Source: Brevibacillus sp. JNUCC-41 (GTDB lineage Bacteria; Bacillota; Bacilli; Bacillales; DSM-1321). Taken from it: a stretch of 64,000 nucleotides of DNA. The notes beneath the pieces were generated by a model that saw only the letters and a list, made by a program, of their open reading frames with translations, did not search any database and was not told where the DNA came from. The stretch's first letter is position 1. Each line of letters starts with the position of its first letter. This document shows, one piece after another, positions 1-64,000 of this stretch. The stretch covers positions 4,807,501 to 4,871,500 of the forward strand of contig NZ_CP062163.1 of NCBI RefSeq assembly GCF_014844095.1, in the 5' to 3' direction. The translations under genes and the position numbers were made by a program.

Positions 1-1362
1 TCCTTCAATGAAAGTCTCCAAATGGGCTTTCCTTGCGGCTTCTTTAATCTGTTCATCCGATGCGTCAAGCATTCCGTACGCAATGTTCTCTTTTATAGTT
101 CCTGTAAAAAGAAACACATCTTGCTGGACTATGCCAATTTGTGAGCGCAATGACTTTTTCGTCATCTCACGAATATCAATTCCATCAATGGAAATCGAGC
201 CGGCATTAACATCATAAAATCGTGGGATCAATGAACATATAGTCGTTTTCCCGGCTCCTGAAGGCCCGACAAAGGCAATGGTTTCACCCGCTTTAACTGT
301 TAGATCAATACCTTTTAAAACGGGCTTTTTATCTTCATAGTTAAAAGAAACGTCTTTAAAGGAAATATCGCCCAAAAGGGTGGTCACTTCTATTGCATCC
401 TTTTTATCCACGACATCAGGCGCGACATCCAAAAGTTCCGTAAAACGCTTAAAGCCGGCCATCCCTTTTGGATAAAGTTCCATCAACGCACTGATTTTGT
501 CGATCGGTTTAAATAATACGTTAACGTATAAGACGAATGCAACCAATTCACCATAAGAGAGCTGCCCATGAAATGTTAGCCAAGCTCCTATCACCAACAC
601 GGCAAGGGTCATAAACCTCGTCATCATGTAAATGCCTGATAAGCTAAAGGACATTACCTTATAGCCAAGAAGTTTCGCTTTACGGAATCTGCGATTATTA
701 GTAGAAAATCTTTTCATTTCATATGTTTCATTAGTAAAGGATTGGACAACCCTCACCCCTGAGACGCTATCTTCCACACGGGCATTTACATCTGCAACTT
801 CTGTATACATTTTCTTCCAGGCTTTATTCATCTTTAAGTTACTTATGACAATTAATAAAACGAGGAACGGTAAAATACAAACCGATATGAGTGCCAATTT
901 CACATTGATCGTCAACATAATCCAAAATGCACCTATAAAAGTCATGAAGGCAATGAATAAATCTTCGGGACCATGGTGAGCAAGTTCACCAATATCGAAC
1001 AGATCATTAGTTATGCGGCTCATGATATGGCCGGTTTTCGTGTTATCAAAAAAACGAAAAGATTGTTTTTGCACATGCTCAAATAATTCCTCACGCATAT
1101 CAGTCTCAATATTAATACCCAATTTGTGACCCCAATACCCTACGATGAACTGTAAGAAGGTACTAATGATATAAAGGAGGAACAATCCGGCACTTACCGA
1201 AACAATTGCAGACCAATCGTCGCCAGGCAGCAGTGTATCTATAAACCACTGAACGGCTAGCGGAAATGCAAGTTCAAGTACAGCCACAACCACTGCACTG
1301 AAGAAATCAATAATGAATAACCGCTTATGCGGAAGGTAATATGAAGCAAAACGTCGAATCAT
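1..1362 (-). CDS. ABC exporter, fused permease/ATPase (3' end cut by window)
   Basis: Half-size ABC exporter for a lipophilic compound or drug; substrate unknown. The start is ATG at 1362 behind an AAGGAG site, and 454 codons are visible. The N-terminal part is a six-helix exporter membrane domain. The nucleotide-binding domain begins near residue 330, with Walker A (GPSGAGKTT) near residue 365 and the Q-loop (IVQQDVFLFTGTIKENIAYG) close to the window edge. The signature motif, Walker B and H-loop lie beyond base 1, so completeness cannot be judged. The next gene is divergent. The family assignment is secure; the particular exporter is not. Confidence 0.93.
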   Translation of the reverse strand, partial: MIRRFASYYLPHKRLFIIDFFSAVVVAVLELAFPLAVQWFIDTLLPGDDWSAIVSVSAGLFLLYIISTFLQFIVGYWGHKLGINIETDMREELFEHVQKQSFRFFDNTKTGHIMSRITNDLFDIGELAHHGPEDLFIAFMTFIGAFWIMLTINVKLALISVCILPFLVLLIVISNLKMNKAWKKMYTEVADVNARVEDSVSGVRVVQSFTNETYEMKRFSTNNRRFRKAKLLGYKVMSFSLSGIYMMTRFMTLAVLVIGAWLTFHGQLSYGELVAFVLYVNVLFKPIDKISALMELYPKGMAGFKRFTELLDVAPDVVDKKDAIEVTTLLGDISFKDVSFNYEDKKPVLKGIDLTVKAGETIAFVGPSGAGKTTICSLIPRFYDVNAGSISIDGIDIREMTKKSLRSQIGIVQQDVFLFTGTIKENIAYGMLDASDEQIKEAARKAHLETFIEG

Positions 1363-1581
1363 CAAATTTTTCTCCTTTTTTACATATATTAAGGAGTATA
1401 AATCCATATTCAAGATTCAGCAAGCATTTCATAACCCCCATTTTCATATTATGGTAAAATAATCTATATAAAACTGCCCAACCCGGCTCATACAATCTAT
1501 TAAATTTGGGAGTGAATCCAGTGTAAAAAAATAACCATTTTAAATATCCATGATCTTTATTTTCTTAAAAGGATGGTATTC

Positions 1582-2823
1582 ATGAAAAATACATCGTTTC
1601 GATGCCTTTGGATAGGTCAGGCGTTTGCAAATCTAGGGGATATATTTTATGTAGTCGGGTTGATTTCACTATTATATAGCTTGACGGGATCTGCTTTTTA
1701 TTTGAGTTTGCTTCCGTTCACTACAACGATTTTTAGGTTTTTCAGCAGTTTACTTGCCCCCCTTGTCATCGACAGGTTTCCTTTAAAAAGAATTCTTGTA
1801 CAATCTCAATGGTGGAAAACTATCTTACTCGTTTGCCTAGGAATCTATATAACAATTTTCAATCATGGTTTTTCTGTTGCCGTCATTTTCTTCATCGCCT
1901 TGATTTCATTATTGGATGGAGTCGCAGCACCGGTCAGCGCAGCTTTGGTTCCTCAATTAGTTCCAAAAGATGAACGGATGAAAGCGAATGGTTTCTTGAA
2001 TGTGATCACCCAGACCATCTTTGTAGCAGGATGGCCACTAGGGTCCGTTCTATTGATAAGCACCAACAGCAGCTTCATCATTTGGCTTGCTGTTATGCTT
2101 TTTTCCGTTTCAACGATCTATACAGTTAGAATCGAAATCTCTGGGCAAACGACGGATTCTGTCGCTCCGACAAATTGGGGTTCCATTAAATCCGGATGGG
2201 TTGCGATTCACCAAATCCCAACTATCCGTACACTCATTTCCATTGATTTTATAACTACTTTAGCTTCAAGTGTGTGGGTGGCTGCCATTATTTATTTATA
2301 TGTAGAACAGAACCTGCAACTTGGTGAGGAGTGGTGGGGATACATCAACACAAGCTACTTTGTCGGCATGATTTTCAGTGGATTGATCGTCATCCGTTTT
2401 GCCAAGTTACTAGAAAAATATATTGGATTCTTCATCATTCTCGGGCTATTTTTAAGTTCACTGCTGATTTTGCTTTTTGGAACTACCAGTATTCCAGCTT
2501 TGGCTTTGCTGCTGGCATGCCTGTACGGTCTCCCGGAACAAATCCGGGAAGTGATTTACACCAAGCTATTCCAAGACCATGCAACTGAAAAGACTCTTGC
2601 AAAAATTCATGCCGTTTGGGGAGCGGTCATCAATCTTACATTTGCCGGCTCTGTCTTACTATTAGGCTATATAACGGAAACATACAGTGTCAAAACAACG
2701 TTCCAATTTTCTTCCACCCTGATATTCCTTGCCTTTCTTTATGCAACGTTTAAAAGGAAGGAACTACAAGGGAAAAAATGTGATCAATCACTATCAAGTC
2801 AGCCTTCTAACATTCCTAGATGA
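1582..2823 (+). CDS. MFS efflux-type transporter
   Basis: About 413 residues with roughly twelve hydrophobic helices, typical of a proton-driven major facilitator carrier in the cell membrane. The N-terminal FRCLWIGQAFANLGD pattern and overall shape resemble the DHA3 (macrolide-efflux-like) group, so export of a small hydrophobic compound is an inference. An ATG three codons earlier (1573) is possible, but ATG 1582 sits better behind AAAAGGA. The gene stands alone, divergent from the ABC exporter, and ends at a bidirectional hairpin shared with the convergent cortex-lytic gene. Confidence 0.85.
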   Translation: MKNTSFRCLWIGQAFANLGDIFYVVGLISLLYSLTGSAFYLSLLPFTTTIFRFFSSLLAPLVIDRFPLKRILVQSQWWKTILLVCLGIYITIFNHGFSVAVIFFIALISLLDGVAAPVSAALVPQLVPKDERMKANGFLNVITQTIFVAGWPLGSVLLISTNSSFIIWLAVMLFSVSTIYTVRIEISGQTTDSVAPTNWGSIKSGWVAIHQIPTIRTLISIDFITTLASSVWVAAIIYLYVEQNLQLGEEWWGYINTSYFVGMIFSGLIVIRFAKLLEKYIGFFIILGLFLSSLLILLFGTTSIPALALLLACLYGLPEQIREVIYTKLFQDHATEKTLAKIHAVWGAVINLTFAGSVLLLGYITETYSVKTTFQFSSTLIFLAFLYATFKRKELQGKKCDQSLSSQPSNIPR

Positions 2824-2844
2824 TGCTTTTCTTTCGATTTAACA

Positions 2845-2882
2845 TAAAAAAGGAACCTTGGTTTTTCCATGGCTCCTTTTTT
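2845..2882. terminator. bidirectional intrinsic terminator
   Basis: A-rich arm, stem around GGAACCTTGG/CCATGGCTCC, then a T-run. It lies between convergent genes and can serve both strands. Confidence 0.75.
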
Positions 2883-3022
2883 ATGTTTCAAGACTCCTCG
2901 AACCATATTGTCTCACTTTAAAATCTTGCTCGATGAGATTGGCTTGCCGCTGATAAAGCTGCACAACCAAACAAGGAAAAAAATATATAAAACTTCCTTT
3001 CATTACCTGGCACCCATTCATT

Positions 3023-4285
3023 CTACTTGATAATCCAGATATTCTTATCTATAAACTCCCAATTTTGCGGAAATTCCAAACCGATTTGCCAATAAGTAGC
3101 ACCTATCAGTTCATATGCATCAATCATTTCATATTTTGCGCTTATTGATCGAATATCTTCAAACCAAACGACATGGTTCGAATTCTCTCTTCGATAAGAA
3201 TAGGTAGGGGAAGCCGCTGAAGTGTCAAAAGTTATTTCAGAGCCAGTTGCAATGGCAAGATTTTGGGCATTTTGAGCTGATAAAGCCTTAGTCTCGTGGC
3301 TTGGTATTATCCAATCGTAGCCATACATAGGAAATGCCGACTGCAGTTTATACTCAGGTATAGTCGACAAAGCATAACGAAGAACCTCGCCCATCCACCA
3401 AAGTGGGGAAATGGGCTCAGGCGGGCCAGTTGGATACCCATAGTCAATGGTCATCACGGCAACAAGGTCAGCTGCCTCTCCGATCCCCCGATAATCATGC
3501 CCGCCTACAATTCGATTATCAGGATTATCCGCTGTTTTTGCATGTACGTTCACATGCAGGATCAGTTCGTTCAACCCCTCCTTTAATTCTTTTAAAAAAA
3601 GCACATAATCGGAACGCCTGGCAGGTGGGATGAATTCGATGTCCATACTGACACCCCCATAGCCTTTCTCCCTAACGAAATTAAGCATACTATTGATTAA
3701 ATTCGCTCTGTATACTGAACTAGCAAGGACTTCACCAGCCAAATCAGCATCAAAATCACCACCTTGGAAGTTCCGGATCATCAGTAGCGGCTTCACCCCT
3801 GTCTGCTCGCATTTCGCAATAAGGGGGAGATCATCACCATCAACGTATGCATTTCCTTCCCTTGTAAACGAATAAGCTACAATGGCTAAATAGGATAATT
3901 TATCACCATTCTGCTCAAGTGTTTTAAACACTACCCCACCTGAAGTCGGGAAGGCAAAACCCAGCGTAATCAATTGATTTTTGTAAGGAGACGGAATTAT
4001 AATCTCCGTACCGACTTTTAGCGAGTTTGCAACGATTCCTGGATTTGCCGCCATGATTTCCGCTGCACTCGTACCAAAACGACTGCCAATTTTAGTAAGG
4101 GTATCCTGACTTTTAATTAGATACCTCCTATTCACCGTTTTTTCATTAGGTATATACAATGCCAGGCCAGGGACCAAAGTTGTTGATTCCAATCCGTTTA
4201 CTTCAATTATTCTCGATAGGTCAACTTTATTTTTCGTGGCAATTCCCCAAAGACTGTCACCTTTTTTCACAATAATGATCGTCAT
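3023..4285 (-). CDS. sleL: Spore cortex-lytic N-acetylglucosaminidase, LysM2-GH18 (SleL/YaaH-like)
   Basis: About 420 residues. Two LysM modules (roughly residues 1-45 and 50-95, each with a GDSLWGIA or QDTLTKIG core) bind peptidoglycan, and a GH18 barrel follows from about residue 105. The catalytic strand reads GGVSMDIEF, whose Asp and Glu fit the GH18 DxE signature. SleL/YaaH proteins degrade cortex fragments at germination, and length and architecture match. There is no signal peptide, as is usual for this spore-coat enzyme. ATG 4285 has GGAGGG at good spacing; an upstream in-frame ATG at 4309 lacks one. Paralogs of this architecture exist, so the symbol is by type. Confidence 0.88.
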   Translation of the reverse strand: MTIIIVKKGDSLWGIATKNKVDLSRIIEVNGLESTTLVPGLALYIPNEKTVNRRYLIKSQDTLTKIGSRFGTSAAEIMAANPGIVANSLKVGTEIIIPSPYKNQLITLGFAFPTSGGVVFKTLEQNGDKLSYLAIVAYSFTREGNAYVDGDDLPLIAKCEQTGVKPLLMIRNFQGGDFDADLAGEVLASSVYRANLINSMLNFVREKGYGGVSMDIEFIPPARRSDYVLFLKELKEGLNELILHVNVHAKTADNPDNRIVGGHDYRGIGEAADLVAVMTIDYGYPTGPPEPISPLWWMGEVLRYALSTIPEYKLQSAFPMYGYDWIIPSHETKALSAQNAQNLAIATGSEITFDTSAASPTYSYRRENSNHVVWFEDIRSISAKYEMIDAYELIGATYWQIGLEFPQNWEFIDKNIWIIK

Positions 4286-4411
4286 TAAAAGCCCTCCAAA
4301 CCCCTTCAAAAAAAGTTTATGTCATTCAGGCAATTGGATAGAACGCATTATCACATTTCCTAATGATGAAATCCTGGTTTTTTAGACTTTATTTTAATTG
4401 GAATAAAGATC

Positions 4412-4441
4412 ACAAAAATGAGGCTGTCCAAAGGGACAGCC
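4412..4441 (-). terminator. terminator of the YueD-like gene
   Basis: Perfect 8-bp stem GGCTGTCC/GGACAGCC with a T-rich tail on the minus strand, just downstream of the reductase gene. Confidence 0.8.
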
Positions 4442-4489
4442 CCACAATATAAGCAATCAGTTGATTTTCGTTTCACATTCTCCCATACA

Positions 4490-5239
4490 TCAAAGTAAAT
4501 TCTTAATATCGTAGAACTTCCCATTCTCCAAATCTTCTGCCTCAAGAAGCTGCAAAAGTTTATCTGCCACAAATTCGGGACTTCTTAACATGCCATTCTC
4601 TTTATATTCATGAAATTTGTCTCGATCGGAAAAGTCCCGTTCGTCTGCTGACCGGATTGTCCCTTGCATTTCCGTATCCATTACACCTGGTGAAAAAGAA
4701 ATGAGAGACGCAGGGAAAGATGTTTTATCCTGTTCCAACCCTGCAACCCGTGTAAACATTTCTAGCCCTGCCTTCGTGCTGCAATAGGCTGACCAGCCAT
4801 GATAAGGGTTTTTTGCTGCTCCTGAAGATATGTTGACCATTACCTTCTTTCTGTTCCAGTCCTTTGTCTGTTTAACGAATTCATCAGCCAGTACGATGGG
4901 TGCCAAGAAATTCACCCGCATGCTCATTTCCAAATTTACTCTACCAAGGTTTCCTACCGGCTTTATCGGTTCAATGACACCTGCATTATTAATGATATAA
5001 ATGTCACTTGTTTCATCTACAGCAGCAAGAATCTCATTGACTAAGGAAGGTAACTTTTCAGTTTCATTCAAGTCTAGCGAAATAAATGTAAGTTTCTTCC
5101 CGGATCTGTCAGCCATCTGCTGCATTTCAGGATGTGCTGTACGGGAAACTAAGATGCAATGATCACTCGTCTGCAAACAGCCTTTGGCGATGGCAGCCCC
5201 TAAACCTTTTGAAGCTCCTGTGATTATAAACGTTTTCAC
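4490..5239 (-). CDS. yueD: (S)-benzoin-forming benzil reductase, SDR family (YueD-like)
   Basis: Short-chain dehydrogenase of 249 residues. It shows the NADP-binding TGASKGLG (residues 7-14), NNAG, the catalytic Ser in ISSGA and YCSTK (Tyr-x3-Lys). The sequence is close to Bacillus YueD, which reduces benzil stereospecifically to (S)-benzoin with NADPH; the natural substrate is unknown. The start is GTG behind AAAGGGGGAAA. It is monocistronic with its own terminator. Confidence 0.85.
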   Translation of the reverse strand: MKTFIITGASKGLGAAIAKGCLQTSDHCILVSRTAHPEMQQMADRSGKKLTFISLDLNETEKLPSLVNEILAAVDETSDIYIINNAGVIEPIKPVGNLGRVNLEMSMRVNFLAPIVLADEFVKQTKDWNRKKVMVNISSGAAKNPYHGWSAYCSTKAGLEMFTRVAGLEQDKTSFPASLISFSPGVMDTEMQGTIRSADERDFSDRDKFHEYKENGMLRSPEFVADKLLQLLEAEDLENGKFYDIKNLL

Positions 5240-5400
5240 GGCATTTCCCCCTTTTATGGATATAAACTATTGTACCAAAATGGAGTCCGAATGGTCTCCT
5301 GCCGAATCCCTTTCACTATTCTTACCGAGGATGATTACTATAATTTTTAAACCGTATTAGCTATACTCCATGATTTTTTCAATTATATGAAATAAATCCT

Positions 5401-5583
5401 CGTTGGATTGAAGAAATTTGCGAACCTGCCGAAAATTTGCTAGCCGAGACCCCTGTGAAACGCTTGCTTTGATGAGGCCTGGCAGACAGTCGGCGGAAAG
5501 GAACAGATTTGTGAAATTATGAACGTTGATCAAAGAAAAAAACTGCAGGCAAACCCGCTTTTACGAATTTGTCTACAGTCTGA
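5401..5583 (+). repeat. Composite intergenic element, copy A (diverged)
   Basis: This fills most of the 377-base gap upstream of yueD and downstream of cls. It aligns with copy D (52755-53003): GTTGG start, GCTAGCCGAGACCCC, GGCGGAAAGG, and a 3' hairpin (5543-5578) followed by CAGTCTGA. No coding potential is seen. The 3' end abuts a hairpin CGGTTCA/TGGACCG (about 5585-5606) that probably belonged to the cls terminator. Confidence 0.7.
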
Positions 5584-5616
5584 GCGGTTCATATAGTAAT
5601 GGACCGTAATTAAAAA

Positions 5617-7074
5617 TTATAATATGGGTGATACCAGCCTTGCAATGGACTCTTTAAAACGAATCCATTTTGAACGCTTTTCAAAGTCTTCAATTGTAAG
5701 CTGCCTACAGACTTCAACATCCTTATAAAAAATCCTTGTCAGTGTTTCGGCCATTCCTTCATCATAAATGAAGGCATTGACTTCAAAATTCAATTTAAAA
5801 CTACGGACATCAATGTTTGCTGTCCCCACCGAGGAGACCTCTTCGTCCACCACGATCATCTTCGCATGAATAAAGCCGTTATCATAGATGTATACCTTAG
5901 CTCCCGCTCTTAATAACTGCCCTGCGTTGAAAGTTGTTGCCCAATAAACGAAAAGGTGATCAGGTTTATTCGGAATCATGATTTTTACATCTAACCCTGA
6001 TAAGCTGGCAATCCTGAGTGCATCCAATAAACTTGCATCCGGTATGAAGTAAGGTGTTTGAATGAGAATCGATTTCTTTGCTGAAGATATTAATTTAATA
6101 TAGCCATTTTTAATTTGTTCCCATTCAGAATCTGGCCCACTTGTCACTATTTGCAAATCTATATTGCCTTGAGGCTTTAAAACAGGGAAATAATGAGGCT
6201 GATAAGTTATATCATGGTGCTTTGATGCCTGATTCCAATCCAGGATAAAACGGGTTTGAATGGCTTTGACAGCTGAACCCTTTATTCGAAGGTGTGTATC
6301 ACGCCAGAAACCGAATTTTGGATTAAGCCCTAAATATTCATCACCAACATTAAAGCCACCAACATACCCTACTTTTCCATCAATGATGACTAGCTTTCGA
6401 TGGTTACGGAAATTCAGCCGTAAATTTATAAATTTTAATTTGGATGGAAAGAATGCCTCCACTCGCCCTCCTGCCTGCCTAAATTCCCTGAAGAAACTTT
6501 TAGTCATCCCTCTGGAACCGAGCTCGTCATAAAGCAGCCGAACTTTGACGCCTTCATTCGCTTTTTTAGTCAAAGCTTCAATGAATCGTTTACCCAGGCC
6601 GTCCCTTTGAATGATGTAGTATTGTATGTGTATATGATTTTCTGCCGCTTCGATATCTTTAAAAAGCTGGTCAAACTTATTTTTTCCTTCCGTAAAAATA
6701 TCGACTTGATTATCTTCAGTAAGCACGGCATCATTGTTCCGGAGATGCATATAAATCAAATCACGGTAATTACTTGAAGAAGCATTTCGAAAAGGAAAAT
6801 GATTCGTTGAAAGCTCTTCCATCTGTTTATCAAGGATTTCTTCAATCCCGATTTTCTTCTTGTCCTCCCATTGGAATAAATGGGCGTGCCTTAAACTCGT
6901 TCCAAAAAGGAGATATAAAATAAAACCGACTACAGGGAGAAAATATAACACCAATAACCAAGCCCAGGTGGTGCTCGCTTCCCTTCTTTCAAAAAATATG
7001 ACAATCGTGGCAAATAAAATATTTAGAATGATGACGAGGCCGAGCAAAACCGATGTAACATGCGTAAATTCCAT
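5617..7074 (-). CDS. cls: Cardiolipin synthase
   Basis: 485 residues, the usual length. Two N-terminal membrane helices (about 6-28 and 35-58) precede two phospholipase-D catalytic motifs, HRKLVIID (His225, Lys227, Asp232) and HAKMIVVD (His403, Lys405, Asp410), each followed by the GG or GTAN strand of the family. The enzyme joins two phosphatidylglycerols into cardiolipin at the membrane. The start ATG has GAGGGAA upstream. The gene is monocistronic. Bacilli often carry several cls paralogs; which one this is cannot be told. Confidence 0.95.
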   Translation of the reverse strand: MEFTHVTSVLLGLVIILNILFATIVIFFERREASTTWAWLLVLYFLPVVGFILYLLFGTSLRHAHLFQWEDKKKIGIEEILDKQMEELSTNHFPFRNASSSNYRDLIYMHLRNNDAVLTEDNQVDIFTEGKNKFDQLFKDIEAAENHIHIQYYIIQRDGLGKRFIEALTKKANEGVKVRLLYDELGSRGMTKSFFREFRQAGGRVEAFFPSKLKFINLRLNFRNHRKLVIIDGKVGYVGGFNVGDEYLGLNPKFGFWRDTHLRIKGSAVKAIQTRFILDWNQASKHHDITYQPHYFPVLKPQGNIDLQIVTSGPDSEWEQIKNGYIKLISSAKKSILIQTPYFIPDASLLDALRIASLSGLDVKIMIPNKPDHLFVYWATTFNAGQLLRAGAKVYIYDNGFIHAKMIVVDEEVSSVGTANIDVRSFKLNFEVNAFIYDEGMAETLTRIFYKDVEVCRQLTIEDFEKRSKWIRFKESIARLVSPIL

Positions 7075-7167
7075 AGTATTCCCTCACTCAATTTTTATCC
7101 CTTTAAGGATACCATGCAAATTCTTTATATCAAAGGATTTGCTTATCAGAAGTGAAAACAGAGAATT

Positions 7168-7203
7168 CAAAAAAAGGACCTCTTCCTGTAGAGGCCCCTT
7201 TTA
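7168..7203 (-). terminator. terminator of the CstR-like gene
   Basis: Stem built on GGGGCCTCT/AGAGGTCC with A-run and T-run flanks. It lies between the regulator gene and cls. Confidence 0.75.
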
Positions 7204-7306
7204 AAAAAATCCCACCCTGGAAATTTAGAATTTCTCAGATTGGTCAGATTGTTTTTAATTATTGTCTTAAACATTCCAATTCAACAATAACAATAAATAT
7301 AATTGC

Positions 7307-7570
7307 TTATCGGCTTTTCACTAATAAATTCACAGCTTCTTTCACTAGCTCTTCGGGATTTTTTTCTCCGGATTCATTAGCCTCCCGGACGCATTCTACA
7401 AGATTTGAACTTACTATTACCCCGATTGTCCTATCGATTGCAGATCTAGTGGCAGATAACTGCGTTACTACTTCTCTGCAATCTTTGTTTTCCTCCATCA
7501 TTTTCAATATCCCACGAAGCTGACCTTCTATTCGCTTCACTCTATTTTTAACCTGATTGTCATATTCCAT
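7307..7570 (-). CDS. CsoR/FrmR-family repressor with CstR-type ligand set (persulfide sensor-like)
   Basis: An 87-residue all-helical DUF156 protein starting at ATG 7570 (AGGAGGCC upstream). It keeps two cysteines at Cys31 and Cys60, but the histidine that completes the Cu(I) site in CsoR is Asn56. That Cys-Asn-Cys pattern, at identical numbering, is what is known for CstR, which forms di- and trisulfide bridges with persulfides instead of binding copper. I therefore infer a reactive-sulfur sensor. No rhodanese, TusA or sulfide:quinone reductase gene is adjacent, so its targets lie elsewhere. A palindrome in its own promoter suggests autoregulation. Confidence 0.85.
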   Translation of the reverse strand: MEYDNQVKNRVKRIEGQLRGILKMMEENKDCREVVTQLSATRSAIDRTIGVIVSSNLVECVREANESGEKNPEELVKEAVNLLVKSR

Positions 7571-7671
7571 GTGAGGCCTCCTACCTTGCCTATTACTTAT
7601 GAATCCTATCCAGACATCCATCATAAACAAATTCAGTTGAAATGAAGGATTGATAAAAAATCTTACAATTT

Positions 7672-7702
7672 ATAATACATACCACTTAGGTATAATTGTC
7701 AA
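7672..7702 (-). promoter_or_regulatory. Promoter of the CstR-like gene with embedded operator
   Basis: On the minus strand, TTGACA (7697-7702) and TATTAT (7672-7677) are 19 bp apart. The spacer holds the inverted repeat ATACC-N5-GGTAT (7679-7693), the G/C-arm type typical of CsoR-family operators. Binding here would block polymerase, fitting autorepression. Confidence 0.6.
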
Positions 7703-7741
7703 GTGCCAAAATTCAATAATGATAGCTCCAATATGTAATTT

Positions 7742-8185
7742 CTATTTTTGTACTAGGAGACTTTGTGCAACTGCCTCAGAAAACTCAATCGTCATTTGTG
7801 GAACGTAGGTTTTTAACAAAGCATTGACGATAGGGGCTTTGGCTCCTTTTGCCGTAATCGCCAGGCAGCCAGTCATTTTAGTCTGGCCAACTCCGCACTG
7901 TTCTGCTAAAAAATAGCCATGCCCATCAAATTTTTCATTTAATCCCTTAAGTTTAAATGTTACCTTTTCGGGTTCAATCCATTCCAATATATTCACTTCA
8001 AGTTTTATTTTCTTCTTCATTAATCCCAAATCGCTTTTAAACTCCCAGATGAGTGTCCACTCATTCATCATCTCATGATTGATATATCCTGGGACAAGAG
8101 GTGCCCAACGATCTATGCTACTTACAAATCCCCAAACCGTTTTTATTGAAACAGGTAAAATGATACTGTGCACACCTTCTGACAA
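7742..8185 (-). CDS. CoxG-like SRPBCC domain protein
   Basis: A 147-residue START/SRPBCC-fold protein (polyketide-cyclase-like helix-grip) with the CoxG pattern: N-terminal VWGFVSSIDRWAPLVPG, central FKLKG and C-terminal amphipathic helix. CoxG proteins help recruit or mature molybdenum CO-dehydrogenase-type enzymes in some bacteria. No such genes are nearby, so the role here is open. The start is TTG behind AAGGGGGAA. It is convergent with nothing and is probably transcribed alone. Confidence 0.75.
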   Translation of the reverse strand: MSEGVHSIILPVSIKTVWGFVSSIDRWAPLVPGYINHEMMNEWTLIWEFKSDLGLMKKKIKLEVNILEWIEPEKVTFKLKGLNEKFDGHGYFLAEQCGVGQTKMTGCLAITAKGAKAPIVNALLKTYVPQMTIEFSEAVAQSLLVQK

Positions 8186-8320
8186 AGCAGTTCCCCCTTA
8201 ATCATTCTATTTACATCTTTTTAATGTATGGCTGAATATTATTGAATAGAACGGTAAGCTCAGATTCTTAAACAAAATTCTCCCTGTGGTAAGGAAACCA
8301 TTTAAAGATACTAACAGTAA

Positions 8321-8353
8321 AGAATCGCCCTTATGCAATATAGGGACGATTCT
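8321..8353. terminator. intrinsic terminator downstream of the DUF4309 gene
   Basis: Stem AGAATCG-CCCTA / TAGGG-CGATTCT. The better T-run is on the plus strand, but the only upstream gene that could use it is the minus-strand DUF4309 gene. Confidence 0.55.
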
Positions 8354-8371
8354 TTTTTGTTTTGTTCCTTA

Positions 8372-8908
8372 TCAATCTGACGCAATTTCAACCGTATACA
8401 TACTCAATCTTGGATCAGGGTTGATCCAGGCGCTTTCAAACACGAATACCACTTTATAATTTGCGTAATCGGTATAAGTGACATAGTACATCCCTTCTTG
8501 CTCCACTTCACTTACAGGTTCACCAATCAATCCCTTCAACATGGATAAATGGATGGTTTGCAATCGCGGATCAAAATCATCAATGGCGGTAATCGTTTTT
8601 CTTCCTGTTGAACCGTCATAGAGGAAACGGATATTATGGGACCAATAATTGGCCGCGACGGTACTTAAATCTTCCGGTGCACCCCAGGCTTTTCCCACTT
8701 TCTTCAATGAATCACCTACAGAAAATGGGCCACTGCTAATGGTTTGCTGGGATTCATAGGCCAAACCCATGATCTGCCGAATCAAAAGGTCCGGCGTGGA
8801 TTGTGATGATAGTGAATTTGATGAAGCAAAAGCAGCCTGACCACTAAACATGAGAAATGCGAGCATTAGAAATGTAACACTTTTGATAAAACGATTCACT
8901 TGTTTCAA
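8372..8908 (-). CDS. Secreted DUF4309 protein (YjgB-like)
   Basis: 178 residues with an N-terminal signal peptide (basic start, hydrophobic stretch, cleavage after SGQAAFA). The mature part fits DUF4309, known from Bacillus YjgB: GPFSVGDSLKKVGKAWG, then strands ending in YKVVFVFE. YjgB is an extracellular protein without known activity. I chose TTG 8908 because GGGAGGATACC precedes it; the longer in-frame form from 8947 has no ribosome site. Confidence 0.75.
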   Translation of the reverse strand: MKQVNRFIKSVTFLMLAFLMFSGQAAFASSNSLSSQSTPDLLIRQIMGLAYESQQTISSGPFSVGDSLKKVGKAWGAPEDLSTVAANYWSHNIRFLYDGSTGRKTITAIDDFDPRLQTIHLSMLKGLIGEPVSEVEQEGMYYVTYTDYANYKVVFVFESAWINPDPRLSMYTVEIASD

Positions 8909-9197
8909 AGGTATCCTCCCTTTCCACCTGGAAGTGACTAAGTACATTATTTTAAATATCTAAAAAAAATGAAAAATGCTTATGTCATTCCAGTTGGTTT
9001 TACCTTTACCATTAATATTCATTGGAACTTTGGACACATACCATTCGTTTTTAAAAAAACTTAGCATGAAATATTAGTCTATTTAACTTGACGAAAATGG
9101 CACCTCATTTGTCCGAGTGGGCACAAAAAAATGCTCACACCGTTTTCTTATGATGATAGTTAATTCATACAAGCTAACGATGGTGGAGATTTTGAGA

Positions 9198-9250
9198 ACT
9201 CATGCTTAAATAGGATCTTTAAGGTTGCTAATTAAGCATGAGTTTTTATT
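9198..9250 (+). promoter_or_regulatory. Leader terminator upstream of the glpT remnant
   Basis: A 12-bp inverted repeat ACTCATGCTTAA / TTAAGCATGAGT followed by TTTTTATTT, 60 bp before a strong GGAGG site. In Bacillus, glpT-type transcripts are controlled by GlpP antitermination at leader terminators, so this is probably the surviving control element of the dead gene. Confidence 0.55.
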
Positions 9251-9311
9251 TGTGTCATCATCAATACTTAATTCAATTAGGTTCAAAAATATCATATTAA
9301 GGAGGAATTGG

Positions 9312-9617
9312 ATGCTCAAATTACTTTAGCCAGTTTTACCAGTTGAGAGATTACCTAAAGGAAAGATAGATTCCGAAAATAAGAAACTCAGTTTACAAGT
9401 TTTCCTCGGAAACTTCATTGGATATGCAGCGTATTATTCAATTCGTAAAAACTTTTCCATCAGGCATTCCGGTCACTTTATTATGCGGTTATATCTCGGA
9501 TAAAGTTTATAAAGAACATCGGGGGTTGTCTTTATGCCTGGTGCTTTAATCGAAGTCCTTGTTTACTGGTTTAACCCTGCTGGCAACCTAATGATTGATC
9601 TAACTGCGATTGGATAG
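9312..9617 (+). pseudogene. glpT: Decayed glycerol-3-phosphate transporter gene (glpT)
   Basis: A good ribosome site (AAGGAGGAATTGG) and ATG open a frame MLKLL that stops at codon 6 (TAG), then reads on as KKLSLQVFLGNFIGYAAYYS and IRKNFS, the N-terminus of GlpT. At about 9460 the text jumps, with a frameshift, to GIPVTLLCGYISDKVYKEHR. It then shifts again to VLVYWFNPAGN, both from the C-terminal half of GlpT. So there is one nonsense codon, two frame changes and a large internal deletion. No glpQ follows. The remaining bases to 9777 contain nothing I recognise. Confidence 0.85.
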
Positions 9618-9776
9618 CGGCTGATGTTATTAAATATATTCTAAAGCGGATGGATTTTTTATGAATAGTTAAACACCCTCCATGATTAGATCGACGGCAA
9701 ACAATATCTGTATATTCAGATAATAACCGAGAAGCTGTTGCCGGACGGTTTGGGTAACATTTCATAATGGAATACA

Positions 9777-9827
9777 TAAAAATAAATGACTATGCCTTTA
9801 CACCAACGGTCCTAAAGGCATAGTCAT
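9777..9827 (-). terminator. terminator of ansAB
   Basis: 15-bp stem ATGACTATGCCTTTA / TAAAGGCATAGTCAT with a T-rich tail on the minus strand, just after ansB. Confidence 0.85.
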
Positions 9828-9868
9828 TACATCAAAATCATATAGATTGTTTTCTACTAATTTACTGG

Positions 9869-11299
9869 TTATTGCCGGTCAAAAAGTGAAGCTCCCGCTA
9901 TACCGGGTTTTGTCATCTCATAAGGATTTAGAATTAGATCCAATTCTTCTTCTGTCAACACATCATATTGTAAACAAAGTTCGCGAACTGATTTGCCTTT
10001 TAATATCGCTTCACGCGCAATACGTGAAACCACTTCGTACCCAAGGTGCGGATTGACTGCTGTAATCACACCAACACTTTGTTCGACATAATCTTTTAAA
10101 TGTTGCTCATTAGCTTCAATGCCTTCTAAGCAATAATCTGTAAAGACATTGAAAGCATTGTTCATGATGCTAATTGATTGCAATAAATTGAATACAAGGA
10201 CTGGTTCCATTACGTTCAACTCTAGTTGTCCTGCTTCTGATGCTAAGCAAATTGTATTATCGTTCCCGATCACTTGGAAAGCGACTTGATTAATTAATTC
10301 TGGCATTACTGGATTTACTTTTCCTGGCATGATGGATGAACCTGGTTGACGTGCTGGAAGAGTGATTTCCGCTAATCCCGCTCTCGGTCCTGAAGCCATC
10401 AAACGTAAATCATTAGCAATTTTAGACATATTCATCATACATACTTTCAATGAAGCTGACACTTCAGTATATGCATCCGTATTTTGGGTTGCATCCACTA
10501 AATGTTCTGCACCTACAAGCGGCAAGTTACTGATTTCAGCTAAATATTTAACAACATTTTCAATGTAACGGGGATCTGCGTTCAATCCCGTTCCCACTGC
10601 TGTTGCCCCCATATTCACTTCATATAAATGTTGGCGTGATTGACTGATTCGTTTTATATCCCGATCCAACACGCGACTGTATGCCTCAAATTCTTGACCG
10701 AGTCGAATTGGCACTGCGTCTTGAAGATGTGTGCGTCCCATTTTGATAACATGATCAAATTGTTTTGCTTTATTCTTTAAAACCGTGCTCATCTTGGTCA
10801 TTGTTTGTAACAATTGCTCTAAAAGTCTTAATGTTGATAAATGAATGGCAGTTGGGAATACGTCATTGGTTGATTGCGACATGTTAACATGGCTATTTGG
10901 ACTTACTTGTACATACTCCCCTTTATTGTGTCCCATGAGTTCTAACGCACGGTTGGCAACGATTTCATTAATGTTCATATTCATCGATGTACCTGCGCCG
11001 CCTTGAATTGGGTCAACGATGAAATATTCATGCCACTTTCCATCGATCACTTCATCAGAAGCTTTGACGATAGCGCTTCCAATACCATCATATAACCGTT
11101 TGGTATCCATATTTGCTAAAGCGGCTGCTTTTTTAATCATAGCTAGTGCACGAATCATTTCTTCATTGACTTTGTAACCGGTAATCGGAAAATTCTCTAC
11201 AGCGCGTAAAGTTTGTATTCCATAATAAACATCAGCTGGAATTTCCTTTTCCCCAAGAAAGTCTTTCTCGATGCGGTATGTTCTCTCTTCTGTCAACAT
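9869..11299 (-). CDS. ansB: Aspartate ammonia-lyase (aspartase)
   Basis: 476 residues of the fumarase/aspartase superfamily. The signature GSSIMPGKVNP is at 320-330, with upstream active-site blocks GAGTSMNMN and MSQSTNDVFPT. It deaminates aspartate to fumarate plus ammonia, the second step of asparagine use. ATG 11299 follows ansA by 23 bp and gives the usual length; the frame is open further upstream but that would overlap ansA. It is cotranscribed with ansA and should be under AnsR control. Confidence 0.96.
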   Translation of the reverse strand: MLTEERTYRIEKDFLGEKEIPADVYYGIQTLRAVENFPITGYKVNEEMIRALAMIKKAAALANMDTKRLYDGIGSAIVKASDEVIDGKWHEYFIVDPIQGGAGTSMNMNINEIVANRALELMGHNKGEYVQVSPNSHVNMSQSTNDVFPTAIHLSTLRLLEQLLQTMTKMSTVLKNKAKQFDHVIKMGRTHLQDAVPIRLGQEFEAYSRVLDRDIKRISQSRQHLYEVNMGATAVGTGLNADPRYIENVVKYLAEISNLPLVGAEHLVDATQNTDAYTEVSASLKVCMMNMSKIANDLRLMASGPRAGLAEITLPARQPGSSIMPGKVNPVMPELINQVAFQVIGNDNTICLASEAGQLELNVMEPVLVFNLLQSISIMNNAFNVFTDYCLEGIEANEQHLKDYVEQSVGVITAVNPHLGYEVVSRIAREAILKGKSVRELCLQYDVLTEEELDLILNPYEMTKPGIAGASLFDRQ

Positions 11300-11322
11300 T
11301 TCCTCTTGCCCCTTTGTCTGTT

Positions 11323-12312
11323 CTATAATGTAATGTCCTCTGCAATCGGTGTTTCCATCATTTCCTTCACTTTTTTGGGATCCTGTGTCTTGGCTAAAAT
11401 CCACATCAACTTAGGAACGATGGCTTCTGTATTCATATTTCTGGAACGAATGATGACATTCTTATCCACTTTTCGTCCCACTTCGTAAATATCCATATCT
11501 TCCCCTTCTTCTAAACATTGGGTAGTAATGACTACGGATATTCCACACTGTACTAACTCATTCAATTTTTCTAAAATATTTCTTCTTTGAAATGGAATAC
11601 CACCGCTTCCATAACTTTCAATTACGATTCCCCTACATTGATTTTTCAGAGAATCAAAGAATTCAGGTTTAATACCGGGATGCAGCTTAACTAAAGCAAC
11701 ATCAGTACATAGGGAAGCATCTAACTTAGCTTCCTTTTTCTTTGGTGAATGAACTGGCTTTAGATACTCAATTTTATCTTTGAATATGGTAGCGATATAT
11801 GGATAGTTAATACTTTCAAACGAATCATAGCTTTTAGTTCTCAATTTAATGGCCCTAGTACCCTGGATGACTCTACCATCAAATACAACATATACTCCTC
11901 CAATATCTTCACAAGCAAACCGGATCGCATCAGAGATATTTCTTTTGGCATCTGTCTTTTTATAGGCAATTGGGATTTGAGAACCTGTAATGATAATTGG
12001 TTTCCTTAAATCTTGTAACATATATGAGAGTGCAGCTGAAGTGTAAGCCATTGTATCTGTTCCATGGGTAATCACAAAGCCATCGTAATCATGGTAGTGC
12101 TCATGGATGGATTGTGCCATTTCTGTCCAATCTTCCGGCTGCATATTTGTACTATCAATATTCATCAAAGGCTTACTATCAATCTGATAAAGTAAATCCA
12201 ATCCCGGCAGGTGTCCTAAAAATTCGTCAGCTTTCATATCTGGAACCAGTCCATTTTCCCCTTCTAACGATGCAATTGTACCACCTGTAGTAATTAACAT
12301 CAACTTCTTCAT
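11323..12312 (-). CDS. ansA: Type I (cytoplasmic) L-asparaginase
   Basis: 329 residues. The N-terminal TTGGTIAS (residues 8-15) carries the nucleophilic Thr, and [11 protein letters not shown] carries the Thr-Asp of the second catalytic block. It hydrolyses asparagine to aspartate, which AnsB then uses. Start ATG 12312 matches the family length. In-frame TTG codons at 12333 and 12324 lie nearer a GGGGG tract, so the true start may be slightly upstream. There is no signal peptide. Confidence 0.94.
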
Positions 12313-12414
12313 TTTTGACTTCAACTTCCCCAATAAACTACCCCCTATAAAGCCTCCCTGTTTTACAATCATTCATCATCTTAGAAAAGGATGTTTTTGC
12401 TGGTTATATACATG

Positions 12415-12424
12415 TTACGCGTAC
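12415..12424. promoter_or_regulatory. Putative AnsR site 1
   Basis: TTACGCGTAC with palindromic core TACGCGTA. It lies just downstream of the ansAB -10, so about at the transcription start. It is identical to site 2. Confidence 0.55.
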
Positions 12425-12434
12425 ATCACATGTT

Positions 12435-12463
12435 ATTATAGTCATGTTCCAGAGTGAAATCAA
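12435..12463 (-). promoter_or_regulatory. ansAB promoter
   Basis: On the minus strand: TTGATT (12458-12463), 17-bp spacer, perfect TATAAT (12435-12440). The leader to ansA is about 115 bases. Confidence 0.65.
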
Positions 12464-12477
12464 GCTAAAAACATTCA

Positions 12478-12487
12478 TTACGCGTAC
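12478..12487. promoter_or_regulatory. Putative AnsR site 2
   Basis: A second TTACGCGTAC, exactly 63 bp (about six helical turns) from site 1, overlapping the -35 region of ansR. Confidence 0.55.
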
Positions 12488-12503
12488 GCTTATTCCAATT
12501 TGA

Positions 12504-12512
12504 TGTTATAAT
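12504..12512 (+). promoter_or_regulatory. ansR promoter (extended -10)
   Basis: TGTTATAAT, an extended -10 box without a good -35, followed after 28 bases by the ansR start. Confidence 0.55.
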
Positions 12513-12540
12513 CGATTTATATAAAAGGAGAGTAATAAGA

Positions 12541-12915
12541 ATGATCGTAAATAGATTAACTACATTAAGGAAGGCCAAAAGGTGGTCTTTGCAATATACC
12601 GCTGACAGACTCGGAATAGCCAAGAGTACCTATGCAGGTTACGAATCGGGCCATCGCCGTCCTTCATTGGAAACGATAAATTTATTAGCAGGCTTATATG
12701 ATACATCCACTGATTACATTCTAGGTCGAGTGGATTATCCATCTAAAGATATTACCACAGAGTCACCTCGAGCCATGGAATTGACGGATTCACCAAATAT
12801 GAAGCTTGCTGTCGATGGAATCTCTCTTTCTGAAGAGGAAACGATTCAATTCATCGCTTTTATTAGAGCTAAACGAGAAGTGGAAATAATTCGCCATAAA
12901 CAAAAAGAAACATAG
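12541..12915 (+). CDS. ansR: AnsR, XRE-type repressor of ansAB
   Basis: 124 residues with a lambda-repressor-type helix-turn-helix at 5-60. The text WSLQYTADRLGIAKSTYAGYE then RRPSLE is nearly that of Bacillus subtilis AnsR. The C-terminal part (SLSEEETIQFIAFIRAKR) also matches. AnsR represses ansAB until asparagine is present. It is divergent from ansAB and shares a 170-bp control region holding two identical palindromic sites. ATG follows AAAGGAGA. Confidence 0.92.
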   Translation: MIVNRLTTLRKAKRWSLQYTADRLGIAKSTYAGYESGHRRPSLETINLLAGLYDTSTDYILGRVDYPSKDITTESPRAMELTDSPNMKLAVDGISLSEEETIQFIAFIRAKREVEIIRHKQKET

Positions 12916-13461
12916 CAGACATTGAGCTTAAGACGTTATGGGGAATGAACCGCACTTCACCAAGTACTTATAATATTCACGATGCAACTGGAATGACTGT
13001 AAAATCCCATGGCTTTAAACAGTTAGGATATGACGGTTATGATTAATCGTTGACGCTACATGTAATTATTCCTGGATGACAGCTTAAACTTACTAACAGG
13101 TCTTTGTAGCTTTTTGAATAGTACCCGAGTTTAGAAAATTAAGTTTTATTAATTATAATAGAAGAAAGTCGGCTAATTAAATGCATCCATCATCATTATT
13201 CTGTTATCTTCTTTAACTTACTTCAAGGGAAGATGAGTATTCCGCTGTTTCTCGCTACCATCTATGCTTATTTAAGTAATCTCCGACTTTCCCTCTTGAT
13301 TTATTTGCAATCAAAGAAAAACCACAGCAAAGCTTATGGTTTTCCTCGGTATATAAATAGAAATTGCTGTCTCATCTTTAAAGCTGAAAGCGAAATTTAA
13401 AAATCGCTCAATATCTTGGTATGTTTAAAACTTCCTCATTTGATATACTGTTTGTCAAAAA
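12916..13461. other. Gap of 546 bases after ansR
   Basis: No convincing gene. There is an open stretch of 33 codons (12945-13046, beginning MNRTSPSTYN) with a poorly placed ribosome site, an inverted-repeat segment (13164-13291) and a weak hairpin AAAACCA/TGGTTTT (about 13315-13345) that could terminate the next minus-strand gene. Confidence 0.5.
13164..13291. repeat. 128-bp segment bounded by inverted GAAAGTCGG / CCGACTTTC
   Basis: Nine-base perfect inverted ends, with partial pairing continuing inward (TAATTAAATGCAT against ATGCTTATTTAAGTA). It is non-coding and could be a miniature mobile element relic or a structured RNA. I saw only one copy. Confidence 0.35.
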
Positions 13462-13629
13462 TCAAGGCATCTCGTCATCTTTTTCCCGATTTTTGAAAGC
13501 TTCATGTGTGACAATATCCTCGATTTGTTCATATTGCCGGCTATGTTCCTTCTCTTCGCTAATCCTATTATCGGGTAGATTTCCTGGATGCCCTTTTTCT
13601 TTGTGATTAAAACTTTTACCACGACTCAT
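13462..13629 (-). CDS. Small hydrophilic protein, 55 residues, unknown
   Basis: Start ATG 13629 behind AAGGAG; the protein begins MSRGKSFNHKEKGHPGNLPD. It is highly charged, has no membrane segment or cysteine, and has an acidic/basic C-terminal helix. Its composition recalls minor spore or stress proteins of bacilli, but I recognise no family. It stands alone. Confidence 0.6.
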   Translation of the reverse strand: MSRGKSFNHKEKGHPGNLPDNRISEEKEHSRQYEQIEDIVTHEAFKNREKDDEMP

Positions 13630-13836
13630 ACTCATTCTCTCCTTTCTAATCATTGTTTGTTTAGTTTTCCCAAGCTATCATAAAATATGATTTAATTTCC
13701 CTTTTTCCTGTTTTTGCAGCAGGCTTGGATACACCTGCAACGCCGGGCGGCATAATTATGAAATGGTTGCTCAATTTCGAACAGTCGCTTACCGCATTAA
13801 AATTGCAGCTAAAGCTAACTGGGATAATTTTGATCT

Positions 13837-13876
13837 AAAAAAATGACGCCATCTTAAAAAGATGACGCCATTTTTT
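13837..13876 (-). terminator. terminator of the flavin reductase/mhq transcript
   Basis: Stem of AAAATGACGCCATCTT against its near-complement, flanked by A-run and T-run, immediately after the flavin reductase stop. Confidence 0.75.
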
Positions 13877-13888
13877 CTTTCTTATAAC

Positions 13889-14497
13889 TTAAGGACGTTC
13901 TAATTCAAATAATTCCCCTAGTTTTGTATAAGTATGACCCGCTAATCTTGCTACAGGTTTTAGCCCATTCTGGTCAATTCGACCGTTATGGTAAATATCT
14001 TGCACGATATGATAGCAGACTATTTTCCCTATCAATAAATCGCAACCTGGTTTATCCTTGGAACCCGCCATAGGTATCGCATGCTCTAATGTACATTCAA
14101 AGCGTACCTTCGCTTCTTGCAATCCTGGTACGGATACCTTATCACTAACAGTTGTCGTGAAATGGGTCAGACTCAATTCACTTTCGTCAGACGGGAGTTC
14201 CTTCGCTGTTCGATTTGCATCAGCTACATTATTCTCATCAGTGATATGAACAACGAATTCACCTGTTTGAATTGCATTTCGGGCAGTGTCCTTTGAAACC
14301 CCTTCTTTCCGTTGGACAGAAACGGAAATCATCGGAGGATTTGAACTGACTATGTTAAAAAAGCTGAACGGCGCTATATTGACTGTACCTGTTTCGGATT
14401 TTGTCGTAACCAAGGCTATAGGTCTCGGTATGATGCTTCCAGTCAAAAACTTATAATTATCCCGTTCAGTCAGACTTTCAGGATTAACAGAAATCAT
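13889..14497 (-). CDS. FMN-binding flavin reductase family protein
   Basis: About 202 residues of the DIM6/NTAB flavin reductase-like fold: TGSIIPRPIALVTT near the N-terminus, then NIAPFSFFN and PPMISVSVQRKEG, the FMN phosphate-binding strands. Such proteins supply reduced flavin to monooxygenases or act as small flavoproteins. It is the last gene of a four-gene cluster with two ring-cleaving dioxygenases and a carboxylesterase, so a role in aromatic or quinone turnover is likely. ATG 14497 has GGGAGGGA at good spacing; an ATG two codons earlier is too close. Confidence 0.85.
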   Translation of the reverse strand: MISVNPESLTERDNYKFLTGSIIPRPIALVTTKSETGTVNIAPFSFFNIVSSNPPMISVSVQRKEGVSKDTARNAIQTGEFVVHITDENNVADANRTAKELPSDESELSLTHFTTTVSDKVSVPGLQEAKVRFECTLEHAIPMAGSKDKPGCDLLIGKIVCYHIVQDIYHNGRIDQNGLKPVARLAGHTYTKLGELFELERP

Positions 14498-14515
14498 CTT
14501 CATTCCCTCCCATTC

Positions 14516-15127
14516 TTATAAAAAGTTCTTTTGAAACCATGAACCCGCTGCCTCAACCTCTGACCGTGTTAACTGATGACCGTAATTTTCCCACTGAACA
14601 TCCACTATAGCACCCGCTTGCAGCAAAAGGTTATTAAGCTCGTCAGTTTCTGCTGCCGGGCAAATCGGATCGTTTTTACCTGCAGCAATAAATACAGGTA
14701 TATCCGAAAGGGAAGGCAATGCAATCCCTCGTCTAGGCACCATTGGATGATGAAGACTCGCTCCTAGTAATGCCCCTTCGAAATGGAACAGCAAACTTGC
14801 CGCTATATTTGCACCATTGGAATAACCTAATGCTACCACTCTTTCACGGTCGAAGTCATACTTTTTGGACGCTGATTCCAAGAAGTCATTAAGCTCCTTC
14901 GTACGAAAGATCAAATCTTCTTCATCAAAAACCCCTTCTGATAATCGGCGAAAAAAACGAGGCATTCCGTTTTCAAGCACATTTCCCCTTACGCTCAATA
15001 CGGATGATCCTGGTGAAACCATTTCCGCTAATGGCAAGAGATCTGTTTCCGTTCCTCCAGTGCCATGTAGAAGCAAAAGCAATGGCGCTTCTGGATTACT
15101 TCCTTTTTGAAAAATATGCTTCATCAT
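14516..15127 (-). CDS. mhqD: MhqD-like alpha/beta hydrolase (carboxylesterase)
   Basis: 203 residues of the phospholipase/carboxylesterase family. Features are the oxyanion HGTGG, nucleophile elbow GYSNGAN, catalytic Asp in GKNDPICP and His in ENYGHQLT. In Bacillus, MhqD is induced with ring-cleaving dioxygenases by 2-methylhydroquinone and catechol; its true substrate is unknown. Its ATG overlaps the dioxygenase stop as ATGA, and a second ATG one codon later is equally possible, so the genes are translationally coupled. Confidence 0.88.
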   Translation of the reverse strand: MMKHIFQKGSNPEAPLLLLLHGTGGTETDLLPLAEMVSPGSSVLSVRGNVLENGMPRFFRRLSEGVFDEEDLIFRTKELNDFLESASKKYDFDRERVVALGYSNGANIAASLLFHFEGALLGASLHHPMVPRRGIALPSLSDIPVFIAAGKNDPICPAAETDELNNLLLQAGAIVDVQWENYGHQLTRSEVEAAGSWFQKNFL

Positions 15128-16071
15128 TTATCCTCCTCAAGTACTCTCGGCACTGCCGGCAGTAACGTTTTCTCCATGATCGCCCTTTTTTCTTCCAGCC
15201 ATGGCGGCAGCATTAAATTACTGCCCATCGTTTCCTTCGTTTCATCATGAGCGAAGCCAGGAGGATCTGTGGCAACTTCAAAAAGTATGCCTCCATCTTC
15301 CCTGAAATAAATGGCATCGAAGTATTGGCGGTCTGTAAAGGGTGTCACACCATAGCCATGGTTGGCGATATGCTCCCGCCATTCTTTATGATCTTCATTA
15401 TCGATTGCACGCCATGCAACATGATGGACAGTTCCCACTCCGATCTTCCCATTTGGCAAAACCGTTTTTTTAACATCTATCAAATTTCCGATGTCCGATG
15501 TGGATTTGAAGCGAATGTAATCGCCCTCTTCCCCAATTTTTTGCAGGCCCATCACTTTCTCTAATAGTTCCATCGTTTTGAGCGGTTTTGACGTCAATAA
15601 TACGGCACCACCGAATCCCTTGACAGCCTTGGCAGCTGGTACACCGCCGAATGACCACTCGCTATTTTTCCCTTCTTTACGCTCAACCAGTTCAAGTTGC
15701 AAACCGTGTGGGTCTTGGAATTCCAGATATTCCTCGCCGAAACGTGAAACCTTTTTAAAGTTTATGTTAAATTTACCTAAACGCATTTCCCAGAAACCCA
15801 TCGATCCTTCCGGAACAGCATATGTTGTAACCCCCACTTGTCCTGAGCCAATTCTCCCCTTGTATGCCCCAGGCCAAGGAAAGAAAGTGATGATAGTTCC
15901 CGGAGAACCTGATTCATCACCGAAATACAAATGATAGGTTCCAGGGTCATCAAAATTAACGGTTTTCTTCACCATACGCAGTCCCAATACTCCAGCATAA
16001 AAATCCACGTTCTCTTGAGGATTGCCTACAATTGCGGTTATATGATGTATTCCTGCATTTTGCTTTTGCAT
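15124..16071 (-). CDS. mhqO: Ring-cleaving dioxygenase, MhqO-like (VOC fold)
   Basis: About 315 residues with two vicinal-oxygen-chelate halves. Metal-ligand candidates are the His in GIHHITAIVG and HHVAWRA, and the Glu in ILFEVATDPPGF. Members open catechol/hydroquinone rings or act as glyoxalase-like thiol-S-transfer enzymes, and B. subtilis MhqO protects against 2-methylhydroquinone. I chose ATG 16071, which has AGGGAG upstream; the earlier in-frame ATG (16092) has none. It lies 24 bp after its paralog and overlaps mhqD by four bases. Confidence 0.88.
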   Translation of the reverse strand: MQKQNAGIHHITAIVGNPQENVDFYAGVLGLRMVKKTVNFDDPGTYHLYFGDESGSPGTIITFFPWPGAYKGRIGSGQVGVTTYAVPEGSMGFWEMRLGKFNINFKKVSRFGEEYLEFQDPHGLQLELVERKEGKNSEWSFGGVPAAKAVKGFGGAVLLTSKPLKTMELLEKVMGLQKIGEEGDYIRFKSTSDIGNLIDVKKTVLPNGKIGVGTVHHVAWRAIDNEDHKEWREHIANHGYGVTPFTDRQYFDAIYFREDGGILFEVATDPPGFAHDETKETMGSNLMLPPWLEEKRAIMEKTLLPAVPRVLEEDK

Positions 16072-16095
16072 GCCCAATACTCCCTTTCCCATTGA

Positions 16096-17073
16096 TTAAT
16101 TTGTTGGTTTTATATTCAGTGGTTTTAAATTCGCTTCAATATCCTTTCTTTTCGATTCTAAAAAAGGTGGGAGGGCAAGGTTCTCACCTAAGTGCTGCTC
16201 TGCTTCATCCACTGCAAAACCTGGTCCATCAGTAGCCAATTCAAATAAGATACCATTCGGCTCCCTAAAATAAAGTGAATGAAAATAATAGCGGTCCACA
16301 TAACCAGAGTTCACGAATTTCGATTCACTAATTTTCTCTATCCATTTTCTCAGTTCCCCTTCATTATCCACCCGGAAGGCAATATGGTGTACTCCCCCCC
16401 TCCCCAATCTTTCCCGAGGTATGTCATTCCTTTCTTCAATATGGAGTTCGGCGCCTGTTCCTCCCTCACCTGTCTCGTAAACGACTATCGGATTTTGCCC
16501 CCTGATTGAGGATGGGTATGTGCCTGACTGCCTGAAACCCAATACGTCGGTAAGAACACGTTCTGTTTGTACAATATCAGGTACAGTAAGTTTTACTGGC
16601 CCTAATCCAAGAATGGAAAACTCTTGCGGCACTAGGCTTCCATCCCACGGTAATCCTCCTTGAACGCCGTTATTATCCTGATCGGAAACCAAAAGAAGCC
16701 TCTGCCCTTCAGGGTCTTTAAAAGAAAGCACCTTCCTTTCAAAGCGGCTCGATATTTCATCCTGCTCAACATTGAATTCAACAAACCGTTTTTTCCAATA
16801 TTCTAGTGCTTCATCATTTCTTACCCTTAAGGAAATTTCTGAAATACTATTATTCCCCTCATGAGTGCGGGCAGCATTGGGAATTTCAAAAAACGTCAAT
16901 TCCGTACCCGGTGAACCAATTTGATCTCCATAAAATAAGTGATATACACGTACATCATCTTGATTCACCGTTTTTTTAATTAATCGCAACCCTAAGACTT
17001 TTGTGTAGAATTCAAAGTTATTTCCCGCTTTAGCTGTAATCGCCGAAACGTGATGTAATCCTTTTAATTCCAT
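16096..17073 (-). CDS. Ring-cleaving dioxygenase, MhqA/MhqE-like (VOC fold)
   Basis: About 325 residues, a paralog of the next gene, with the same two-module VOC layout: GLHHVSAITA at the N-terminus, GVHHIAFRV in the second module and ILFELATDGPGF near the end. It is the first gene of the minus-strand cluster and so closest to the two MhqR-like boxes. The start ATG 17073 follows AGGAG. Which of the three B. subtilis paralogs it matches best cannot be settled by eye. Confidence 0.87.
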   Translation of the reverse strand: MELKGLHHVSAITAKAGNNFEFYTKVLGLRLIKKTVNQDDVRVYHLFYGDQIGSPGTELTFFEIPNAARTHEGNNSISEISLRVRNDEALEYWKKRFVEFNVEQDEISSRFERKVLSFKDPEGQRLLLVSDQDNNGVQGGLPWDGSLVPQEFSILGLGPVKLTVPDIVQTERVLTDVLGFRQSGTYPSSIRGQNPIVVYETGEGGTGAELHIEERNDIPRERLGRGGVHHIAFRVDNEGELRKWIEKISESKFVNSGYVDRYYFHSLYFREPNGILFELATDGPGFAVDEAEQHLGENLALPPFLESKRKDIEANLKPLNIKPTN

Positions 17074-17132
17074 CCAAACCACTCCTATCTTTATAAATCT
17101 CCCCATACGGAAATGAATTAATCCTAAAATAA

Positions 17133-17150
17133 TATCTCGAATTCAAGGTA
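17133..17150. promoter_or_regulatory. MhqR-like box 1
   Basis: TATCTCGAATTCAAGGTA, an imperfect palindrome that fits the published MhqR box (tATCTcgaAtTCgAGATa) at most positions. It lies 60 bp upstream of the dioxygenase start. Confidence 0.6.
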
Positions 17151-17179
17151 TTTAACCTTCAAAATACTTTTAATACAAA

Positions 17180-17197
17180 TATCTTGATTTAAAGATA
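17180..17197. promoter_or_regulatory. MhqR-like box 2
   Basis: TATCTTGATTTAAAGATA, a second palindrome with perfect 6-bp ends TATCTT/AAGATA, 47 bp from box 1 and 122 bp before the nitroreductase start. Confidence 0.6.
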
Positions 17198-17318
17198 AAC
17201 GACATAGATAAATTTGTCAACCATTTTCACACAAATAATTTTACCCGTTTTCATTTATCATAAAATATTTAAATCAGGTCAAAATAAATCGGTAGTATAA
17301 AGAATGGAGGTGTGATAT

Positions 17319-17918
17319 ATGGTTAAAGATTTTTTTAGCGCAATTGAAGATAGACGCTCTTATTATTCCCTTAGCAAGGAACGTGTTGTTCCTAATAAAA
17401 GGATTAAAGAAGTTATCGGTCATGCCGTTCAATATTCCCCTTCCGCTTTCAACTCCCAAAGTGCAAGAGTGATTGTATTAACTGGTCAAAACCACGACCA
17501 ATTATGGGATATCACAAAAAAAACATTAAGAAAAGCAATCGGCGCCAAAGATTTTGAAAAAACTGAAGAAAAAATGAATTCATTTATAAATGGTTATGGT
17601 ACGGTTTTATTCTTTGAAGATCAGGCTATTATAGATAGGCTTCAAGAACAATTCAAAACGTATGCCGATAACTTTCCGATTTGGTCGGACCAATCATCTG
17701 CCATTTTACAATTTGTCGTATGGACTTCCTTGGAAATTGAGGGGTTTGGTGCAAGTCTTCAGCATTATAATCCTTTAATCGATGACGAAGTGAGAAAGAC
17801 ATGGGATATATCACGTGATTGGAAACTCATCGCACAGATGCCCTTTGGAAAACCAACTGCAGAGCCTGATGATAAAGACTTCTCACCACTTGAAGAACGT
17901 GTGAAATATTATCATTGA
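17319..17918 (+). CDS. mhqN: Nitroreductase family protein, MhqN-like
   Basis: 199 residues of the FMN-dependent nitroreductase fold: RRSYYSLS and YSPSAFNSQSARVIVL (FMN-contact loop) near the N-terminus and GFGASLQHYNPLIDDEV later. MhqN/YodC proteins reduce quinones or nitroaromatics with NAD(P)H. It is divergent from the dioxygenase cluster with the two MhqR-like boxes between, so the locus reads as a complete quinone-reduction and ring-opening set. GGAGGTGTGATAT precedes the ATG. Confidence 0.9.
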   Translation: MVKDFFSAIEDRRSYYSLSKERVVPNKRIKEVIGHAVQYSPSAFNSQSARVIVLTGQNHDQLWDITKKTLRKAIGAKDFEKTEEKMNSFINGYGTVLFFEDQAIIDRLQEQFKTYADNFPIWSDQSSAILQFVVWTSLEIEGFGASLQHYNPLIDDEVRKTWDISRDWKLIAQMPFGKPTAEPDDKDFSPLEERVKYYH

Positions 17919-17923
17919 AACAA

Positions 17924-17960
17924 TAGGGGCTGTCTCTGCATAACGAGCCAGCCCTTTCAT
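17924..17960 (+). terminator. weak terminator after mhqN
   Basis: GGGCTG/CAGCCC stem with a short T-run. It lies between convergent transcripts. Confidence 0.4.
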
Positions 17961-17970
17961 TTATTTCACT

Positions 17971-18081
17971 TTAGTAATCCGGAAATGCAGCAAAAAATTT
18001 TGAAAATACCAATGACGCAAAGCCTATATAATCTACAACCGGCATGATTTTGATATCCTCAATGGCGTTCAACATGTACAT
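17971..18081 (-). CDS. Possible 36-residue protein directly after phaC
   Basis: ATG 18081 lies 19 bases after the phaC stop behind AGGGGGAT; the product starts MYMLNAIEDIKIMPVVDYIG and ends FAAFPDY. It is mildly hydrophobic and matches no family I know. It could be a real small member of the pha operon or the tail of a deleted gene. An internal ATG at the third codon is also well placed. Confidence 0.4.
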   Translation of the reverse strand: MYMLNAIEDIKIMPVVDYIGFASLVFSKFFAAFPDY

Positions 18082-18100
18082 TTCGCATCCCCCTAGTAAA

Positions 18101-19153
18101 CTATTGAATTGGTGAGGAACGCCCTAGTAGCCATTCCTTCAAATAATATGGGAGTTCACCGGAATATTGTTTAGCAGCATGTCCACTTTTCAGTAGGCTA
18201 TATGTCTTATCCTTACATTTTAAATGCTTCATTACCGGATAAATCATTTCCTGTGGGACCAATCGATCATTCTTATTCGCTATTACTAAAACACTAGCAT
18301 CAATTTTCGATAGCTTCGCTTTTTTTCCCCTTACCTTAAAACTCCCATTAACCAAGCTGTTATTTATCAAAAGGTCTTTCGTTATTTGTTTCGCGGCTGC
18401 TCCGGATAATGGTATATGCCCATTAGCCCAAGCATTGAAGCGGCGCCAATTTTGAACGTATTCATCATCATCCGCTTGATTCAATAAAGATAGATAGGGT
18501 GATATATAGATAGGGGATGTCATTAATCGGATTCCATATTTAACTGCACTGGCTGGGATCGTTTGATAAATATCAATCGTATCATTAAAATCCGCGGTGC
18601 CTTCCTTTAACGCTACCTGCCATTGATCAAAAAATTCTGAGGCACTGAAATCTACAGGTGTAACGGAAAGGATCAAATTCTTGATTGGCTCGTCTGAAAT
18701 GGCAGCATATATTGCGGCTATTGTACCGCCGAGGCAAAACCCCATGACGGTAATTTCTGATGCTCCAGAGTGGCGTAATGCACGCTGTACTCCTTTTTGA
18801 ATATAATCGGCGATATAATCTTCAATCGATATTTCACCATCTTCAAAGCCCGGACTTCCAAAATCAAGCAAATACACATCAAAACCTTCATTTACAAAAG
18901 ATTCTATTAAACTATTGCCGGGGGACAAATCAAGAATCAAAGGAGTATTGATTAGTGAATATATAAGAAAAACCGGTACATCATATTTTTTTTGTTCTGA
19001 TGGATAATACCAAAGCGTTGATTTGTTTTTTTTCCACACCGCAATTTTCGGCGTCATTCCCATTTCAGGCATTGGCTGATTGGGAATATCCATAAAACGT
19101 TTCCATTTAGGTATTGATTCGGATTGATTTTTCGGCACTTTCCGCTTAGACAT
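18101..19153 (-). CDS. phaC: Poly(3-hydroxyalkanoate) synthase, class IV catalytic subunit
   Basis: 350 residues with an alpha/beta-hydrolase fold. The lipase-like box GFCLGG places the catalytic Cys at 140, with Asp in NKNDRLVP and His in KSGHAAKQ. It polymerises 3-hydroxyacyl-CoA into PHA granules. Class IV enzymes of Bacillus need PhaR, whose gene overlaps this one by 8 bp (ATG 19153 inside the phaR end), so translation is coupled. The longer in-frame start (19171) lacks a ribosome site. Confidence 0.94.
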   Translation of the reverse strand: MSKRKVPKNQSESIPKWKRFMDIPNQPMPEMGMTPKIAVWKKNKSTLWYYPSEQKKYDVPVFLIYSLINTPLILDLSPGNSLIESFVNEGFDVYLLDFGSPGFEDGEISIEDYIADYIQKGVQRALRHSGASEITVMGFCLGGTIAAIYAAISDEPIKNLILSVTPVDFSASEFFDQWQVALKEGTADFNDTIDIYQTIPASAVKYGIRLMTSPIYISPYLSLLNQADDDEYVQNWRRFNAWANGHIPLSGAAAKQITKDLLINNSLVNGSFKVRGKKAKLSKIDASVLVIANKNDRLVPQEMIYPVMKHLKCKDKTYSLLKSGHAAKQYSGELPYYLKEWLLGRSSPIQ

Positions 19154-19643
19154 TTGAATTTCCCTGTCCATGTAAATCGAACCCAGGTAACTGCGAGCTT
19201 AACAATAAGGAGTTATTTATAATATCCGCCAATCTTTTTTTACGCCCTTCCATTTCATTGGATTCCCAACTTGACTTCTTTTTCTTACTGAGCGATGAAG
19301 TGCGTTTATTACTAACTGCAGATTTACCTCTGACATTCCCGCCCCTATCCTCTACAAGTGTTGAGATCAGCTCTTCTAAACTATCAATTTTTTCTTCGAG
19401 CTGGATGACTAATTTCGCAATACTCGCTACATCTTTTTTTGTTGGATAATTCATGATGATGGACATTCTTTCTGAGGCTTCCTGCATTCTATTTATTTTT
19501 GGAATCTGCAATCGGGCATTGTCGCTTACTGCTTCTATTAACTCACGGTTATTTAGCAAATTCTGAATTTTATCATTAAGCTGTTGCTCTTTTTGTGCGC
19601 CTAGTAATTTAAGCCCTTTATAAAAATTTGATTTTCCTGTCAT
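19146..19643 (-). CDS. phaR: PhaR subunit of class IV PHA synthase
   Basis: 165 residues, mostly helical, with a coiled-coil-like stretch (about 75-95, IAKLVIQLEEKIDSLEELIS) and a basic Ser/Lys-rich linker (about 105-130). PhaR forms the active synthase with PhaC and binds granules. It is somewhat shorter than the roughly 200-residue B. megaterium protein. GGAAGGAAG precedes the ATG. The assignment rests on context plus the N-terminal and coiled-coil pattern. Confidence 0.8.
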   Translation of the reverse strand: MTGKSNFYKGLKLLGAQKEQQLNDKIQNLLNNRELIEAVSDNARLQIPKINRMQEASERMSIIMNYPTKKDVASIAKLVIQLEEKIDSLEELISTLVEDRGGNVRGKSAVSNKRTSSLSKKKKSSWESNEMEGRKKRLADIINNSLLLSSQLPGFDLHGQGNSNV

Positions 19644-19667
19644 ATATTTCTTCCTTCCTTTCTCCGT

Positions 19668-20447
19668 TTACGCTAATGCCGAAACTCCACCGTCAATGAT
19701 TAAAATATGACCGATCATATAGTCAGAAGCCTGTGAGGCTAAAAATACGGCGGCACCCTTTAAATCATCTTCATTGCCAAACCTGCCAGCCGGAGTATTA
19801 CCTAATATGTCGTAGTTAGACTGTTCAAGAATATTCTTTGTGATTTTAGTCGGGAAAAATCCAGGTGCAATTGCATTGACTTGGATTCCGAATCTAGCAA
19901 GTTTAACTCCTAAATCCTTGGTCATTGTAATGATGGCACCCTTACTGGTGTTATAAGCTATCGTATCCAATACCTCAGGAAGCGACCCGCCAAGACCTGT
20001 CACCGATGCAATATTTATGATTTTTCCGGAATTTTGCTGCTTCATGATCTTCGCTACAGCCTGTGAAAATAGGAATGTACCTGTAACGTTAACATTCAAT
20101 ACTTTTTCCCACTTATCCTTGGGAACATCCAAAAGCGGACCTGACCAGGACGTACCGCTATTATTGACAAGAATATCAATCGTGCCGAATTGAGCAACCG
20201 TTTCCTTGACGACATGGTCAATGGCACTCTCATCCGTGATATCACATTCAAAGGCAACGGCATTAACACCCATCGATCGCAAGTCTTCACATGCCTCCTT
20301 ACATAGAGGAAGATTTCGTGAAGCAATGACTATATTTGCACCAGCCTCCCCCAACGCGATGGCGATCTGTTTCCCCAGTCCCCTGCCGCCGCCGGTGATG
20401 ATAGCCGTTTTATTAGTCAAATCAAACATATCACTCAATGTAGTCAA
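19668..20447 (-). CDS. SDR-family oxidoreductase heading the pha operon
   Basis: 259 residues with TGGGRGLG (NAD(P) binding), LVNNSG where most relatives have NNAG, ASVTG and YNTSK (catalytic Tyr/Lys), and a C-terminal IIDGG. It probably makes 3-hydroxyacyl-CoA (the PhaB role) because it is 24 bp upstream of phaR. By sequence it also resembles the gluconate 5-dehydrogenase-like SDRs, so the substrate is inferred from context only. The start is TTG behind AAAGGG. Confidence 0.82.
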   Translation of the reverse strand: MTTLSDMFDLTNKTAIITGGGRGLGKQIAIALGEAGANIVIASRNLPLCKEACEDLRSMGVNAVAFECDITDESAIDHVVKETVAQFGTIDILVNNSGTSWSGPLLDVPKDKWEKVLNVNVTGTFLFSQAVAKIMKQQNSGKIINIASVTGLGGSLPEVLDTIAYNTSKGAIITMTKDLGVKLARFGIQVNAIAPGFFPTKITKNILEQSNYDILGNTPAGRFGNEDDLKGAAVFLASQASDYMIGHILIIDGGVSALA

Positions 20448-20772
20448 CTTTTCAGCCCTTTCTTTATGAAGAATTTTTTATATAAAACTGTCTATATCAT
20501 TATAGAAAAGCCTATCCAATATTGTGCTTAAAATAGCCAAATGCCCCTGCCTTTTGTTTCATCAACATGTATCTTTTATATCAATGAGAATGCTTCGGTC
20601 AGCTGTCGGAAATTCGACCTACTGGAAACTTAATTTGTCCTGCTGGAAGTAGATCATTCGAACGTTTCGTCACTTTTTTCGACCGATAACTGGATTATTC
20701 GACTGAGTGAGCAAAATCGGATACTTAACCTGTTAAATCGTTTACACTATAGAACAGTAAGGAGGTTAAAAA
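20448..20772. other. Gap of 325 bases between divergent pha and osmC transcripts
   Basis: Promoter-sized region with TATAAT-like words near both ends (minus strand about 20498-20505; plus side near 20747). No ORF, repeat or strong palindrome seen. Confidence 0.4.
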
Positions 20773-21228
20773 ATGACTATACATCACTTTCATTTAACCG
20801 CCGAATGGCCCGGCGGCAGAAATGATATCGGCACGATTCATTCAGGGAATCTTCAAACACAAATAAGTATTCCTACTGGAATGGAAGGACCAGGGATCGG
20901 GACCAATCCCGATGAAATGCTTCTTGGGGCGGCATCGACCTGCTATATCATTACCTTTGCTGCCATGTTAGAGCGTGCCCATATAGAAAAGGCGAGCTTA
21001 TCCATGCAATCGGAAGCGTTAGTGGATGTTACGAATGGTGTATTTACCTATAAGAAAATCATTCATCGCCCTGCACTTGTATTAGTATCGGGCACTTCTG
21101 AAAAAGTGGTTGAAAAAGCGAGGAAACTTGCTGAAAAAGCTGAAACTTCATGTATGATTTCTAGAGCGATCAAAGGTAATGTAGCGGTGGAACTGAATGC
21201 GAAAATTTCCATAGCACAGCAACCTTGA
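20773..21228 (+). CDS. OsmC/Ohr-family peroxiredoxin-like protein
   Basis: 151 residues of the OsmC fold. The motif pair is TNPDEMLLGAASTCYIITFAAM (first Cys) and a second Cys in KAETSCMISRAIKGN, which together form the hydroperoxide-reducing thiol site. Such proteins detoxify organic peroxides in the cytoplasm. GGAGG is just before the ATG. Monocistronic. Confidence 0.88.
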   Translation: MTIHHFHLTAEWPGGRNDIGTIHSGNLQTQISIPTGMEGPGIGTNPDEMLLGAASTCYIITFAAMLERAHIEKASLSMQSEALVDVTNGVFTYKKIIHRPALVLVSGTSEKVVEKARKLAEKAETSCMISRAIKGNVAVELNAKISIAQQP

Positions 21229-21234
21229 AACAGG

Positions 21235-21271
21235 AAAAGTGCCTAACCCCATGTTGGTTTAGGCACTTTTT
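21235..21271. terminator. bidirectional terminator
   Basis: AAAAGTGCCTAA / TTTAGGCACTTTTT stem-loop between the convergent osmC-like and YkuS-like genes. Confidence 0.85.
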
Positions 21272-21274
21272 GAA

Positions 21275-21526
21275 CTATTGAATCAAGTTCACTTTATTTT
21301 CAACCTCTTGGCACACTTCATCAGCCGTTAAACCATTTGCCTCAATGATGGACGCTTTCAATGAAGTATCGCTTATACCCATCACATTACTTTCCAAACC
21401 TGTTACCACACAACAATCCACGTTTTTTGCGTCAGCTTCTTGTTTAATCTCCACAACATCAAAACCTTTTTCGCGAAGTGCTTCCTGAATATTCGTTAAA
21501 GATTCTTCAACACCGATTTTTGACAT
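21275..21526 (-). CDS. YkuS-like (UPF0180) protein
   Basis: 83 residues of the UPF0180/YkuS family: N-terminal GVEESLTNIQEALREKG, central VDCCVVTGLESNVMG and C-terminal ANGLTADEVCQEVE. The role in the family is unknown. The start is ATG 21526, nine bases after AGGAGG; upstream GTG/TTG codons are in frame but less well placed. Confidence 0.82.
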   Translation of the reverse strand: MSKIGVEESLTNIQEALREKGFDVVEIKQEADAKNVDCCVVTGLESNVMGISDTSLKASIIEANGLTADEVCQEVENKVNLIQ

Positions 21527-21624
21527 CAACACACACCTCCTCTACCTTCTAACCTGTCCTTTTCACCTTCAATATATGTATAGGATGCACAGGAAATAGG
21601 GAAAGTAATATCGAGGTGATAAAC

Positions 21625-21759
21625 ATGAATGGGAAAAACAAGAAAGATGCTTCACAAACTCGTTTAGGTTCTTCTCAGATAGAGGGGCAAGGTACCACTA
21701 CGAAAGAAACCGGGGCCTTCACTCAACCTTCTTCACTTAAAAAGCAAAAACGCTCCTGA
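21625..21759 (+). CDS. Small basic hydrophilic protein, 44 residues
   Basis: GAGGTGATAAAC precedes ATG 21625. The product begins MNGKNKKDASQTRLGSSQIE and ends LKKQKRS. It is rich in Ser, Thr, Gln, Lys and Gly with no hydrophobic segment. It looks like the minor small proteins of Bacillus spores, which is only an impression. It is followed by a strong hairpin. Confidence 0.6.
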   Translation: MNGKNKKDASQTRLGSSQIEGQGTTTKETGAFTQPSSLKKQKRS

Positions 21760-21807
21760 TAAAAAAGAATTCTAAATCAATCATGGAACTCCGCCTTCAT
21801 GATACGC

Positions 21808-21842
21808 AAAAAAACGCTTGGTTTAACCGCCAAGCGTTTTTC
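21808..21842. terminator. bidirectional terminator
   Basis: AAACGCTTGG / CCAAGCGTTTTT stem-loop between two convergent small genes. Confidence 0.85.
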
Positions 21843-21883
21843 CTCTGAATGACCCTTTCTTTGCCATACATTCAATAAGGGTC

Positions 21884-22048
21884 TTATATATTTTGTTTTC
21901 TGATTTCCCTTTGAATTTTTAGATCATTCAATTGATCTCCATCAATTGTTTTTGAATCCATTTTTGCATTTTCGGCTTCACATGGGTTTAAATCACTTGC
22001 CCTTAAATTATTATTAGGCGCTGCTTGCTCGTTCCATTTGGTCATCAT
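21884..22048 (-). CDS. Small hydrophilic protein, 54 residues
   Basis: ATG 22048 (or the next codon) follows GAGGAGGAGATC, a strong site. The product begins MMTKWNEQAAPNNNLRASDL and ends EIRKQNI, with one Cys in LNPCEAENAK. No membrane segment, and I recognise no family. It is convergent with the 44-residue gene across a shared terminator. Confidence 0.6.
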   Translation of the reverse strand: MMTKWNEQAAPNNNLRASDLNPCEAENAKMDSKTIDGDQLNDLKIQREIRKQNI

Positions 22049-22143
22049 GATCTCCTCCTCAGTCCTTTATTCTTCCCAAACCTAAGAATATTCATGAATA
22101 CACCCCATCATTTATTGCAAAGATAGGAATGGAGGTGGTTTTA

Positions 22144-22335
22144 TTGGAACCAAACAAACCCGGCAATAAGAATGTACCGGATTTTAAAGAGTTGAACGAT
22201 CGTATCATCAGAGAAGCATCACAGAGTCCCCGTTTAGTGATTCAAACAAATTTGGATGCAAAGAATGTAAAGGATGAGAACCCTTATGCGGATCGGATAA
22301 ACAGTGAAGGATTTTCTGATTTTTTTGAGGAATAA
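22144..22335 (+). CDS. Small acidic protein, 63 residues, unknown
   Basis: TTG start seven bases after GGAGGTGG; an in-frame ATG at 22129 overlaps that site and is unlikely. The product begins MEPNKPGNKNVPDFKELNDR and ends GFSDFFEE. It is charged and probably partly disordered. The start region faces the 54-residue gene divergently. Confidence 0.6.
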   Translation: MEPNKPGNKNVPDFKELNDRIIREASQSPRLVIQTNLDAKNVKDENPYADRINSEGFSDFFEE

Positions 22336-22339
22336 AACA

Positions 22340-22480
22340 AACCACTTTGTACAATTTGGACGTTGATTTCCGCTCCAGGCACTCGCTTTCCGCGGGCTGT
22401 CCGGAGCCCCTCGGCGCCTTTGCGCCTGCGGGGTCTCGCACACCCTCTCCAATCAACTTTGTTTTAAAATATAAAATCCC
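22340..22480 (-). repeat. Composite intergenic element, copy B
   Basis: Reverse orientation. The GC-rich core (about 22366-22450) matches copy D closely: CTCGCTTTCCGCGGGC, GGAGCC, CTCGGCGCC, GCGCCTGCGGGGTCTC. The end next to corA carries GTAGAAAAAGGG and AAAACAAAGTTG like copy D. The 3' hairpin is not preserved. It is non-coding and lies between a plus-strand small gene and the corA terminator. Confidence 0.8.
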
Positions 22481-22496
22481 TTTTTCTACATAATTA

Positions 22497-22517
22497 AACC
22501 GGCTTAATAAGCCGGTT
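22497..22517 (-). terminator. corA terminator hairpin
   Basis: Perfect 9-bp stem AACCGGCTT/AAGCCGGTT directly after corA. The T-run is weak because element B begins here. Confidence 0.65.
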
Positions 22518-22521
22518 AATT

Positions 22522-23460
22522 TTAAAAATATTTTTTCTTCCAAAAAATGAAAGCCGTCGTCCCAGCTAATGTGATGGCAATTAATAATGTAAAAATGAAA
22601 GCAAACCGATTATGTTCAAATGGTAGTTCGACATTCATTCCGTAAAAACTTGCCACCATCGTCGGAAGTGTTAAAATAATGGTCACTGAGGTTAGAAACT
22701 TCATGGCATTGTTGACATTATTGGAAATGATCGAAGCGAATGCATCCATCATACCGCTAAGAATGGATAGATACACTTCCGCCATTTCGATTGCCTGAGC
22801 ATTTTCGATGATTACATCCTCTAGCAATTCTTTATCTTCTTCATACATTTTCAAATAATTAAAACGGAGGATCTTATCAAGTACTACTCGATTGGATTTC
22901 AATGATGTCGTAAAATAAACCAGGCTTTTTTCCAAAGCAAGGAAAGTGTATAATTCTTTATTTTTCATGGACTGATGCAATTCACGTTCCGCTTCATTAG
23001 TCATCTTGTTAATCTGTTTGAGGTAACGTAAGTAATAGGATGAAATCTCAAATAATAATTGTAACGCAAACCTGGTTTTCTTATTGGTGAAAAACCCTTT
23101 GATTTTATTGTTTTTGAAATTCGCCAATATCGGTGTTTCTTTCAAAGACACTGTAATGAAACAGTCTTTGGTAAAGATCATACCGATGGGGATCGTTTCA
23201 AAGATCGGTAAGTCGGCTTCGTCCCTGGTCAAATATGGGAAGTCGACAATAATTAAGACATTATCATCCTCTTTTTCAATTCGTGGCCTTTCCTCATCGT
23301 CCAGTGGGTCTTTCATGAAGTTAATCGGTAATTGCAAAGTCGTGCATATATAATCTATTTCAGCTTCTGTGGGCGCAACAATGTTCACCCAGGAACCTTT
23401 TGTCATTTCCTCGATATTGATTAGGTGACGGTTTTCATCCGTCTTGTAGATTTCAATCAT
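22522..23460 (-). CDS. corA: CorA-family Mg2+/divalent cation channel
   Basis: 312 residues: a long cytosolic N-terminal domain, a helical stalk, then two C-terminal membrane helices. The pore signature FYGMN follows the first helix (TVIILTLPTMVASFYGMNVEL). CorA forms a pentamer that takes up Mg2+ (also Co2+, Ni2+). GAGGAGGTCAAGAA precedes the ATG. A 36-codon ORF ends 30 bp upstream. Confidence 0.95.
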   Translation of the reverse strand: MIEIYKTDENRHLINIEEMTKGSWVNIVAPTEAEIDYICTTLQLPINFMKDPLDDEERPRIEKEDDNVLIIVDFPYLTRDEADLPIFETIPIGMIFTKDCFITVSLKETPILANFKNNKIKGFFTNKKTRFALQLLFEISSYYLRYLKQINKMTNEAERELHQSMKNKELYTFLALEKSLVYFTTSLKSNRVVLDKILRFNYLKMYEEDKELLEDVIIENAQAIEMAEVYLSILSGMMDAFASIISNNVNNAMKFLTSVTIILTLPTMVASFYGMNVELPFEHNRFAFIFTLLIAITLAGTTAFIFWKKKYF

Positions 23461-23490
23461 TTCTTGACCTCCTCTTCTATAGAGAAAGCC

Positions 23491-23601
23491 TTATTTACCT
23501 TCTTCGAGCGGATACTCAGGGAGAATAACAGTCTCGACTTCTAGCATCATATCGGCTTCCTCTTTCTTTCTGGGTTCAGGATCATAAGAACTGCTGCTCA
23601 C
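23491..23601 (-). CDS. 36-residue acidic ORF just upstream of corA
   Basis: GTG start behind AAAGGAAGTGG. The product runs from MSSSSYDPEPRKKEEADMML to ILPEYPLEEGK. It is acidic with two Pro-containing patches. Being 30 bp before corA on the same strand, it is either a small co-expressed protein or a leader peptide. Confidence 0.45.
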   Translation of the reverse strand: MSSSSYDPEPRKKEEADMMLEVETVILPEYPLEEGK

Positions 23602-23730
23602 TTGTATCCACTTCCTTTCGATTCTTTAATCTTAATCCTTATTCATTTAAAGCACAATAAAGAATTTAATACCATGAATCCATCTGTGAAATTCGCAATT
23701 ATCTGATTTTTATAATTTTAAAAATATAAT

Positions 23731-23759
23731 AAAAAAAACGCTTGGGTATCCCCAAGCGA
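23731..23759 (-). terminator. terminator
   Basis: CGCTTGGGG / CCCAAGCG stem then T8 on the minus strand, after the 90-residue gene. Confidence 0.85.
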
Positions 23760-23770
23760 GTCTGTTTGCA

Positions 23771-24043
23771 TTATCCATGCTTCGCATTATTATAATAGTG
23801 AACACCATACATGGCGCCTTCATCAACCATTTTATTATCGTCATGATCATATGGATCAGGGTGACCTGCCTTTTCAATTACGGGATCCAGCTCGGAAGCC
23901 TTCCTATTCCAAAAACCTACTGTTTTTGCTTTTGCATTGGACCATATGTCCTTCACTTTTCCTCTGTTCGCTTTATTCGATAAAAATGAGACTCCGGCAA
24001 CTCCGACTCCTATTAATACAACGTTTTTTCCTAATGCCATCAT
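23771..24043 (-). CDS. Small protein with N-terminal membrane anchor, 90 residues
   Basis: Hydrophobic segment at about 6-22 (VVLIGVGVAGVSFL), then a basic helix and an acidic His/Tyr-rich tail (PYDHDDNK, GVHYYNNAKHG). Two adjacent ATG codons follow GGGGGAAGG. It resembles YtxH-type anchored small proteins only in layout; I do not recognise the family. Confidence 0.65.
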   Translation of the reverse strand: MMALGKNVVLIGVGVAGVSFLSNKANRGKVKDIWSNAKAKTVGFWNRKASELDPVIEKAGHPDPYDHDDNKMVDEGAMYGVHYYNNAKHG

Positions 24044-24104
24044 TACCTTCCCCCTTATTTATTGACTTGCTATATCTATACCCCACGCCAGTTAATTTAA
24101 ACCT

Positions 24105-25187
24105 TTATTTATATGGAGGAATTTGATAAAAGAAATTAGGTTTCATTATTTCATTGTTATATGGCTGATGAAAAACGTGTGTCGTCGCTGGGGACACCGG
24201 TGGTATCAACCAGGTCCAGTCCCCCGTTACTTTCCTGGCACAAGAGGCTTCTTTTTCCTCGAATTTCTTGAATTGTTTGGCTGCTGTATGGTGATCTACG
24301 ATGCTGACTCCGTGTTTTTTATATGAATGAAGGACTGCTTCATTCAGTTCGATCAGGGCTCTATCTTTCCATAAATTCGAATCACGCTTAATATCCAAGC
24401 CCATCCTCTCCCCGATTGCCGGCAGCATATTGTAGCGTTCTTCGTCCGCAAGGTTCCTGGCACCGATTTCCGTTCCCATGTACCACCCATTAAATGGCGC
24501 AGCAGAATAAGTAATACCGCCAATTTCCAATCTCATGCCGGAAATGATTGGAACCGCATACCATTTGATTTGAAGATCTTTGAACCATTTTAGCTTAGGG
24601 TGGGTGATTTGGACTTCTTTAACGAGGCTTTCAGGTATATCATGAAAACTAGGGGGGTTACCGTCCAATTGGACTACAAGGGGTAAAATATCGAAAGGTC
24701 CGTTTTTCCCTTCCCATCCTAATGCCATACATTGCTTGGTGAATTCGATTGAACTTGAATCACCGATCACGCCATGTTCCGTCTCATATCCTGCATATCG
24801 AATGAGCTGATGATTCCAAATATCCACTTTTCGATCATGATCTTTCTGTTTGAAAATTGTAATCACAGGCCTGATGCTCCCATTATTCGTAGCATATTCG
24901 ATATGCTCAAAGAGAGCCGATACTATTCCTTCTTCGCTTTGAATCATCCTTTTATCAATCACCCTCAGCGATTCCCAAAAAAAGCGCCCAATGCAACGAT
25001 TGCTATTACGCCAAGCTAATTTAGCACCATATACCAATTCTTCATATGTATGTTCATATTTGCCTGTTTCATTTATTTCCTCGTTAATTTGTTCGATCCT
25101 GCCATTTATGTCCTCTTCCGTTTTCAATAATTCAGGATAACTTGTCCTGATAAAGGATACGGCCTCTTGCAGTAAATCATTCATCAT
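24105..25187 (-). CDS. nos: Bacterial nitric oxide synthase (oxygenase domain)
   Basis: About 360 residues, the oxygenase domain only, as in Bacillus NOS. The haem-thiolate Cys65 lies in [10 protein letters not shown], and substrate-site text includes [15 protein letters not shown] and DHHTAA. It oxidises arginine to citrulline and NO using electrons from general cellular reductases, since no reductase domain is fused. NO from this enzyme protects bacilli against oxidants. ATG 25187 has GGAAGGATC at good spacing; the longer form from 25211 is less likely. Confidence 0.96.
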
Positions 25188-25395
25188 TTCCACGGATCCT
25201 TCCATTTGCAAAACTTTGACTATAATATTAAAATAACATATTTTTCATGGTATCTCTAAAAAACACAATTTTTTAAAAGCGCATTTTTTTAAAATGTGGC
25301 AATTCAGAGGCGGATTACTTTTCATAATACTTAAAGTAAGTTCATAAATTTCTTATACTATAACATCTCTAGTAACTAAATAATTATCGGTAAAG

Positions 25396-25425
25396 TTGTT
25401 ACATATGAGGTAAATGGATTATAAT
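25396..25425 (+). promoter_or_regulatory. Promoter of the HxlR gene with TTAC-N7-GTAA palindrome
   Basis: TTGTTA (25396-25401), 18 bp, TATAAT (25420-25425). The inverted repeat at 25399-25413 overlaps the -35 and the spacer, a position suited to autorepression. Confidence 0.5.
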
Positions 25426-25447
25426 ATATTAATAATGAGGTGATATG

Positions 25448-25771
25448 ATGAATAATACGACACTTTGTCCACGATTTGAAAAAGGAATGCAAATCTTGAG
25501 TAAACGCTGGACTGGATTGATTGTCAATCAATTACTTAATGGCCCTCAACGGTTTTGTAATATTGAATCTGCATTCCCGATAAGCGGCAGGATTCTTTCT
25601 GAACGTTTAAAGGACTTGGAAATTGAAGGTATTGTTAAAAGGGACGTATATCCAGAGACACCGGTCAGGATTGAATATTCCTTAACTGAAAAAGGAAAGG
25701 CTCTTGCACCGGTAATGAACGAAATTCAAAATTGGGCACAAGAATGGCTTGAACCAATACAGAATCAATGA
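25448..25771 (+). CDS. HxlR-family regulator with N-terminal redox Cys (YodB/CatR-like)
   Basis: 107 residues forming one winged helix-turn-helix: WTGLIVNQLLNGPQRF, ILSERLKDLE, then wing PETPVRIEYSLT. With start ATG 25448, the only cysteine is Cys7 in LCPRFEKG, the position that senses quinones and diamide in YodB and CatR of B. subtilis. Those repress quinone reductases and catechol dioxygenases. The neighbours here are nos and a flavoprotein; the mhq cluster is 8 kb away. Quinone sensing is inferred from the conserved Cys. Confidence 0.83.
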   Translation: MNNTTLCPRFEKGMQILSKRWTGLIVNQLLNGPQRFCNIESAFPISGRILSERLKDLEIEGIVKRDVYPETPVRIEYSLTEKGKALAPVMNEIQNWAQEWLEPIQNQ

Positions 25772-25782
25772 CATAGGAATTA

Positions 25783-25826
25783 AAGGAAGGAGGAAGTTCC
25801 GCCAGCTGCGGACTCCCTCCTTTTTT
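25783..25826 (+). terminator. terminator of the HxlR gene
   Basis: Long stem AAGGAGG-GTTCCGC / GCGGA-CCCTCCTT then T6. Confidence 0.85.
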
Positions 25827-25908
25827 GTTTAAGCGCCAGAGACTGGTGGTATATTTTTTACAGATAGAATAACACTAGGTTTATTCCAAATTTATGGGCG
25901 GTGAATTC

Positions 25909-26826
25909 ATGAAACAAGCAGATTGCATTATTATTGGTGGAGGGATAGCCGGTATTCAGGCAGCCATCCAGCTCGGAAGATATAAACATGATATTATCGT
26001 CATTGATTCTGCTCAAGGCCGATCTTCCATTGCCAAGGCTTACCATAACATTCTTGGATGGCCTGATGGGGTAAGCGGCAAACAATTAAGGACGCTTGGC
26101 AGGCAGCACGCTGAAAAATTCGGTGTCGAATTCCTGGATGATACAGTGAAATCTCTTGAAAAAAAGCAGGACAAGTTTTTTATCCGAACAAAGAATGACA
26201 TGGATTATGAAGCCAAAATGATTTTTCTTGGTACTGGCATTACTGATAACATTCCTCCAATCAAAAACATTTATCCGACCCTTGGGACATCCACATATAT
26301 ATGCCCTGATTGTGATGGGTATGAGATCATGGATAAGCAAACCGTTGTCATCGGAGGCGGAAATGCGGGAGCGGGCATGGCGCTTACTCTATTATATTGG
26401 TCAAAAGATATCATTTACGTAAATCATTCGAGAACAAGAATTGATGATGAGTATAGGGAAAAGTTAAAGGAAAATCAGATTCCTGTAATTGAAGAGGAAG
26501 TTTGTGAAGTTCATATTAATGCCAAACAGCAGTTGAAAGCCGTTCAATTAACATCCGGTAAAATAATCGAAGCTGAAAAAGCATTCACGGCATTTAAAGG
26601 TAACAAACTTAATAATGAGCTAGCCTTGCAATTAGGTGTGCAAGTAAATGAAAACAATCATGTGGTGATTCATCCACGGACTAAAGAAACGAATATTAAA
26701 GGAGTCTGGGCAGGCGGCGACCTCGTTGCCCATTCCGAACAAGTCACCATTTCGATGGGGGATGGCACCCAAGCAGCGATATGGATTCATAAAAGGCTGT
26801 TAGGCCAGCCACTTCCATACGATTGA
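25909..26826 (+). CDS. TrxB-like FAD/NAD(P) oxidoreductase with CPDC centre
   Basis: About 305 residues of the low-molecular-weight thioredoxin reductase fold: FAD motif GGGIAG (10-15), dithiol CPDC at Cys132/Cys135 where thioredoxin reductase has CATC, NAD(P) motif GGGNAGAGMA, and a C-terminal GVWAGGDL. It should move electrons from NAD(P)H to a disulfide partner, but no thioredoxin gene is adjacent, so the partner is unknown. ATG 25909 follows GGCGGTGA. It is separated from the HxlR gene by a terminator. Confidence 0.85.
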   Translation: MKQADCIIIGGGIAGIQAAIQLGRYKHDIIVIDSAQGRSSIAKAYHNILGWPDGVSGKQLRTLGRQHAEKFGVEFLDDTVKSLEKKQDKFFIRTKNDMDYEAKMIFLGTGITDNIPPIKNIYPTLGTSTYICPDCDGYEIMDKQTVVIGGGNAGAGMALTLLYWSKDIIYVNHSRTRIDDEYREKLKENQIPVIEEEVCEVHINAKQQLKAVQLTSGKIIEAEKAFTAFKGNKLNNELALQLGVQVNENNHVVIHPRTKETNIKGVWAGGDLVAHSEQVTISMGDGTQAAIWIHKRLLGQPLPYD

Positions 26827-26845
26827 CAACCTGATGGAAAAACAC

Positions 26846-26874
26846 AAGGCGACCTGTCCACCAGGCCGCCTTTT
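26846..26874 (+). terminator. terminator of the TrxB-like gene
   Basis: AAGGCG-CCTG / CAGG-CGCCTT stem followed by TTTT. Confidence 0.75.
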
Positions 26875-26919
26875 ACATTGGTATTTATAAAGTTTTCCAC
26901 GTTAGCCTTCCATACACAT

Positions 26920-27066
26920 CTATATTCGATTCCTTCCCTTAAAAACTTTAACCAAAATGAGAATGACCGCAATGATAAGCAAGATATGTATAAATCCTGC
27001 AGCCACTTTAAAGACTAAACCAAGAACCCATAATAATAATATTATACCAATAATTGTCCAAATCAT
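26920..27066 (-). CDS. Small membrane protein (lmo0937/DUF5670 type)
   Basis: 48 residues with two closely spaced hydrophobic segments (IIGIILLLWVLGLVF and IHILLIIAVILIL) and a basic tail KGRNRI. The start is ATG 27066 after GAAGGAGGATTATC. Length and pattern fit the short lmo0937-type membrane protein family, whose function is unknown. Confidence 0.75.
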   Translation of the reverse strand: MIWTIIGIILLLWVLGLVFKVAAGFIHILLIIAVILILVKVFKGRNRI

Positions 27067-27320
27067 GATAATCCTCCTTCTTCCCTTCTTTAAATGATTT
27101 TTTATTAATAAGAAGCTACAACGAAATTTTTTGCTTACATTTAAATTACCCATATCTTTCTGTAACAAACCCTCACCCTATTTTTTACATAAAACTGTAA
27201 ATGCTGTAAATGATAATAAAGAAATAAGGAATCTTCCATATTGAAAAACATCCACCATCAGGAAGAGACTTACAAGCTTTATAGGTACCGCAAAAATCAA
27301 TTAGAAGGAGTCGTTCATTC

Positions 27321-27641
27321 ATGAAAAAGTTTTTAGTCATCTGTCTAACAGCCTGTTCCCTGTTCTTGGTTAACCTGAATCATCCGGCTGCACAGGAAAA
27401 TAAAGTAAAACAGGAAAGTGTCCAATTCACTGAAGCCCAAAAATCGGAAATCGCTAAGATCCAAAAGCAGATACTCGCTGACAAAAAGCTATTGATCGAA
27501 AAATATGTCGAGTATGGCGCTCTCTCGAAAGAAGAAGCAAATAAAATGGTTTCACATTTTGAAGAACATTATAAAATGATGGAAGAACATAATTTCCAAA
27601 TTCCGCCGCACCTCCCACATGCTCGGCACATGCATAAGTAA
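27321..27641 (+). CDS. Secreted YckD-like DUF2680 protein
   Basis: 106 residues with a signal peptide (MKKFLVICLTACSLFLVN, cleavage likely near AAQ). The mature part is a charged helix pair: FTEAQKSEIAKIQKQILADK, then KYVEYGALSKEEA and HFEEHYKMME, as in YckD. The end is His-rich (PPHLPHARHMHK). Function unknown. GAAGGAG precedes the ATG. Confidence 0.75.
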   Translation: MKKFLVICLTACSLFLVNLNHPAAQENKVKQESVQFTEAQKSEIAKIQKQILADKKLLIEKYVEYGALSKEEANKMVSHFEEHYKMMEEHNFQIPPHLPHARHMHK

Positions 27642-27667
27642 TTGTATGTTTTTTGCCTATATAGCCT

Positions 27668-27702
27668 AATAATCCGACCTGATGAATAGGCCGGATTATT
27701 TT
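27668..27702 (+). terminator. terminator of the YckD-like gene
   Basis: AATAATCCG-CCT / AGG-CGGATTATT stem, T-run. Confidence 0.8.
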
Positions 27703-27810
27703 CATTCTTTTGTCCTTGATAAATAAACATTACGCGTTTACCATTTACTAAAGGATTTATATTTCTCTTTAGCGAAATACATAACTATGAGAAATGAAAG
27801 GGTGAAAAGG

Positions 27811-29784
27811 ATGAACAAAATAGGCATTACAGCAAGAGACTTATTTCACTTGAAATCAGTAACCGATCCAAAGCTATCCCCGGATGGCAGCATGGCGATT
27901 TATGTCCAAACCAGAATAGATGAAAAAACGGAAAAATACATTTCCAATCTGTATATGTTCAGCCTGATTACGAATGAAACTAAGCAATGGACGTTTGGGG
28001 ATAATCGTGATACATCACCAGCCTGGTCCCCCGACGGCAAGCATATCGCCTTCATATCGGACAGATCAGGTAAAAAACAAGTTCACATTATTGGGAGCAT
28101 TGGTGGGGAAGCTCGACAGCTGACACATTTCGTTAACGGCGTAACAAAGCCTATTTGGTCTCCTTGTTCCACAAAGTTGCTGCTTTCAACCGGTTTAAAG
28201 GTGGGCGAAAACCTTAATACGGTTAAGGAAAATGATTTGTCCAAAGAAGTTCATAGGTATGACCGTATTAAGTATAAATGGGATGGGAGAGGCTATTTTG
28301 ATCAGTTATATCAGCAGCTGGTTATAGTAGGAATTTTTAAGGGAGATTCCACATTGCTAACAGAAAACAATATTGATCATCATCCGAATGCATGGTCCCC
28401 AGACGGACAGCATATTGCCTTCATAAGCGGAGATGCAGAAAGAAGTGATGATGAACTTTTTTCCGATATTTTCATCATGGAACTAGAAACGAAAGCTTTA
28501 GAGAAGATAACGGATGGCAAAGGTTTCTTTAGAGATCCGAAATGGTCACCAAATGGTGAATATCTATCATTCATTGGCCATAATAAAGAATTTGCCGGTG
28601 CCACCTTTTCAAATATCTGGTTATATTCCATATTCGATCAAACGACTCAGTGTTTGACCGATGGATGGGACGTCCAAATTGGAGATTCCGCAATTGGGGA
28701 TTTCCAAATCGGAGCTGTCGACCCAGGTATCTTATGGACAAACGATAGCCAAGGCTTTTATTTTTTAATAAGCGATTACGGAAATACCGGAGTTTATTAT
28801 GGTTCCATTGAAGGAGCCATGTATCCATCGATCCTTGACCCGCAGCATATATACGGCCTGACTATAGATCCCCAAAGCCATCGTGCTGTCGTGGCCATAA
28901 GTACACCTGTTCATCCCGGGAATCTCTTTGCTTATAACCTTACCAATGGCGATAAGAAACAAATCAGTTTTGTTAATGAGGATTTTTTGAAGGATAAACA
29001 TTTGTCCATGGCTGAACCCATTACATTTCCATCTGTTGATGGACTTACCATTCACGGCTGGCTCATGAGACCGACTGATTTTAAAAGTAATCAAAAATAT
29101 CCGCTCATTTTAGAAATCCACGGCGGTCCGCATATGATGTATGCCAATACATATGTTCATGAATTCCAGACCTTGGCTAATGAAGGGTATACTGTTTTGT
29201 TCACTAACCCGCGCGGAAGTGTTGGATATGGCCAAGATTTCGTAAATGCCTGCCGGGGCGATTATGGAGGCATGGATTATAAGGACTTAATGGCTGGAGT
29301 TGATCACGTTTTAGCTACGTATGATTTTATTCAGCATGAAGATTTAGGTGTATCCGGAGGAAGTTATGGAGGGTTCATGACAAATTGGATCATCGGACAA
29401 ACCAACCGCTTTAAAGCCGCTGTGACTCAGCGTTGCATCAGTAACTGGCTAAGTTTTTATGGTGTCAGCGACATTGGTTATTATTTTACAGAGTGGGAAG
29501 TAGGCGGCGATATCGTTAACTCTGCTGAAAAATTATGGCAGCACTCTCCTTTAAAATATGTTTCCAATGTGAATACCCCTTTACTTTTACTTCACGGTGA
29601 AAAGGATTTCCGATGTCCCATTGAACAGAGCGAGCAATTTTTTGTCGCTTTAAAACGGCAAAAAAAAGAAGCAGTGCTTGTTTCATTCCCAGATGAAACT
29701 CACGAAGTATCCCGAAGCGGATCTCCAAAAATGCGCCTGCAACATGTTGAGGAAATCAAAGGATGGTTCAATAAGTATCTTTAA
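27811..29784 (+). CDS. yuxL: S9-family serine peptidase (YuxL-like acylaminoacyl peptidase)
   Basis: About 657 residues. An N-terminal beta-propeller carries repeated WSPDG-type blades (SPAWSPDGKHIAFISD, KWSPNGEYLSFIG). A C-terminal alpha/beta-hydrolase domain follows, with nucleophile GGSYGG, Asp in HGEKDFRCP and His in DETHEVSR. It removes acylated or unblocked N-terminal residues from short peptides in the cytoplasm. ATG 27811 follows AAAGGGTGAAAAGG. Monocistronic, with a perfect terminator. Confidence 0.93.
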   Translation: MNKIGITARDLFHLKSVTDPKLSPDGSMAIYVQTRIDEKTEKYISNLYMFSLITNETKQWTFGDNRDTSPAWSPDGKHIAFISDRSGKKQVHIIGSIGGEARQLTHFVNGVTKPIWSPCSTKLLLSTGLKVGENLNTVKENDLSKEVHRYDRIKYKWDGRGYFDQLYQQLVIVGIFKGDSTLLTENNIDHHPNAWSPDGQHIAFISGDAERSDDELFSDIFIMELETKALEKITDGKGFFRDPKWSPNGEYLSFIGHNKEFAGATFSNIWLYSIFDQTTQCLTDGWDVQIGDSAIGDFQIGAVDPGILWTNDSQGFYFLISDYGNTGVYYGSIEGAMYPSILDPQHIYGLTIDPQSHRAVVAISTPVHPGNLFAYNLTNGDKKQISFVNEDFLKDKHLSMAEPITFPSVDGLTIHGWLMRPTDFKSNQKYPLILEIHGGPHMMYANTYVHEFQTLANEGYTVLFTNPRGSVGYGQDFVNACRGDYGGMDYKDLMAGVDHVLATYDFIQHEDLGVSGGSYGGFMTNWIIGQTNRFKAAVTQRCISNWLSFYGVSDIGYYFTEWEVGGDIVNSAEKLWQHSPLKYVSNVNTPLLLLHGEKDFRCPIEQSEQFFVALKRQKKEAVLVSFPDETHEVSRSGSPKMRLQHVEEIKGWFNKYL

Positions 29785-29826
29785 AAACAAAACTCTGTTA
29801 GCAAAAGCTAACAGAGTTTTGTTTTT
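29784..29826. terminator. bidirectional terminator
   Basis: Perfect stem ACAAAACTCTGTTAGC / GCTAACAGAGTTTTGT between convergent genes. Confidence 0.9.
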
Positions 29827-30256
29827 AGTGTTGAATTTGGTCCCTGTCTTCGGAAATTGAACTTAAAGCATTTCCCGCCATTGAATTTGTCTGATGGTGT
29901 ACAGCAAGATCACCTAATGCCACGACTCCCACCAGCTTGTCATTCTCAATGATAGGGAGCCTTCTGATTTGCTCGGTAGCCATTAACTCTTCAGCTTCCT
30001 CCACTGACATACCTGGCGTGCCTGTTACAAGGTTCGTGGAAATGACATCAGTAATTCTAGTTGAATTCGGCTTTTTCTCTGCCACACAGCGAATGACGAT
30101 ATCCCTGTCCGTGATGACACCAATTAAATGGTTATTCTCCAAAACAGGAATGACACCAACATCATCATTCTTCATTTTGACTGCTGCTTCATATATATTA
30201 TCTTCCGCAGTGCAACAATTCACGTCTGTTGTCATGATATCTCTTAATGTAGTCAC
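29825..30256 (-). CDS. yhcV: Tandem CBS-domain protein (YhcV-like)
   Basis: 143 residues, two CBS modules (about 1-60 and 70-125) that usually bind adenine nucleotides. It contains ITDRDIVIR and VVALGDLAVHH, nearly as in B. subtilis YhcV. Start GTG 30256 follows GGAGGGATATCC; the longer frame to 30319 has no ribosome site. The partner it regulates is unknown. Confidence 0.85.
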   Translation of the reverse strand: MTTLRDIMTTDVNCCTAEDNIYEAAVKMKNDDVGVIPVLENNHLIGVITDRDIVIRCVAEKKPNSTRITDVISTNLVTGTPGMSVEEAEELMATEQIRRLPIIENDKLVGVVALGDLAVHHQTNSMAGNALSSISEDRDQIQH

Positions 30257-30335
30257 GGATATCCCTCCATTTTCATAAGTTGCTTGTTTATTTTTGACTT
30301 CTGAAGAGAAATTATTCATGAAACATGTTCATGTT

Positions 30336-31172
30336 TCATTCCACATATTTCCCATGGTCCGGCTTAGCTAATGAATCGAATTCCTTTGCAAGCTTTGATA
30401 AACCCATTTCCAGCTCATGCCCTTCAACAGGATACCCGTGCCCCGTTATGGCAACAGCCGGCTTCATACTTTCCAATAACTTTACAGATTCTTTTGCAGC
30501 CTCCCAATCGGTTGTCAAATACCGCGGTGGGCCTGCTATTTCTTTCTCCTGAGTGATGACCTTGTATAGTGAATCTTGCCTGACATTCACAAAAGCATCT
30601 CCAGCAATCAAACTTCGGTCACTATCACGGAAAAGTGAAATATGTCCTTTTGAATGGCCAGGAGTGTGAACCCATTTCCAATCACGAAGTCCGGGAACAC
30701 TATGATCATCAGGCAATGGCTGAACTTTTTCATCAAGGTTGATTCCCTCATTCGGAAATATCCATGAAATTTTTGCGACCATCCCTCCTTCAACAGTAGG
30801 GTCCGGATGGGGGTAATCTTCCTGTCCCGTTAAATAAGGCATTTCTTTTATATGGGCATAAACTGGAACTCCCCAATGCTCCATTAACTCAATCAGTGCT
30901 CCAACATGATCGAAATGTCCATGTGTCAAAATAATGGCAGCAGGTGGATTTTGCGGTCCATATATTTCTTCAGCAGTTTTCTTTATTACCTCTGCTGAGC
31001 GTGGCATCCCTGCATCTATCAATACCCATTGATCATCTTTGGGTGACCCTACAAATATTACATTAACGATTTGGACGGACAGACAATATATATCCTCATT
31101 TATTTTCTGTACATCACCATTGGAGACTGAAGTCATTGGCATGAATTTTTTATTCAAATGATTATCATCCAT
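30336..31172 (-). CDS. Metallo-beta-lactamase-fold hydrolase
   Basis: 278 residues. The metal motif THGHFDHVGAL (HxHxDH), a third His in HTPGHSKGHISL and Asp in AGDAF give the di-zinc/iron site, with the last His in GHGYPVEG. It is close to glyoxalase II-like and quorum-lactonase-like MBL proteins; the substrate cannot be told. TAGGAGGATTATAA precedes the ATG. Monocistronic. Confidence 0.88.
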   Translation of the reverse strand: MDDNHLNKKFMPMTSVSNGDVQKINEDIYCLSVQIVNVIFVGSPKDDQWVLIDAGMPRSAEVIKKTAEEIYGPQNPPAAIILTHGHFDHVGALIELMEHWGVPVYAHIKEMPYLTGQEDYPHPDPTVEGGMVAKISWIFPNEGINLDEKVQPLPDDHSVPGLRDWKWVHTPGHSKGHISLFRDSDRSLIAGDAFVNVRQDSLYKVITQEKEIAGPPRYLTTDWEAAKESVKLLESMKPAVAITGHGYPVEGHELEMGLSKLAKEFDSLAKPDHGKYVE

Positions 31173-31233
31173 TTATAATCCTCCTAATTTTGAACATTCT
31201 TTTTTAAAAGGATACCCTGTACAAGAAAATAAA

Positions 31234-31263
31234 AAACAACCTATTATTTATATAGGCTGTTTC
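31234..31263 (-). terminator. Distal terminator copy flanking element C
   Basis: AAACAACCTAT / ATAGGCTGTTT hairpin with a T-rich tail (TTTTTTATTTT) on the minus strand. The same 30 bp recurs at 31449-31478 (26 of 30 identical). Confidence 0.7.
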
Positions 31264-31448
31264 AGACAGAAGACAAATTCAAAGTAAAAAGCGAGTTTGC
31301 CTTCTGTTTTTTCATTTTTAAAAATGAAGATGATTTCAGAAATCCGCTCGCTTTCCGCCGGGGGTCTCGGCTAGCCATTAAACCGATTCTTCTTTTGAAA
31401 TCCGGTTCGGGGTGCGACACTTCCGGAAGCCCTTTTGTCAACAAACTG
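31264..31448 (-). repeat. Composite intergenic element, copy C
   Basis: Reverse orientation. The 5' end (near 31448) reads AGTTTGTTGACAAAAGGGCT, the core has GCTAGCCGAGACCCC and GGCGGAAAGCGAG, and the 3' hairpin (CAGAAGGCAAACTCG against GAATTTGTCTTCTG) ends in TCTGTCTGAAAC. It fills the gap between the ABC permease and MBL genes. Confidence 0.78.
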
Positions 31449-31478
31449 AAACATCCAATAATCTATATAGGCTGTTTC
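31449..31478 (-). repeat. Proximal duplicate of the terminator hairpin
   Basis: 26/30 identity to 31234-31263. It begins right at the permease stop and lacks a T-run because element C follows. Confidence 0.7.
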
Positions 31479-32459
31479 TCAGAATACATCCCTCCGGGTA
31501 AACACTGTAAAAGATACAATTAAAGCAAGAGCCCACCAAACGAGCAAGGTAATGACAGATGATAATAAAGTCATCCCTTCTATCGGTGGAGCCGTGCCGC
31601 TAATATAAGCGGTCAACTTCAAATTCACCATAAAGAAATACTTCGCTGATTCCCATGATGAAACCATATTGTTCAATATAGCCCCGGAAATTAATGCAGC
31701 CAGCATGATGCCCATGCCTGCAGGAGTGCTCCTTACTAAAACCGAAAGCATGAAAGAAAGAGTCCCTACAACAACCGCCACCAGCCAGACAAGTCCCAAA
31801 TCCATCAATAGGAATTTCCATTGTTCAACTAACCTTACTTGACTGACATCTACATCAGCACCATTCAATTCAAATCCCGTTATTATGGGGGCCCCCCAGC
31901 CTTGGTACCCGAAAACGATTCCTGATAAAAGGTAAGACAATAAGGCTGTCATCGCCACGATAATCGAAACCGATAATAATAATGTTACATATTTGCTCAA
32001 TAAGATTTTCCAGCGCTCCACTGGCCTTGTCAACAGAAGTTTGATCGTGCCTTGTCCATTTTCGGAAGAAACCAAATCACTGGCCACAATCATGATCAAC
32101 AGCGGAATGAACAAATCAATTGCATTTTCCAAAAACATGCGTGTAAAAGTAGCTGCGCCTGGTTCTGAGGGATTAATATCATGATCGAGATAATATTGCT
32201 GCTGCTTCAGACTTACTTGCAGCTGTTCACGCCACTCATCCAGCATCCTATTCGAGCCCAACCGATTTTGAGTATCAATGATTTGCTGCTGAAGAGCCGC
32301 ACGCCAATCATCAGTTCCCAACTTCTCCCGTTGCTCTTCCACTTGTTTGTATTGGGCATATGTAAACATCAACACTAAAATTCCAACGATAATACCGATT
32401 ATGATCAGCCGTTTTTTTGCCAACATCTTCATCATTTCATTTTGGACCAATTTATTCAA
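31479..32459 (-). CDS. ABC-2 type permease
   Basis: About 326 residues: one N-terminal helix (IIIGIIVGILVLMFTYA), a long charged extracytoplasmic loop (about 45-100, VEEQREKLG to LKQQQYYLDH), then five hydrophobic segments. It works with the ATPase just upstream. TTG 32459, behind GGAGGTG, overlaps the ATPase stop by eight bases; a GTG at 32477 is the alternative. The substrate is unknown; export or lipid/peptide resistance is typical. Confidence 0.87.
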   Translation of the reverse strand: MNKLVQNEMMKMLAKKRLIIIGIIVGILVLMFTYAQYKQVEEQREKLGTDDWRAALQQQIIDTQNRLGSNRMLDEWREQLQVSLKQQQYYLDHDINPSEPGAATFTRMFLENAIDLFIPLLIMIVASDLVSSENGQGTIKLLLTRPVERWKILLSKYVTLLLSVSIIVAMTALLSYLLSGIVFGYQGWGAPIITGFELNGADVDVSQVRLVEQWKFLLMDLGLVWLVAVVVGTLSFMLSVLVRSTPAGMGIMLAALISGAILNNMVSSWESAKYFFMVNLKLTAYISGTAPPIEGMTLLSSVITLLVWWALALIVSFTVFTRRDVF

Positions 32460-33366
32460 TGCCTGCACCTCCGACACCGGTAACTTGTAAAAACAACTCT
32501 TCCAATCCTGGGAGCTTTCGATTCATTTCATGCACCCTCACCCCTGCTTGGTTAAGTGCTGCATTCCATTCAGGCGTTTCGGATTCATCATAAGCTGTAA
32601 TGATATATTTTTGATCTAAGGTAATATCGGTGAAGCGGCTAAGAATTTCCGCTCCCTTTTGAATAGGTTCCACCCGCCAAATTATCCGCTCCTGCTGGGA
32701 TAATAAGCTTTCCACTGTATCCGTTTTAATAATTTCCCCGCCTTTAATAATTGCGACCCGGTCACAAAGTTGCTGTATTTCACCTAATAAGTGTGAGGAA
32801 ACCAGCACACTCATACCCTTTTCTTCAGCCAGCTTCCTGATGAATTGTCGCATTTCACGGATTCCGGCAGGATCTAGACCGTTAGTCGGTTCATCCAATA
32901 TTAATAGCTTAGGACTGTTCAGCATTGCCTGCGCGATTCCTAAACGCTGCCTCATACCTAACGAATAGGTCTTCACTTTATCGTGAATTCTTGCTTGCAG
33001 ACCGACGAGTTCAACAACCTCGATCATTCTTGTTTCATCGACTTCAGGTAACATTCTTGCAAAGTGGAGTAAATTATCCCACCCACTCAAAAATGGATAT
33101 AATTCTGGATTTTCAACGATGCAGCCCATTTGCTTCATGGCCTTCGTAAATTCCTGACGAACATCATAACCGCATATATGGATGGAACCCGAGGATGGCT
33201 TAATCAATCCGACCAACATGCGGATTGTCGTCGTCTTACCTGCCCCATTCGGTCCTAAAAAGCCGAAAACCTCACCTTCATTCAACTCAAAATCTATTCC
33301 TTTAATAATTTCCCGTTTGCCAATCTTTTTTCTCAATTCCCTAACAGACAATGTCACCTGTTTCAT
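32452..33366 (-). CDS. ABC transporter ATPase subunit
   Basis: About 304 residues with Walker A GPNGAGKTT, Q-loop VENPELYPFLSG, a degenerate signature YSLGMRQRLG, Walker B LLILDEPTNGLD and H-loop SSHLL. The C-terminal 80 residues are the extension of drug/bacitracin-type ABC-2 ATPases. ATG 33366 forms an ATGA overlap with the SGNH gene upstream, so the three genes are one operon. Confidence 0.94.
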   Translation of the reverse strand: MKQVTLSVRELRKKIGKREIIKGIDFELNEGEVFGFLGPNGAGKTTTIRMLVGLIKPSSGSIHICGYDVRQEFTKAMKQMGCIVENPELYPFLSGWDNLLHFARMLPEVDETRMIEVVELVGLQARIHDKVKTYSLGMRQRLGIAQAMLNSPKLLILDEPTNGLDPAGIREMRQFIRKLAEEKGMSVLVSSHLLGEIQQLCDRVAIIKGGEIIKTDTVESLLSQQERIIWRVEPIQKGAEILSRFTDITLDQKYIITAYDESETPEWNAALNQAGVRVHEMNRKLPGLEELFLQVTGVGGAGIE

Positions 33367-34154
33367 CGTTCCACATCCTCCCATTTTATTAAAGGAGCAA
33401 CTCTATCAGCAATTAAACGATACCCTTTCTTATTAGGGTGAAAATTGTCCGAATACAAATACTCATTTACCGACAATTGAAATAAATCGAATGTTGGAAC
33501 AAAAATTGCATTTTCATAATGAGCCACGACTTCCGCCGTTGCATTATTCCAGTCCCGTACGATGCGGTTCGTATCTATGTCTTTATCCAAATCTATAAAT
33601 GGATTATACAGACCAAGTAACAAAATAGTAGCTGAATCATTGACTTTATTTATATCTTTAAAAATTTCATGTAAATTTCCCAAGAAATTCTTTTGTGAAA
33701 CGGATATAGCTTCATGATCATATTCAAGCAGGGTCTGCCCTTTTTGAAATAAATCGTTCCCCCCGATTGTAACTAAAATAACATCAGCTGCCTGGATTTG
33801 GCGCTTAACTTCCGGTTGTTTCACTTGCTGCACCAATTCTTTAGACACTTGTCCATTAATTCCGAGGTTATGAATGATTGGTTTTCTTTTATATTGACTC
33901 TTCAACTCTTCAACAACAAGTCCAACATAGCCTTTGCCTGTTTCATCACCTGTGCCACGTGTTAATGAATCGCCTAATGCCAATACCGTAAAATCAGCAG
34001 GAAGGTCACTTTTAATGGGGGTTTCTTCAATTACTTCCATATCGGACGTTCCTTTTCCATAATGGTCCATCATCGCCCATCCTAGGCAAAATACAAAGAA
34101 CAGGCTGATTAGGGCTGATACGATGGTAGTAGCTAACACTTTTGGTTTACTCAA
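33363..34154 (-). CDS. Membrane-anchored SGNH/GDSL hydrolase
   Basis: About 263 residues: an N-terminal signal anchor (VLATTIVSALISLFFVFCLGWAM within 5-30), then block I GDSLTRG, block III GGND and block V SDNFHPN (Asp-x2-His). It is an extracellular esterase or lipase-like enzyme, possibly acting on cell-wall acyl groups or lipids. It heads an operon with the ABC ATPase and permease by four-base overlap. TTG 34154 follows AAGGGTG; GTG 34160 is the alternative. Confidence 0.88.
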   Translation of the reverse strand: MSKPKVLATTIVSALISLFFVFCLGWAMMDHYGKGTSDMEVIEETPIKSDLPADFTVLALGDSLTRGTGDETGKGYVGLVVEELKSQYKRKPIIHNLGINGQVSKELVQQVKQPEVKRQIQAADVILVTIGGNDLFQKGQTLLEYDHEAISVSQKNFLGNLHEIFKDINKVNDSATILLLGLYNPFIDLDKDIDTNRIVRDWNNATAEVVAHYENAIFVPTFDLFQLSVNEYLYSDNFHPNKKGYRLIADRVAPLIKWEDVER

Positions 34155-34510
34155 AAACACTCACCCTTCCATTCATTCTCTATCTTCCATTAAATCATAT
34201 TATTTCCAAAAATAAAAAAACGTTTACTTATGGATAACTTATCAAAAAAATAAAGGCAGAATGGGACATATGTATTCCCTTTCTGCCTTTTTGAATGACT
34301 GTTTAATCGATTCCTGACCCTTCACGTAAGTCCCTTTGATTTTGTCTACTCCCTTTTGACTTGAGACATGATGCCACGCACTAAAGAAGGCACTCGGGGG
34401 TCGCTAGTGATGAGAAATGAACAGTTGTTAATGCAGCCCTAGACCTGAGTTTTGCATGCCCACTTCAATTGAAATCATTTATGATCTTCCTTATTAGAAC
34501 TGTTCACTCA
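34155..34510. other. Gap of 356 bases
   Basis: Holds the SGNH promoter region, a hairpin terminator (34252-34290) and a stretch with words loosely like the composite elements (GTAGACAAAATC in reverse, GGCACTCGGGGGTC). It is too decayed to call a copy. Confidence 0.35.
34252..34290 (-). terminator. terminator downstream of the MFS gene
   Basis: AAAGGCAGA-GGGA / TCCC-TCTGCCTTT stem with T7 on the minus strand. Confidence 0.7.
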
Positions 34511-35758
34511 TCAATTTTCCATTATACCTATGGGTTTCCCCATTACTTTTACATTCTTTTCTACCTTCATGAGCCATATTGTAAGCAGGATCCCGATCAG
34601 TGTGAGTAATCCATAAAATAAATAGACTGAATATATCCCTGATTTTTCCAATATTATCCCGCCGCTGAAGGTACTGAACCAGTTCCCCAATCCGTTGCCA
34701 ATGGCGGAATAAAGCGTTATTGCTGTTACTGTTATACGTGCTGGGACAACTTCCCTGATATATTGTAAAGCTGCTGGAATGAATAAGCCAAGTGAAAACC
34801 CTTGAATGATCGAAGTCACATATACGGTAGCCAAACTTGGTTCAGTGAAGTATAAACCCCAGCGGAGCAATGAAGCCGTGCCAGCCAGTAAGGTAATTGG
34901 CAGCAAGCCTATCTTATGGATCCAGGCACCTGCCATTCTCATAAAGGGGATTTCCGATAATACAGCTAATAGGAACGCGATGCCAATTCCTGTATATGTA
35001 CCGCCTCTTGCCTCGACAAACAAACCATAGTATACATTATTTGCAAGATTAGGACCAAAAAGCAAGAACGTTATAGCAAGAAAGATAAGAAATCGTTTCA
35101 TGGTAATCAATTCTTTCATACCACCAAAAAGTTTCACTTTCCCCCCTGGTGGTTCTTCGGGCAAACGAAGAGCCAGACCAGCCGCTATCAGCAGGCCGAA
35201 GAAAAAGGCATAAAATATAACGGAAGGACCCATGAAGGATTCAGATAACTTGCCCATTACAAAAACAGCCACACCGTAACCAAGTGATCCGAATAAACGG
35301 ATTTTCCCATAATTCGATTTGATTTTTGTTGTATATTGAAGGGTGATGCTATCAGAAACTGGTATTATCGCACTTTGAAAGATGGCCAAAGCGATTGCGA
35401 CGGATACGAAAAGGAAATAGTGTTCGAACAGCAAGTAGCCTAAACCGAATAGACCAGCAAGAAACGATGTCATTGCGAGTATTTTTGCTGGTCTCCCGCT
35501 CCAATCACAAACAATTCCCCAAAAAGGTTGAAAAACGATCATCACTATCGGTCCAACAGACATGATCGTCCCTATCTCAATACCTGATAAACCTGCCTCA
35601 TTGGCCAAATAAACGCTTAATAGCGGTGTTAAACTTCCCACTGCAAAAAAAGAAAAAAGGTAAAATACCTTCAAGCTAATAATATTGACATGCTTTTGTT
35701 TTTCCAAATCCCGTTCCCCCACACAGACATCTTCTAAAAAGTTGATGATTTTTTTCAT
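34511..35758 (-). CDS. MFS transporter (MFS_1-like), cotranscribed with a sensor kinase
   Basis: 415 residues, about twelve helices. The text after the N-terminal tail (FYLFSFFAVGSLTPLLSVYL) and the WGIVCDWSGR loop fit the LacY/nucleoside-symporter-like MFS_1_like group; the substrate is unknown. A hydrophilic 28-residue N-terminal tail is unusual, and a later start is possible though without a good ribosome site. The gene begins nine bases after the kinase stop, so they are cotranscribed. Confidence 0.85.
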   Translation of the reverse strand: MKKIINFLEDVCVGERDLEKQKHVNIISLKVFYLFSFFAVGSLTPLLSVYLANEAGLSGIEIGTIMSVGPIVMIVFQPFWGIVCDWSGRPAKILAMTSFLAGLFGLGYLLFEHYFLFVSVAIALAIFQSAIIPVSDSITLQYTTKIKSNYGKIRLFGSLGYGVAVFVMGKLSESFMGPSVIFYAFFFGLLIAAGLALRLPEEPPGGKVKLFGGMKELITMKRFLIFLAITFLLFGPNLANNVYYGLFVEARGGTYTGIGIAFLLAVLSEIPFMRMAGAWIHKIGLLPITLLAGTASLLRWGLYFTEPSLATVYVTSIIQGFSLGLFIPAALQYIREVVPARITVTAITLYSAIGNGLGNWFSTFSGGIILEKSGIYSVYLFYGLLTLIGILLTIWLMKVEKNVKVMGKPIGIMEN

Positions 35759-35767
35759 TGCTTCCTA

Positions 35768-37903
35768 TTAGACATTAGGGAGCACGATATTAAAGACTGT
35801 TCCTTTATTGACTTCGCTCTCGACATAGACATTTCCAGAATGGCTTTCTATGATTTTAAAGCTGATCATGAGACCTAACCCATTACCAGATTTTTTCGTT
35901 GTGAAAAATGGTTCTCCCAATCTCTTAAGCTGCTCTGGCGGCATTCCAATTCCTGTGTCGGTTATGGATATATGCACATTATCCTCTTTAAGTTCAGTAA
36001 TGACTTTTATGAATCCACCATCAGGCATAGCTTCCATACCATTTTTAATGAAGTTCAACATGACCTGTTTTAACCGATTCTCATCACAACGAACGAGGAT
36101 TTCTTCGTCATTACATTCCGAAATCAGCGTGATGTTCTTCTTCCTGGCTTCAAACTCCGTCAAAGATACAACATTTTGAATGATCGACACAAGGTTCTTC
36201 GTTTCCAATATCAATGCCTGGGGTTTGGCCAATTGTAAGAACTCTTCAACTATCTCATTCACACGATTGATTTCATCCATGATTATTTCTAGATATTCTT
36301 GTTTATTTTCGTCCGTTTCATCCAATTGCAAAAATTCCGTATACCCTTTCATGGAGGTCAGCGGATTCCGTATTTCATGCGCCACCCCAGCAGCAAGCTG
36401 ACCGACAGCGGCTAATTTATCCTGCCGATGGAGCATCTCTTCAGATTGTTTACGCTCAGTTATGTCATATCTCAGTGCCAAAAACTGAAACGGCTTTCCT
36501 TCTTCGCTGAAAAATGGAACAATCGTTGTATCGACCCAATATAAACTGCCATCTTTCGCCTTGTTTCTAATTTCACCTTTCCAAACTTTCCGGTCATGGA
36601 CGGTCTTCCACATTTGTTCAAAGAATTCCTTTGAATGGTATCCGGAATTAACCATTCTATGGGTCTGGCCTATCAATTCACCTTTGCCATAACCTGAAAC
36701 CTCCGAGAACTTTTCATTCACTTCAATAATGACTCCTTTATCATCGGTTATCGCCACAATCAAAGATTGGTTGATTGCATATTGCATATCTTCTAGTTCC
36801 TTGATTGACCCCTTTAAAGCATTTTCTGCTTTTTTACGAGCGGAAATGTCCGAACGGATGGAAATATATTGATATGGTTTCCCCTTTTTCATAAACGGAA
36901 CGATAGTTGTATCCACCCAATACAGATTACCATCTTTAGCCCGATTGCATATTTCACCGTGCCATGTATTCCCTTGACTGATCGTTTGCCATAAGTCAGT
37001 GAAAAATTCTTTTGCGTGATAACCAGAATTGATTATCGAATGATTTTTTCCAATTAGTTCATGTTTTTCAAATTGTGATATTTCCAGGAATTTTTCGTTA
37101 ACATATGTAATGATTCCTTTTGCATCCGTGATGGCGACGATTGCCGATTGATCTAAAGCATAACGGATATCACTCACAGTATTATCACTTTTTGCTAACC
37201 TACGGCCCACGATCGTACTTGAAGCTATCAAGCTAGCAAGGTTGAATATTGAAACGAAGCATGTAAGATAAAGCATAAATGGAGTGAGTGGAACAAATTC
37301 CTCCGTTTCATTTTTCACATTCATCGGTAACACTCTCACAAAAAGGTAATAGCCTTCAATGATTGCGCCACTCATCATGAGCGTACTGACTGGCTTTAGT
37401 GAAGATTGACTTAATTTGTTAAAATAAAATAATATTGCAAGCGCTGCTACAAATAATACAAAGATACTGAAAAGCGTACTGAGAACCGACAATGGGCTAA
37501 AGTGCAAGGAGTGATTTAAAGAAGATGTTCCCATTATATAATTAGATAAAATGGCCATCGTAAACATAAAGCCGCAAAATACGATTTGCAGCACTTGGGT
37601 TTTATACGATATGGCCAATAACCCAACCCCTGCGAGCGCTATCGCTAAAGCTAACGAAAAAATTATTGTAGAAAAGTTGGATGCTGCCATTCCTGAATTA
37701 TCGAGGGTATATATGACCACAAAATTAAGCGTCCAGATTGCCACTCCCATAGAGCAGCTGCTCCCTATATATACCAGGCGTTTATATCTCTCTATCGTCA
37801 GTAATGTTGTCAATAAATCCAATGCCGTATAACACGCCATTATTATCAATAGTACTGCAATCATAAAGAGGACAGGATTTGATGCCACAATTGATTGTTC
37901 CAT
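35768..37903 (-). CDS. Membrane sensor histidine kinase: degenerate MHYT-like sensor, two PAS, HisKA, HATPase
   Basis: 711 residues. The N-terminal seven-helix region (about 8-225) has MHYT-domain spacing, but the key His positions read Asn (WTLNFV with Asn60, LSNYIM with Asn121). PAS domains lie at about 240-360 and 372-485, both with NSGYHxKEFF and GxIxNRAKDG/GEIRNKAKDG text. The phospho-acceptor is in AAGVAHEIRNPLTS, and the ATPase boxes include NFIKNGMEA and GNGLGLM. The HEIRNPLTS style is that of Bacillus phosphorelay (Spo0F-directed) kinases. No response regulator is adjacent; the MFS gene follows. Confidence 0.9.
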   Translation of the reverse strand: MEQSIVASNPVLFMIAVLLIIMACYTALDLLTTLLTIERYKRLVYIGSSCSMGVAIWTLNFVVIYTLDNSGMAASNFSTIIFSLALAIALAGVGLLAISYKTQVLQIVFCGFMFTMAILSNYIMGTSSLNHSLHFSPLSVLSTLFSIFVLFVAALAILFYFNKLSQSSLKPVSTLMMSGAIIEGYYLFVRVLPMNVKNETEEFVPLTPFMLYLTCFVSIFNLASLIASSTIVGRRLAKSDNTVSDIRYALDQSAIVAITDAKGIITYVNEKFLEISQFEKHELIGKNHSIINSGYHAKEFFTDLWQTISQGNTWHGEICNRAKDGNLYWVDTTIVPFMKKGKPYQYISIRSDISARKKAENALKGSIKELEDMQYAINQSLIVAITDDKGVIIEVNEKFSEVSGYGKGELIGQTHRMVNSGYHSKEFFEQMWKTVHDRKVWKGEIRNKAKDGSLYWVDTTIVPFFSEEGKPFQFLALRYDITERKQSEEMLHRQDKLAAVGQLAAGVAHEIRNPLTSMKGYTEFLQLDETDENKQEYLEIIMDEINRVNEIVEEFLQLAKPQALILETKNLVSIIQNVVSLTEFEARKKNITLISECNDEEILVRCDENRLKQVMLNFIKNGMEAMPDGGFIKVITELKEDNVHISITDTGIGMPPEQLKRLGEPFFTTKKSGNGLGLMISFKIIESHSGNVYVESEVNKGTVFNIVLPNV

Positions 37904-38275
37904 TTTTTTACTTGATCACCTCTAACGTTCTATTCTCCTATATTGTAATGTAAATTCATAGGACCTCAAAGGTTTTTTATTTCCTTACTCCTGTATATTT
38001 ACACTCTGATTCTTTCGGCGCAACCCCTTCCTCAAGAAAATACAGGTTTTTTCATAAAATCAATTAAATGAGAAATACTATTGTTTTATATGGAGTAGAA
38101 TATGAATACATGGTATTGACAAGCATTCACAACCCTGCTTCATCATTCCAGGGAATGATAAATAATACCAATAATTATTCAGGAATATAATAATTAGGAA
38201 TGTTAATTTCTTTATTTAATTATACCTATAGGTTTATAATTAAATAGAACTTATATAGAGAGAAGGAGTGGGGGC
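37904..38275. other. Intergenic region before yitT-like gene
   Basis: 372 AT-rich bases between divergent genes. The only strong feature is the palindrome at 38214-38245; no ORF or repeat. Confidence 0.4.
38214..38245. promoter_or_regulatory. 32-bp palindrome upstream of the YitT-like gene
   Basis: Arms ATTTAATTATA / TATAATTAAAT around ACCTATAGGT, 30 bp before the start codon. It is likely an operator. The core recalls the CsoR/CstR-type ATACC...GGTAT element at 7679-7693. Confidence 0.5.
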
Positions 38276-39190
38276 ATGATTATGTCAGACCTGGCAGGTG
38301 CAAGTACAACAGAAATTATGCAAAAGAAGACCCAGCATAAAAGATTAACACTTAGACAAATTTTACAGAGAGGTCTATTAATTACAATCGGTGCAGTTTT
38401 AATGGCTGTCGGCCTCGAGATTTTTTTAGTGCCGAATAACGTAATCGACGGGGGCATAACGGGTATTTCGATTATGTTATCTTACATCACTGGATGGAAG
38501 CTTGGAATCTTTCTTTTCATTTTGAATCTTCCTTTCTTTTTTATCGGTTATAAACAAATCGGAAAAACCTTCGCATTCTCTACCCTTTATGGAATTTTAG
38601 TCCTTTCCATTACCACTGCATTGCTTCATCATGTACCAGCTTTCACTCAGGATATCCTTCTAGCGTCCGCTTTCGGCGGTATGATTCTTGGAATTGGTGT
38701 TGGAATGGTCATTCGATATGGCGGCTCGTTGGATGGCACAGAAATACTTGCTATTCTCGCTAGCAAGAAGCTCCCTTTTTCCGTTGGGGAGATCGTCATG
38801 TTCTTTAATTTATTCATCCTTGGCAGTGCGGGCTTCGTATTCTCGTGGGATCGTGCCATGTACTCGATCATAGCCTACTTCGTGGCATATAAAACGATGG
38901 ATATCGTCATCGCAGGTTTAGACGAATCTAAATTTGTTTGGATTATCAGTGATGAATTTAATGATATCGGCGAAGCGATAATGAATCGTCTTGGACGGGG
39001 CGTAACCTTTTTAGCTGGAGAAGGTGCTTATTCTGGTGATGATAAAAAAGTCATCTTTTGTGTAATAAACAGGCTTGAGGAAGCAAAACTTAAAGAGATA
39101 GTCAAAAGCTTCGATCCATCTGCATTTCTTGCCGTAGGGGATATCGCGGAAGTTCGAGGCGGTCGATTCAAGAAAAAAGATATCCACTAA
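38276..39190 (+). CDS. YitT-family membrane protein (DUF161 + DUF2179)
   Basis: 304 residues: a cytosolic N-terminal tail, five or six membrane helices with VDGGITGISIML-type text (IDGGITGISIML) and YGGSLDGTEILA, then a soluble DUF2179 domain (about 220-300: SDEFNDIGEAIMNRLGRGVT, FCVINRLEE). Bacilli have several such paralogs of unknown transport function. GGAGTGGGGGC precedes the ATG. A 32-bp palindrome upstream suggests regulation. Confidence 0.9.
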   Translation: MIMSDLAGASTTEIMQKKTQHKRLTLRQILQRGLLITIGAVLMAVGLEIFLVPNNVIDGGITGISIMLSYITGWKLGIFLFILNLPFFFIGYKQIGKTFAFSTLYGILVLSITTALLHHVPAFTQDILLASAFGGMILGIGVGMVIRYGGSLDGTEILAILASKKLPFSVGEIVMFFNLFILGSAGFVFSWDRAMYSIIAYFVAYKTMDIVIAGLDESKFVWIISDEFNDIGEAIMNRLGRGVTFLAGEGAYSGDDKKVIFCVINRLEEAKLKEIVKSFDPSAFLAVGDIAEVRGGRFKKKDIH

Positions 39191-39229
39191 CCTCACCTGC
39201 TTTTTGCTTCATCCAATTGGCAAAAAGAT

Positions 39230-39268
39230 AAAAAAAGCTGAAGGGAGAATCCCCTTCAGCTTTTTTTA
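39230..39268. terminator. bidirectional terminator
   Basis: AAGCTGAAGGG / CCCTTCAGCTT stem flanked by A-run and T7, between convergent genes. Confidence 0.88.
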
Positions 39269-39275
39269 TCTAGCC

Positions 39276-39470
39276 TTAATAGTTCCTTGGATTGTTGATT
39301 GCTTGAAGCATTCTGGTGCCGGGTTTCATCTCGCTGCTACATAACGGACAAACATGTTCATCATTACTTGTAAAGTTATCGCGAATCCAACCTTTGCAAT
39401 CTTCTGATGTACATTCCCACACCTTAGTTTCTTCAGGAATGATTTCTTCCGTATTATTTCTTCTATACAT
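39276..39470 (-). CDS. ydjO: YdjO-like cold-inducible zinc-ribbon-like protein, copy 1
   Basis: 64 residues. ETKVWECTSEDCKGWIRDNF and CPLCSSEMKPGTRML match B. subtilis YdjO; two cysteine pairs (C-x4-C, C-x2-C) could bind zinc. YdjO is known as a cold-inducible protein without assigned activity. ATG 39470 follows GGAGTGAGATAT. A paralog lies 850 bp upstream on the same strand. Confidence 0.85.
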   Translation of the reverse strand: MYRRNNTEEIIPEETKVWECTSEDCKGWIRDNFTSNDEHVCPLCSSEMKPGTRMLQAINNPRNY

Positions 39471-40318
39471 ATATCTCACTCCTTAGAATTGAATTGACTC
39501 CGTCCTGCATAACAGATCACAAGCCATAAAGATAAAAGAAAGAATAGATGGCGTTTAATCTAAATTGTGAGTAAATAACCATTCGCAAATCTAAGTATGA
39601 TTATTGTTTTCTTTCAAACAAACTTTTGAATGGTAAGAACTTGAGATTACGACATGAATTTTTCATATCTCAGTACCCATTATATCATATATATGCTTTT
39701 TTTATTTGAAGAAAAATTCTAAAAAAGAAATGATTCCCCAAAATGAAACACAGTCCCTGACTTACCCTTCGAGATAATCGAGACTGCGCTGTTCAAGAAT
39801 CCATTCCATATGGTTCTTCCTGCTCGTTCAATGAACATTTCAAAGCGTATCGAGCATGAGAGTAATTTTTAATGCCAAAACCTAAAACAATGAAAGCCCT
39901 GCCTCTCTCCCATCCATACGGTTCCTAGACCGTGCCTGCGAGAATCAGATAAAAGCTTGTAAGTACATGTTTATTAATTAAAACCGTCCGTAATTCCAAT
40001 TGGGTAGATTAAATTCCAAAAGACAAATGGTACATAGAAGTAAGTTAATGAAGAACAGAAATGGATCGAGGAAAATAATTACATGTAGTTCTTTTTTCTA
40101 GATGTGTTTAACTTGTTTCTACTTCATCATTAAAATGATGAAAAATTATTTTATTAATAAAAATGTTACTTTAAATTACCCTCCAGTGCTTTATTTCCAT
40201 AACACTGAAACTTAATAATACCATAAATATTTTTATATGTAAAGCGTTATTCAAAATGAAATCACTCGTCATACTTCTTTCTTAAAATAAAAAATAAAGA
40301 GGCTATGATTCACCTCTT
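39471..40318. other. 848-base gap between the two ydjO-like genes
   Basis: AT-rich at both ends, with a more balanced middle (about 39740-39960). No convincing ORF: a 39-codon minus-strand frame at 39719-39838 has no ribosome site. No hairpin terminator or repeat was recognised apart from weak stems. Confidence 0.4.
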
Positions 40319-40525
40319 TTATTTAAACGCATTATACTCATTTTCAATTTTTGGAAGTTCCCTGACTTCCTCAATTAATTGACTTCCGCACATTGGGCAA
40401 TCATAGTTTTCCGAAGCAAAATCTTTTCTCATCCAACCATTGCAATCTGCTGATCCACATGCATATACTATCGTATCTTCCATAACGATTTCTGGTTCCT
40501 CTGAATTCTTTTTACCAAAATACAT
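40319..40525 (-). CDS. YdjO-like protein, copy 2
   Basis: 68 residues, the same plan as the YdjO copy: IVYACGSADCNGWMRKDF then YDCPMCGSQLIEE. It is diverged in the termini. ATG 40525 follows GAGGAGGTTGCTC. It lies 120 bp downstream of recQ on the same strand, and its product keeps all four cysteines. Confidence 0.82.
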   Translation of the reverse strand: MYFGKKNSEEPEIVMEDTIVYACGSADCNGWMRKDFASENYDCPMCGSQLIEEVRELPKIENEYNAFK

Positions 40526-40651
40526 GAGCAACCTCCTCTTTTTTATATAAAGACTCTGATTAAAGGCGCAAAATTCCTCCTTTTTATCATTCCTAGTATA
40601 CGCAATAAACTAAATTCTTATTTATTCAATGAAAAAATTATCCAAAAAACC

Positions 40652-42778
40652 TTATCGCCTTTCGTTTTCCAACCCTGCTTTAACCAAGATCGCTTTAATC
40701 ATGAAGTAGGAAATATGCTCAGGCAAGGCTTCTTTTAGCGGTTTCAATTTTTCAGAATCCAATTGTTTCGCAGTTTCCAAAACAAGATCAAACTCTTTAT
40801 CCGAGAAAATCTCATCCCATTTGATATCCAAATGTTCTTCTGCACACTTTAATAAATGATTTTCAATTGAAACGGAAGACAGCCCTCTCAATGTTCCTAT
40901 TTCCTTGATTGATTTGCCTTCCCGATATAAGCGGTAGCTTTCTAAATGAGATGGTTTAGTAGCTCGCTTTACCGTTTCCTTTGTAACCATAGTATTCGTT
41001 TCTATTTCAGGATGTGCCTGTACATACTGGGAAATACCTTGTAAGAACACAGATCCGAAGCGTTCAAATTTCTGCATCCCTACGCCTTTAACTTCCAGGA
41101 ATTCCTCTTCTGTCCTCGGCAATTTGACAGCCATATCTTTCAAAGATGCATCGGAAAAAATAATGAATGGAGGTACATTTTCCTTACTTGCCAATTCTTT
41201 TCTTAACTGTCTTAAATCTTCGAACAACCCATGATCTGCACTGATGCTGCTTACTTTTTTCATTTCCTTACGCAGGACTTTTTTCTGTCCCAGTAACACT
41301 TCCCTGCCAGCATTGGTGACCTTGAGGACCGGAAACTGGCCGCCCGTCATTTCGATGTACTGTTTTGCAGTCAGGAAATCAATGAAATCACCTACATCCT
41401 TCGCAGATTGATCATTGATGATACCATAGGTTGAAAGCTTCTGGAATCCAAACTCTTCAATTTTCTTATTGCGTGATCCCGTAAGCACTTGGGAAATCAT
41501 CGTTTTACCGAATCGCTCACCCATTCGCAACATGCATGAAAGGACCATCTGTGCCTGAGTAGTTACTTCAACAGAGTCACGTTTATCTGTACAATTTTCG
41601 CAATGACCGCAATCTTCCGGGTTTTCTTCTCCAAAGTATCGAAGGATGAAGGCTTGCAAGCACCCTTCTGTAAAACAATAATCCTTCATTCTGTTCAATT
41701 TCTTTAATTCCTGGGATTGCCACTCCTGCGAGGGATTAGATTGATCAATCAAGAAACGCTGTATCTGCATATCCTGAGGGGAATATAAGAGGATACATTC
41801 ACTTTCCAATCCATCCCTCCCTGCACGGCCGGCTTCTTGATAATAACTCTCCATGTTCTTTGGAGTTTGGTAATGGATGACGTATCTGACATTCGACTTA
41901 TCGATTCCCATCCCAAAGGCGGATGTTGCCACCATCAAGGGAACGTCATCCCGAATGAATTGGTCTTGCTGTTCCGACCGGTCTTGTTCATTCATGCCAG
42001 CATGGTATCGACCTGTTTTGAACCCGGCTTTAATAAGTTTGGCATACAAGGTATCGACTTCTTTCCTAGTGGCTGCATATATGATACCGGATTCACTTTT
42101 GTTTTTCTCTAAATAGCGCATTAAAAACCGTCCGCGATTTTCTTCTTTCACAACGGAAAAGAACAGGTTATCCCTGGAAAATCCCGTTGATACTGTATGC
42201 TGCACTGATATTCCTAGTGACTGACATATATCATCGGTCACATGCGGTGTGGCTGTTGCCGTTAATGCCAGGACAGTCGGAGCTGATGGCATGTTTTTCA
42301 ATAAGGTTTTGATTTTTAAATAACTTGGTCTGAAGTCATGTCCCCATTGAGATATACAGTGGGCCTCATCAATGGCAACCAATGAAATTTCCACATTAAA
42401 TAGATCCTGTTGAAATGCAGGATTTTCCAGCCGTTCAGGTGCAACATAAACTAGCTTATATCTCCCCTGCTTAATATCGTTCATTCTATTGGATGATTCT
42501 ATCCCAGAAATGGAGCTATTAAGAAATGTGGCATCAATCCCATTTTGTTCGAGGGCATCTACTTGGTCCTTCATCAAGGAAATAAGTGGGGATATCACGA
42601 GTGTTACACCTGGTAACAGAAGGGCTGGAATTTGGTAACATATTGATTTACCTCCGCCAGTAGGCATGATTCCCGCCGTGTTTATTCCTTCTAAAACTTG
42701 TTCGATAATCTGTTCCTGACCTTTTCGGAATGATTCATAACCAAAGTATTCCTGTAAATAATCACGAGCTTTTTCCAT
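40652..42778 (-). CDS. recQ: RecQ-family ATP-dependent DNA helicase
   Basis: About 708 residues. Walker A PTGGGKS (39-45), DEAHCISQWGHDFRP (motif II plus aromatic loop), QEAGRAGRDG (motif VI), a zinc-binding Cys set (CFTEGC, CGHCENC), then RQC, an HRDC domain and a C-terminal HTH_40-type helix-turn-helix (EGKSIKEIGTLRGLSSVSI). It unwinds DNA 3'-5' during recombination repair. ATG 42778 (or TTG 42781) lies behind GGAGGAG; ATG 42817 lacks a site. Confidence 0.95.
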   Translation of the reverse strand: MEKARDYLQEYFGYESFRKGQEQIIEQVLEGINTAGIMPTGGGKSICYQIPALLLPGVTLVISPLISLMKDQVDALEQNGIDATFLNSSISGIESSNRMNDIKQGRYKLVYVAPERLENPAFQQDLFNVEISLVAIDEAHCISQWGHDFRPSYLKIKTLLKNMPSAPTVLALTATATPHVTDDICQSLGISVQHTVSTGFSRDNLFFSVVKEENRGRFLMRYLEKNKSESGIIYAATRKEVDTLYAKLIKAGFKTGRYHAGMNEQDRSEQQDQFIRDDVPLMVATSAFGMGIDKSNVRYVIHYQTPKNMESYYQEAGRAGRDGLESECILLYSPQDMQIQRFLIDQSNPSQEWQSQELKKLNRMKDYCFTEGCLQAFILRYFGEENPEDCGHCENCTDKRDSVEVTTQAQMVLSCMLRMGERFGKTMISQVLTGSRNKKIEEFGFQKLSTYGIINDQSAKDVGDFIDFLTAKQYIEMTGGQFPVLKVTNAGREVLLGQKKVLRKEMKKVSSISADHGLFEDLRQLRKELASKENVPPFIIFSDASLKDMAVKLPRTEEEFLEVKGVGMQKFERFGSVFLQGISQYVQAHPEIETNTMVTKETVKRATKPSHLESYRLYREGKSIKEIGTLRGLSSVSIENHLLKCAEEHLDIKWDEIFSDKEFDLVLETAKQLDSEKLKPLKEALPEHISYFMIKAILVKAGLENERR

Positions 42779-42867
42779 CAATTTACTACTCCTCCAATTT
42801 TCCTTGTTAGGATTCATAAGGATCTATTTCTTTCATTGTACCTGCTTTTCCCTTGAACCAAAAGGAC

Positions 42868-42905
42868 AAAAAAAGCAGACACATTATGTCTGTGTCTACT
42901 TTTTT
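42868..42905 (-). terminator. terminator of the yocH-like gene
   Basis: AAAAAG-AGACACA / TGTGTCT-CTTTTTT hairpin with a T-run on the minus strand. Confidence 0.8.
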
Positions 42906-42935
42906 CAATATATAAACATGTTTTGTATGGTTTAA

Positions 42936-43787
42936 TTAATTCAGGATTTGAACTTTGACGTTTTTAACGCCCCAATTCACGGCATCTTTTTCGTTAGGTA
43001 CAAAAATGTCCACTCTATTCCCTTTTATGGCACTGCCTGTATCAGCTGCGGTCGCGTAGCCATAACCCTCTACATAAACTTTAGATCCAAGCGGAATGAC
43101 TGATGGGTCCACTGATATTACCTTTGCATCAGGATTAGCTTTCAGGTTAACTCCTGTGGCTGTAGTACCGCTGCAGCCTTGACAATCAGCCGTATAGGCA
43201 GTTGCCCTAACAGTGATTTCCTTTTTGATTCCTGCTTGATCGTTGGATTCATTGTTTGTGTCTGCTTTTTCAGATGATTCTGCTGGTTCCGATTGTTCAA
43301 CCGGCTTTGTTTGTTCTGCTGGTTTCGATTGTTCCACTGGCTTTGATTGTTCTGCTGGCTTTGATTGTTCTGCTGGTGCAGCTTGCTTTGATTCCTGCGC
43401 TGGCCCTACACTCGCAGCTTCTACTTTATTAGCTGCAGGTTTAATGACCAGTTTCTGGCCAGGATGGATTGTATCTGAATTTAAACCGTTCCAAGATTTA
43501 ATATCATTTACCGCTACATCATATTTGTCTGCAATTTCCGATAATGTGTCCCCTGACTTTACTTTATAATGCTCCTCTTGAGAAATATGTATGGTTTCTC
43601 CGGCATAAATCACGTCTGAAGACAAATTGTTCCAAGACTTAACATCTTCTATTGATACTTTATATGTTTGAGATATCCCCCATAATGTGTCTCCATCTTT
43701 CACTTTGACATCTTCTGCTTGTACCGGAATTGTAAATGCACCGGATATTGCAGCCGCTGCCGCTAACGATAAGATTGATTTTTTCAT
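42936..43787 (-). CDS. yocH: Secreted LysM-3D cell-wall protein (YocH-like)
   Basis: 283 residues: signal peptide (1-24, cleavage after VQA), two LysM repeats (27-70 and 74-115, VKDGDTLWGIS and VKSGDTLSEIA), a low-complexity linker of repeated EQSKPA/VEQ units (about 130-170), then a 3D domain (ATAYTADC, GSKVYVEGYG, ADTGSAIKGNRVDIF) with the three Asp residues of MltA/RlpA-like muralytic enzymes. In B. subtilis YocH is a WalRK-controlled muropeptide-releasing autolysin. GGAGG precedes the ATG. Confidence 0.92.
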   Translation of the reverse strand: MKKSILSLAAAAAISGAFTIPVQAEDVKVKDGDTLWGISQTYKVSIEDVKSWNNLSSDVIYAGETIHISQEEHYKVKSGDTLSEIADKYDVAVNDIKSWNGLNSDTIHPGQKLVIKPAANKVEAASVGPAQESKQAAPAEQSKPAEQSKPVEQSKPAEQTKPVEQSEPAESSEKADTNNESNDQAGIKKEITVRATAYTADCQGCSGTTATGVNLKANPDAKVISVDPSVIPLGSKVYVEGYGYATAADTGSAIKGNRVDIFVPNEKDAVNWGVKNVKVQILN

Positions 43788-43981
43788 ATGTTTGTTACCT
43801 CCTTGTGAGCTGCTTTATAAGCTATGAGTTAAATCTTAACATAGTATTCTTCTATACAAAGAACAAACAGATAAAGAATAGATGACAAACATCACAGCAA
43901 GATAACGGGACTATAACAAGATTTTATAATATTCTGAAAAAACATCATTTTCCAGATAATTTCCTTTCCAGGCCAGAGAAG

Positions 43982-44010
43982 TCATATTATGCATTATCCA
44001 GGCATAAAAA
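43982..44010 (+). promoter_or_regulatory. Sigma-E-type promoter of cotJABC
   Basis: TCATATT (43982-43988), 14 bp, CATAAAAA (44003-44010). This fits the sigma-E -35 (KMATATT) and most of the -10 (CATACAnT) and lies 35 bp before the start, matching mother-cell expression known for cotJ. Confidence 0.65.
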
Positions 44011-44044
44011 TTAAAAGCTATATCTTTACAAAGGAGGTATTTTT

Positions 44045-44278
44045 TTGACTCGCGAAAAGACTTTTACATTAGTTAAGTCATATAAACCTTTCCATAGTAA
44101 ATTCGATCCTTGTCCGCCTATTGGGAGAAAGTATTACAGGACACCTCCTAATTTGTATATTAATTTTCAACCGCCTAATATGGAGCAGTTCACACCGGAA
44201 GAAGCTTTGAAATACGGTACACTTTGGAAGTTCTTTTATGATTTTTATGATAATCCATATCGGGAAAGGGAGACGTAA
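44045..44278 (+). CDS. cotJA: Spore coat-associated protein CotJA
   Basis: 77 residues. The text KSYKPFHSKFDPCPPIGRKY and LYINFQPPNMEQFTPEEALKYG, with an aromatic C-terminus, matches CotJA. It helps assemble the CotJ complex in the coat. The start is TTG ten bases after AAAGGAGG. It ends directly at the cotJB start. Confidence 0.93.
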   Translation: MTREKTFTLVKSYKPFHSKFDPCPPIGRKYYRTPPNLYINFQPPNMEQFTPEEALKYGTLWKFFYDFYDNPYRERET

Positions 44279-44545
44279 ATGAATAAGAACCTGGATGATG
44301 AATATTATCAGCTGCTTGAACAAATACAGGCTGCCGATTTCGTACTTGTCGAGTTGACTCTTTATTTGGATACACACCCTAACGACCAGCAGGCCTTACA
44401 GCAATTTAATCAATTTCATGAATATTCCAAACAGTTGAAATCAGTTTTTGAGCCTAAATATGGTCCATTATTGGGATTTGGAAACAGTCCAGGCGGTGAA
44501 AATAAATGGGAATGGGGCCAAGGCCCTTGGCCATGGCAGGTATAA
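44279..44545 (+). CDS. cotJB: Spore coat protein CotJB
   Basis: 88 residues with the CotJB helix pair ([20 protein letters not shown], then [16 protein letters not shown]) and a C-terminal [12 protein letters not shown]. Required for CotJC incorporation. The ATG follows the cotJA stop without a gap, behind GGGAGACG. Confidence 0.93.
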
Positions 44546-44558
44546 GGAGAGATGAGCT

Positions 44559-45128
44559 ATGTGGGTTTACGAAAAGAAGCTGCAATATCCAGTTAAAGTC
44601 AGGGACTGTAATCCTCGATTGGCTAAATTTTTAATAGAACAATACGGGGGTGCTGATGGTGAGTTGGCTGCAGCACTCCGATACTTAAATCAACGATATA
44701 CAATTCCGGATAAAGTGATTGGCCTGCTGACGGATATCGGAACGGAAGAATTCGCTCATCTGGAAATGATTGCCACAATGATTTATAAACTTACAAAAGA
44801 TGCCACACCACAGCAGATGGCAGCAGCCGGCCTAGGTGAACATTATGTCAATCATGATAGTGCTCTTTTTTATCAAAACGCGGCAGGAAGTCCGTGGACT
44901 GCCACATATATTCAAGCTAAAGGCGATCCGATTGCTGATTTATATGAAGATATTGCCGCTGAAGAAAAGGCCAGAGCAACCTACCAGTGGTTGATTGACA
45001 TCTCGGATGATCCTGATATCAATGATTCACTCAGGTTTTTACGTGAAAGGGAAATTATCCATTCGATGAGGTTCAGGGAAGCTGTGGAGATTTTAAAAGA
45101 AGAAAAAGGTAAAAAGAAGTTCTTTTAA
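44559..45128 (+). CDS. cotJC: CotJC, manganese catalase of the spore coat
   Basis: 189 residues with a ferritin-like four-helix fold. Glu and His ligands of the dimanganese site appear in GADGELAAALRY, EEFAHLEMI, EEKARATYQ and EREIIHSMRF. It decomposes peroxide and is part of the inner coat. AAGGAGAGATGAGCT precedes the ATG. It is the last gene of the operon. Confidence 0.95.
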   Translation: MWVYEKKLQYPVKVRDCNPRLAKFLIEQYGGADGELAAALRYLNQRYTIPDKVIGLLTDIGTEEFAHLEMIATMIYKLTKDATPQQMAAAGLGEHYVNHDSALFYQNAAGSPWTATYIQAKGDPIADLYEDIAAEEKARATYQWLIDISDDPDINDSLRFLREREIIHSMRFREAVEILKEEKGKKKFF

Positions 45129-45140
45129 TGAAATTCACAT

Positions 45141-45176
45141 AAAAAAAGGCAGCGGAGAAAATCCGCTGCTTTTTCA
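45141..45176. terminator. bidirectional terminator after cotJC
   Basis: AAAGGCAGCGGA / TCCGCTGCTTTTT hairpin; the convergent cvfB ends at the same place. Confidence 0.88.
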
Positions 45177-46046
45177 TTTTCTGTCTGAAGAATATGTCCA
45201 TCCATCTTCCTGGTAAATCTTTTCTTCTTTCATCAGTTTGCCGAGAGCACGCTTGAACGCTCCCTTGCTCAAACCGAAGTGAAACTTAATATCATCAGGT
45301 GGCGTTTTGTCACCATAAGGCATTGCACCGCCGCGATTCATTAAGTAAGTGAAGATGACATCAGCATCTTCCCCCATTAAATCTTGTTTAAAGGGGATTA
45401 ATGAAACGTTAAGCGTTCCATCTTCTTTACTATCAATGACGCGCCCTTCAACTAATTCACCAAGACGGGGCTCTTCCTTGCGTTCACTCTCGTGAATAAA
45501 ACAGCGGTACCCTTCTTGTGAAATAAAGAAAGATCCAACCATAAGCAAACGATAGACATTTCCCTTAATACTGGTATTACGGACTCCTTTTAAAGGAGCT
45601 TTCACTGCAATCTCCTGAATTATATCTTCCGTTGCAAGTTTACCAAACAGGCGATCATGACGATCTGTCTTCAGGGATACAAATAAACGATCACCAACCT
45701 CGGGCCATAAGCGATCTATATTGGGAAGGTCATCCAGGGATACAAGAATATCTTTGGAAAGACCGATGTCCACAAAAACACCCAGTTTCCTTTTCACATT
45801 GACAACTTCCGCCCAGCCATATCGATCAATCTGAATTTCGGGTATCTTCATTGTCGCTGTTAGCCTTGCTTGTTTGTCATGGTAGATGAACACAGTTACT
45901 TCATCGCCAATCTCAAGTTCCGTTCCTTCATTCATTTCATTATGATGAAGTAAGACATCTTCTGAACCATCCGTTAAAAACCATCCAAAATCAGCCTTAC
46001 GTTCCACTTCTAACTCTACAGCCATACCGGCCTGAATTTTTTGCAT
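45174..46046 (-). CDS. cvfB: CvfB-family S1-domain RNA-binding protein
   Basis: 290 residues: three S1-like OB domains (the second with GWAEVVNVKRKLGVFVDIGL) and a C-terminal winged helix (HFGLSKGAFKRALGKLMKEEKI). CvfB (YitL) binds RNA and affects virulence and gene expression in staphylococci; in bacilli the role is unknown. The ATG follows AGGAGG. Monocistronic, convergent with cotJC. Confidence 0.93.
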   Translation of the reverse strand: MQKIQAGMAVELEVERKADFGWFLTDGSEDVLLHHNEMNEGTELEIGDEVTVFIYHDKQARLTATMKIPEIQIDRYGWAEVVNVKRKLGVFVDIGLSKDILVSLDDLPNIDRLWPEVGDRLFVSLKTDRHDRLFGKLATEDIIQEIAVKAPLKGVRNTSIKGNVYRLLMVGSFFISQEGYRCFIHESERKEEPRLGELVEGRVIDSKEDGTLNVSLIPFKQDLMGEDADVIFTYLMNRGGAMPYGDKTPPDDIKFHFGLSKGAFKRALGKLMKEEKIYQEDGWTYSSDRK

Positions 46047-46167
46047 GAATAAAAATCCTCCTGTAACTTACCTTTACCTACAATTGTACCCAATTATTTA
46101 TTTTTCCAACATATTTGAATTTATCATTTTTTTGGTGTTCTGTATACCTATTACGGTTTTTTATTTT

Positions 46168-49059
46168 TTAACCCTTCTTTTCTTCATGGAATACTTGCGG
46201 GATCAGAATCTGCCCTTGTTTACCGTTACTTAACAAGGTATGCATGATCACTTTGGATAATTGGCTCGGTTTATAAGGTTTAACTAAATAATCCTTCGCT
46301 CCCAAGGAAATTCCCTTCTCCCTTTCGTCAAGTGCAGTCGATACAAAAACGGGAATCTCATTCAAGTGAGCAGATCCTTTTAATTCCCTTAGGATCGTCC
46401 AGCCGTCCATCTCTCCCTCTTCAAGAAGGATATCCAGTACAATGGCATCCGGAGGTGAGGTTTTCAGTTTTTGAAATGCCTTTCTACCACTGTTGAAATA
46501 GCTAACGTGGAAGCCACTGTCCATCAATTCATATTTTAGCAGTTCCGCTAAGTTTATATCATCTTCAATGACCATGATTTCATGGTTAAGTTTTCTTGGC
46601 TGTCCTTCATGGTTCTGCCCCAATTCTTTCAGAGTTACTCTAGGTAAGGATATGGTAAATGTACTTCCATGTCCATAATTGGAAACCACCGAAACATTTC
46701 CGCCGTGTGACTTTATGATTTCATCAACAATGGCTAATCCAAGGCCCGTTCCTCCAATCCGCCTGCGATCTGAATTATCGACCCTATAAAATTTCTGGAA
46801 TAAATGCGGCAGTGATTCTTTTGGGATGCCTAAACCCTCATCCTGGATATCTATGAAAAGCATATGGTTCCTGCTATATACTCGGACAGAGATCCCGCCC
46901 CCATCAGGAGAATATTTGATTGCATTGCTTAAAAGGTTTGAAAACGCTTGTTCGATTTTTAAGCGATCCCCTAGGATCATTAAATCCTTGGTTTCGATAT
47001 TGAGCCGAATATCGTGCTGTGCTGTATTTATTTCCAAATGTTCAATTACCTTTTGAATTAATGGAATGATTTCCACATATTTTTTTTCATATATTTGTTT
47101 ACCGGACTCCATTTTTTGAACATCCAGGAAATCATTGATAAGTGCGGTAAGCCTTTTTGCTTCATTGTAAATTGTCTGTAAATATTTTGTTTGTCTTTCG
47201 GGTTTCAATGGTTTGTTCAGCATCAATTCAGTAAAACCAAGGACGCTTGCAAGCGGTGTCCTTAATTCATGACTAACTGTACTGACAAATTCGGACTTCA
47301 TTTGATCCACTTCATATTCTTTTGTAATATCACGATAAACCAAAATTGTGCCATAGCCTTCATCGCGATAATGCAGTGTTTCAAGATATACCTTTATGAC
47401 CTGATTCGTCTCTTCCTTTTTAAATGTAAAACTTCGTTCTTCATAATTCACTCCCTCCGGATTATTAATCGCTTCATCCATTGCATGTAAAAACCTCTCC
47501 CCCTCCATTTGAGCAGCCATTTCAGCACTCCACGTTTCCCATGGCATGTCAATTATTTGCTCAGGAAAAGAACCTATTTTAAAAATATCGCAAAATGGCT
47601 GATTGACCTGAATGATCTTTCTTTCCTGATCAATCAATTGGATGCCTTCCTGAATCGTGTTCAGGATATCCTGATTCAGCTTCCTATTCTCTTCTGTCTG
47701 TTCGTAAAGCTTGATCTTGTCAAGCGACGTTGAAATTTGCTTAGCCAAGGTTTCGCATTCTTCCACTTCCTGATCGGTAAATGGTGTCCCGTACCTGCTG
47801 AAAACCATGATTGCATCCACTTCTTTAAACGTGGATAAAACGGGAAGATATAAATCATAACTGTAATTCTTATTTTCGTGATACCCTTTCTCAGCCACAT
47901 CTTGTTCTCTCTTTATAGTGAAGGGTTTCTTCTCTTCAAGGAGACGATGATTCAAACCGCTGTGGATATTATTCCGGAATTGCCGTATTCCATTTTCCGA
48001 TATTCCGAATGATGAGGAGACATCCTCATGTACTAAAGCAATCATCCCACGATCAGCAGAAATTAACCTGCTCATATTAAAGACAATGCTTTTTAGCACT
48101 TCCTTTTTATCTAAAGTCGATGATATACCATTGATCAGTTCATTTCTCCTCGTGAGCTTCTGCTCATTATCAGAGATGATTCCAAGTGTTACTTGAAGTT
48201 CATTTTGCTGGGCTTGAAGTTCATCCTGCTGTGCAAGCAGTTCTTCATTATGCGCCATCAATTCCTGCTCTTTTTCCTGAACGCTTGTAAACATTTTTTT
48301 GAATGCAATCGACAATACCCCTAGCTCATCCTTCCGGTTCTCCTTGACGGAAATAACAGCCTCCCGTCCGGCTGCAATTTCATTCGCCGCTATTGAAAAA
48401 TCCGAAAGAGGTCTTCCTATGTTCCGGATGATCGATCTGACGATGAATAAGAAGATGAATAAGAAAATAAGAACGAACCCGACAAAGGCTCCTTGAATAT
48501 AGGACTGCTCTTTCGTGAGATCCTTCACATTTTTATCGAGCCTTTCCGTTAAAGTGCCCGAGTATGATTTAATAGTACTGCGAAGACTCGTAATTTGTGC
48601 CGTAATTTCAGTACTATCCATTTTTTCAACCTCTAACTTCCCCCCTTTTTTTTCGGAATCAAATAAGGATGGAAGAACCCCACTAAAATAATATTCAGTA
48701 AAAGTCCCAAGCTCATTGGAGATATTCTTATCCTCTTTTGTATTGGCAATCTCCTTAAACGCTTCAATATTTTCCGTGATTGAAGTTTCCTCATTTAATG
48801 CTTTATCCTTTAATGCATCATTATTGAAAGCTATATATCCCTTAATATCTAAAAAGACGGTATTATATTGATCGAATATTTCATCCATCAGCAATTGTTT
48901 ATCCACAATGCTTTGCCTCTGTTGGATATATTCAGCATTCAAAGACTGCAAAAAATAAAATAAAACCCCTGTTCCGACAATAAATAAAATGATGCAACCC
49001 GTCATTAAAGAAACTACTTGCCTAGAAAGGCTCTTAGTAAAGTAAGGATTCAGTTTCAT
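46168..49059 (-). CDS. Hybrid sensor kinase: TM-HAMP-coiled coil-GAF-PAS-HisKA-HATPase-REC
   Basis: 963 residues. Two membrane helices (about 14-37 and 190-212) flank a 150-residue extracellular helical sensor; HAMP (213-265), a Gln-rich coiled coil (EELLAQQDELQAQQNELQ), GAF (about 310-460) and PAS (about 465-590) follow. The phospho-acceptor is in SHELRTPLAS, the ATPase has NLLSNAIKYS and GTGLGLAIV, and the C-terminal receiver keeps Asp in IVLDILLEEG, where an insert replaces the usual Pro. The start overlaps the receiver gene by 26 bases. The input signal is unknown. Confidence 0.93.
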   Translation of the reverse strand: MKLNPYFTKSLSRQVVSLMTGCIILFIVGTGVLFYFLQSLNAEYIQQRQSIVDKQLLMDEIFDQYNTVFLDIKGYIAFNNDALKDKALNEETSITENIEAFKEIANTKEDKNISNELGTFTEYYFSGVLPSLFDSEKKGGKLEVEKMDSTEITAQITSLRSTIKSYSGTLTERLDKNVKDLTKEQSYIQGAFVGFVLIFLFIFLFIVRSIIRNIGRPLSDFSIAANEIAAGREAVISVKENRKDELGVLSIAFKKMFTSVQEKEQELMAHNEELLAQQDELQAQQNELQVTLGIISDNEQKLTRRNELINGISSTLDKKEVLKSIVFNMSRLISADRGMIALVHEDVSSSFGISENGIRQFRNNIHSGLNHRLLEEKKPFTIKREQDVAEKGYHENKNYSYDLYLPVLSTFKEVDAIMVFSRYGTPFTDQEVEECETLAKQISTSLDKIKLYEQTEENRKLNQDILNTIQEGIQLIDQERKIIQVNQPFCDIFKIGSFPEQIIDMPWETWSAEMAAQMEGERFLHAMDEAINNPEGVNYEERSFTFKKEETNQVIKVYLETLHYRDEGYGTILVYRDITKEYEVDQMKSEFVSTVSHELRTPLASVLGFTELMLNKPLKPERQTKYLQTIYNEAKRLTALINDFLDVQKMESGKQIYEKKYVEIIPLIQKVIEHLEINTAQHDIRLNIETKDLMILGDRLKIEQAFSNLLSNAIKYSPDGGGISVRVYSRNHMLFIDIQDEGLGIPKESLPHLFQKFYRVDNSDRRRIGGTGLGLAIVDEIIKSHGGNVSVVSNYGHGSTFTISLPRVTLKELGQNHEGQPRKLNHEIMVIEDDINLAELLKYELMDSGFHVSYFNSGRKAFQKLKTSPPDAIVLDILLEEGEMDGWTILRELKGSAHLNEIPVFVSTALDEREKGISLGAKDYLVKPYKPSQLSKVIMHTLLSNGKQGQILIPQVFHEEKKG

Positions 49060-49417
49060 GCAAAATGACCTCGATTTTTTCTATTAATTTTAACGGACTA
49101 AATGGTTTGGACATGAAATAATCCGCACCCGCTTCCAATATCCTTTCTTGTTCAAATTGTTGGCTTTTTGCAGATAACATCAAGATTTTCCCTTGGTTTT
49201 TAATTTCAGACGACTGGATTTTTTCAATGATTTCCAATCCGGTATATCCGGGCATCATATAATCAAGAATTATAAGGTCGTACGTATTGCTTTCGAGAAG
49301 CTGTATGGCCTCCATTCCATCCGCTGCTTTATCAACCTCATAATCTTCATCTTCTAAAGTGTCAACTACTAGCATACGTAACACTTCCTCATCTTCCGCT
49401 AATAAAATACGCTTCAT
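49034..49417 (-). CDS. Stand-alone response-regulator receiver (CheY/Spo0F-like)
   Basis: 127 residues, a single REC domain: acidic pocket LAEDEE (8-10), phospho-acceptor Asp52 in IILDYMMPG, Ser in MLSAK and Lys in MSKPF. With no output domain it must pass phosphate on or act by binding. It sits between the diguanylate cyclase and the hybrid kinase, overlapping the latter. ATG 49417 is seven bases after AGGAGG; an ATG one codon earlier is possible. Confidence 0.92.
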   Translation of the reverse strand: MKRILLAEDEEVLRMLVVDTLEDEDYEVDKAADGMEAIQLLESNTYDLIILDYMMPGYTGLEIIEKIQSSEIKNQGKILMLSAKSQQFEQERILEAGADYFMSKPFSPLKLIEKIEVILHETESLLY

Positions 49418-49534
49418 CATTCATCCTCCTAATTAACCTTCATGCGATTGGTGACTTGACTCCTGAAGTGTTCATGCTCCATTTTGCAGATGGTATTCCA
49501 TCGCAATATGTGACCGTAAAATCCCCTTGCCCAG

Positions 49535-51157
49535 TTAAATTAACTTCGTCAATAGACGTTCTATCCTAGCCTGAAGTTCCCTAATGCTAAATGGTTTCGT
49601 TACATAATCATCCGCACCAAGTTTCAAAGCATTTGCAATAGCATTTGTACTTTTCCTTCCAGTTAGCATTAAAACGGTGAAAAACTCAGCATTACTGCTT
49701 TGTTTCACATTTTGCAGCACTTCAATTCCATCCATGATGGGCATCACTCCATCCAGGATTAAAAAATGCCCTACATCTTCTTTTGCTCGATTGGATTTCA
49801 AAAATGATGGACCATCTTCATATACAGCGATATTCAAATCAAAATGCGGAATTTGTAGCGAATGCAAGGCTTTAGTTAAGATGGTCCGGATAATGAAATC
49901 ATCATCGATAACGGACACATTGAGGGATTTCTTGTTATTTCCCGCTATTTGCATGCTTCCAACTCTTCCGCGACCTGAGCGTTTCGCTTCATATAAAGAT
50001 GTGTCGGCTTCCTCCAATGCCTTCTTGGGCGTAACATCTTCATTATCAACCGTAAAAACACCCGCAGAAAATGTAACCGAAAATGTGTGACCATTCTGGT
50101 TGAATTTCTTTGCAGAAAAGTCCTTGATTAACTTTGTTAACTTGTGTTTAGCTTCATCATTCGATGTATCGGGGAAAATAATGATGAATTCCTCCCCTCC
50201 ATACCGGCAAATCAAGTCCGAATTCCTTATATTGCTTTTCATGAATCGGGCAAACTCAGCCAGTACAAAGTCGCCCACCGAATGTCCATATTGATCATTC
50301 ACCCTTTTAAAGTGATCTAGATCAATGATGCTTATCGAAAAATGACGCCCTGACCGCTTATAATCATTAAAATAGCGTGGCAGTGTATCTTCTAGGAATC
50401 TTCTATTATATACCTGTGTCAACTCATCAATAAGCACCGATTGATCAAAGATTTTCTTCCGCTGTATATGCCTTTCCATCTTTACGATAAACTCATCGAT
50501 ATCAATCGGCTTACCAATAAAATCATCCGCACCCATCTTGAATGCTTTTATCCGGGAATCTTTATCGTTCTGTATGCTGATCATGATCTTCGGTATGAAA
50601 TATTTCTCGTTATGTAGATGAATCTCTTGAAGGATTTGAAAACCGTCCTTTGCAGGTAACTGAATATCAAGAATTAGGCAATCCGGCTGCATTTCAAAGT
50701 ATTGATTTGTCGCTTTGACAGGGTCGGCGTTCGTTATGACCATCCATCCCTTATCCTCCAATAGATCTTTCAATAAAATCAACATGGAAATATCATCATC
50801 AATGATCTGGATGAGCGGGGCTTGTGAATCGCGGACAGGTTTTGCTTTTATTTCAACTTCATCAAAATGCTCATATTCATATGTATGTTCAATGAGCTCA
50901 AAAAGGAAATTCCTAAGTTCCGTCCGATTCCAGACCTGCTCACTATCTTCATCCATCCCTTCCAATAGCTGTTCGGTGATGGCCATAAGTCCACACAATT
51001 GCAGGGTACCAGCCGTTCCTTTGATTGAATGCAGAAAACGGAATATCTCTTGGGCAGGAATGGTCTCCTCTGCATCCAGCTCTAACCAATCAGATAGTTT
51101 GTTTTTTATATTTCCAAATAAGCTATTTTTGTATTTTTCCATATTTACAAGATTCAC
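49535..51157 (-). CDS. Diguanylate cyclase with phosphorelay modules: Hpt-REC-GGDEF-REC
   Basis: 540 residues. Hpt (about 5-95) with His43 in FLHSIKGTAGT; REC1 (115-235) with Asp164; GGDEF (240-400) with an active GGEEF (320-324) and an intact RxxD product-inhibition site RNSD (311-314); REC2 (412-540) with Asp469 in LILDGVMP. It should make c-di-GMP from two GTP under phosphorelay control. It is the first gene of the three-gene operon. The start is uncertain: GTG 51157 or ATG 51142, both with weak ribosome sites. Confidence 0.92.
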   Translation of the reverse strand: MNLVNMEKYKNSLFGNIKNKLSDWLELDAEETIPAQEIFRFLHSIKGTAGTLQLCGLMAITEQLLEGMDEDSEQVWNRTELRNFLFELIEHTYEYEHFDEVEIKAKPVRDSQAPLIQIIDDDISMLILLKDLLEDKGWMVITNADPVKATNQYFEMQPDCLILDIQLPAKDGFQILQEIHLHNEKYFIPKIMISIQNDKDSRIKAFKMGADDFIGKPIDIDEFIVKMERHIQRKKIFDQSVLIDELTQVYNRRFLEDTLPRYFNDYKRSGRHFSISIIDLDHFKRVNDQYGHSVGDFVLAEFARFMKSNIRNSDLICRYGGEEFIIIFPDTSNDEAKHKLTKLIKDFSAKKFNQNGHTFSVTFSAGVFTVDNEDVTPKKALEEADTSLYEAKRSGRGRVGSMQIAGNNKKSLNVSVIDDDFIIRTILTKALHSLQIPHFDLNIAVYEDGPSFLKSNRAKEDVGHFLILDGVMPIMDGIEVLQNVKQSSNAEFFTVLMLTGRKSTNAIANALKLGADDYVTKPFSIRELQARIERLLTKLI

Positions 51158-51470
51158 TTCTTATCACTTAACCCTTTCCACCTAAACGACCCTACGGTCA
51201 TCCTACTCCCAACAATTTCAACAATGACTTTTTGACTACTAAAATCTGTTTAATTCACTTTAATTAGGTCTAAAGTATATGCTTTCAGGAATATTTTACA
51301 TCATAAGGGTTAGTCTGATAAATAGAATATTGCCATCTTGCACAATTTATTTAAAATTTGTCATAAAGTTTACTTATTTACCTGGCTTTTTCTTCTAAAT
51401 CCGCAATTTCATACTCAGGTATTTCGATGATATAATTTAATGATCAACAGAAAGGAAAAAGAAATCATTC
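51158..51470. promoter_or_regulatory. Divergent control region; extended -10 for the AlaX gene
   Basis: 313 bases without a gene. TGATATAAT (51428-51436) is a good extended -10 for the plus-strand gene starting at 51471. No clear promoter for the relay operon was recognised. Confidence 0.45.
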
Positions 51471-52661
51471 ATGACAAAAAAATTGTATTACACATCCACA
51501 AAGACTTCCCAATGGGCTACCAAAATTCAGGAGAGCTTTGAAGAAGATGGCTTTTATTACATCACTCTTGAAGAAACCGCTTTTTATCCCGAAGGGGGCG
51601 GTCAGCCTGCAGATACTGGTTTAATAGAAGGAATCACCGTTCTTGACGTTAAAAAAGGCAATGATGGAACGATTCTGCATAAGACGGAGAAAAGGCCAGA
51701 TTCAGAAATCGTACACTGTGAACTTGATTGGTCCCGTCGCTTCGATCATATGCAACAGCATAGCGGTCAGCATTTACTCTCTGCTGTCTGCAGGGAACTG
51801 TTCGACTCTAATACGGTCAGCTTTCACCTTGGAAACGAATATTTAACGATCGATATAATGTCAGGAGTTCAATGGACTGAAGAACATACGGCTGCTGCTG
51901 AAAAGCTAGTTAATCAATATATCATCGAGAATCGCGAAATACTTATCTATTACGTGACAAACGAGCAATTACAGACACTTCCTGTCGTCAAAATGCCTAA
52001 AGTTTCAGAGAATATCCGTATTGTCGAGATTGAAGGGATTGAATATAACCCTTGCGGTGGAACCCATGTAGAGCGTACAGGTGAGATTGGCTTAATAAAA
52101 ATTTTCAAAACGGAAAAGCAGAAAGAGCATACCCGTCTCTATTTTAAGTGCGGCTTCAGGGCATTGAACGATTATTCCGAAAGTCTAGGCATTCTTTCAG
52201 CACTATCGAATAAGTTCAATACCGGACGTACAGAGATTCTGAATAGGGTGGAGAAACTGGAGAATGACTATAAGCAGTTACTATCGGCAAATGAAAACTT
52301 AAAACTTGAAAATGCAAATTTTCTTGCTGACTCTCTGCTTGCAGAAAATGCAGGGGGATTCATCTCTCATATTTTCGAAGATAGATCAATGAAGGAACTT
52401 CTTTACCTTGCAGGTACGATTGTAAAAAAGGAAAAGGTTACCGTATTATTAGCATCACGTAAGGAGCAAAAGGTCATCCTTACGCACAGTGGGGCCATGC
52501 CCTTACACTGCGGACAATATTTCAGGGCCGAACTCGGTTCTTATAACGGGAAAGGCGGAGGGAACGAACAGACTGCACAAGCAGGTTTTGCGTCACAAAA
52601 TGACTTAATTGAATTTTACCAATACACAGTTGAAAAATTAGGCCATAATCTTGGTGTATAA
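51471..52661 (+). CDS. alaX: Alanyl-tRNA editing protein (AlaX-L type, with DHHA1)
   Basis: 396 residues. The editing core has metal ligands in MQQHSGQHLLSA (HxxxH) and NPCGGTHVERTG (CxxxH), preceded by the glycine-rich FYPEGGGQPAD. A coiled coil and a C-terminal DHHA1 domain (GSYNGKGGGNEQTAQAG) follow. It hydrolyses Ser-tRNA(Ala)/Gly-tRNA(Ala) in trans as a backup for AlaRS proofreading. AGAAAGGAAAAAG precedes the ATG. Confidence 0.93.
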   Translation: MTKKLYYTSTKTSQWATKIQESFEEDGFYYITLEETAFYPEGGGQPADTGLIEGITVLDVKKGNDGTILHKTEKRPDSEIVHCELDWSRRFDHMQQHSGQHLLSAVCRELFDSNTVSFHLGNEYLTIDIMSGVQWTEEHTAAAEKLVNQYIIENREILIYYVTNEQLQTLPVVKMPKVSENIRIVEIEGIEYNPCGGTHVERTGEIGLIKIFKTEKQKEHTRLYFKCGFRALNDYSESLGILSALSNKFNTGRTEILNRVEKLENDYKQLLSANENLKLENANFLADSLLAENAGGFISHIFEDRSMKELLYLAGTIVKKEKVTVLLASRKEQKVILTHSGAMPLHCGQYFRAELGSYNGKGGGNEQTAQAGFASQNDLIEFYQYTVEKLGHNLGV

Positions 52662-52731
52662 AACCTTTGCGTAGTGGTTGAAGACATTCGTGATGAACAA
52701 GGAAATCATGACTTCCAAGAACGATAAGAAA

Positions 52732-52754
52732 GAGGACAAATTAAGTCCTCTCTC
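52732..52754 (+). repeat. Proximal duplicate of the terminator hairpin (left of element D)
   Basis: Hairpin AGAGGAC/GTCCTCT without T-run. 21 of 23 bases are identical, in direct orientation, to 53005-53027. Confidence 0.75.
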
Positions 52755-53004
52755 GAGTTTGTAGACAAAAAGGGCTTTACCTAAAATTTCAAAACAAAGT
52801 TGGTTGGAACGGAAGGTGCGAGACTCCTGCGGGAAAAGCGCGTCGAGGGGAGACCCCGCAGGCGCAAGGCGCCGAGGAGGCTCCCGGACCGCCCGCGGAA
52901 AGCGAGTACCTGGAGTGGAAATCGACGTTCAGGATTTTATAAATAAACCCACATAAAAACTAGACAAACTTGATTTTACATCGAGTTTGTTTACAGTCTG
53001 AAGA
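52755..53004 (+). repeat. Composite intergenic element, copy D (most complete)
   Basis: About 250 bp. The 5' end is GAGTTTGTAGACAAAAAGGG, then AAAACAAAGTTGGTTGG and a GC-rich core of roughly 110 bp with self-complementary blocks (GGGGAGACCCC, CGCAGGCG, AAGGCGCC, GGACCGCCCGCGGAAAGCGA). The 3' hairpin is AGACAAACTTGA/TCGAGTTTGTTT, followed by CAGTCTGAA. No ORF. It lies between alaX and its terminator. Confidence 0.85.
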
Positions 53005-53032
53005 GAGGACAAATTATGTCCCCTCTCTTTTT
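53005..53032. terminator. Distal terminator copy (right of element D)
   Basis: GAGAGGAC/GTCCCCTCTC hairpin followed by TTTTT on the plus strand. It probably ended alaX originally and also serves the convergent 137-residue gene. Confidence 0.75.
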
Positions 53033-53444
53033 ATTCTTCAATTTTCAATTTCACTAATCCGTGTTCTTCAATATGAAGATGATATTTTTCTTCAAGCTCC
53101 ATGATACGTTTAAACGCTTCCTCCTGATTGTATTCATGTTTTTCCGACTCCTCGGCAAACTCTTTTCTAGCTAAATGGTAAGCAAGCTTATCCCTGAACA
53201 CTCCTTCTTCATACTCATTTATGACTTCATGAAGTTGCTCCTCCAATTCCCTGCTTATATCATAAATTTCATGTTCCTTCACAAACTGGACACCTTCCAT
53301 GCCGAAATCTTTGGCAAAGGAATTGAGATACTGTTCCACTTCACTGAACTCTTTATTATTTTCAGTATCGGAAGCAACCCAATATCCGTACTGAACCATT
53401 TTGAATAATGTCTCATACTGTTTCTTGGTAAAATTGATTTTCAT
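53031..53444 (-). CDS. Hypothetical acidic helical protein, 137 residues
   Basis: Starts MKINFTKKQYETLFKMVQYG, with a strongly acidic helical remainder (RELEEQLHEVINEYEEG, RIMELEEKYHLHIEEHG). No membrane segment or cysteine. GGAGTATCGAC precedes the ATG. The N-terminal pattern recurs in uncharacterised Bacillus proteins, but I cannot name the family. Confidence 0.75.
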   Translation of the reverse strand: MKINFTKKQYETLFKMVQYGYWVASDTENNKEFSEVEQYLNSFAKDFGMEGVQFVKEHEIYDISRELEEQLHEVINEYEEGVFRDKLAYHLARKEFAEESEKHEYNQEEAFKRIMELEEKYHLHIEEHGLVKLKIEE

Positions 53445-53481
53445 GTCGATACTCCTTTTCCGGTTTCCTTACAACAAAAAG

Positions 53482-53521
53482 AATAAACCGCAATGGAACA
53501 AAAGTCCAATGCGGTTTATTC
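53482..53521 (-). terminator. terminator
   Basis: AATAAACCGCA-TGGA / TCCA-TGCGGTTTATT stem directly after the 63-residue gene. Confidence 0.75.
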
Positions 53522-53713
53522 TCAATCCAATATTTCCGTTACTGAAAAATAAGCTGCTTTTTCCGTATCTACGACATAATGGCAATCGCCTTTAACTAAA
53601 TTATAATAGCGGTGCTTTTGAATATTTGAAATCATTTGAGTTGAGTCATCGCCTTCAACCTCATGCTCTAGTTCTTTGCCACCCGGAAAATAAAAACTAA
53701 CTTTCAATTTCAT
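53522..53713 (-). CDS. Hypothetical protein, 63 residues
   Basis: Begins MKLKVSFYFPGGKELEHEVE: short beta-strands and one helix (STQMISNIQKH), no cysteine pair or membrane segment. ATG 53713 follows AAGGATG; earlier in-frame ATGs (53722, 53734) are less well spaced. It resembles the small Bacillus proteins with a KGDCHYVV-type strand, family not named. Confidence 0.65.
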   Translation of the reverse strand: MKLKVSFYFPGGKELEHEVEGDDSTQMISNIQKHRYYNLVKGDCHYVVDTEKAAYFSVTEILD

Positions 53714-53854
53714 CTTTCTCATCCTTCCCCTCATCTGGTTGAATCACTCTTTTATTTCTTATCCTTTCTCATGCAGTTTTAAACATAAATAAAATGCCAA
53801 TTCACTTTTTCCATGATATTCTAGGGAAAAATACGAAAATCAGAAGGTGTTTTC

Positions 53855-54376
53855 ATGAAGATAAGGAAAGCCAAAGAAAAAGATGTAATTGGAATAGCAA
53901 ATGTTCATATTAACAGCTGGAAAACGACTTATAAAGGAATCCTCCCGGACCAATATTTGTCCTCCATGAATCTGGAAGCCAAAAAGAAAAACTGGCTAAG
54001 AAATTTAAAGATGCTGCATAATGCCACCTTTGTAGCGGAAAACGCCAATGGGAAAATTATCGGTTTCGCTGCCGGCGGGCCTGAACAAACGAAGGATCCG
54101 CATATTCAAGGTGAAGTATATGCGATTTATTTTTTAAAAGAATATCAACGGCAGGGACTCGGCCGAAAAATGATAAAAGCGGTCATACATGAGCTTATTG
54201 AAATGGGACATAAGAATTTAATAATCTGGGCACTAAAGGATAATCCTTCATGCGGTTTTTACAAAGCCCTTGGCGGTCAAGTGATAGCTGAAAAAACCGT
54301 TAAAATGGCAGGCATCGAGCTCATCGAAGTCGGTTTCGGGTGGGAAGATATTCAGGATATCCTTTTGCATTTGTAA
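53855..54376 (+). CDS. GNAT-family N-acetyltransferase
   Basis: 173 residues. The GNAT core is visible: N-terminal IRKAKEKDVIGIANVH, beta-4 GEVYAIYFLKEYQRQGLG with acetyl-CoA loop RQGLGRKM, and LIIWALKDNPSCGFYKALGG. It acetylates an unknown small molecule or protein amine. AGAAGGTG precedes the ATG. Monocistronic. Confidence 0.9.
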   Translation: MKIRKAKEKDVIGIANVHINSWKTTYKGILPDQYLSSMNLEAKKKNWLRNLKMLHNATFVAENANGKIIGFAAGGPEQTKDPHIQGEVYAIYFLKEYQRQGLGRKMIKAVIHELIEMGHKNLIIWALKDNPSCGFYKALGGQVIAEKTVKMAGIELIEVGFGWEDIQDILLHL

Positions 54377-54385
54377 GCGTATCTC

Positions 54386-54413
54386 AAAGAGGGTGTTACA
54401 CCCCACCCTCTCT
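54386..54413. terminator. bidirectional terminator
   Basis: AGAGGGTG / CACCCTCT hairpin between the convergent GNAT and helD genes. Confidence 0.75.
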
Positions 54414-54414
54414 T

Positions 54415-56664
54415 TCATGTCTCGATAAGGAAAGCATTTTTCTCATTACCTAAAAAATAAAGCCTGTGCAATGGCCTTGTCATTGTTACGTACAGCAATT
54501 TGATATCAAGTTCATTTCCATGGCAATACGCTTCTTCCAGGGATATTGCAAAAACGACATCGAATTCGAGACCTTTGGCTTGATAGGAAGGAACAATCAA
54601 CGTTTTATCCTTAGGGATGTTTCCAGCTTCATCAATTAAATGAAAGCCTTGATGGAATCCCTTTAGTTTCTCGTTTGCCAGTTTGCAATCTTTCATCGTT
54701 TTAGCAATAACGGCAAACGTTTTAAATCCTTCTTCTTTAAGGCTTGCAATAAGTTCGATAAGTTCTTCTTCCCAACCTTCCTTTTCAATGGAAACGAATT
54801 CTGGATCTTTACCATGACGGACTACAGGTTCAACTTCCGGGAAATCATATGTTAACAACTGAAGTATTTCATTAGCTTGTTTCATTATTTCAACAGTAGT
54901 TCTGTAGCTTTTTTGTAATTCAGTATACGTTGCCCGAGGGAAAATACGACTGTGAACCTCTTCCCATGTTTGAAGTCCGCGGTATGAATGGATGCCTTGT
55001 GCAAGATCGCCTACAAGAGTGAACATATCGGTTTCCACTGCCGTCTTTAGTGCCTGTAACTGCATGAAGCTGTAATCCTGTGCCTCATCAATGACGACAT
55101 TTTTTGCTTTGTTTTCTTTATCGACACCAAAAAGCCGCTCCTGAAGATATAACAATGCTCCTAAGTCCTCCAGCTCATAACTTTTAACAGAAAATAATTT
55201 ATGATTATACTCACATAATACACTGGCATCTTCAACAGTAAGTTTACCGTTGCTGTAAGAGGCAAGACGCTCCGGATCTTCGTATAACTCCTTATAGTAA
55301 TCCAAGAGATCTTTACTTTTGAATTGCTTAAAATACCCTTTTACGGAAGTACGGATCGCCTTTTGGATCTGACCAATCCTTTCCTCCTTTTTATCGAGGC
55401 ATTTTGTAACAAAATCCTTACGAATGACTGGATCAATATTTCTATAGAGAGCTTTCTCAATTTTGGCATCATAAAGATCAACAACACGTTCAAGCATTAT
55501 TTTCTTTTTCAATTTCACTTCATTTTGTAAAATGGCCTTCAGTTTGTCCAGCCTGCTGTATAATGGTAAATACCAATAATCCTCTTCCAATAATCTAATG
55601 AACTTCTTAGCGGAATAGAGGCGATATTTATCACAATAAAAATCAGCATTAGGATGGAAACCCTTGAAAATATCCTTTACATATTCGTCCAATATATATT
55701 TAAAGACAGGGGAGCCCTTCAGACCTGATATCCAGACCGCTGAATTAATTTCTTGATCATCCTTTTCCAGCAATCGAGTTAATTTATCATCCGCTACAAG
55801 CTTCACCTGCTTTCCTATCGCTGCCTGAACATATTCGGAAAATGTGAATTGTTTTACCTTTTCCACACCCAATTCAGGTAAAGCTTCAGATATGTAATCA
55901 ATGAAAACCCGGCTCGGAGCAAGAATCATTAATTGGCGCGGATCGAACAGGTCTTTATAGTGATAAATGAAATAAGAGATCCTATGTAAAGCAATTGTAG
56001 TTTTACCACTGCCCGCTGCGCCTTGGACAATGATAGGTTTATTCAAATCTGCACGAATGATTTTATTTTGTTCTTCCTGGATCGTGGTAATGATATCTGT
56101 CAGTCGATTGCTGGAACTTTTGGAAAGGGATTCTTGCAATAATTCATCCGTCGTTGTCAAATCAATGTCCCTTATCTCCTCCAAGACACCTTCTTCGATC
56201 ATTAGCTGTCTTTTTAAAGTGATATTCCCGCTGAATGTCTCTCCTTCGGCTTCATATTCTATTTCACCAATCCGTCCCTCATAATAGAGGTTTGCAATCG
56301 GCGATCGCCAATCGACGATGATCTGTTCCTGGCTTTCCCTCTGATAAAGCGATGTTTTTCCGAAATAAAGGACTTCGCCTATATCACTGTCATTCCTTTC
56401 GAAATCCACTCTTGCAAAATAAGGCTTTTTACTTGCTTTGCGTAAACTTTCAAGTTCGGTTTTGGACATCTCAAAAAAGTTGGCCGTCGTCAGTAACTGT
56501 GAATATAAGCCCGATTCAGACCAATCGGCATCGCCAAAAGCTTCTTGCATATTCCGCTGAAACTGATCTTTGCTTGTTTCTGATGTTTTGATGACTACAT
56601 CGATATAACGTTTCGTAAAATCCAGCCGCTGCCGTTCCTGTTCAAAATCAGGGTGATTACCCAA
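54415..56664 (-). CDS. helD: HelD-like UvrD/Rep-family ATPase (RNA polymerase recycling factor)
   Basis: About 749 residues. Superfamily 1 motifs: Walker A GAAGSGKTT, motif II VVIDEAQDYSFMQ, GDLAQGIHSYRG, motif VI VTMTRPLHRLYF. The long coiled N-terminal arm and a large insert (about 330-500) are those of HelD, which uses ATP to pull stalled RNA polymerase off DNA. TTG 56664 follows GGGGAGG; GTG 56673 overlaps that site. Monocistronic. Confidence 0.92.
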   Translation of the reverse strand: MGNHPDFEQERQRLDFTKRYIDVVIKTSETSKDQFQRNMQEAFGDADWSESGLYSQLLTTANFFEMSKTELESLRKASKKPYFARVDFERNDSDIGEVLYFGKTSLYQRESQEQIIVDWRSPIANLYYEGRIGEIEYEAEGETFSGNITLKRQLMIEEGVLEEIRDIDLTTTDELLQESLSKSSSNRLTDIITTIQEEQNKIIRADLNKPIIVQGAAGSGKTTIALHRISYFIYHYKDLFDPRQLMILAPSRVFIDYISEALPELGVEKVKQFTFSEYVQAAIGKQVKLVADDKLTRLLEKDDQEINSAVWISGLKGSPVFKYILDEYVKDIFKGFHPNADFYCDKYRLYSAKKFIRLLEEDYWYLPLYSRLDKLKAILQNEVKLKKKIMLERVVDLYDAKIEKALYRNIDPVIRKDFVTKCLDKKEERIGQIQKAIRTSVKGYFKQFKSKDLLDYYKELYEDPERLASYSNGKLTVEDASVLCEYNHKLFSVKSYELEDLGALLYLQERLFGVDKENKAKNVVIDEAQDYSFMQLQALKTAVETDMFTLVGDLAQGIHSYRGLQTWEEVHSRIFPRATYTELQKSYRTTVEIMKQANEILQLLTYDFPEVEPVVRHGKDPEFVSIEKEGWEEELIELIASLKEEGFKTFAVIAKTMKDCKLANEKLKGFHQGFHLIDEAGNIPKDKTLIVPSYQAKGLEFDVVFAISLEEAYCHGNELDIKLLYVTMTRPLHRLYFLGNEKNAFLIET

Positions 56665-57732
56665 TGAAACCACCTCCCCTTCCTTATTTAGTTATCACAC
56701 TCATTAAAATGCCGATGCTAAGACGAAATGGACATTTATACTATCAGAAAAGCCAATGGTTGACAAATCTGGAGACATAGAATGATATAGTTGAAATTTT
56801 ACCTTCCCTGATACTTCATATAATTTGTAGAATGCGCTAATAATTCCAGATTGGATTTTGCTATAATATGTTGACTTATGAAGGAACATTCAAACTTCCA
56901 GTAGGAAAATCATTTAATGCTTTTTTTACCATTCTGGGAATGGGAAGTTTATTTCCATTTCATCAGTTGGATATCACATGATCCGATGCAATGACAATTA
57001 TACTATCCTCTTTATACATAATGATATGCAATGAATTCATGTATATCAAAAAAACAACTGCCCCCCTCCCCTATCAAAACTGCTATAAGATTGCACAACA
57101 GTTATTGCATGTATTAGGGGGCAACCATACCACAGTTTTACTTGTTATTTTATTATTCATATATTAGGAAAGGCTTAATTCAGGCACTTTGGCAGCATTG
57201 GATTGATCATTAGTGTAGTTATGTATGTGATGCACGCTTTAATGACTTTTTCTTATCCATGAAAGCCGTCCCCTGAAAAGGAATTCAATCAAATAAAGTT
57301 GGCCGAGGTAAAAGGGGCGGACATCATAGAAAGCTACAATTTGTGCGGGTATAACTGCGACCGTGCATTAGGCATCATCATGGGTATGTTGGATTGGGAT
57401 ATCCCAATGGACTGGCGGGGGGTGACATACCTTTATTCGGCAAGGAATTTACTTCAAGATACATTTTTTTCAGATAGGGTCTGACTAAAAATATTATAAT
57501 GTTTCTCCTACGGCTATAACTAATCAAGTCTCTGGCTTCAATAATGTATGGTCCTCATGATTCTCTGGAATGACCCAGCACTTCCATTAGGATAAAGTGC
57601 TCGATTATACTTTCTTCTACAATTGTCATCATCTCTTAACATAAATAACGCTAATTTAATATTTTTATTGGAAACTCCCATTATATACTTACATTACAAT
57701 TAAATAATTTTTTTAAGAAAGTGGGTACTGTC
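56665..57732. other. 1.07-kb region without a convincing gene
   Basis: Holds an inverted structure at about 57058-57124 (TGCCCCCC...AGGGGGCA) and a 61-codon plus-strand frame (57299-57484, begins MAEVKGADIIESYNLCGYNC) without a ribosome site. The middle is slightly less AT-rich, suggesting relics of a deleted gene. No other feature recognised. Confidence 0.4.
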
Positions 57733-57972
57733 ATGGAAATGAATGAAAGACAACCAATGCTATCCCCTAAATTAATCCATGAACTTGAAATTTTATCAAC
57801 CAAAACAAATATGCCTATCTCCGAAATATTGGAAATATCTGTAGTGTCACTGCTGGAAAAGGTGAATAATACTAAAGAACTGAATGTTGGACTTAATAAT
57901 AAGGAAATGATCTTAAGAAATAAAATCATCATCAATCAAAATAAAGAGGTTTTGAATAACCAAAGCACTTGA
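57733..57972 (+). CDS. Small protein with ribbon-helix-helix-like segment, 79 residues
   Basis: Begins MEMNERQPMLSPKLIHELEI. The stretch SPKLIHELEILSTKTNMPIS and the following ILEISVVSLLEK has the strand-helix-turn-helix spacing of RHH regulators, although the first strand is poor. ATG 57733 has a weak GGGT site; GTG 57721 is an alternative. It is followed by a good terminator, which supports expression. No toxin partner adjacent. Confidence 0.55.
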   Translation: MEMNERQPMLSPKLIHELEILSTKTNMPISEILEISVVSLLEKVNNTKELNVGLNNKEMILRNKIIINQNKEVLNNQST

Positions 57973-57994
57973 CCATATAGGTGAAGTGCTTTTT
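57962..57994 (+). terminator. terminator of the small RHH-like gene
   Basis: AAAGCACTT / AAGTGCTTTTT stem-loop overlapping the stop codon. Confidence 0.8.
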
Positions 57995-58159
57995 GCTTCC
58001 TAACTGCCACTGTTTTAATGGATAAATATTCTATCGTGGTTTCCAATATAATATTTATTAAAAATAGCCCTATAAAATATTCAGCAAAATCCCCTTCATA
58101 TTTGATTAAGATACCATGTAGGGTTCCTGAAAAAATCATATCGGTTTGATAATTACGCA

Positions 58160-58187
58160 TAAAAAAAAGCAGCTATTAGCTGCTTTT
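58160..58187 (-). terminator. Distal terminator for the RDD gene, next to element E
   Basis: AAAAGCAGC-TATTA-GCTGCTTTT hairpin with A8 on the left (T8 on the minus strand). Its segment CAGCTATTA (58170-58178) recurs at 58344-58352. Confidence 0.75.
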
Positions 58188-58343
58188 CAAAAGGATGGCT
58201 ATCTAAATGTTAAACAAAGTGACTCCCGCATAGAAAAGTTCGAACAAGCGAGTGCCCTCCGTTCCAATCAACGTTTGAATTTTTAAAAACCCTCAAAAAA
58301 CTATAGACAAACTTGATCCTCCAAGTTTGCCTACAGTCTGAAA
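58188..58343 (+). repeat. Composite intergenic element, copy E (core deleted)
   Basis: Left part CAAAAGGATGGCTATC and TTAAACAAAGTGACTCC aligns with the 5' part of copy D. The GC core is mostly lost (GCGAGTGCC remains). CGTTTGAATTTT leads to the 3' hairpin AGACAAACTTG/CAAGTTTGCCT (58304-58334) and CAGTCTGAAA. Confidence 0.75.
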
Positions 58344-58368
58344 CAGCTATTAAACTCTTATCATTGAA

Positions 58369-58770
58369 TCATGGTCTATTTGATGTCACGTATGTACCAG
58401 CTATGAAATCATGTATCGCTCTATGGTCTTTCCTTAGGCCGACCATGAATGCACTAACAATAAACCCTATCCCCAATGTAATGGCATAAACCAAAGCAGC
58501 AACTAAATACCTCAATAGCATTGTGCCGATTCCTAATTTTTTGCCGTCCATCCTTACTATGCGTATTCCCATAATCCGTTTACCTACTGTATAGCCATAC
58601 CATAATATCGGGACAAGCAGCATGTAAAGAAAGTCGAAGAGCGTTGAATAGTTTTCATTTTCCCAATCTCCAGTAATCAACCCGAAAATTATCGCTAATG
58701 GTAAAGATACTATTATGCCATCCAATAATCCTGCTAAAAAACGTTTCCAAAAACCTACTGAATCACTCAT
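58369..58770 (-). CDS. RDD-family membrane protein
   Basis: 133 residues. Arg and Asp of the RDD signature appear in FWKRFLAGLLDGIIV and in HRAIHDFIAGTYV, with three membrane segments between and the family's GKRIMGIRIV loop. Function unknown, possibly ion exchange or transport. AGGAGGATCATAA precedes the ATG. Confidence 0.9.
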   Translation of the reverse strand: MSDSVGFWKRFLAGLLDGIIVSLPLAIIFGLITGDWENENYSTLFDFLYMLLVPILWYGYTVGKRIMGIRIVRMDGKKLGIGTMLLRYLVAALVYAITLGIGFIVSAFMVGLRKDHRAIHDFIAGTYVTSNRP

Positions 58771-59113
58771 TTATGATCCTCCTGTCGTGTTAGTTACAGT
58801 TACCTATATTACCAATTAAAAGGGTGATGCGTAACGAGTCTTTATACCTATAATCATTTTTGTTTAAAAAATAAAACATACTTTATACGCTACAATTTTA
58901 AAATAAAATTTAATCCTTGTGTAATTTTTGCCTATAAACGTTTGTTTTTGCTAATCTGCCTTTAATTTTCATAAGAAATAAGATACAATTTAAATGATGC
59001 ACAGTTTAAAACATACAAGACCGTAAACTGCTGTTTGTGTGAATCAGCGTATAACTAATGAAACAAAGTGTTGGACACGTTGAAACAAAAGTATTTTGGA
59101 GGAATGTAAATAA
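58771..59113. other. 343-base divergent region
   Basis: AT-rich, with promoters for the RDD and ABC-F genes presumed here. A GATACAAT word near 58982 is a possible -10 for the ABC-F gene. No structured leader or short ORF of the antibiotic-attenuation kind was seen. Confidence 0.35.
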
Positions 59114-60733
59114 ATGATTACAGTAAATAATGTTGGTTTACGCTATGGCGATCGTAAACTGTTTGAAGATGTTAACATAAAGTTCACGCCTGGTAACTGC
59201 TATGGCCTGATTGGGGCGAATGGTGCGGGTAAATCCACTTTCTTAAAAATCCTTTCAGGTGAAATTGAAGCGCAATCCGGCGATGTCCATATGGGCCCTG
59301 GCGAACGCCTTGCCGTTCTAAAACAAGATCACTTCGCTTATGAAGAGGAAGAAGTCCTTAAAGTTGTCATTATGGGACATGAAAGATTATATGAAGTCAT
59401 GCAAGAAAAAGATGCCATCTATATGAAGGAAAACTTCACGGATGAAGACGGAATGAAAGCGGCCGAACTTGAAGGTGAATTTGCCGAATTAAACGGATGG
59501 GAAGCCGAACCTGAAGCTTCAATCCTCTTAAAAGGCCTTGGCATTGCAGAAGACCTGCATACAAAGAAAATGGCTGAGTTGACTGGTGGCGACAAAGTTA
59601 AAGTATTGCTTGCCCAGGCACTATTCGGTAAACCGGATGTTTTATTACTGGATGAGCCTACCAACCACTTGGACTTAAAAGCGATCAAATGGCTGGAAGA
59701 GTTCTTGATCAACTTTGAAAACACTGTTATCGTAGTTTCCCATGACCGTTACTTCCTTAATAAAGTTTGTACACATATCGCGGATCTTGATTTCGGTAAA
59801 ATCAAAATTTATATCGGGAACTATGACTTCTGGTATGAATCAAGCCAGCTTGCCCTTAAATTGACTCAAGATGCCAATAAGAAAAAGGAAGAAAAAATCA
59901 AAGAGCTACAAAATTTCATCGCGCGCTTCAGTGCCAATGCATCGAAATCGAGCCAGGCGACATCCCGTAAGAAATTATTGGATAAAATCAGCTTGGATGA
60001 CATCGAGCCTTCTTCGCGCCGCTATCCATATGTCGGCTTTACACCTGATCGTGAAATCGGGAACGACCTGCTTCGTGTAGACGGACTCTCGAAAACGATC
60101 GATGGTGTAAAAATATTGGATAACGTCAGCTTCACGATGAATAAAGGCGACAAGATTGCATTTGTCGGTAAAGATGAGATTGCTAAAACAACAATGTTCA
60201 AAATCTTGGCAGGTGAAATTGAACCGGATAGCGGCTCATTCAAATGGGGCGTTACGACATCCCAGGCATACTTCCCTAAGGATAATGCTGAATTCTTTGA
60301 AGGTGTCGATTTAAATCTTGTCGATTGGCTCCGTCAGTATTCTCCTAATGACCAGAGCGAAAGCTTCCTGCGCGGTTTCTTAGGCAGAATGCTATTTTCT
60401 GGCGATGAAGTAACGAAAAAGGCAAGCGTACTTTCAGGGGGCGAAAAAGTCCGCTGTATGCTTTCCAAAATGATGTTAAGCGGATCGAACGTCCTAATGC
60501 TTGATGAACCTACCAACCATCTGGACTTAGAGTCGATTACGGCATTGAACAACGGTTTAATCAGCTTTAAAGGATCTATGATCTTCTCTTCTCATGACCA
60601 TCAGTTCATCCAAACTATAGCGAACCGGATCATTGAACTTACACCAAAAGGTACAGTCGATAAGCAAATGAGTTATGATGAATACCTTGAAAATAGCGAA
60701 TTGCAAAAGCAAGTAGCTGAAATGTACAAATAA
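59114..60733 (+). CDS. ABC-F family ATPase (YkpA/YbiT-like)
   Basis: 539 residues, two ABC domains without membrane part. Domain 1: GANGAGKST, a signature written LTGGDK, Walker B LLLDEPTNHLDL. A charged linker (about 245-300) follows. Domain 2: P-loop GKDEIAKTT (Ala for the second Gly, usual in this subgroup as far as I recall), LSGGEKVR, LMLDEPTNHLDL. ABC-F proteins act on the ribosome during translation. TTTGGAGGAATG precedes the ATG. Confidence 0.92.
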   Translation: MITVNNVGLRYGDRKLFEDVNIKFTPGNCYGLIGANGAGKSTFLKILSGEIEAQSGDVHMGPGERLAVLKQDHFAYEEEEVLKVVIMGHERLYEVMQEKDAIYMKENFTDEDGMKAAELEGEFAELNGWEAEPEASILLKGLGIAEDLHTKKMAELTGGDKVKVLLAQALFGKPDVLLLDEPTNHLDLKAIKWLEEFLINFENTVIVVSHDRYFLNKVCTHIADLDFGKIKIYIGNYDFWYESSQLALKLTQDANKKKEEKIKELQNFIARFSANASKSSQATSRKKLLDKISLDDIEPSSRRYPYVGFTPDREIGNDLLRVDGLSKTIDGVKILDNVSFTMNKGDKIAFVGKDEIAKTTMFKILAGEIEPDSGSFKWGVTTSQAYFPKDNAEFFEGVDLNLVDWLRQYSPNDQSESFLRGFLGRMLFSGDEVTKKASVLSGGEKVRCMLSKMMLSGSNVLMLDEPTNHLDLESITALNNGLISFKGSMIFSSHDHQFIQTIANRIIELTPKGTVDKQMSYDEYLENSELQKQVAEMYK

Positions 60734-60742
60734 TGCTTTATG

Positions 60743-60774
60743 AAAGCACATCCTTAGTTGGATGTGCTTTTTTC
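60743..60774 (+). terminator. terminator of the ABC-F gene
   Basis: AAAGCACATCC / GGATGTGCTTTTTT hairpin. Confidence 0.88.
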
Positions 60775-60919
60775 GTTCCCGATTCTTCTGCTCCATTTAT
60801 TAATGTATTGAAGGTATAAAAAACACGCTGCATTAAATATAATAATATTTCCCGAAAGATGGGCACTGAATAATTTCATTGATAAAAAGGTATATTGATA
60901 AGGAAGGAGTGAGTTAGAA

Positions 60920-61192
60920 TTGGATGCTCATACAGTGAAAAATATTTTTGATGATACAGGATACCTTTTTTTATATGATAAATTCAGTTATCATTTTTAT
61001 GTATCCGGATTGTTCGACTTAGTGGATCAAGAAAAAACGATCTCGGATTTTTTAAATTCCTATGGATTCGATGATAAAAATCCTCTTTTTTTTGACGACT
61101 TTTCCTTTCATTTTAATTGCTTTCATTATTCCCACCAAAAACAAAAGATGATAAATTACTTGAAAACCGAGTATGACGAACATATATGTTAA
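60920..61192 (+). CDS. Hypothetical aromatic-rich small protein, 90 residues
   Basis: TTG start behind AGGAAGGAG. Begins MDAHTVKNIFDDTGYLFLYD and is unusually rich in Phe, Tyr and His (FSYHFYVSGLF, FFDDFSFHFNCFHYSHQ). Soluble by eye; one Cys in the middle and one at the C-terminus. Not recognised. A terminator follows. Confidence 0.6.
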   Translation: MDAHTVKNIFDDTGYLFLYDKFSYHFYVSGLFDLVDQEKTISDFLNSYGFDDKNPLFFDDFSFHFNCFHYSHQKQKMINYLKTEYDEHIC

Positions 61193-61243
61193 GTATAAAA
61201 GGCCAGATAAACTGATCCTGCCTTCTTTAAACGAGGACTATTC

Positions 61244-61280
61244 AAAAAAGGTAAGAGCATATAAGTGCTCTTACCTTTCT
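61244..61280 (+). terminator. terminator
   Basis: AAAGGTAAGAGCA / TGCTCTTACCTTT hairpin after the 90-residue gene. Confidence 0.85.
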
Positions 61281-61349
61281 TCATTTTATTCTTCTCCGTT
61301 ACTCTTCCTTGCCTGCTGCCCTATTCATGTTTTCCTCAGCATTTTCTTG

Positions 61350-61700
61350 TTTTATGGCTGGTAATGGTATATTGCGTTTCCCTGAGAAATTCTGAAAGAA
61401 AGTCTTTGACATCAATGCCCGAAGATGCCTTTAATGGCTCCTGCAATGTGGCCATTGAATCCGTTGCATACCCAGGCCCCGCCATTCGCACCGCTTCCAG
61501 CTGTATCCACTACAGTGATTTTGTCGATATTACTAAGCGGGCTTGCCGCTTGTTTTGCATCTTCCGGAAGCATTTTCAAGATCATATCCATGACGGCTGC
61601 CTAACCGAACTGTTCAAATGATTCGGCAATCTTCTGCTTGACTTCGACATCTGCCTCCCCTGTCATCGACCCAAGAATGGAACGAAGATGTCCCTCTTTG
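61350..61700 (-). pseudogene. floT: Flotillin (FloT/YuaG-like) gene remnant
   Basis: On the minus strand the text LRSILGSMT (SPFH domain of flotillin) runs straight into VEVKQKIAESFEQFG, so about 250 codons of the middle are missing. A TAG follows, then AAVMDMILKMLPEDAKQA and SPLSNIDKITVVDTAGSG, the hallmark C-terminal part of FloT. A frameshift then leads to YATDSMATLQEPLKASSGID. There is no start region. It is a dead fragment of a membrane-microdomain scaffold gene; an intact copy may exist elsewhere. Confidence 0.85.
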
Positions 61701-61756
61701 TAACAGGGTTAAAGAACTTATATATGGAATATGGAGTATCCATTAAACCCAACCCT

Positions 61757-63373
61757 TTATTTCTCCACTTTTTCCTTATTTCTTAACTTCTCCACTTTTT
61801 CGGGAGTGAGGGTGATGTCCCGGACAGGTGAAACTCTTCCCCATTCATCCTTGTGAACGATGTGTTTTCGTTCAAATTTGGTCGGAGTATCTATACCTGC
61901 GGCAGCTGCAAGGTTAAACAGCCCCTCGCGGAGTGAAATCACGTAATTGGCGACCCGGTATTGTTTTTCCTCAATAACCAGCCCTTCCTGCAACTTTGAA
62001 TCAGTCGTGGCTACGCCGGCGGGGCAGTGGTTTGTATGACAGATTTCAGCCATGATACAGCCAACGCTTATCATAAAACCACGGGCAATATTGACCAAAT
62101 CTGCCCCCATCGCTAAAGCGACTGCCACTTTATCTGGAGAAGTCAGCTTGCCGGATGCAATCAGCTTGACCCTGTTACGTACATCATATTTTTTTAACAT
62201 CTCGTCTACAAGTGGCAAAGCTGACATAATTGGAAGTCCGACTGCATCAGCAAGCTCCTGATAGGTTGCCCCAGTTCCACCTTCTCCACCATCCACGGTG
62301 ATAAAATCCGGCCCTTTACTTGTATCTCTCATGGTTTTCGTCATTTCCTCAAGTGCATCAAGATCCCCCACAACAATTTTGATACCGATTGGCTTTCCGC
62401 CTATATCCCTCATTCTTTCCACAAATTCGAACAATTCATTAAAATTCTTGAATTCATAGAACCGGTTAGGGCTGTTGATCGTTCGGCCAGGCTCTACCAG
62501 GCGGATTTGGGCAATTTCTTCAGTCACTTTTTGTCCTTCAATATGCCCACCTCTGATTTTGGCACCTTGTGCCAGCTTAATTTCAAATGCCTTTACTTGC
62601 TCGATTTCACTTTTCTTCTTGAATTCTTCCCAGGAGAACTCCCCACCTGGTGTCCTTACTCCAAACAGTCCCGGGCCGATCTGCATGATGATGTCGGGAT
62701 TTCCGGAGAGATGGTATTTGGAAAGACCGCCTTCACCGGTATTCATCCATGTTCCTCCTGCAAGGCCTAATCCTCCCGACAGTGCAGTGATGGCATTCTC
62801 TCCGAGTGCACCGTAGCTCATTGCAGACTGTCCTATGAGCCCCTTTAATTTAAATGGATTCTGGCATGTATCCCCTCCGATTATGACAGCATCCTCGTCT
62901 CGTAAATAGTACGGTTCTATTTGTCTATCTTCCCGCTTCTCCTTTCGGGTCAATAGTCCTTCATCAACTACTTCATATACCTTTGTATTGATTTTTTGGC
63001 TATTATCTATTCTCAATTCTTCCCGGAGTTTGGGAAACATGCTATTACGAATATAGTATCCAGCTTCATTGAAGTCACGTTCCGATCCAAATCCGATTAG
63101 ACGCTCCTTATATTTACCTGCTTTTACAACATCCTCGAATTCCTTTCTTGAGAAAGGGGTGCCTTCATTATTATTTTCAAATAAATACTGCCTAAGTTCA
63201 GGTCCTATTTGCTCTGTCATGTATCTAATTCTACCGATTAGGGGGAAATTCCTCAGGATTGAGTGTTGTTTTTGTGTATCATCCTTACGGTAAAAGTACG
63301 CTGCGGCCACAGCTGTCCCTAAAACGGCAGATCCTTTTAAAACTGTAGGAAGGTATTTTTTCAACTTGGACAT
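61757..63373 (-). CDS. yerD: FMN-binding glutamate synthase-family protein (YerD-like)
   Basis: 538 residues: an N-terminal membrane anchor (LPTVLKGSAVLGTAVAAAYF), then the FMN barrel of glutamate synthase large subunits (GQSAMSYGALG, GEGGLSKYHLSG, TVDGGEGGTGATY, SGKLTSPDKVAVALAMGAD) and the iron-sulfur cysteines in GCIMAEICHTNHCPAG. It lacks the glutaminase domain. B. subtilis YerD is the closest known type; its substrate is unclear. GGGTGATAAA precedes the ATG. Confidence 0.92.
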   Translation of the reverse strand: MSKLKKYLPTVLKGSAVLGTAVAAAYFYRKDDTQKQHSILRNFPLIGRIRYMTEQIGPELRQYLFENNNEGTPFSRKEFEDVVKAGKYKERLIGFGSERDFNEAGYYIRNSMFPKLREELRIDNSQKINTKVYEVVDEGLLTRKEKREDRQIEPYYLRDEDAVIIGGDTCQNPFKLKGLIGQSAMSYGALGENAITALSGGLGLAGGTWMNTGEGGLSKYHLSGNPDIIMQIGPGLFGVRTPGGEFSWEEFKKKSEIEQVKAFEIKLAQGAKIRGGHIEGQKVTEEIAQIRLVEPGRTINSPNRFYEFKNFNELFEFVERMRDIGGKPIGIKIVVGDLDALEEMTKTMRDTSKGPDFITVDGGEGGTGATYQELADAVGLPIMSALPLVDEMLKKYDVRNRVKLIASGKLTSPDKVAVALAMGADLVNIARGFMISVGCIMAEICHTNHCPAGVATTDSKLQEGLVIEEKQYRVANYVISLREGLFNLAAAAGIDTPTKFERKHIVHKDEWGRVSPVRDITLTPEKVEKLRNKEKVEK

Positions 63374-63420
63374 TTTATCACCCTTTGTTTCTTATTTTTT
63401 GTGCAAGTTATTCGAGCTGT

Positions 63421-64000
63421 CTATAATCTTTGGAGTGCTTCATGAATCAGAATTTCTCCAGAAGTTACATTGATCGTTTTATTAAATACTTCTTTAGTAT
63501 CCAGCGCTTCGACCAATACGGAAGCAATATCCTCTTTTGGGATCTCGTCTTTGTCATGCTCAATTGATAGTCCAGCTTCTACCTTACCTATTCCTGGCTT
63601 GTCCACAGGCATGCTTGTCCGTATAACCGTATATGTAAAATTTTCCTGTCTTAATAGCTCCTCTGAGTTGAAACGGATTGCACTAGCATCTCCCATTTCA
63701 TTTGCTCGCATGGCGCTCATGAGAACAAAGCGCTTCACCCCATGTTTCTTGGCAGCCTCAACTGAGTCTATTACTGACTGATGGTCAACCAGTATTGGTT
63801 TGCCCTCCCCAGTCCGAGGGCTGGCGCTACTCAAGTAGATTACTGCTTCACAGTCCGAAAAAGCACTCGAAAATTTCCTTCTCTCCAAAGAGACCACTGC
63901 TGATGCTCCAAGTTTAACCATTTCTTCAACTTTATTTTCAGCACCCACTAGTGCTACCGGGTTATGGTGCCTGTCTGCCAGCTGTTTTACAACGTGCTCT
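63421..64000 (-). CDS. Atypical SDR, NAD(P)-binding protein (YhfK-like), 5' end outside window
   Basis: The C-terminal 192 codons of an NmrA/YhfK-type atypical short-chain dehydrogenase: AVIYLSSASPRTGEG, VKRFVLMSAMRANE, YTVIRTSMPVDKPG and the C-terminal DIASVLVEALD. The frame stays open to base 64000 (EHVVKQLADRHHNPVALVGA), so the glycine-rich NAD(P) motif and the start lie beyond the edge. It probably acts as a redox-sensing or flavin/NADPH reductase; substrate unknown. It lies 47 bp upstream of yerD on the same strand, so they may be cotranscribed. Confidence 0.85.
   Translation of the reverse strand, partial: EHVVKQLADRHHNPVALVGAENKVEEMVKLGASAVVSLERRKFSSAFSDCEAVIYLSSASPRTGEGKPILVDHQSVIDSVEAAKKHGVKRFVLMSAMRANEMGDASAIRFNSEELLRQENFTYTVIRTSMPVDKPGIGKVEAGLSIEHDKDEIPKEDIASVLVEALDTKEVFNKTINVTSGEILIHEALQRL

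Follow-up and report, generated by a model that had tools for sequence, protein, structure and literature searches.

Intergenic repeats of Brevibacillus sp. JNUCC-41 as probable relatives of IS1182-family elements, with duplicated terminators and a structured GC-rich core

Five intergenic repeats lie in the window, the whole 64,000-nucleotide stretch of the Brevibacillus sp. JNUCC-41 genome analysed here, and they raise the question of what kind of element they are. A preliminary description read them as one five-copy family of composite elements with a single order of parts, ending in a 3' hairpin. In this study, we found repeats with the named motifs at all five places, and the analysis supported both their composite nature and their repetition across the genome and in relatives. 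BLAST searches of the strain's own genome, in which 40 candidates were scored, gave at least 51 matches with copy 1 as query and at least 56 with copy 4, far beyond chance. A covariance-model search of the whole genome found at least 130 copies of the GC-rich core (150 of 1027 candidates were scored), and the core was present in 190 of the 249 sampled genomes of the order. We propose, with a probability of roughly 0.9, that the window repeats are gene-less, internally deleted MITE relatives of an IS1182-family insertion sequence (IS), with a structured GC core nested inside. This finding would account for an intergenic repeat that is very common in soil bacilli.

The one transposase scanned (L053) belonged to the IS1182 family (NF033551, 457.7 bits, cut-off 270), and its DDE domains PF13751, PF01609 and PF05598 scored above their cut-offs. 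The strain's genome contained 28 transposase matches, seven of which span residue 1 or 2 to residue 455 with no internal stops. All five full IS copies printed had ends of the MITE type and a target duplication (TSD) consisting of a terminator, with one mismatch in one of them. The element ends are terminal inverted repeats, CAGACTGTAGACAAAC and GTTTGTAGACAAAA, as in the IS1182 family, and the TSD is palindromic at 69/73 loci, in line with the palindromic target that the literature gives for some IS1182 members. These results indicate that the outer parts of the repeats are IS1182-family transposon ends. Copies 3 and 4 are short, have no transposase gene and share ends and TSD with the autonomous element, as MITEs do; copies 1, 2 and 5 are without an end or without a clear TSD. 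A reading as an ordinary RNA gene or an intron was rejected in view of the transposase, the TSDs and the empty sites.

The hairpin is not the 3' end of an RNA. It is the IS end on the side of the transposase gene, a long hairpin followed by a T run, which is terminator-like and faces into the element. All 76 IS left ends located kept a stem of 10 bp or more, and 74 of the 76 had a run of at least five T at nt 30-62. The hairpin arms differ in sequence yet still pair, and the substitutions in the arms preserve pairing, as had been proposed. From this anatomy, the end hairpin would keep outside transcription from reaching the transposase gene, and it would restore a stop for the neighbouring gene.

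As shown in Table 1, the five copies differ in their parts. The repeats are real, but the full order of parts was found only in copy 4, and no listed part occurred in all five copies. Copy 1 had no recognisable left end and no AAAACAAAGTTG, and a clear TSD was not found by eye; it retained a diverged core and the hairpin. Copy 2 immediately follows a stem-loop at about 22491-22520; the terminal hairpin and CAGTCTGA were missing, and again a clear TSD was not found by eye. Copy 3 had both ends, but AAAACAAAGTTG and AACGTT were missing and there was no core match at E<=1. In copy 5 only the edges of the core remained, and its orthologue in locus L201 is a longer element. A core match with covariance model R1 was missing in two of the five window copies. 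The core was high in GC, as claimed, in copies 2 and 4 (0.67); in copy 1 it was not (0.47). The claimed absence of an ORF (at least 80 aa) held for four copies, whereas a mechanical ORF at 22208-22543 (-) overlaps copy 2. In copy 4, GTTTTTAT follows the terminal hairpin on the minus strand, and a consensus terminator scan did not list this hairpin.

Table 1. Coordinates and proposed anatomy of the repeats in the window.
Feature	Position	Strand	Support
Copy 4, complete MITE of IS1182 type, GC core nested inside	52756..53001	+	246 bp; both ends found, TSD delimited
Copy 4, GC-rich structured core	52799..52926	+	covariance model R1: 130.9 bits, E=3e-29; fold z=-2.87
Copy 4, left duplicated target terminator (26 bp)	52729..52754	+	terminator-like on - strand
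Copy 4, right duplicated target terminator, then T run	53002..53027	+	terminator-like site 53007-53021
Copy 4, terminal hairpin / IS end with CAGTCTGA	52959..53001	+	read from sequence; full IS copies arranged alike
Copy 3, IS1182-type MITE, both ends, decayed and partly deleted core	31262..31447	-	186 bp; TSD 30 nt, 4 mismatches
Copy 3, duplicated target terminator, one copy	31449..31478	-	other copy about 31234-31263
Copy 5, IS1182-type MITE with degraded left end, internal core deletion and intact terminal hairpin	58188..58341	+	sequence read
Copy 5, left terminator copy	58167..58187	+	by eye vs single-terminator relatives; right partner about 58341-58360
Copy 1, diverged AT-richer core variant, terminal hairpin and CAGTCTGA	5402..5583	+	R1 match 5402-5524, 25.2 bits
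Copy 2, degraded left end and core with internal deletion	22362..22490	-	core 22362-22457, R1 45.4 bits

Selection on structure had been suggested for these elements, and we found it in the GC core. Changes on both sides were observed at 28 of the 40 core pairs, and none of 500 shuffles reached as high. In a smaller alignment, further pair types (one of five covariation measures) were no better than shuffles (69/500). Alignment A2 was drawn from 65 extracted cores, of which seven truncated or odd ones were removed and near-copies more than 90% identical were thinned to 21; its final 24 rows were hand-picked for spread, as were the 70 loci of alignment A3. Selection for pairing in the core helices is strongly supported. 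The strands differed modestly, with 41 G-U against 22 A-C cluster-level events (p = 0.023) in an alignment that was fitted to the structure. This suggests that the strand of the preliminary description is the more likely functional one. When a sigma-A-like promoter was sought upstream of the core, shuffles were exceeded at the 5% level in 6 of the 20 IS1182-type left ends that could be scored and in none of the eight ends of a second carrier; a consensus promoter scan of copy 4 listed nothing at that position. A promoter upstream of the core may be present in some elements.

What the core does can be read in more than one way. Most simply, the core would perhaps form an RNA domain within transcripts that head for the terminal hairpin and end at the duplicated target terminator. 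A further reading, possible but doubtful, is that the cores make up a mobile family of structured-RNA genes in the Bacillales, related to the small RNA tsr24, which several transposon lineages (IS1182-type, an unrelated MITE with 8-bp TSD, and others) acquired independently; the IS1182-type form would gain a host terminator by insertion and duplication. If so, each jump would yield a ready-made small RNA or 3'-UTR extension. Selection may instead act on a hairpin that the core forms as DNA, such as a cruciform to which transposases or a chromosome protein would bind, which we likewise regard as possible but doubtful. IS1182-family elements favour stem-loop DNA, and the core is nearly self-complementary; only for the core of locus L110 were both strands folded, and each was stable. 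However, the second carrier's duplication is 8 bp long and AT-rich, G-U exceeds A-C on one strand, and one U-G pair of the core was kept in 75 of 76 sequences.

The core is a module of about 128 nt bounded by GTTGATT/AATCAAC. It was found in about five IS1182 clades, next to sister elements without it: 14 of the 24 IS leaders printed had no core, and it was absent from the leader in 39 of the 73 IS loci with both ends placed. Since such coreless relatives exist, we rejected the view that the core belonged to the ancestral IS leader, although the transposase tree formally still allows loss of an ancestral core. In that tree, 24 of 47 rows bore the core (L134 was counted as coreless, since its core lies outside the IS), and at least six changes were needed. 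We sorted 63 cores of the strain's own genome, all of them motif-pattern matches in the fetched stretches and the window, by carrier. IS1182-type ends held 25, the second carrier 22, and neither held 16; this split is not a census, because 20 of the fetched stretches were chosen from a similar-length group. The second carrier is an unrelated MITE with different ends and an 8-bp AT-rich duplication, and a third repeat type with the core occurs on Priestia and Niallia plasmids. Phage records gave no match to the core. From its ends and 8-bp TSD, we had presumed the second carrier to be of the ISL3 type. This assignment was rejected, as no ISL3 transposase match was found in the strain's own genome; the carrier's end (up to two mismatches) was also absent from the 30 ISL3-matching loci fetched, and a pattern scan of viral contigs gave no matches to it.

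These results indicate that the core is a separate module shared by another carrier. Several IS1182 lineages and at least one unrelated MITE would have acquired it, and it would spread as their passenger. The core runs counter to the transposase in every leader. For five random, independent insertions, agreement in orientation would be expected about 1 time in 16, so that something besides chance may govern placement. We found no published description of the module, and the literature on the core words was unrelated by title. A structured module of this kind is isolated here and seen to be carried by unrelated mini-transposons.

Alternatively, the core could be a leader (5' UTR) regulatory RNA of IS1182 transposases that MITEs merely retained. 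When 80 IS loci were scanned whole, the cores inside elements lay in the leader in a single orientation, and only L109 had a further core, near the other end. This explanation is nevertheless improbable, since the position of the core relative to the likely promoter varies, by eye, between clades, being upstream in some and downstream in others, roughly half of the elements do without the core, and it occurs both in a second MITE family with different ends and in the plasmid repeats. The wobble asymmetry also favours the strand opposite to the transposase mRNA. Still less probable is that the entire element belongs to a single family of non-coding RNA genes that spread by unknown means, the 3' hairpin being where the RNA itself ends. 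The strong covariation of the core, the G-U excess on the strand originally described and the resemblance to tsr24 would suit such a family; on the other side, the outer parts are the ends of transposase-carrying IS1182 elements with target duplications, the leader is coreless in many elements with the same ends, and a different MITE has the core but not those ends.

We now turn to the target of the IS1182-type elements. The flanks of copy 4 are direct repeats of a terminator, AAAGAGGACAAATTAAGTCCTCTCTC and AGAGAGGACAAATTATGTCCCCTCTC, with 3 mismatches in 26. Terminator repeats around the elements had been overlooked in the preliminary description. A palindromic duplication of 19-35 bp (median 26) was found at 69 of the 73 IS loci with both ends placed, and was missing at four; at 7 of the 80 IS loci both ends were not placeable. 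The duplication was present at all 34 loci with a leader core and at 35 of the 39 without. Mirrored positions paired in 84% of cases, compared with 40% in shuffled letters, and all 69 duplications fold with at least 6 bp. At least five T in eight followed on the right flank in 52 of the 69 (background 6%), and at least five A in eight lay on the left flank in 50 of the 69. A looser search gave 25 two-ended candidates, 12 with a TSD (five perfect) and 13 with none, some of the latter being IS leaders or decayed copies.

Relatives without the element carried a single terminator at the corresponding sites. For copy 4, these were L164, L165, L170 and L172 (at least 4 of the 17 relatives shown), and in genomes G264, G266 and G185 the BLAST pieces overlapped by 26-27 bp at the empty site. 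For copy 3, they were L193, L194, L197, L198 and L199 (5 of 16 relatives), and for copy 5, L203-L208, L210 and L211 (8 of 13). Comparison of filled and empty sites places IS insertion at the base of predicted rho-independent terminators, with duplication of the complete stem-loop. An IS1182-type transposase would recognise the element ends CAGACTGTAGACAAAC... and ...TTTTGTCTACAAACTG and insert at the base of the terminator stem-loop; the whole stem-loop is found duplicated, which leaves a hairpin on each side of the element. Passages of PMC9208149 report that IS1182 elements are over-represented between convergent genes, an excess that would be expected if the target is a terminator. The position of copy 4 between convergent genes (from the ORF list) would also fit two host terminators in place of a target duplication, a reading with practically no chance of being right, because the repeats match within a site and differ across sites (69 distinct) and element-free relatives have one terminator. 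By duplicating the terminator, an element could settle between genes while the stop signal is kept.

Several known systems share part of these features. Group IIC introns, too, have insertion sites next to intrinsic terminators. These introns are ribozymes that come with a reverse transcriptase, whereas the elements here have a DDE transposase and a target duplication, and the window gave no Rfam intron match at gathering score. The core resembles tsr24 (Rfam RF02577), a small RNA of S. aureus, in its central rod and in the internal loops GGCGAGACUCCUG.GGGA / CCC..GGAAAGCG on the same strand. However, core matches reached 28.7 bits (L109, model positions 130-203 only) and 24.8 bits (L110) against a gathering score of 50, and the outer parts of tsr24 align poorly. 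A tsr24 search at E<=0.001, run without a positive control, found none in the strain's own genome or in 14 control genomes, and the literature on tsr24 gave only works unrelated by title. The core is also alike in kind, by table descriptions in PMC2267715, to the bcr1, Bhal and Sta stem-loop repeats of Bacillus and Staphylococcus, which are described there as short, folded, mostly intergenic and present in tens of copies in Bacilli.

The closest comparison is with IS1272 and TnSha1 of staphylococci, which belong to the same transposase family. Passages of PMC5678879 and PMC4923244 report that they target inverted repeats including terminator stem-loops, as the present elements do, and that they replace or partly delete the stem-loop with no duplication; the model of Wan et al. 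includes one branch in which the stem-loop would be duplicated at both ends. Such replacement was not seen here, where the complete stem-loop was duplicated at 69/73 loci and the empty sites had a single terminator. Besides often carrying a core module that we did not find in print, the IS1182-type element of this study is a DNA transposon that usually duplicates an entire terminator, unlike the deletion reported for IS1272.

The preliminary description had ascribed one order of parts to five repeats in the window. Read on the given strand, copy 4 had every listed part, the other four copies each lacked some, and no listed part was present in all five. The repeats recurred across the genome. 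BLAST searches of the genome holding the window (5.49 Mb), with 40 candidates scored for each query and counts therefore lower bounds, gave at least 51 matches for copy 1 and at least 56 for copy 4. R1, a covariance model of the GC-rich core of about 128 nt nested in some elements, matched 130 of the 150 candidates scored in this genome, again a lower bound.

The outer parts of the repeats are transposon ends. By eye, a stem-loop and T run directly followed the CAGTCTGA-type end in 17 of 20 copies printed with flanks, and the stem-loop sequence differed copy by copy; this was less clear in the remaining three (L013, L025, L029). The upstream side of several copies continued into the beginning of an opposite-strand transposase gene. 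Full elements were retrieved, and close relatives were 1.73-1.76 kb long. The transposase of one locus, L053, contained DDE domains and reached 457.7 bits with the model of the IS1182 family, whose cut-off is 270. All five full copies printed had the same ends as the short gene-less elements (MITEs), with the terminator repeated on both sides. Transposase matches in the window's genome numbered 28, seven of which spanned residue 1 or 2 to the protein end without an internal stop. The window copies carried no transposase gene. The locations of individual features are listed in the table.

Locations of the features discussed (G000, genome holding the window)
Feature	Sequence	Position	Strand	Remark
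Copy 4	Window	52756-53001		
BsrC small RNA	Window	39877-39958	+	73.7 bits (gathering score 38); sole Rfam match in the window at gathering score
Tandem array L038	G000:C1	711333-712627		Period ~188 bp; one terminator, repeated five times, alternates with four complete cores and one partial core
Further tandem array	G000:C1	702641-703708		Period ~426 bp
'Hypothetical protein' gene over core	L143	2502-2684		
'Hypothetical protein' gene over core	L149	2501-2638		

The target site was analyzed at related IS loci in named genomes, using the best 80 of 352, in 73 of which both IS ends could be placed. At 69 of these 73 loci the element was flanked by a direct repeat, palindromic and 19-35 bp in length (median 26), which was not found at L081, L093, L125 and L130. 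Mean mirrored pairing was 84% compared to 40% in shuffled letters. The 69 repeats were all distinct, and every one folded into a stem of 6 bp or more. Their right flank was T-rich in 52, their left flank A-rich in 50, and both held in 37. Looser criteria for short copies with two ends yielded 25 candidates from the window's genome and relatives; a target duplication was present in 12 (five perfect, up to 33 nt) and absent from 13. Among the same-genus relatives shown, a single terminator occupied the site of copy 4 in at least 4 of 17, of copy 5 in 8 of 13, and of copy 3 in 5 of 16. Since copy 4's terminator bears different insertions in other species (L163, L166, L169), terminators are repeated targets. 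IS1182-type insertions or remnants at this terminator, also seen at L171 in the genus, lay in the opposite orientation where readable. Judged from these sequence comparisons, the target is a terminator and is duplicated upon insertion.

In all 76 located IS left ends, the first 45 nt formed a stem of 10 bp or more, and 74 had a run of at least five T at nt 30-62, reading toward the transposase. The left-end hairpin is a predicted terminator at the element's entrance, which would act on transcription. This terminator-like hairpin explains the paired but variable arms noted earlier. The left end of copy 4 also contained a promoter-like TTGTAG-17-TAAAAT, which a consensus promoter scan did not list. 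Among the 20 IS1182-type left ends that could be scored, six had such a sequence beating shuffles at the 5% level; among eight from a second MITE family that contains the core, none did.

The core is another element than the IS1182 parts, in which it is nested. The leader lacked it in 39 of the 73 IS loci; 14 of 24 leaders printed were without it and 82-121 nt long. Where present, it was bounded by GTTGATT and AATCAAC and always in one orientation; by eye, it preceded the likely promoter in some leaders and followed it in others. The 1843-bp IS1182 element of Sporosarcina luteola (L109) had a leader core and a second, inverted core near its other end. A tree of 47 transposases had 24 core-bearing rows and required at least six changes; in our reading, these rows would form five clades. 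The second carrier (L220-L239, window's genome) is a 218-219-bp MITE with the same core inside. Its 23-bp ends, GGCTSTTTTCGTAAAGATTGTTG and CAACAAAGTATGCGAAAACAGCC, are unrelated to IS1182-type ends and were both recognised in 11 of 20 stretches. Its 8-bp AT-rich target duplication was plain in L220, L223, L224 and L233. An ISL3 transposase was sought in the window's genome as its parent, and none was identified. By pattern, 63 cores examined there, a sample rather than a census, comprised 25 with IS1182-type ends, 22 in the second carrier and 16 with neither.

On three plasmids from Priestia and one from Niallia (L143, L144, L147, L149), the core adjoined a GAGGCTGGRACAAA-type repeat and terminator hairpin. 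By eye, bases just outside GTTGATT/AATCAAC varied between the Priestia copies yet still paired. The genes annotated over the core in L143 and L149 are probably spurious. Plasmids of B. subtilis and Paenibacillus urinalis (L145, L146) carried an insertion-bearing core in a cluster of zwf, gnd and glucose-6-phosphate isomerase genes, where it separated gnd from a small hypothetical gene.

The suggested selection on structure was examined in the core. An alignment of 24 cores had changes on both sides in 20 of its 43 pairs, a value reached in none of 500 shuffles; of the five measures, the one for further pair types was not above shuffles (69/500). In an alignment of 76 distinct rows, which was fitted to the model, both sides had changed in 28 of 40 pairs, all five measures exceeded all shuffles, and 90.8% of cells paired compared to 30-43% when slid. 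The loops GACTCC/GGAAAGCG and GACCCC/GAGGAGGC were near-invariant. G-U pairs outnumbered A-C mismatches (84 vs 49 by cells; 41 vs 22 by cluster, p = 0.023), which favours, but does not prove, the strand written in the preliminary description as the RNA. Eight loci had 11 weak Rfam matches in all; the best, to the S. aureus RNA tsr24, did not reach that family's threshold. In a sample of 249 genomes from the order, R1 matched 190, spread over 84 of 105 genera; in a phylum sample of 249 it matched only 2, one being the window's own genome.

We propose that the transposase makes its cuts at the base of the terminator stem-loop or cruciform, and that repair would then copy the whole hairpin to both sides. 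Wan et al. (PMC5678879) allow for such duplication in one branch of their model. The end hairpin may insulate the element, and the core may be a passenger kept for its structure.

Within the open-licence PMC literature, we found no description of the core or of terminator-duplicating IS1182 MITEs; earlier accounts or ones behind a subscription may exist. Within that scope the core is undescribed, and the MITEs seem to be a new form of the known IS1182 type. Previous reports find IS1182 over-represented between convergent genes (PMC9208149) and state that related transposases can act either with target duplication or without it (PMC12056078). IS1272 and TnSha1 are reported to target terminators and to lose stem-loop sequence in the process (PMC5678879, PMC4923244), whereas 69 of the 73 IS1182 loci studied here carry a palindromic duplication.
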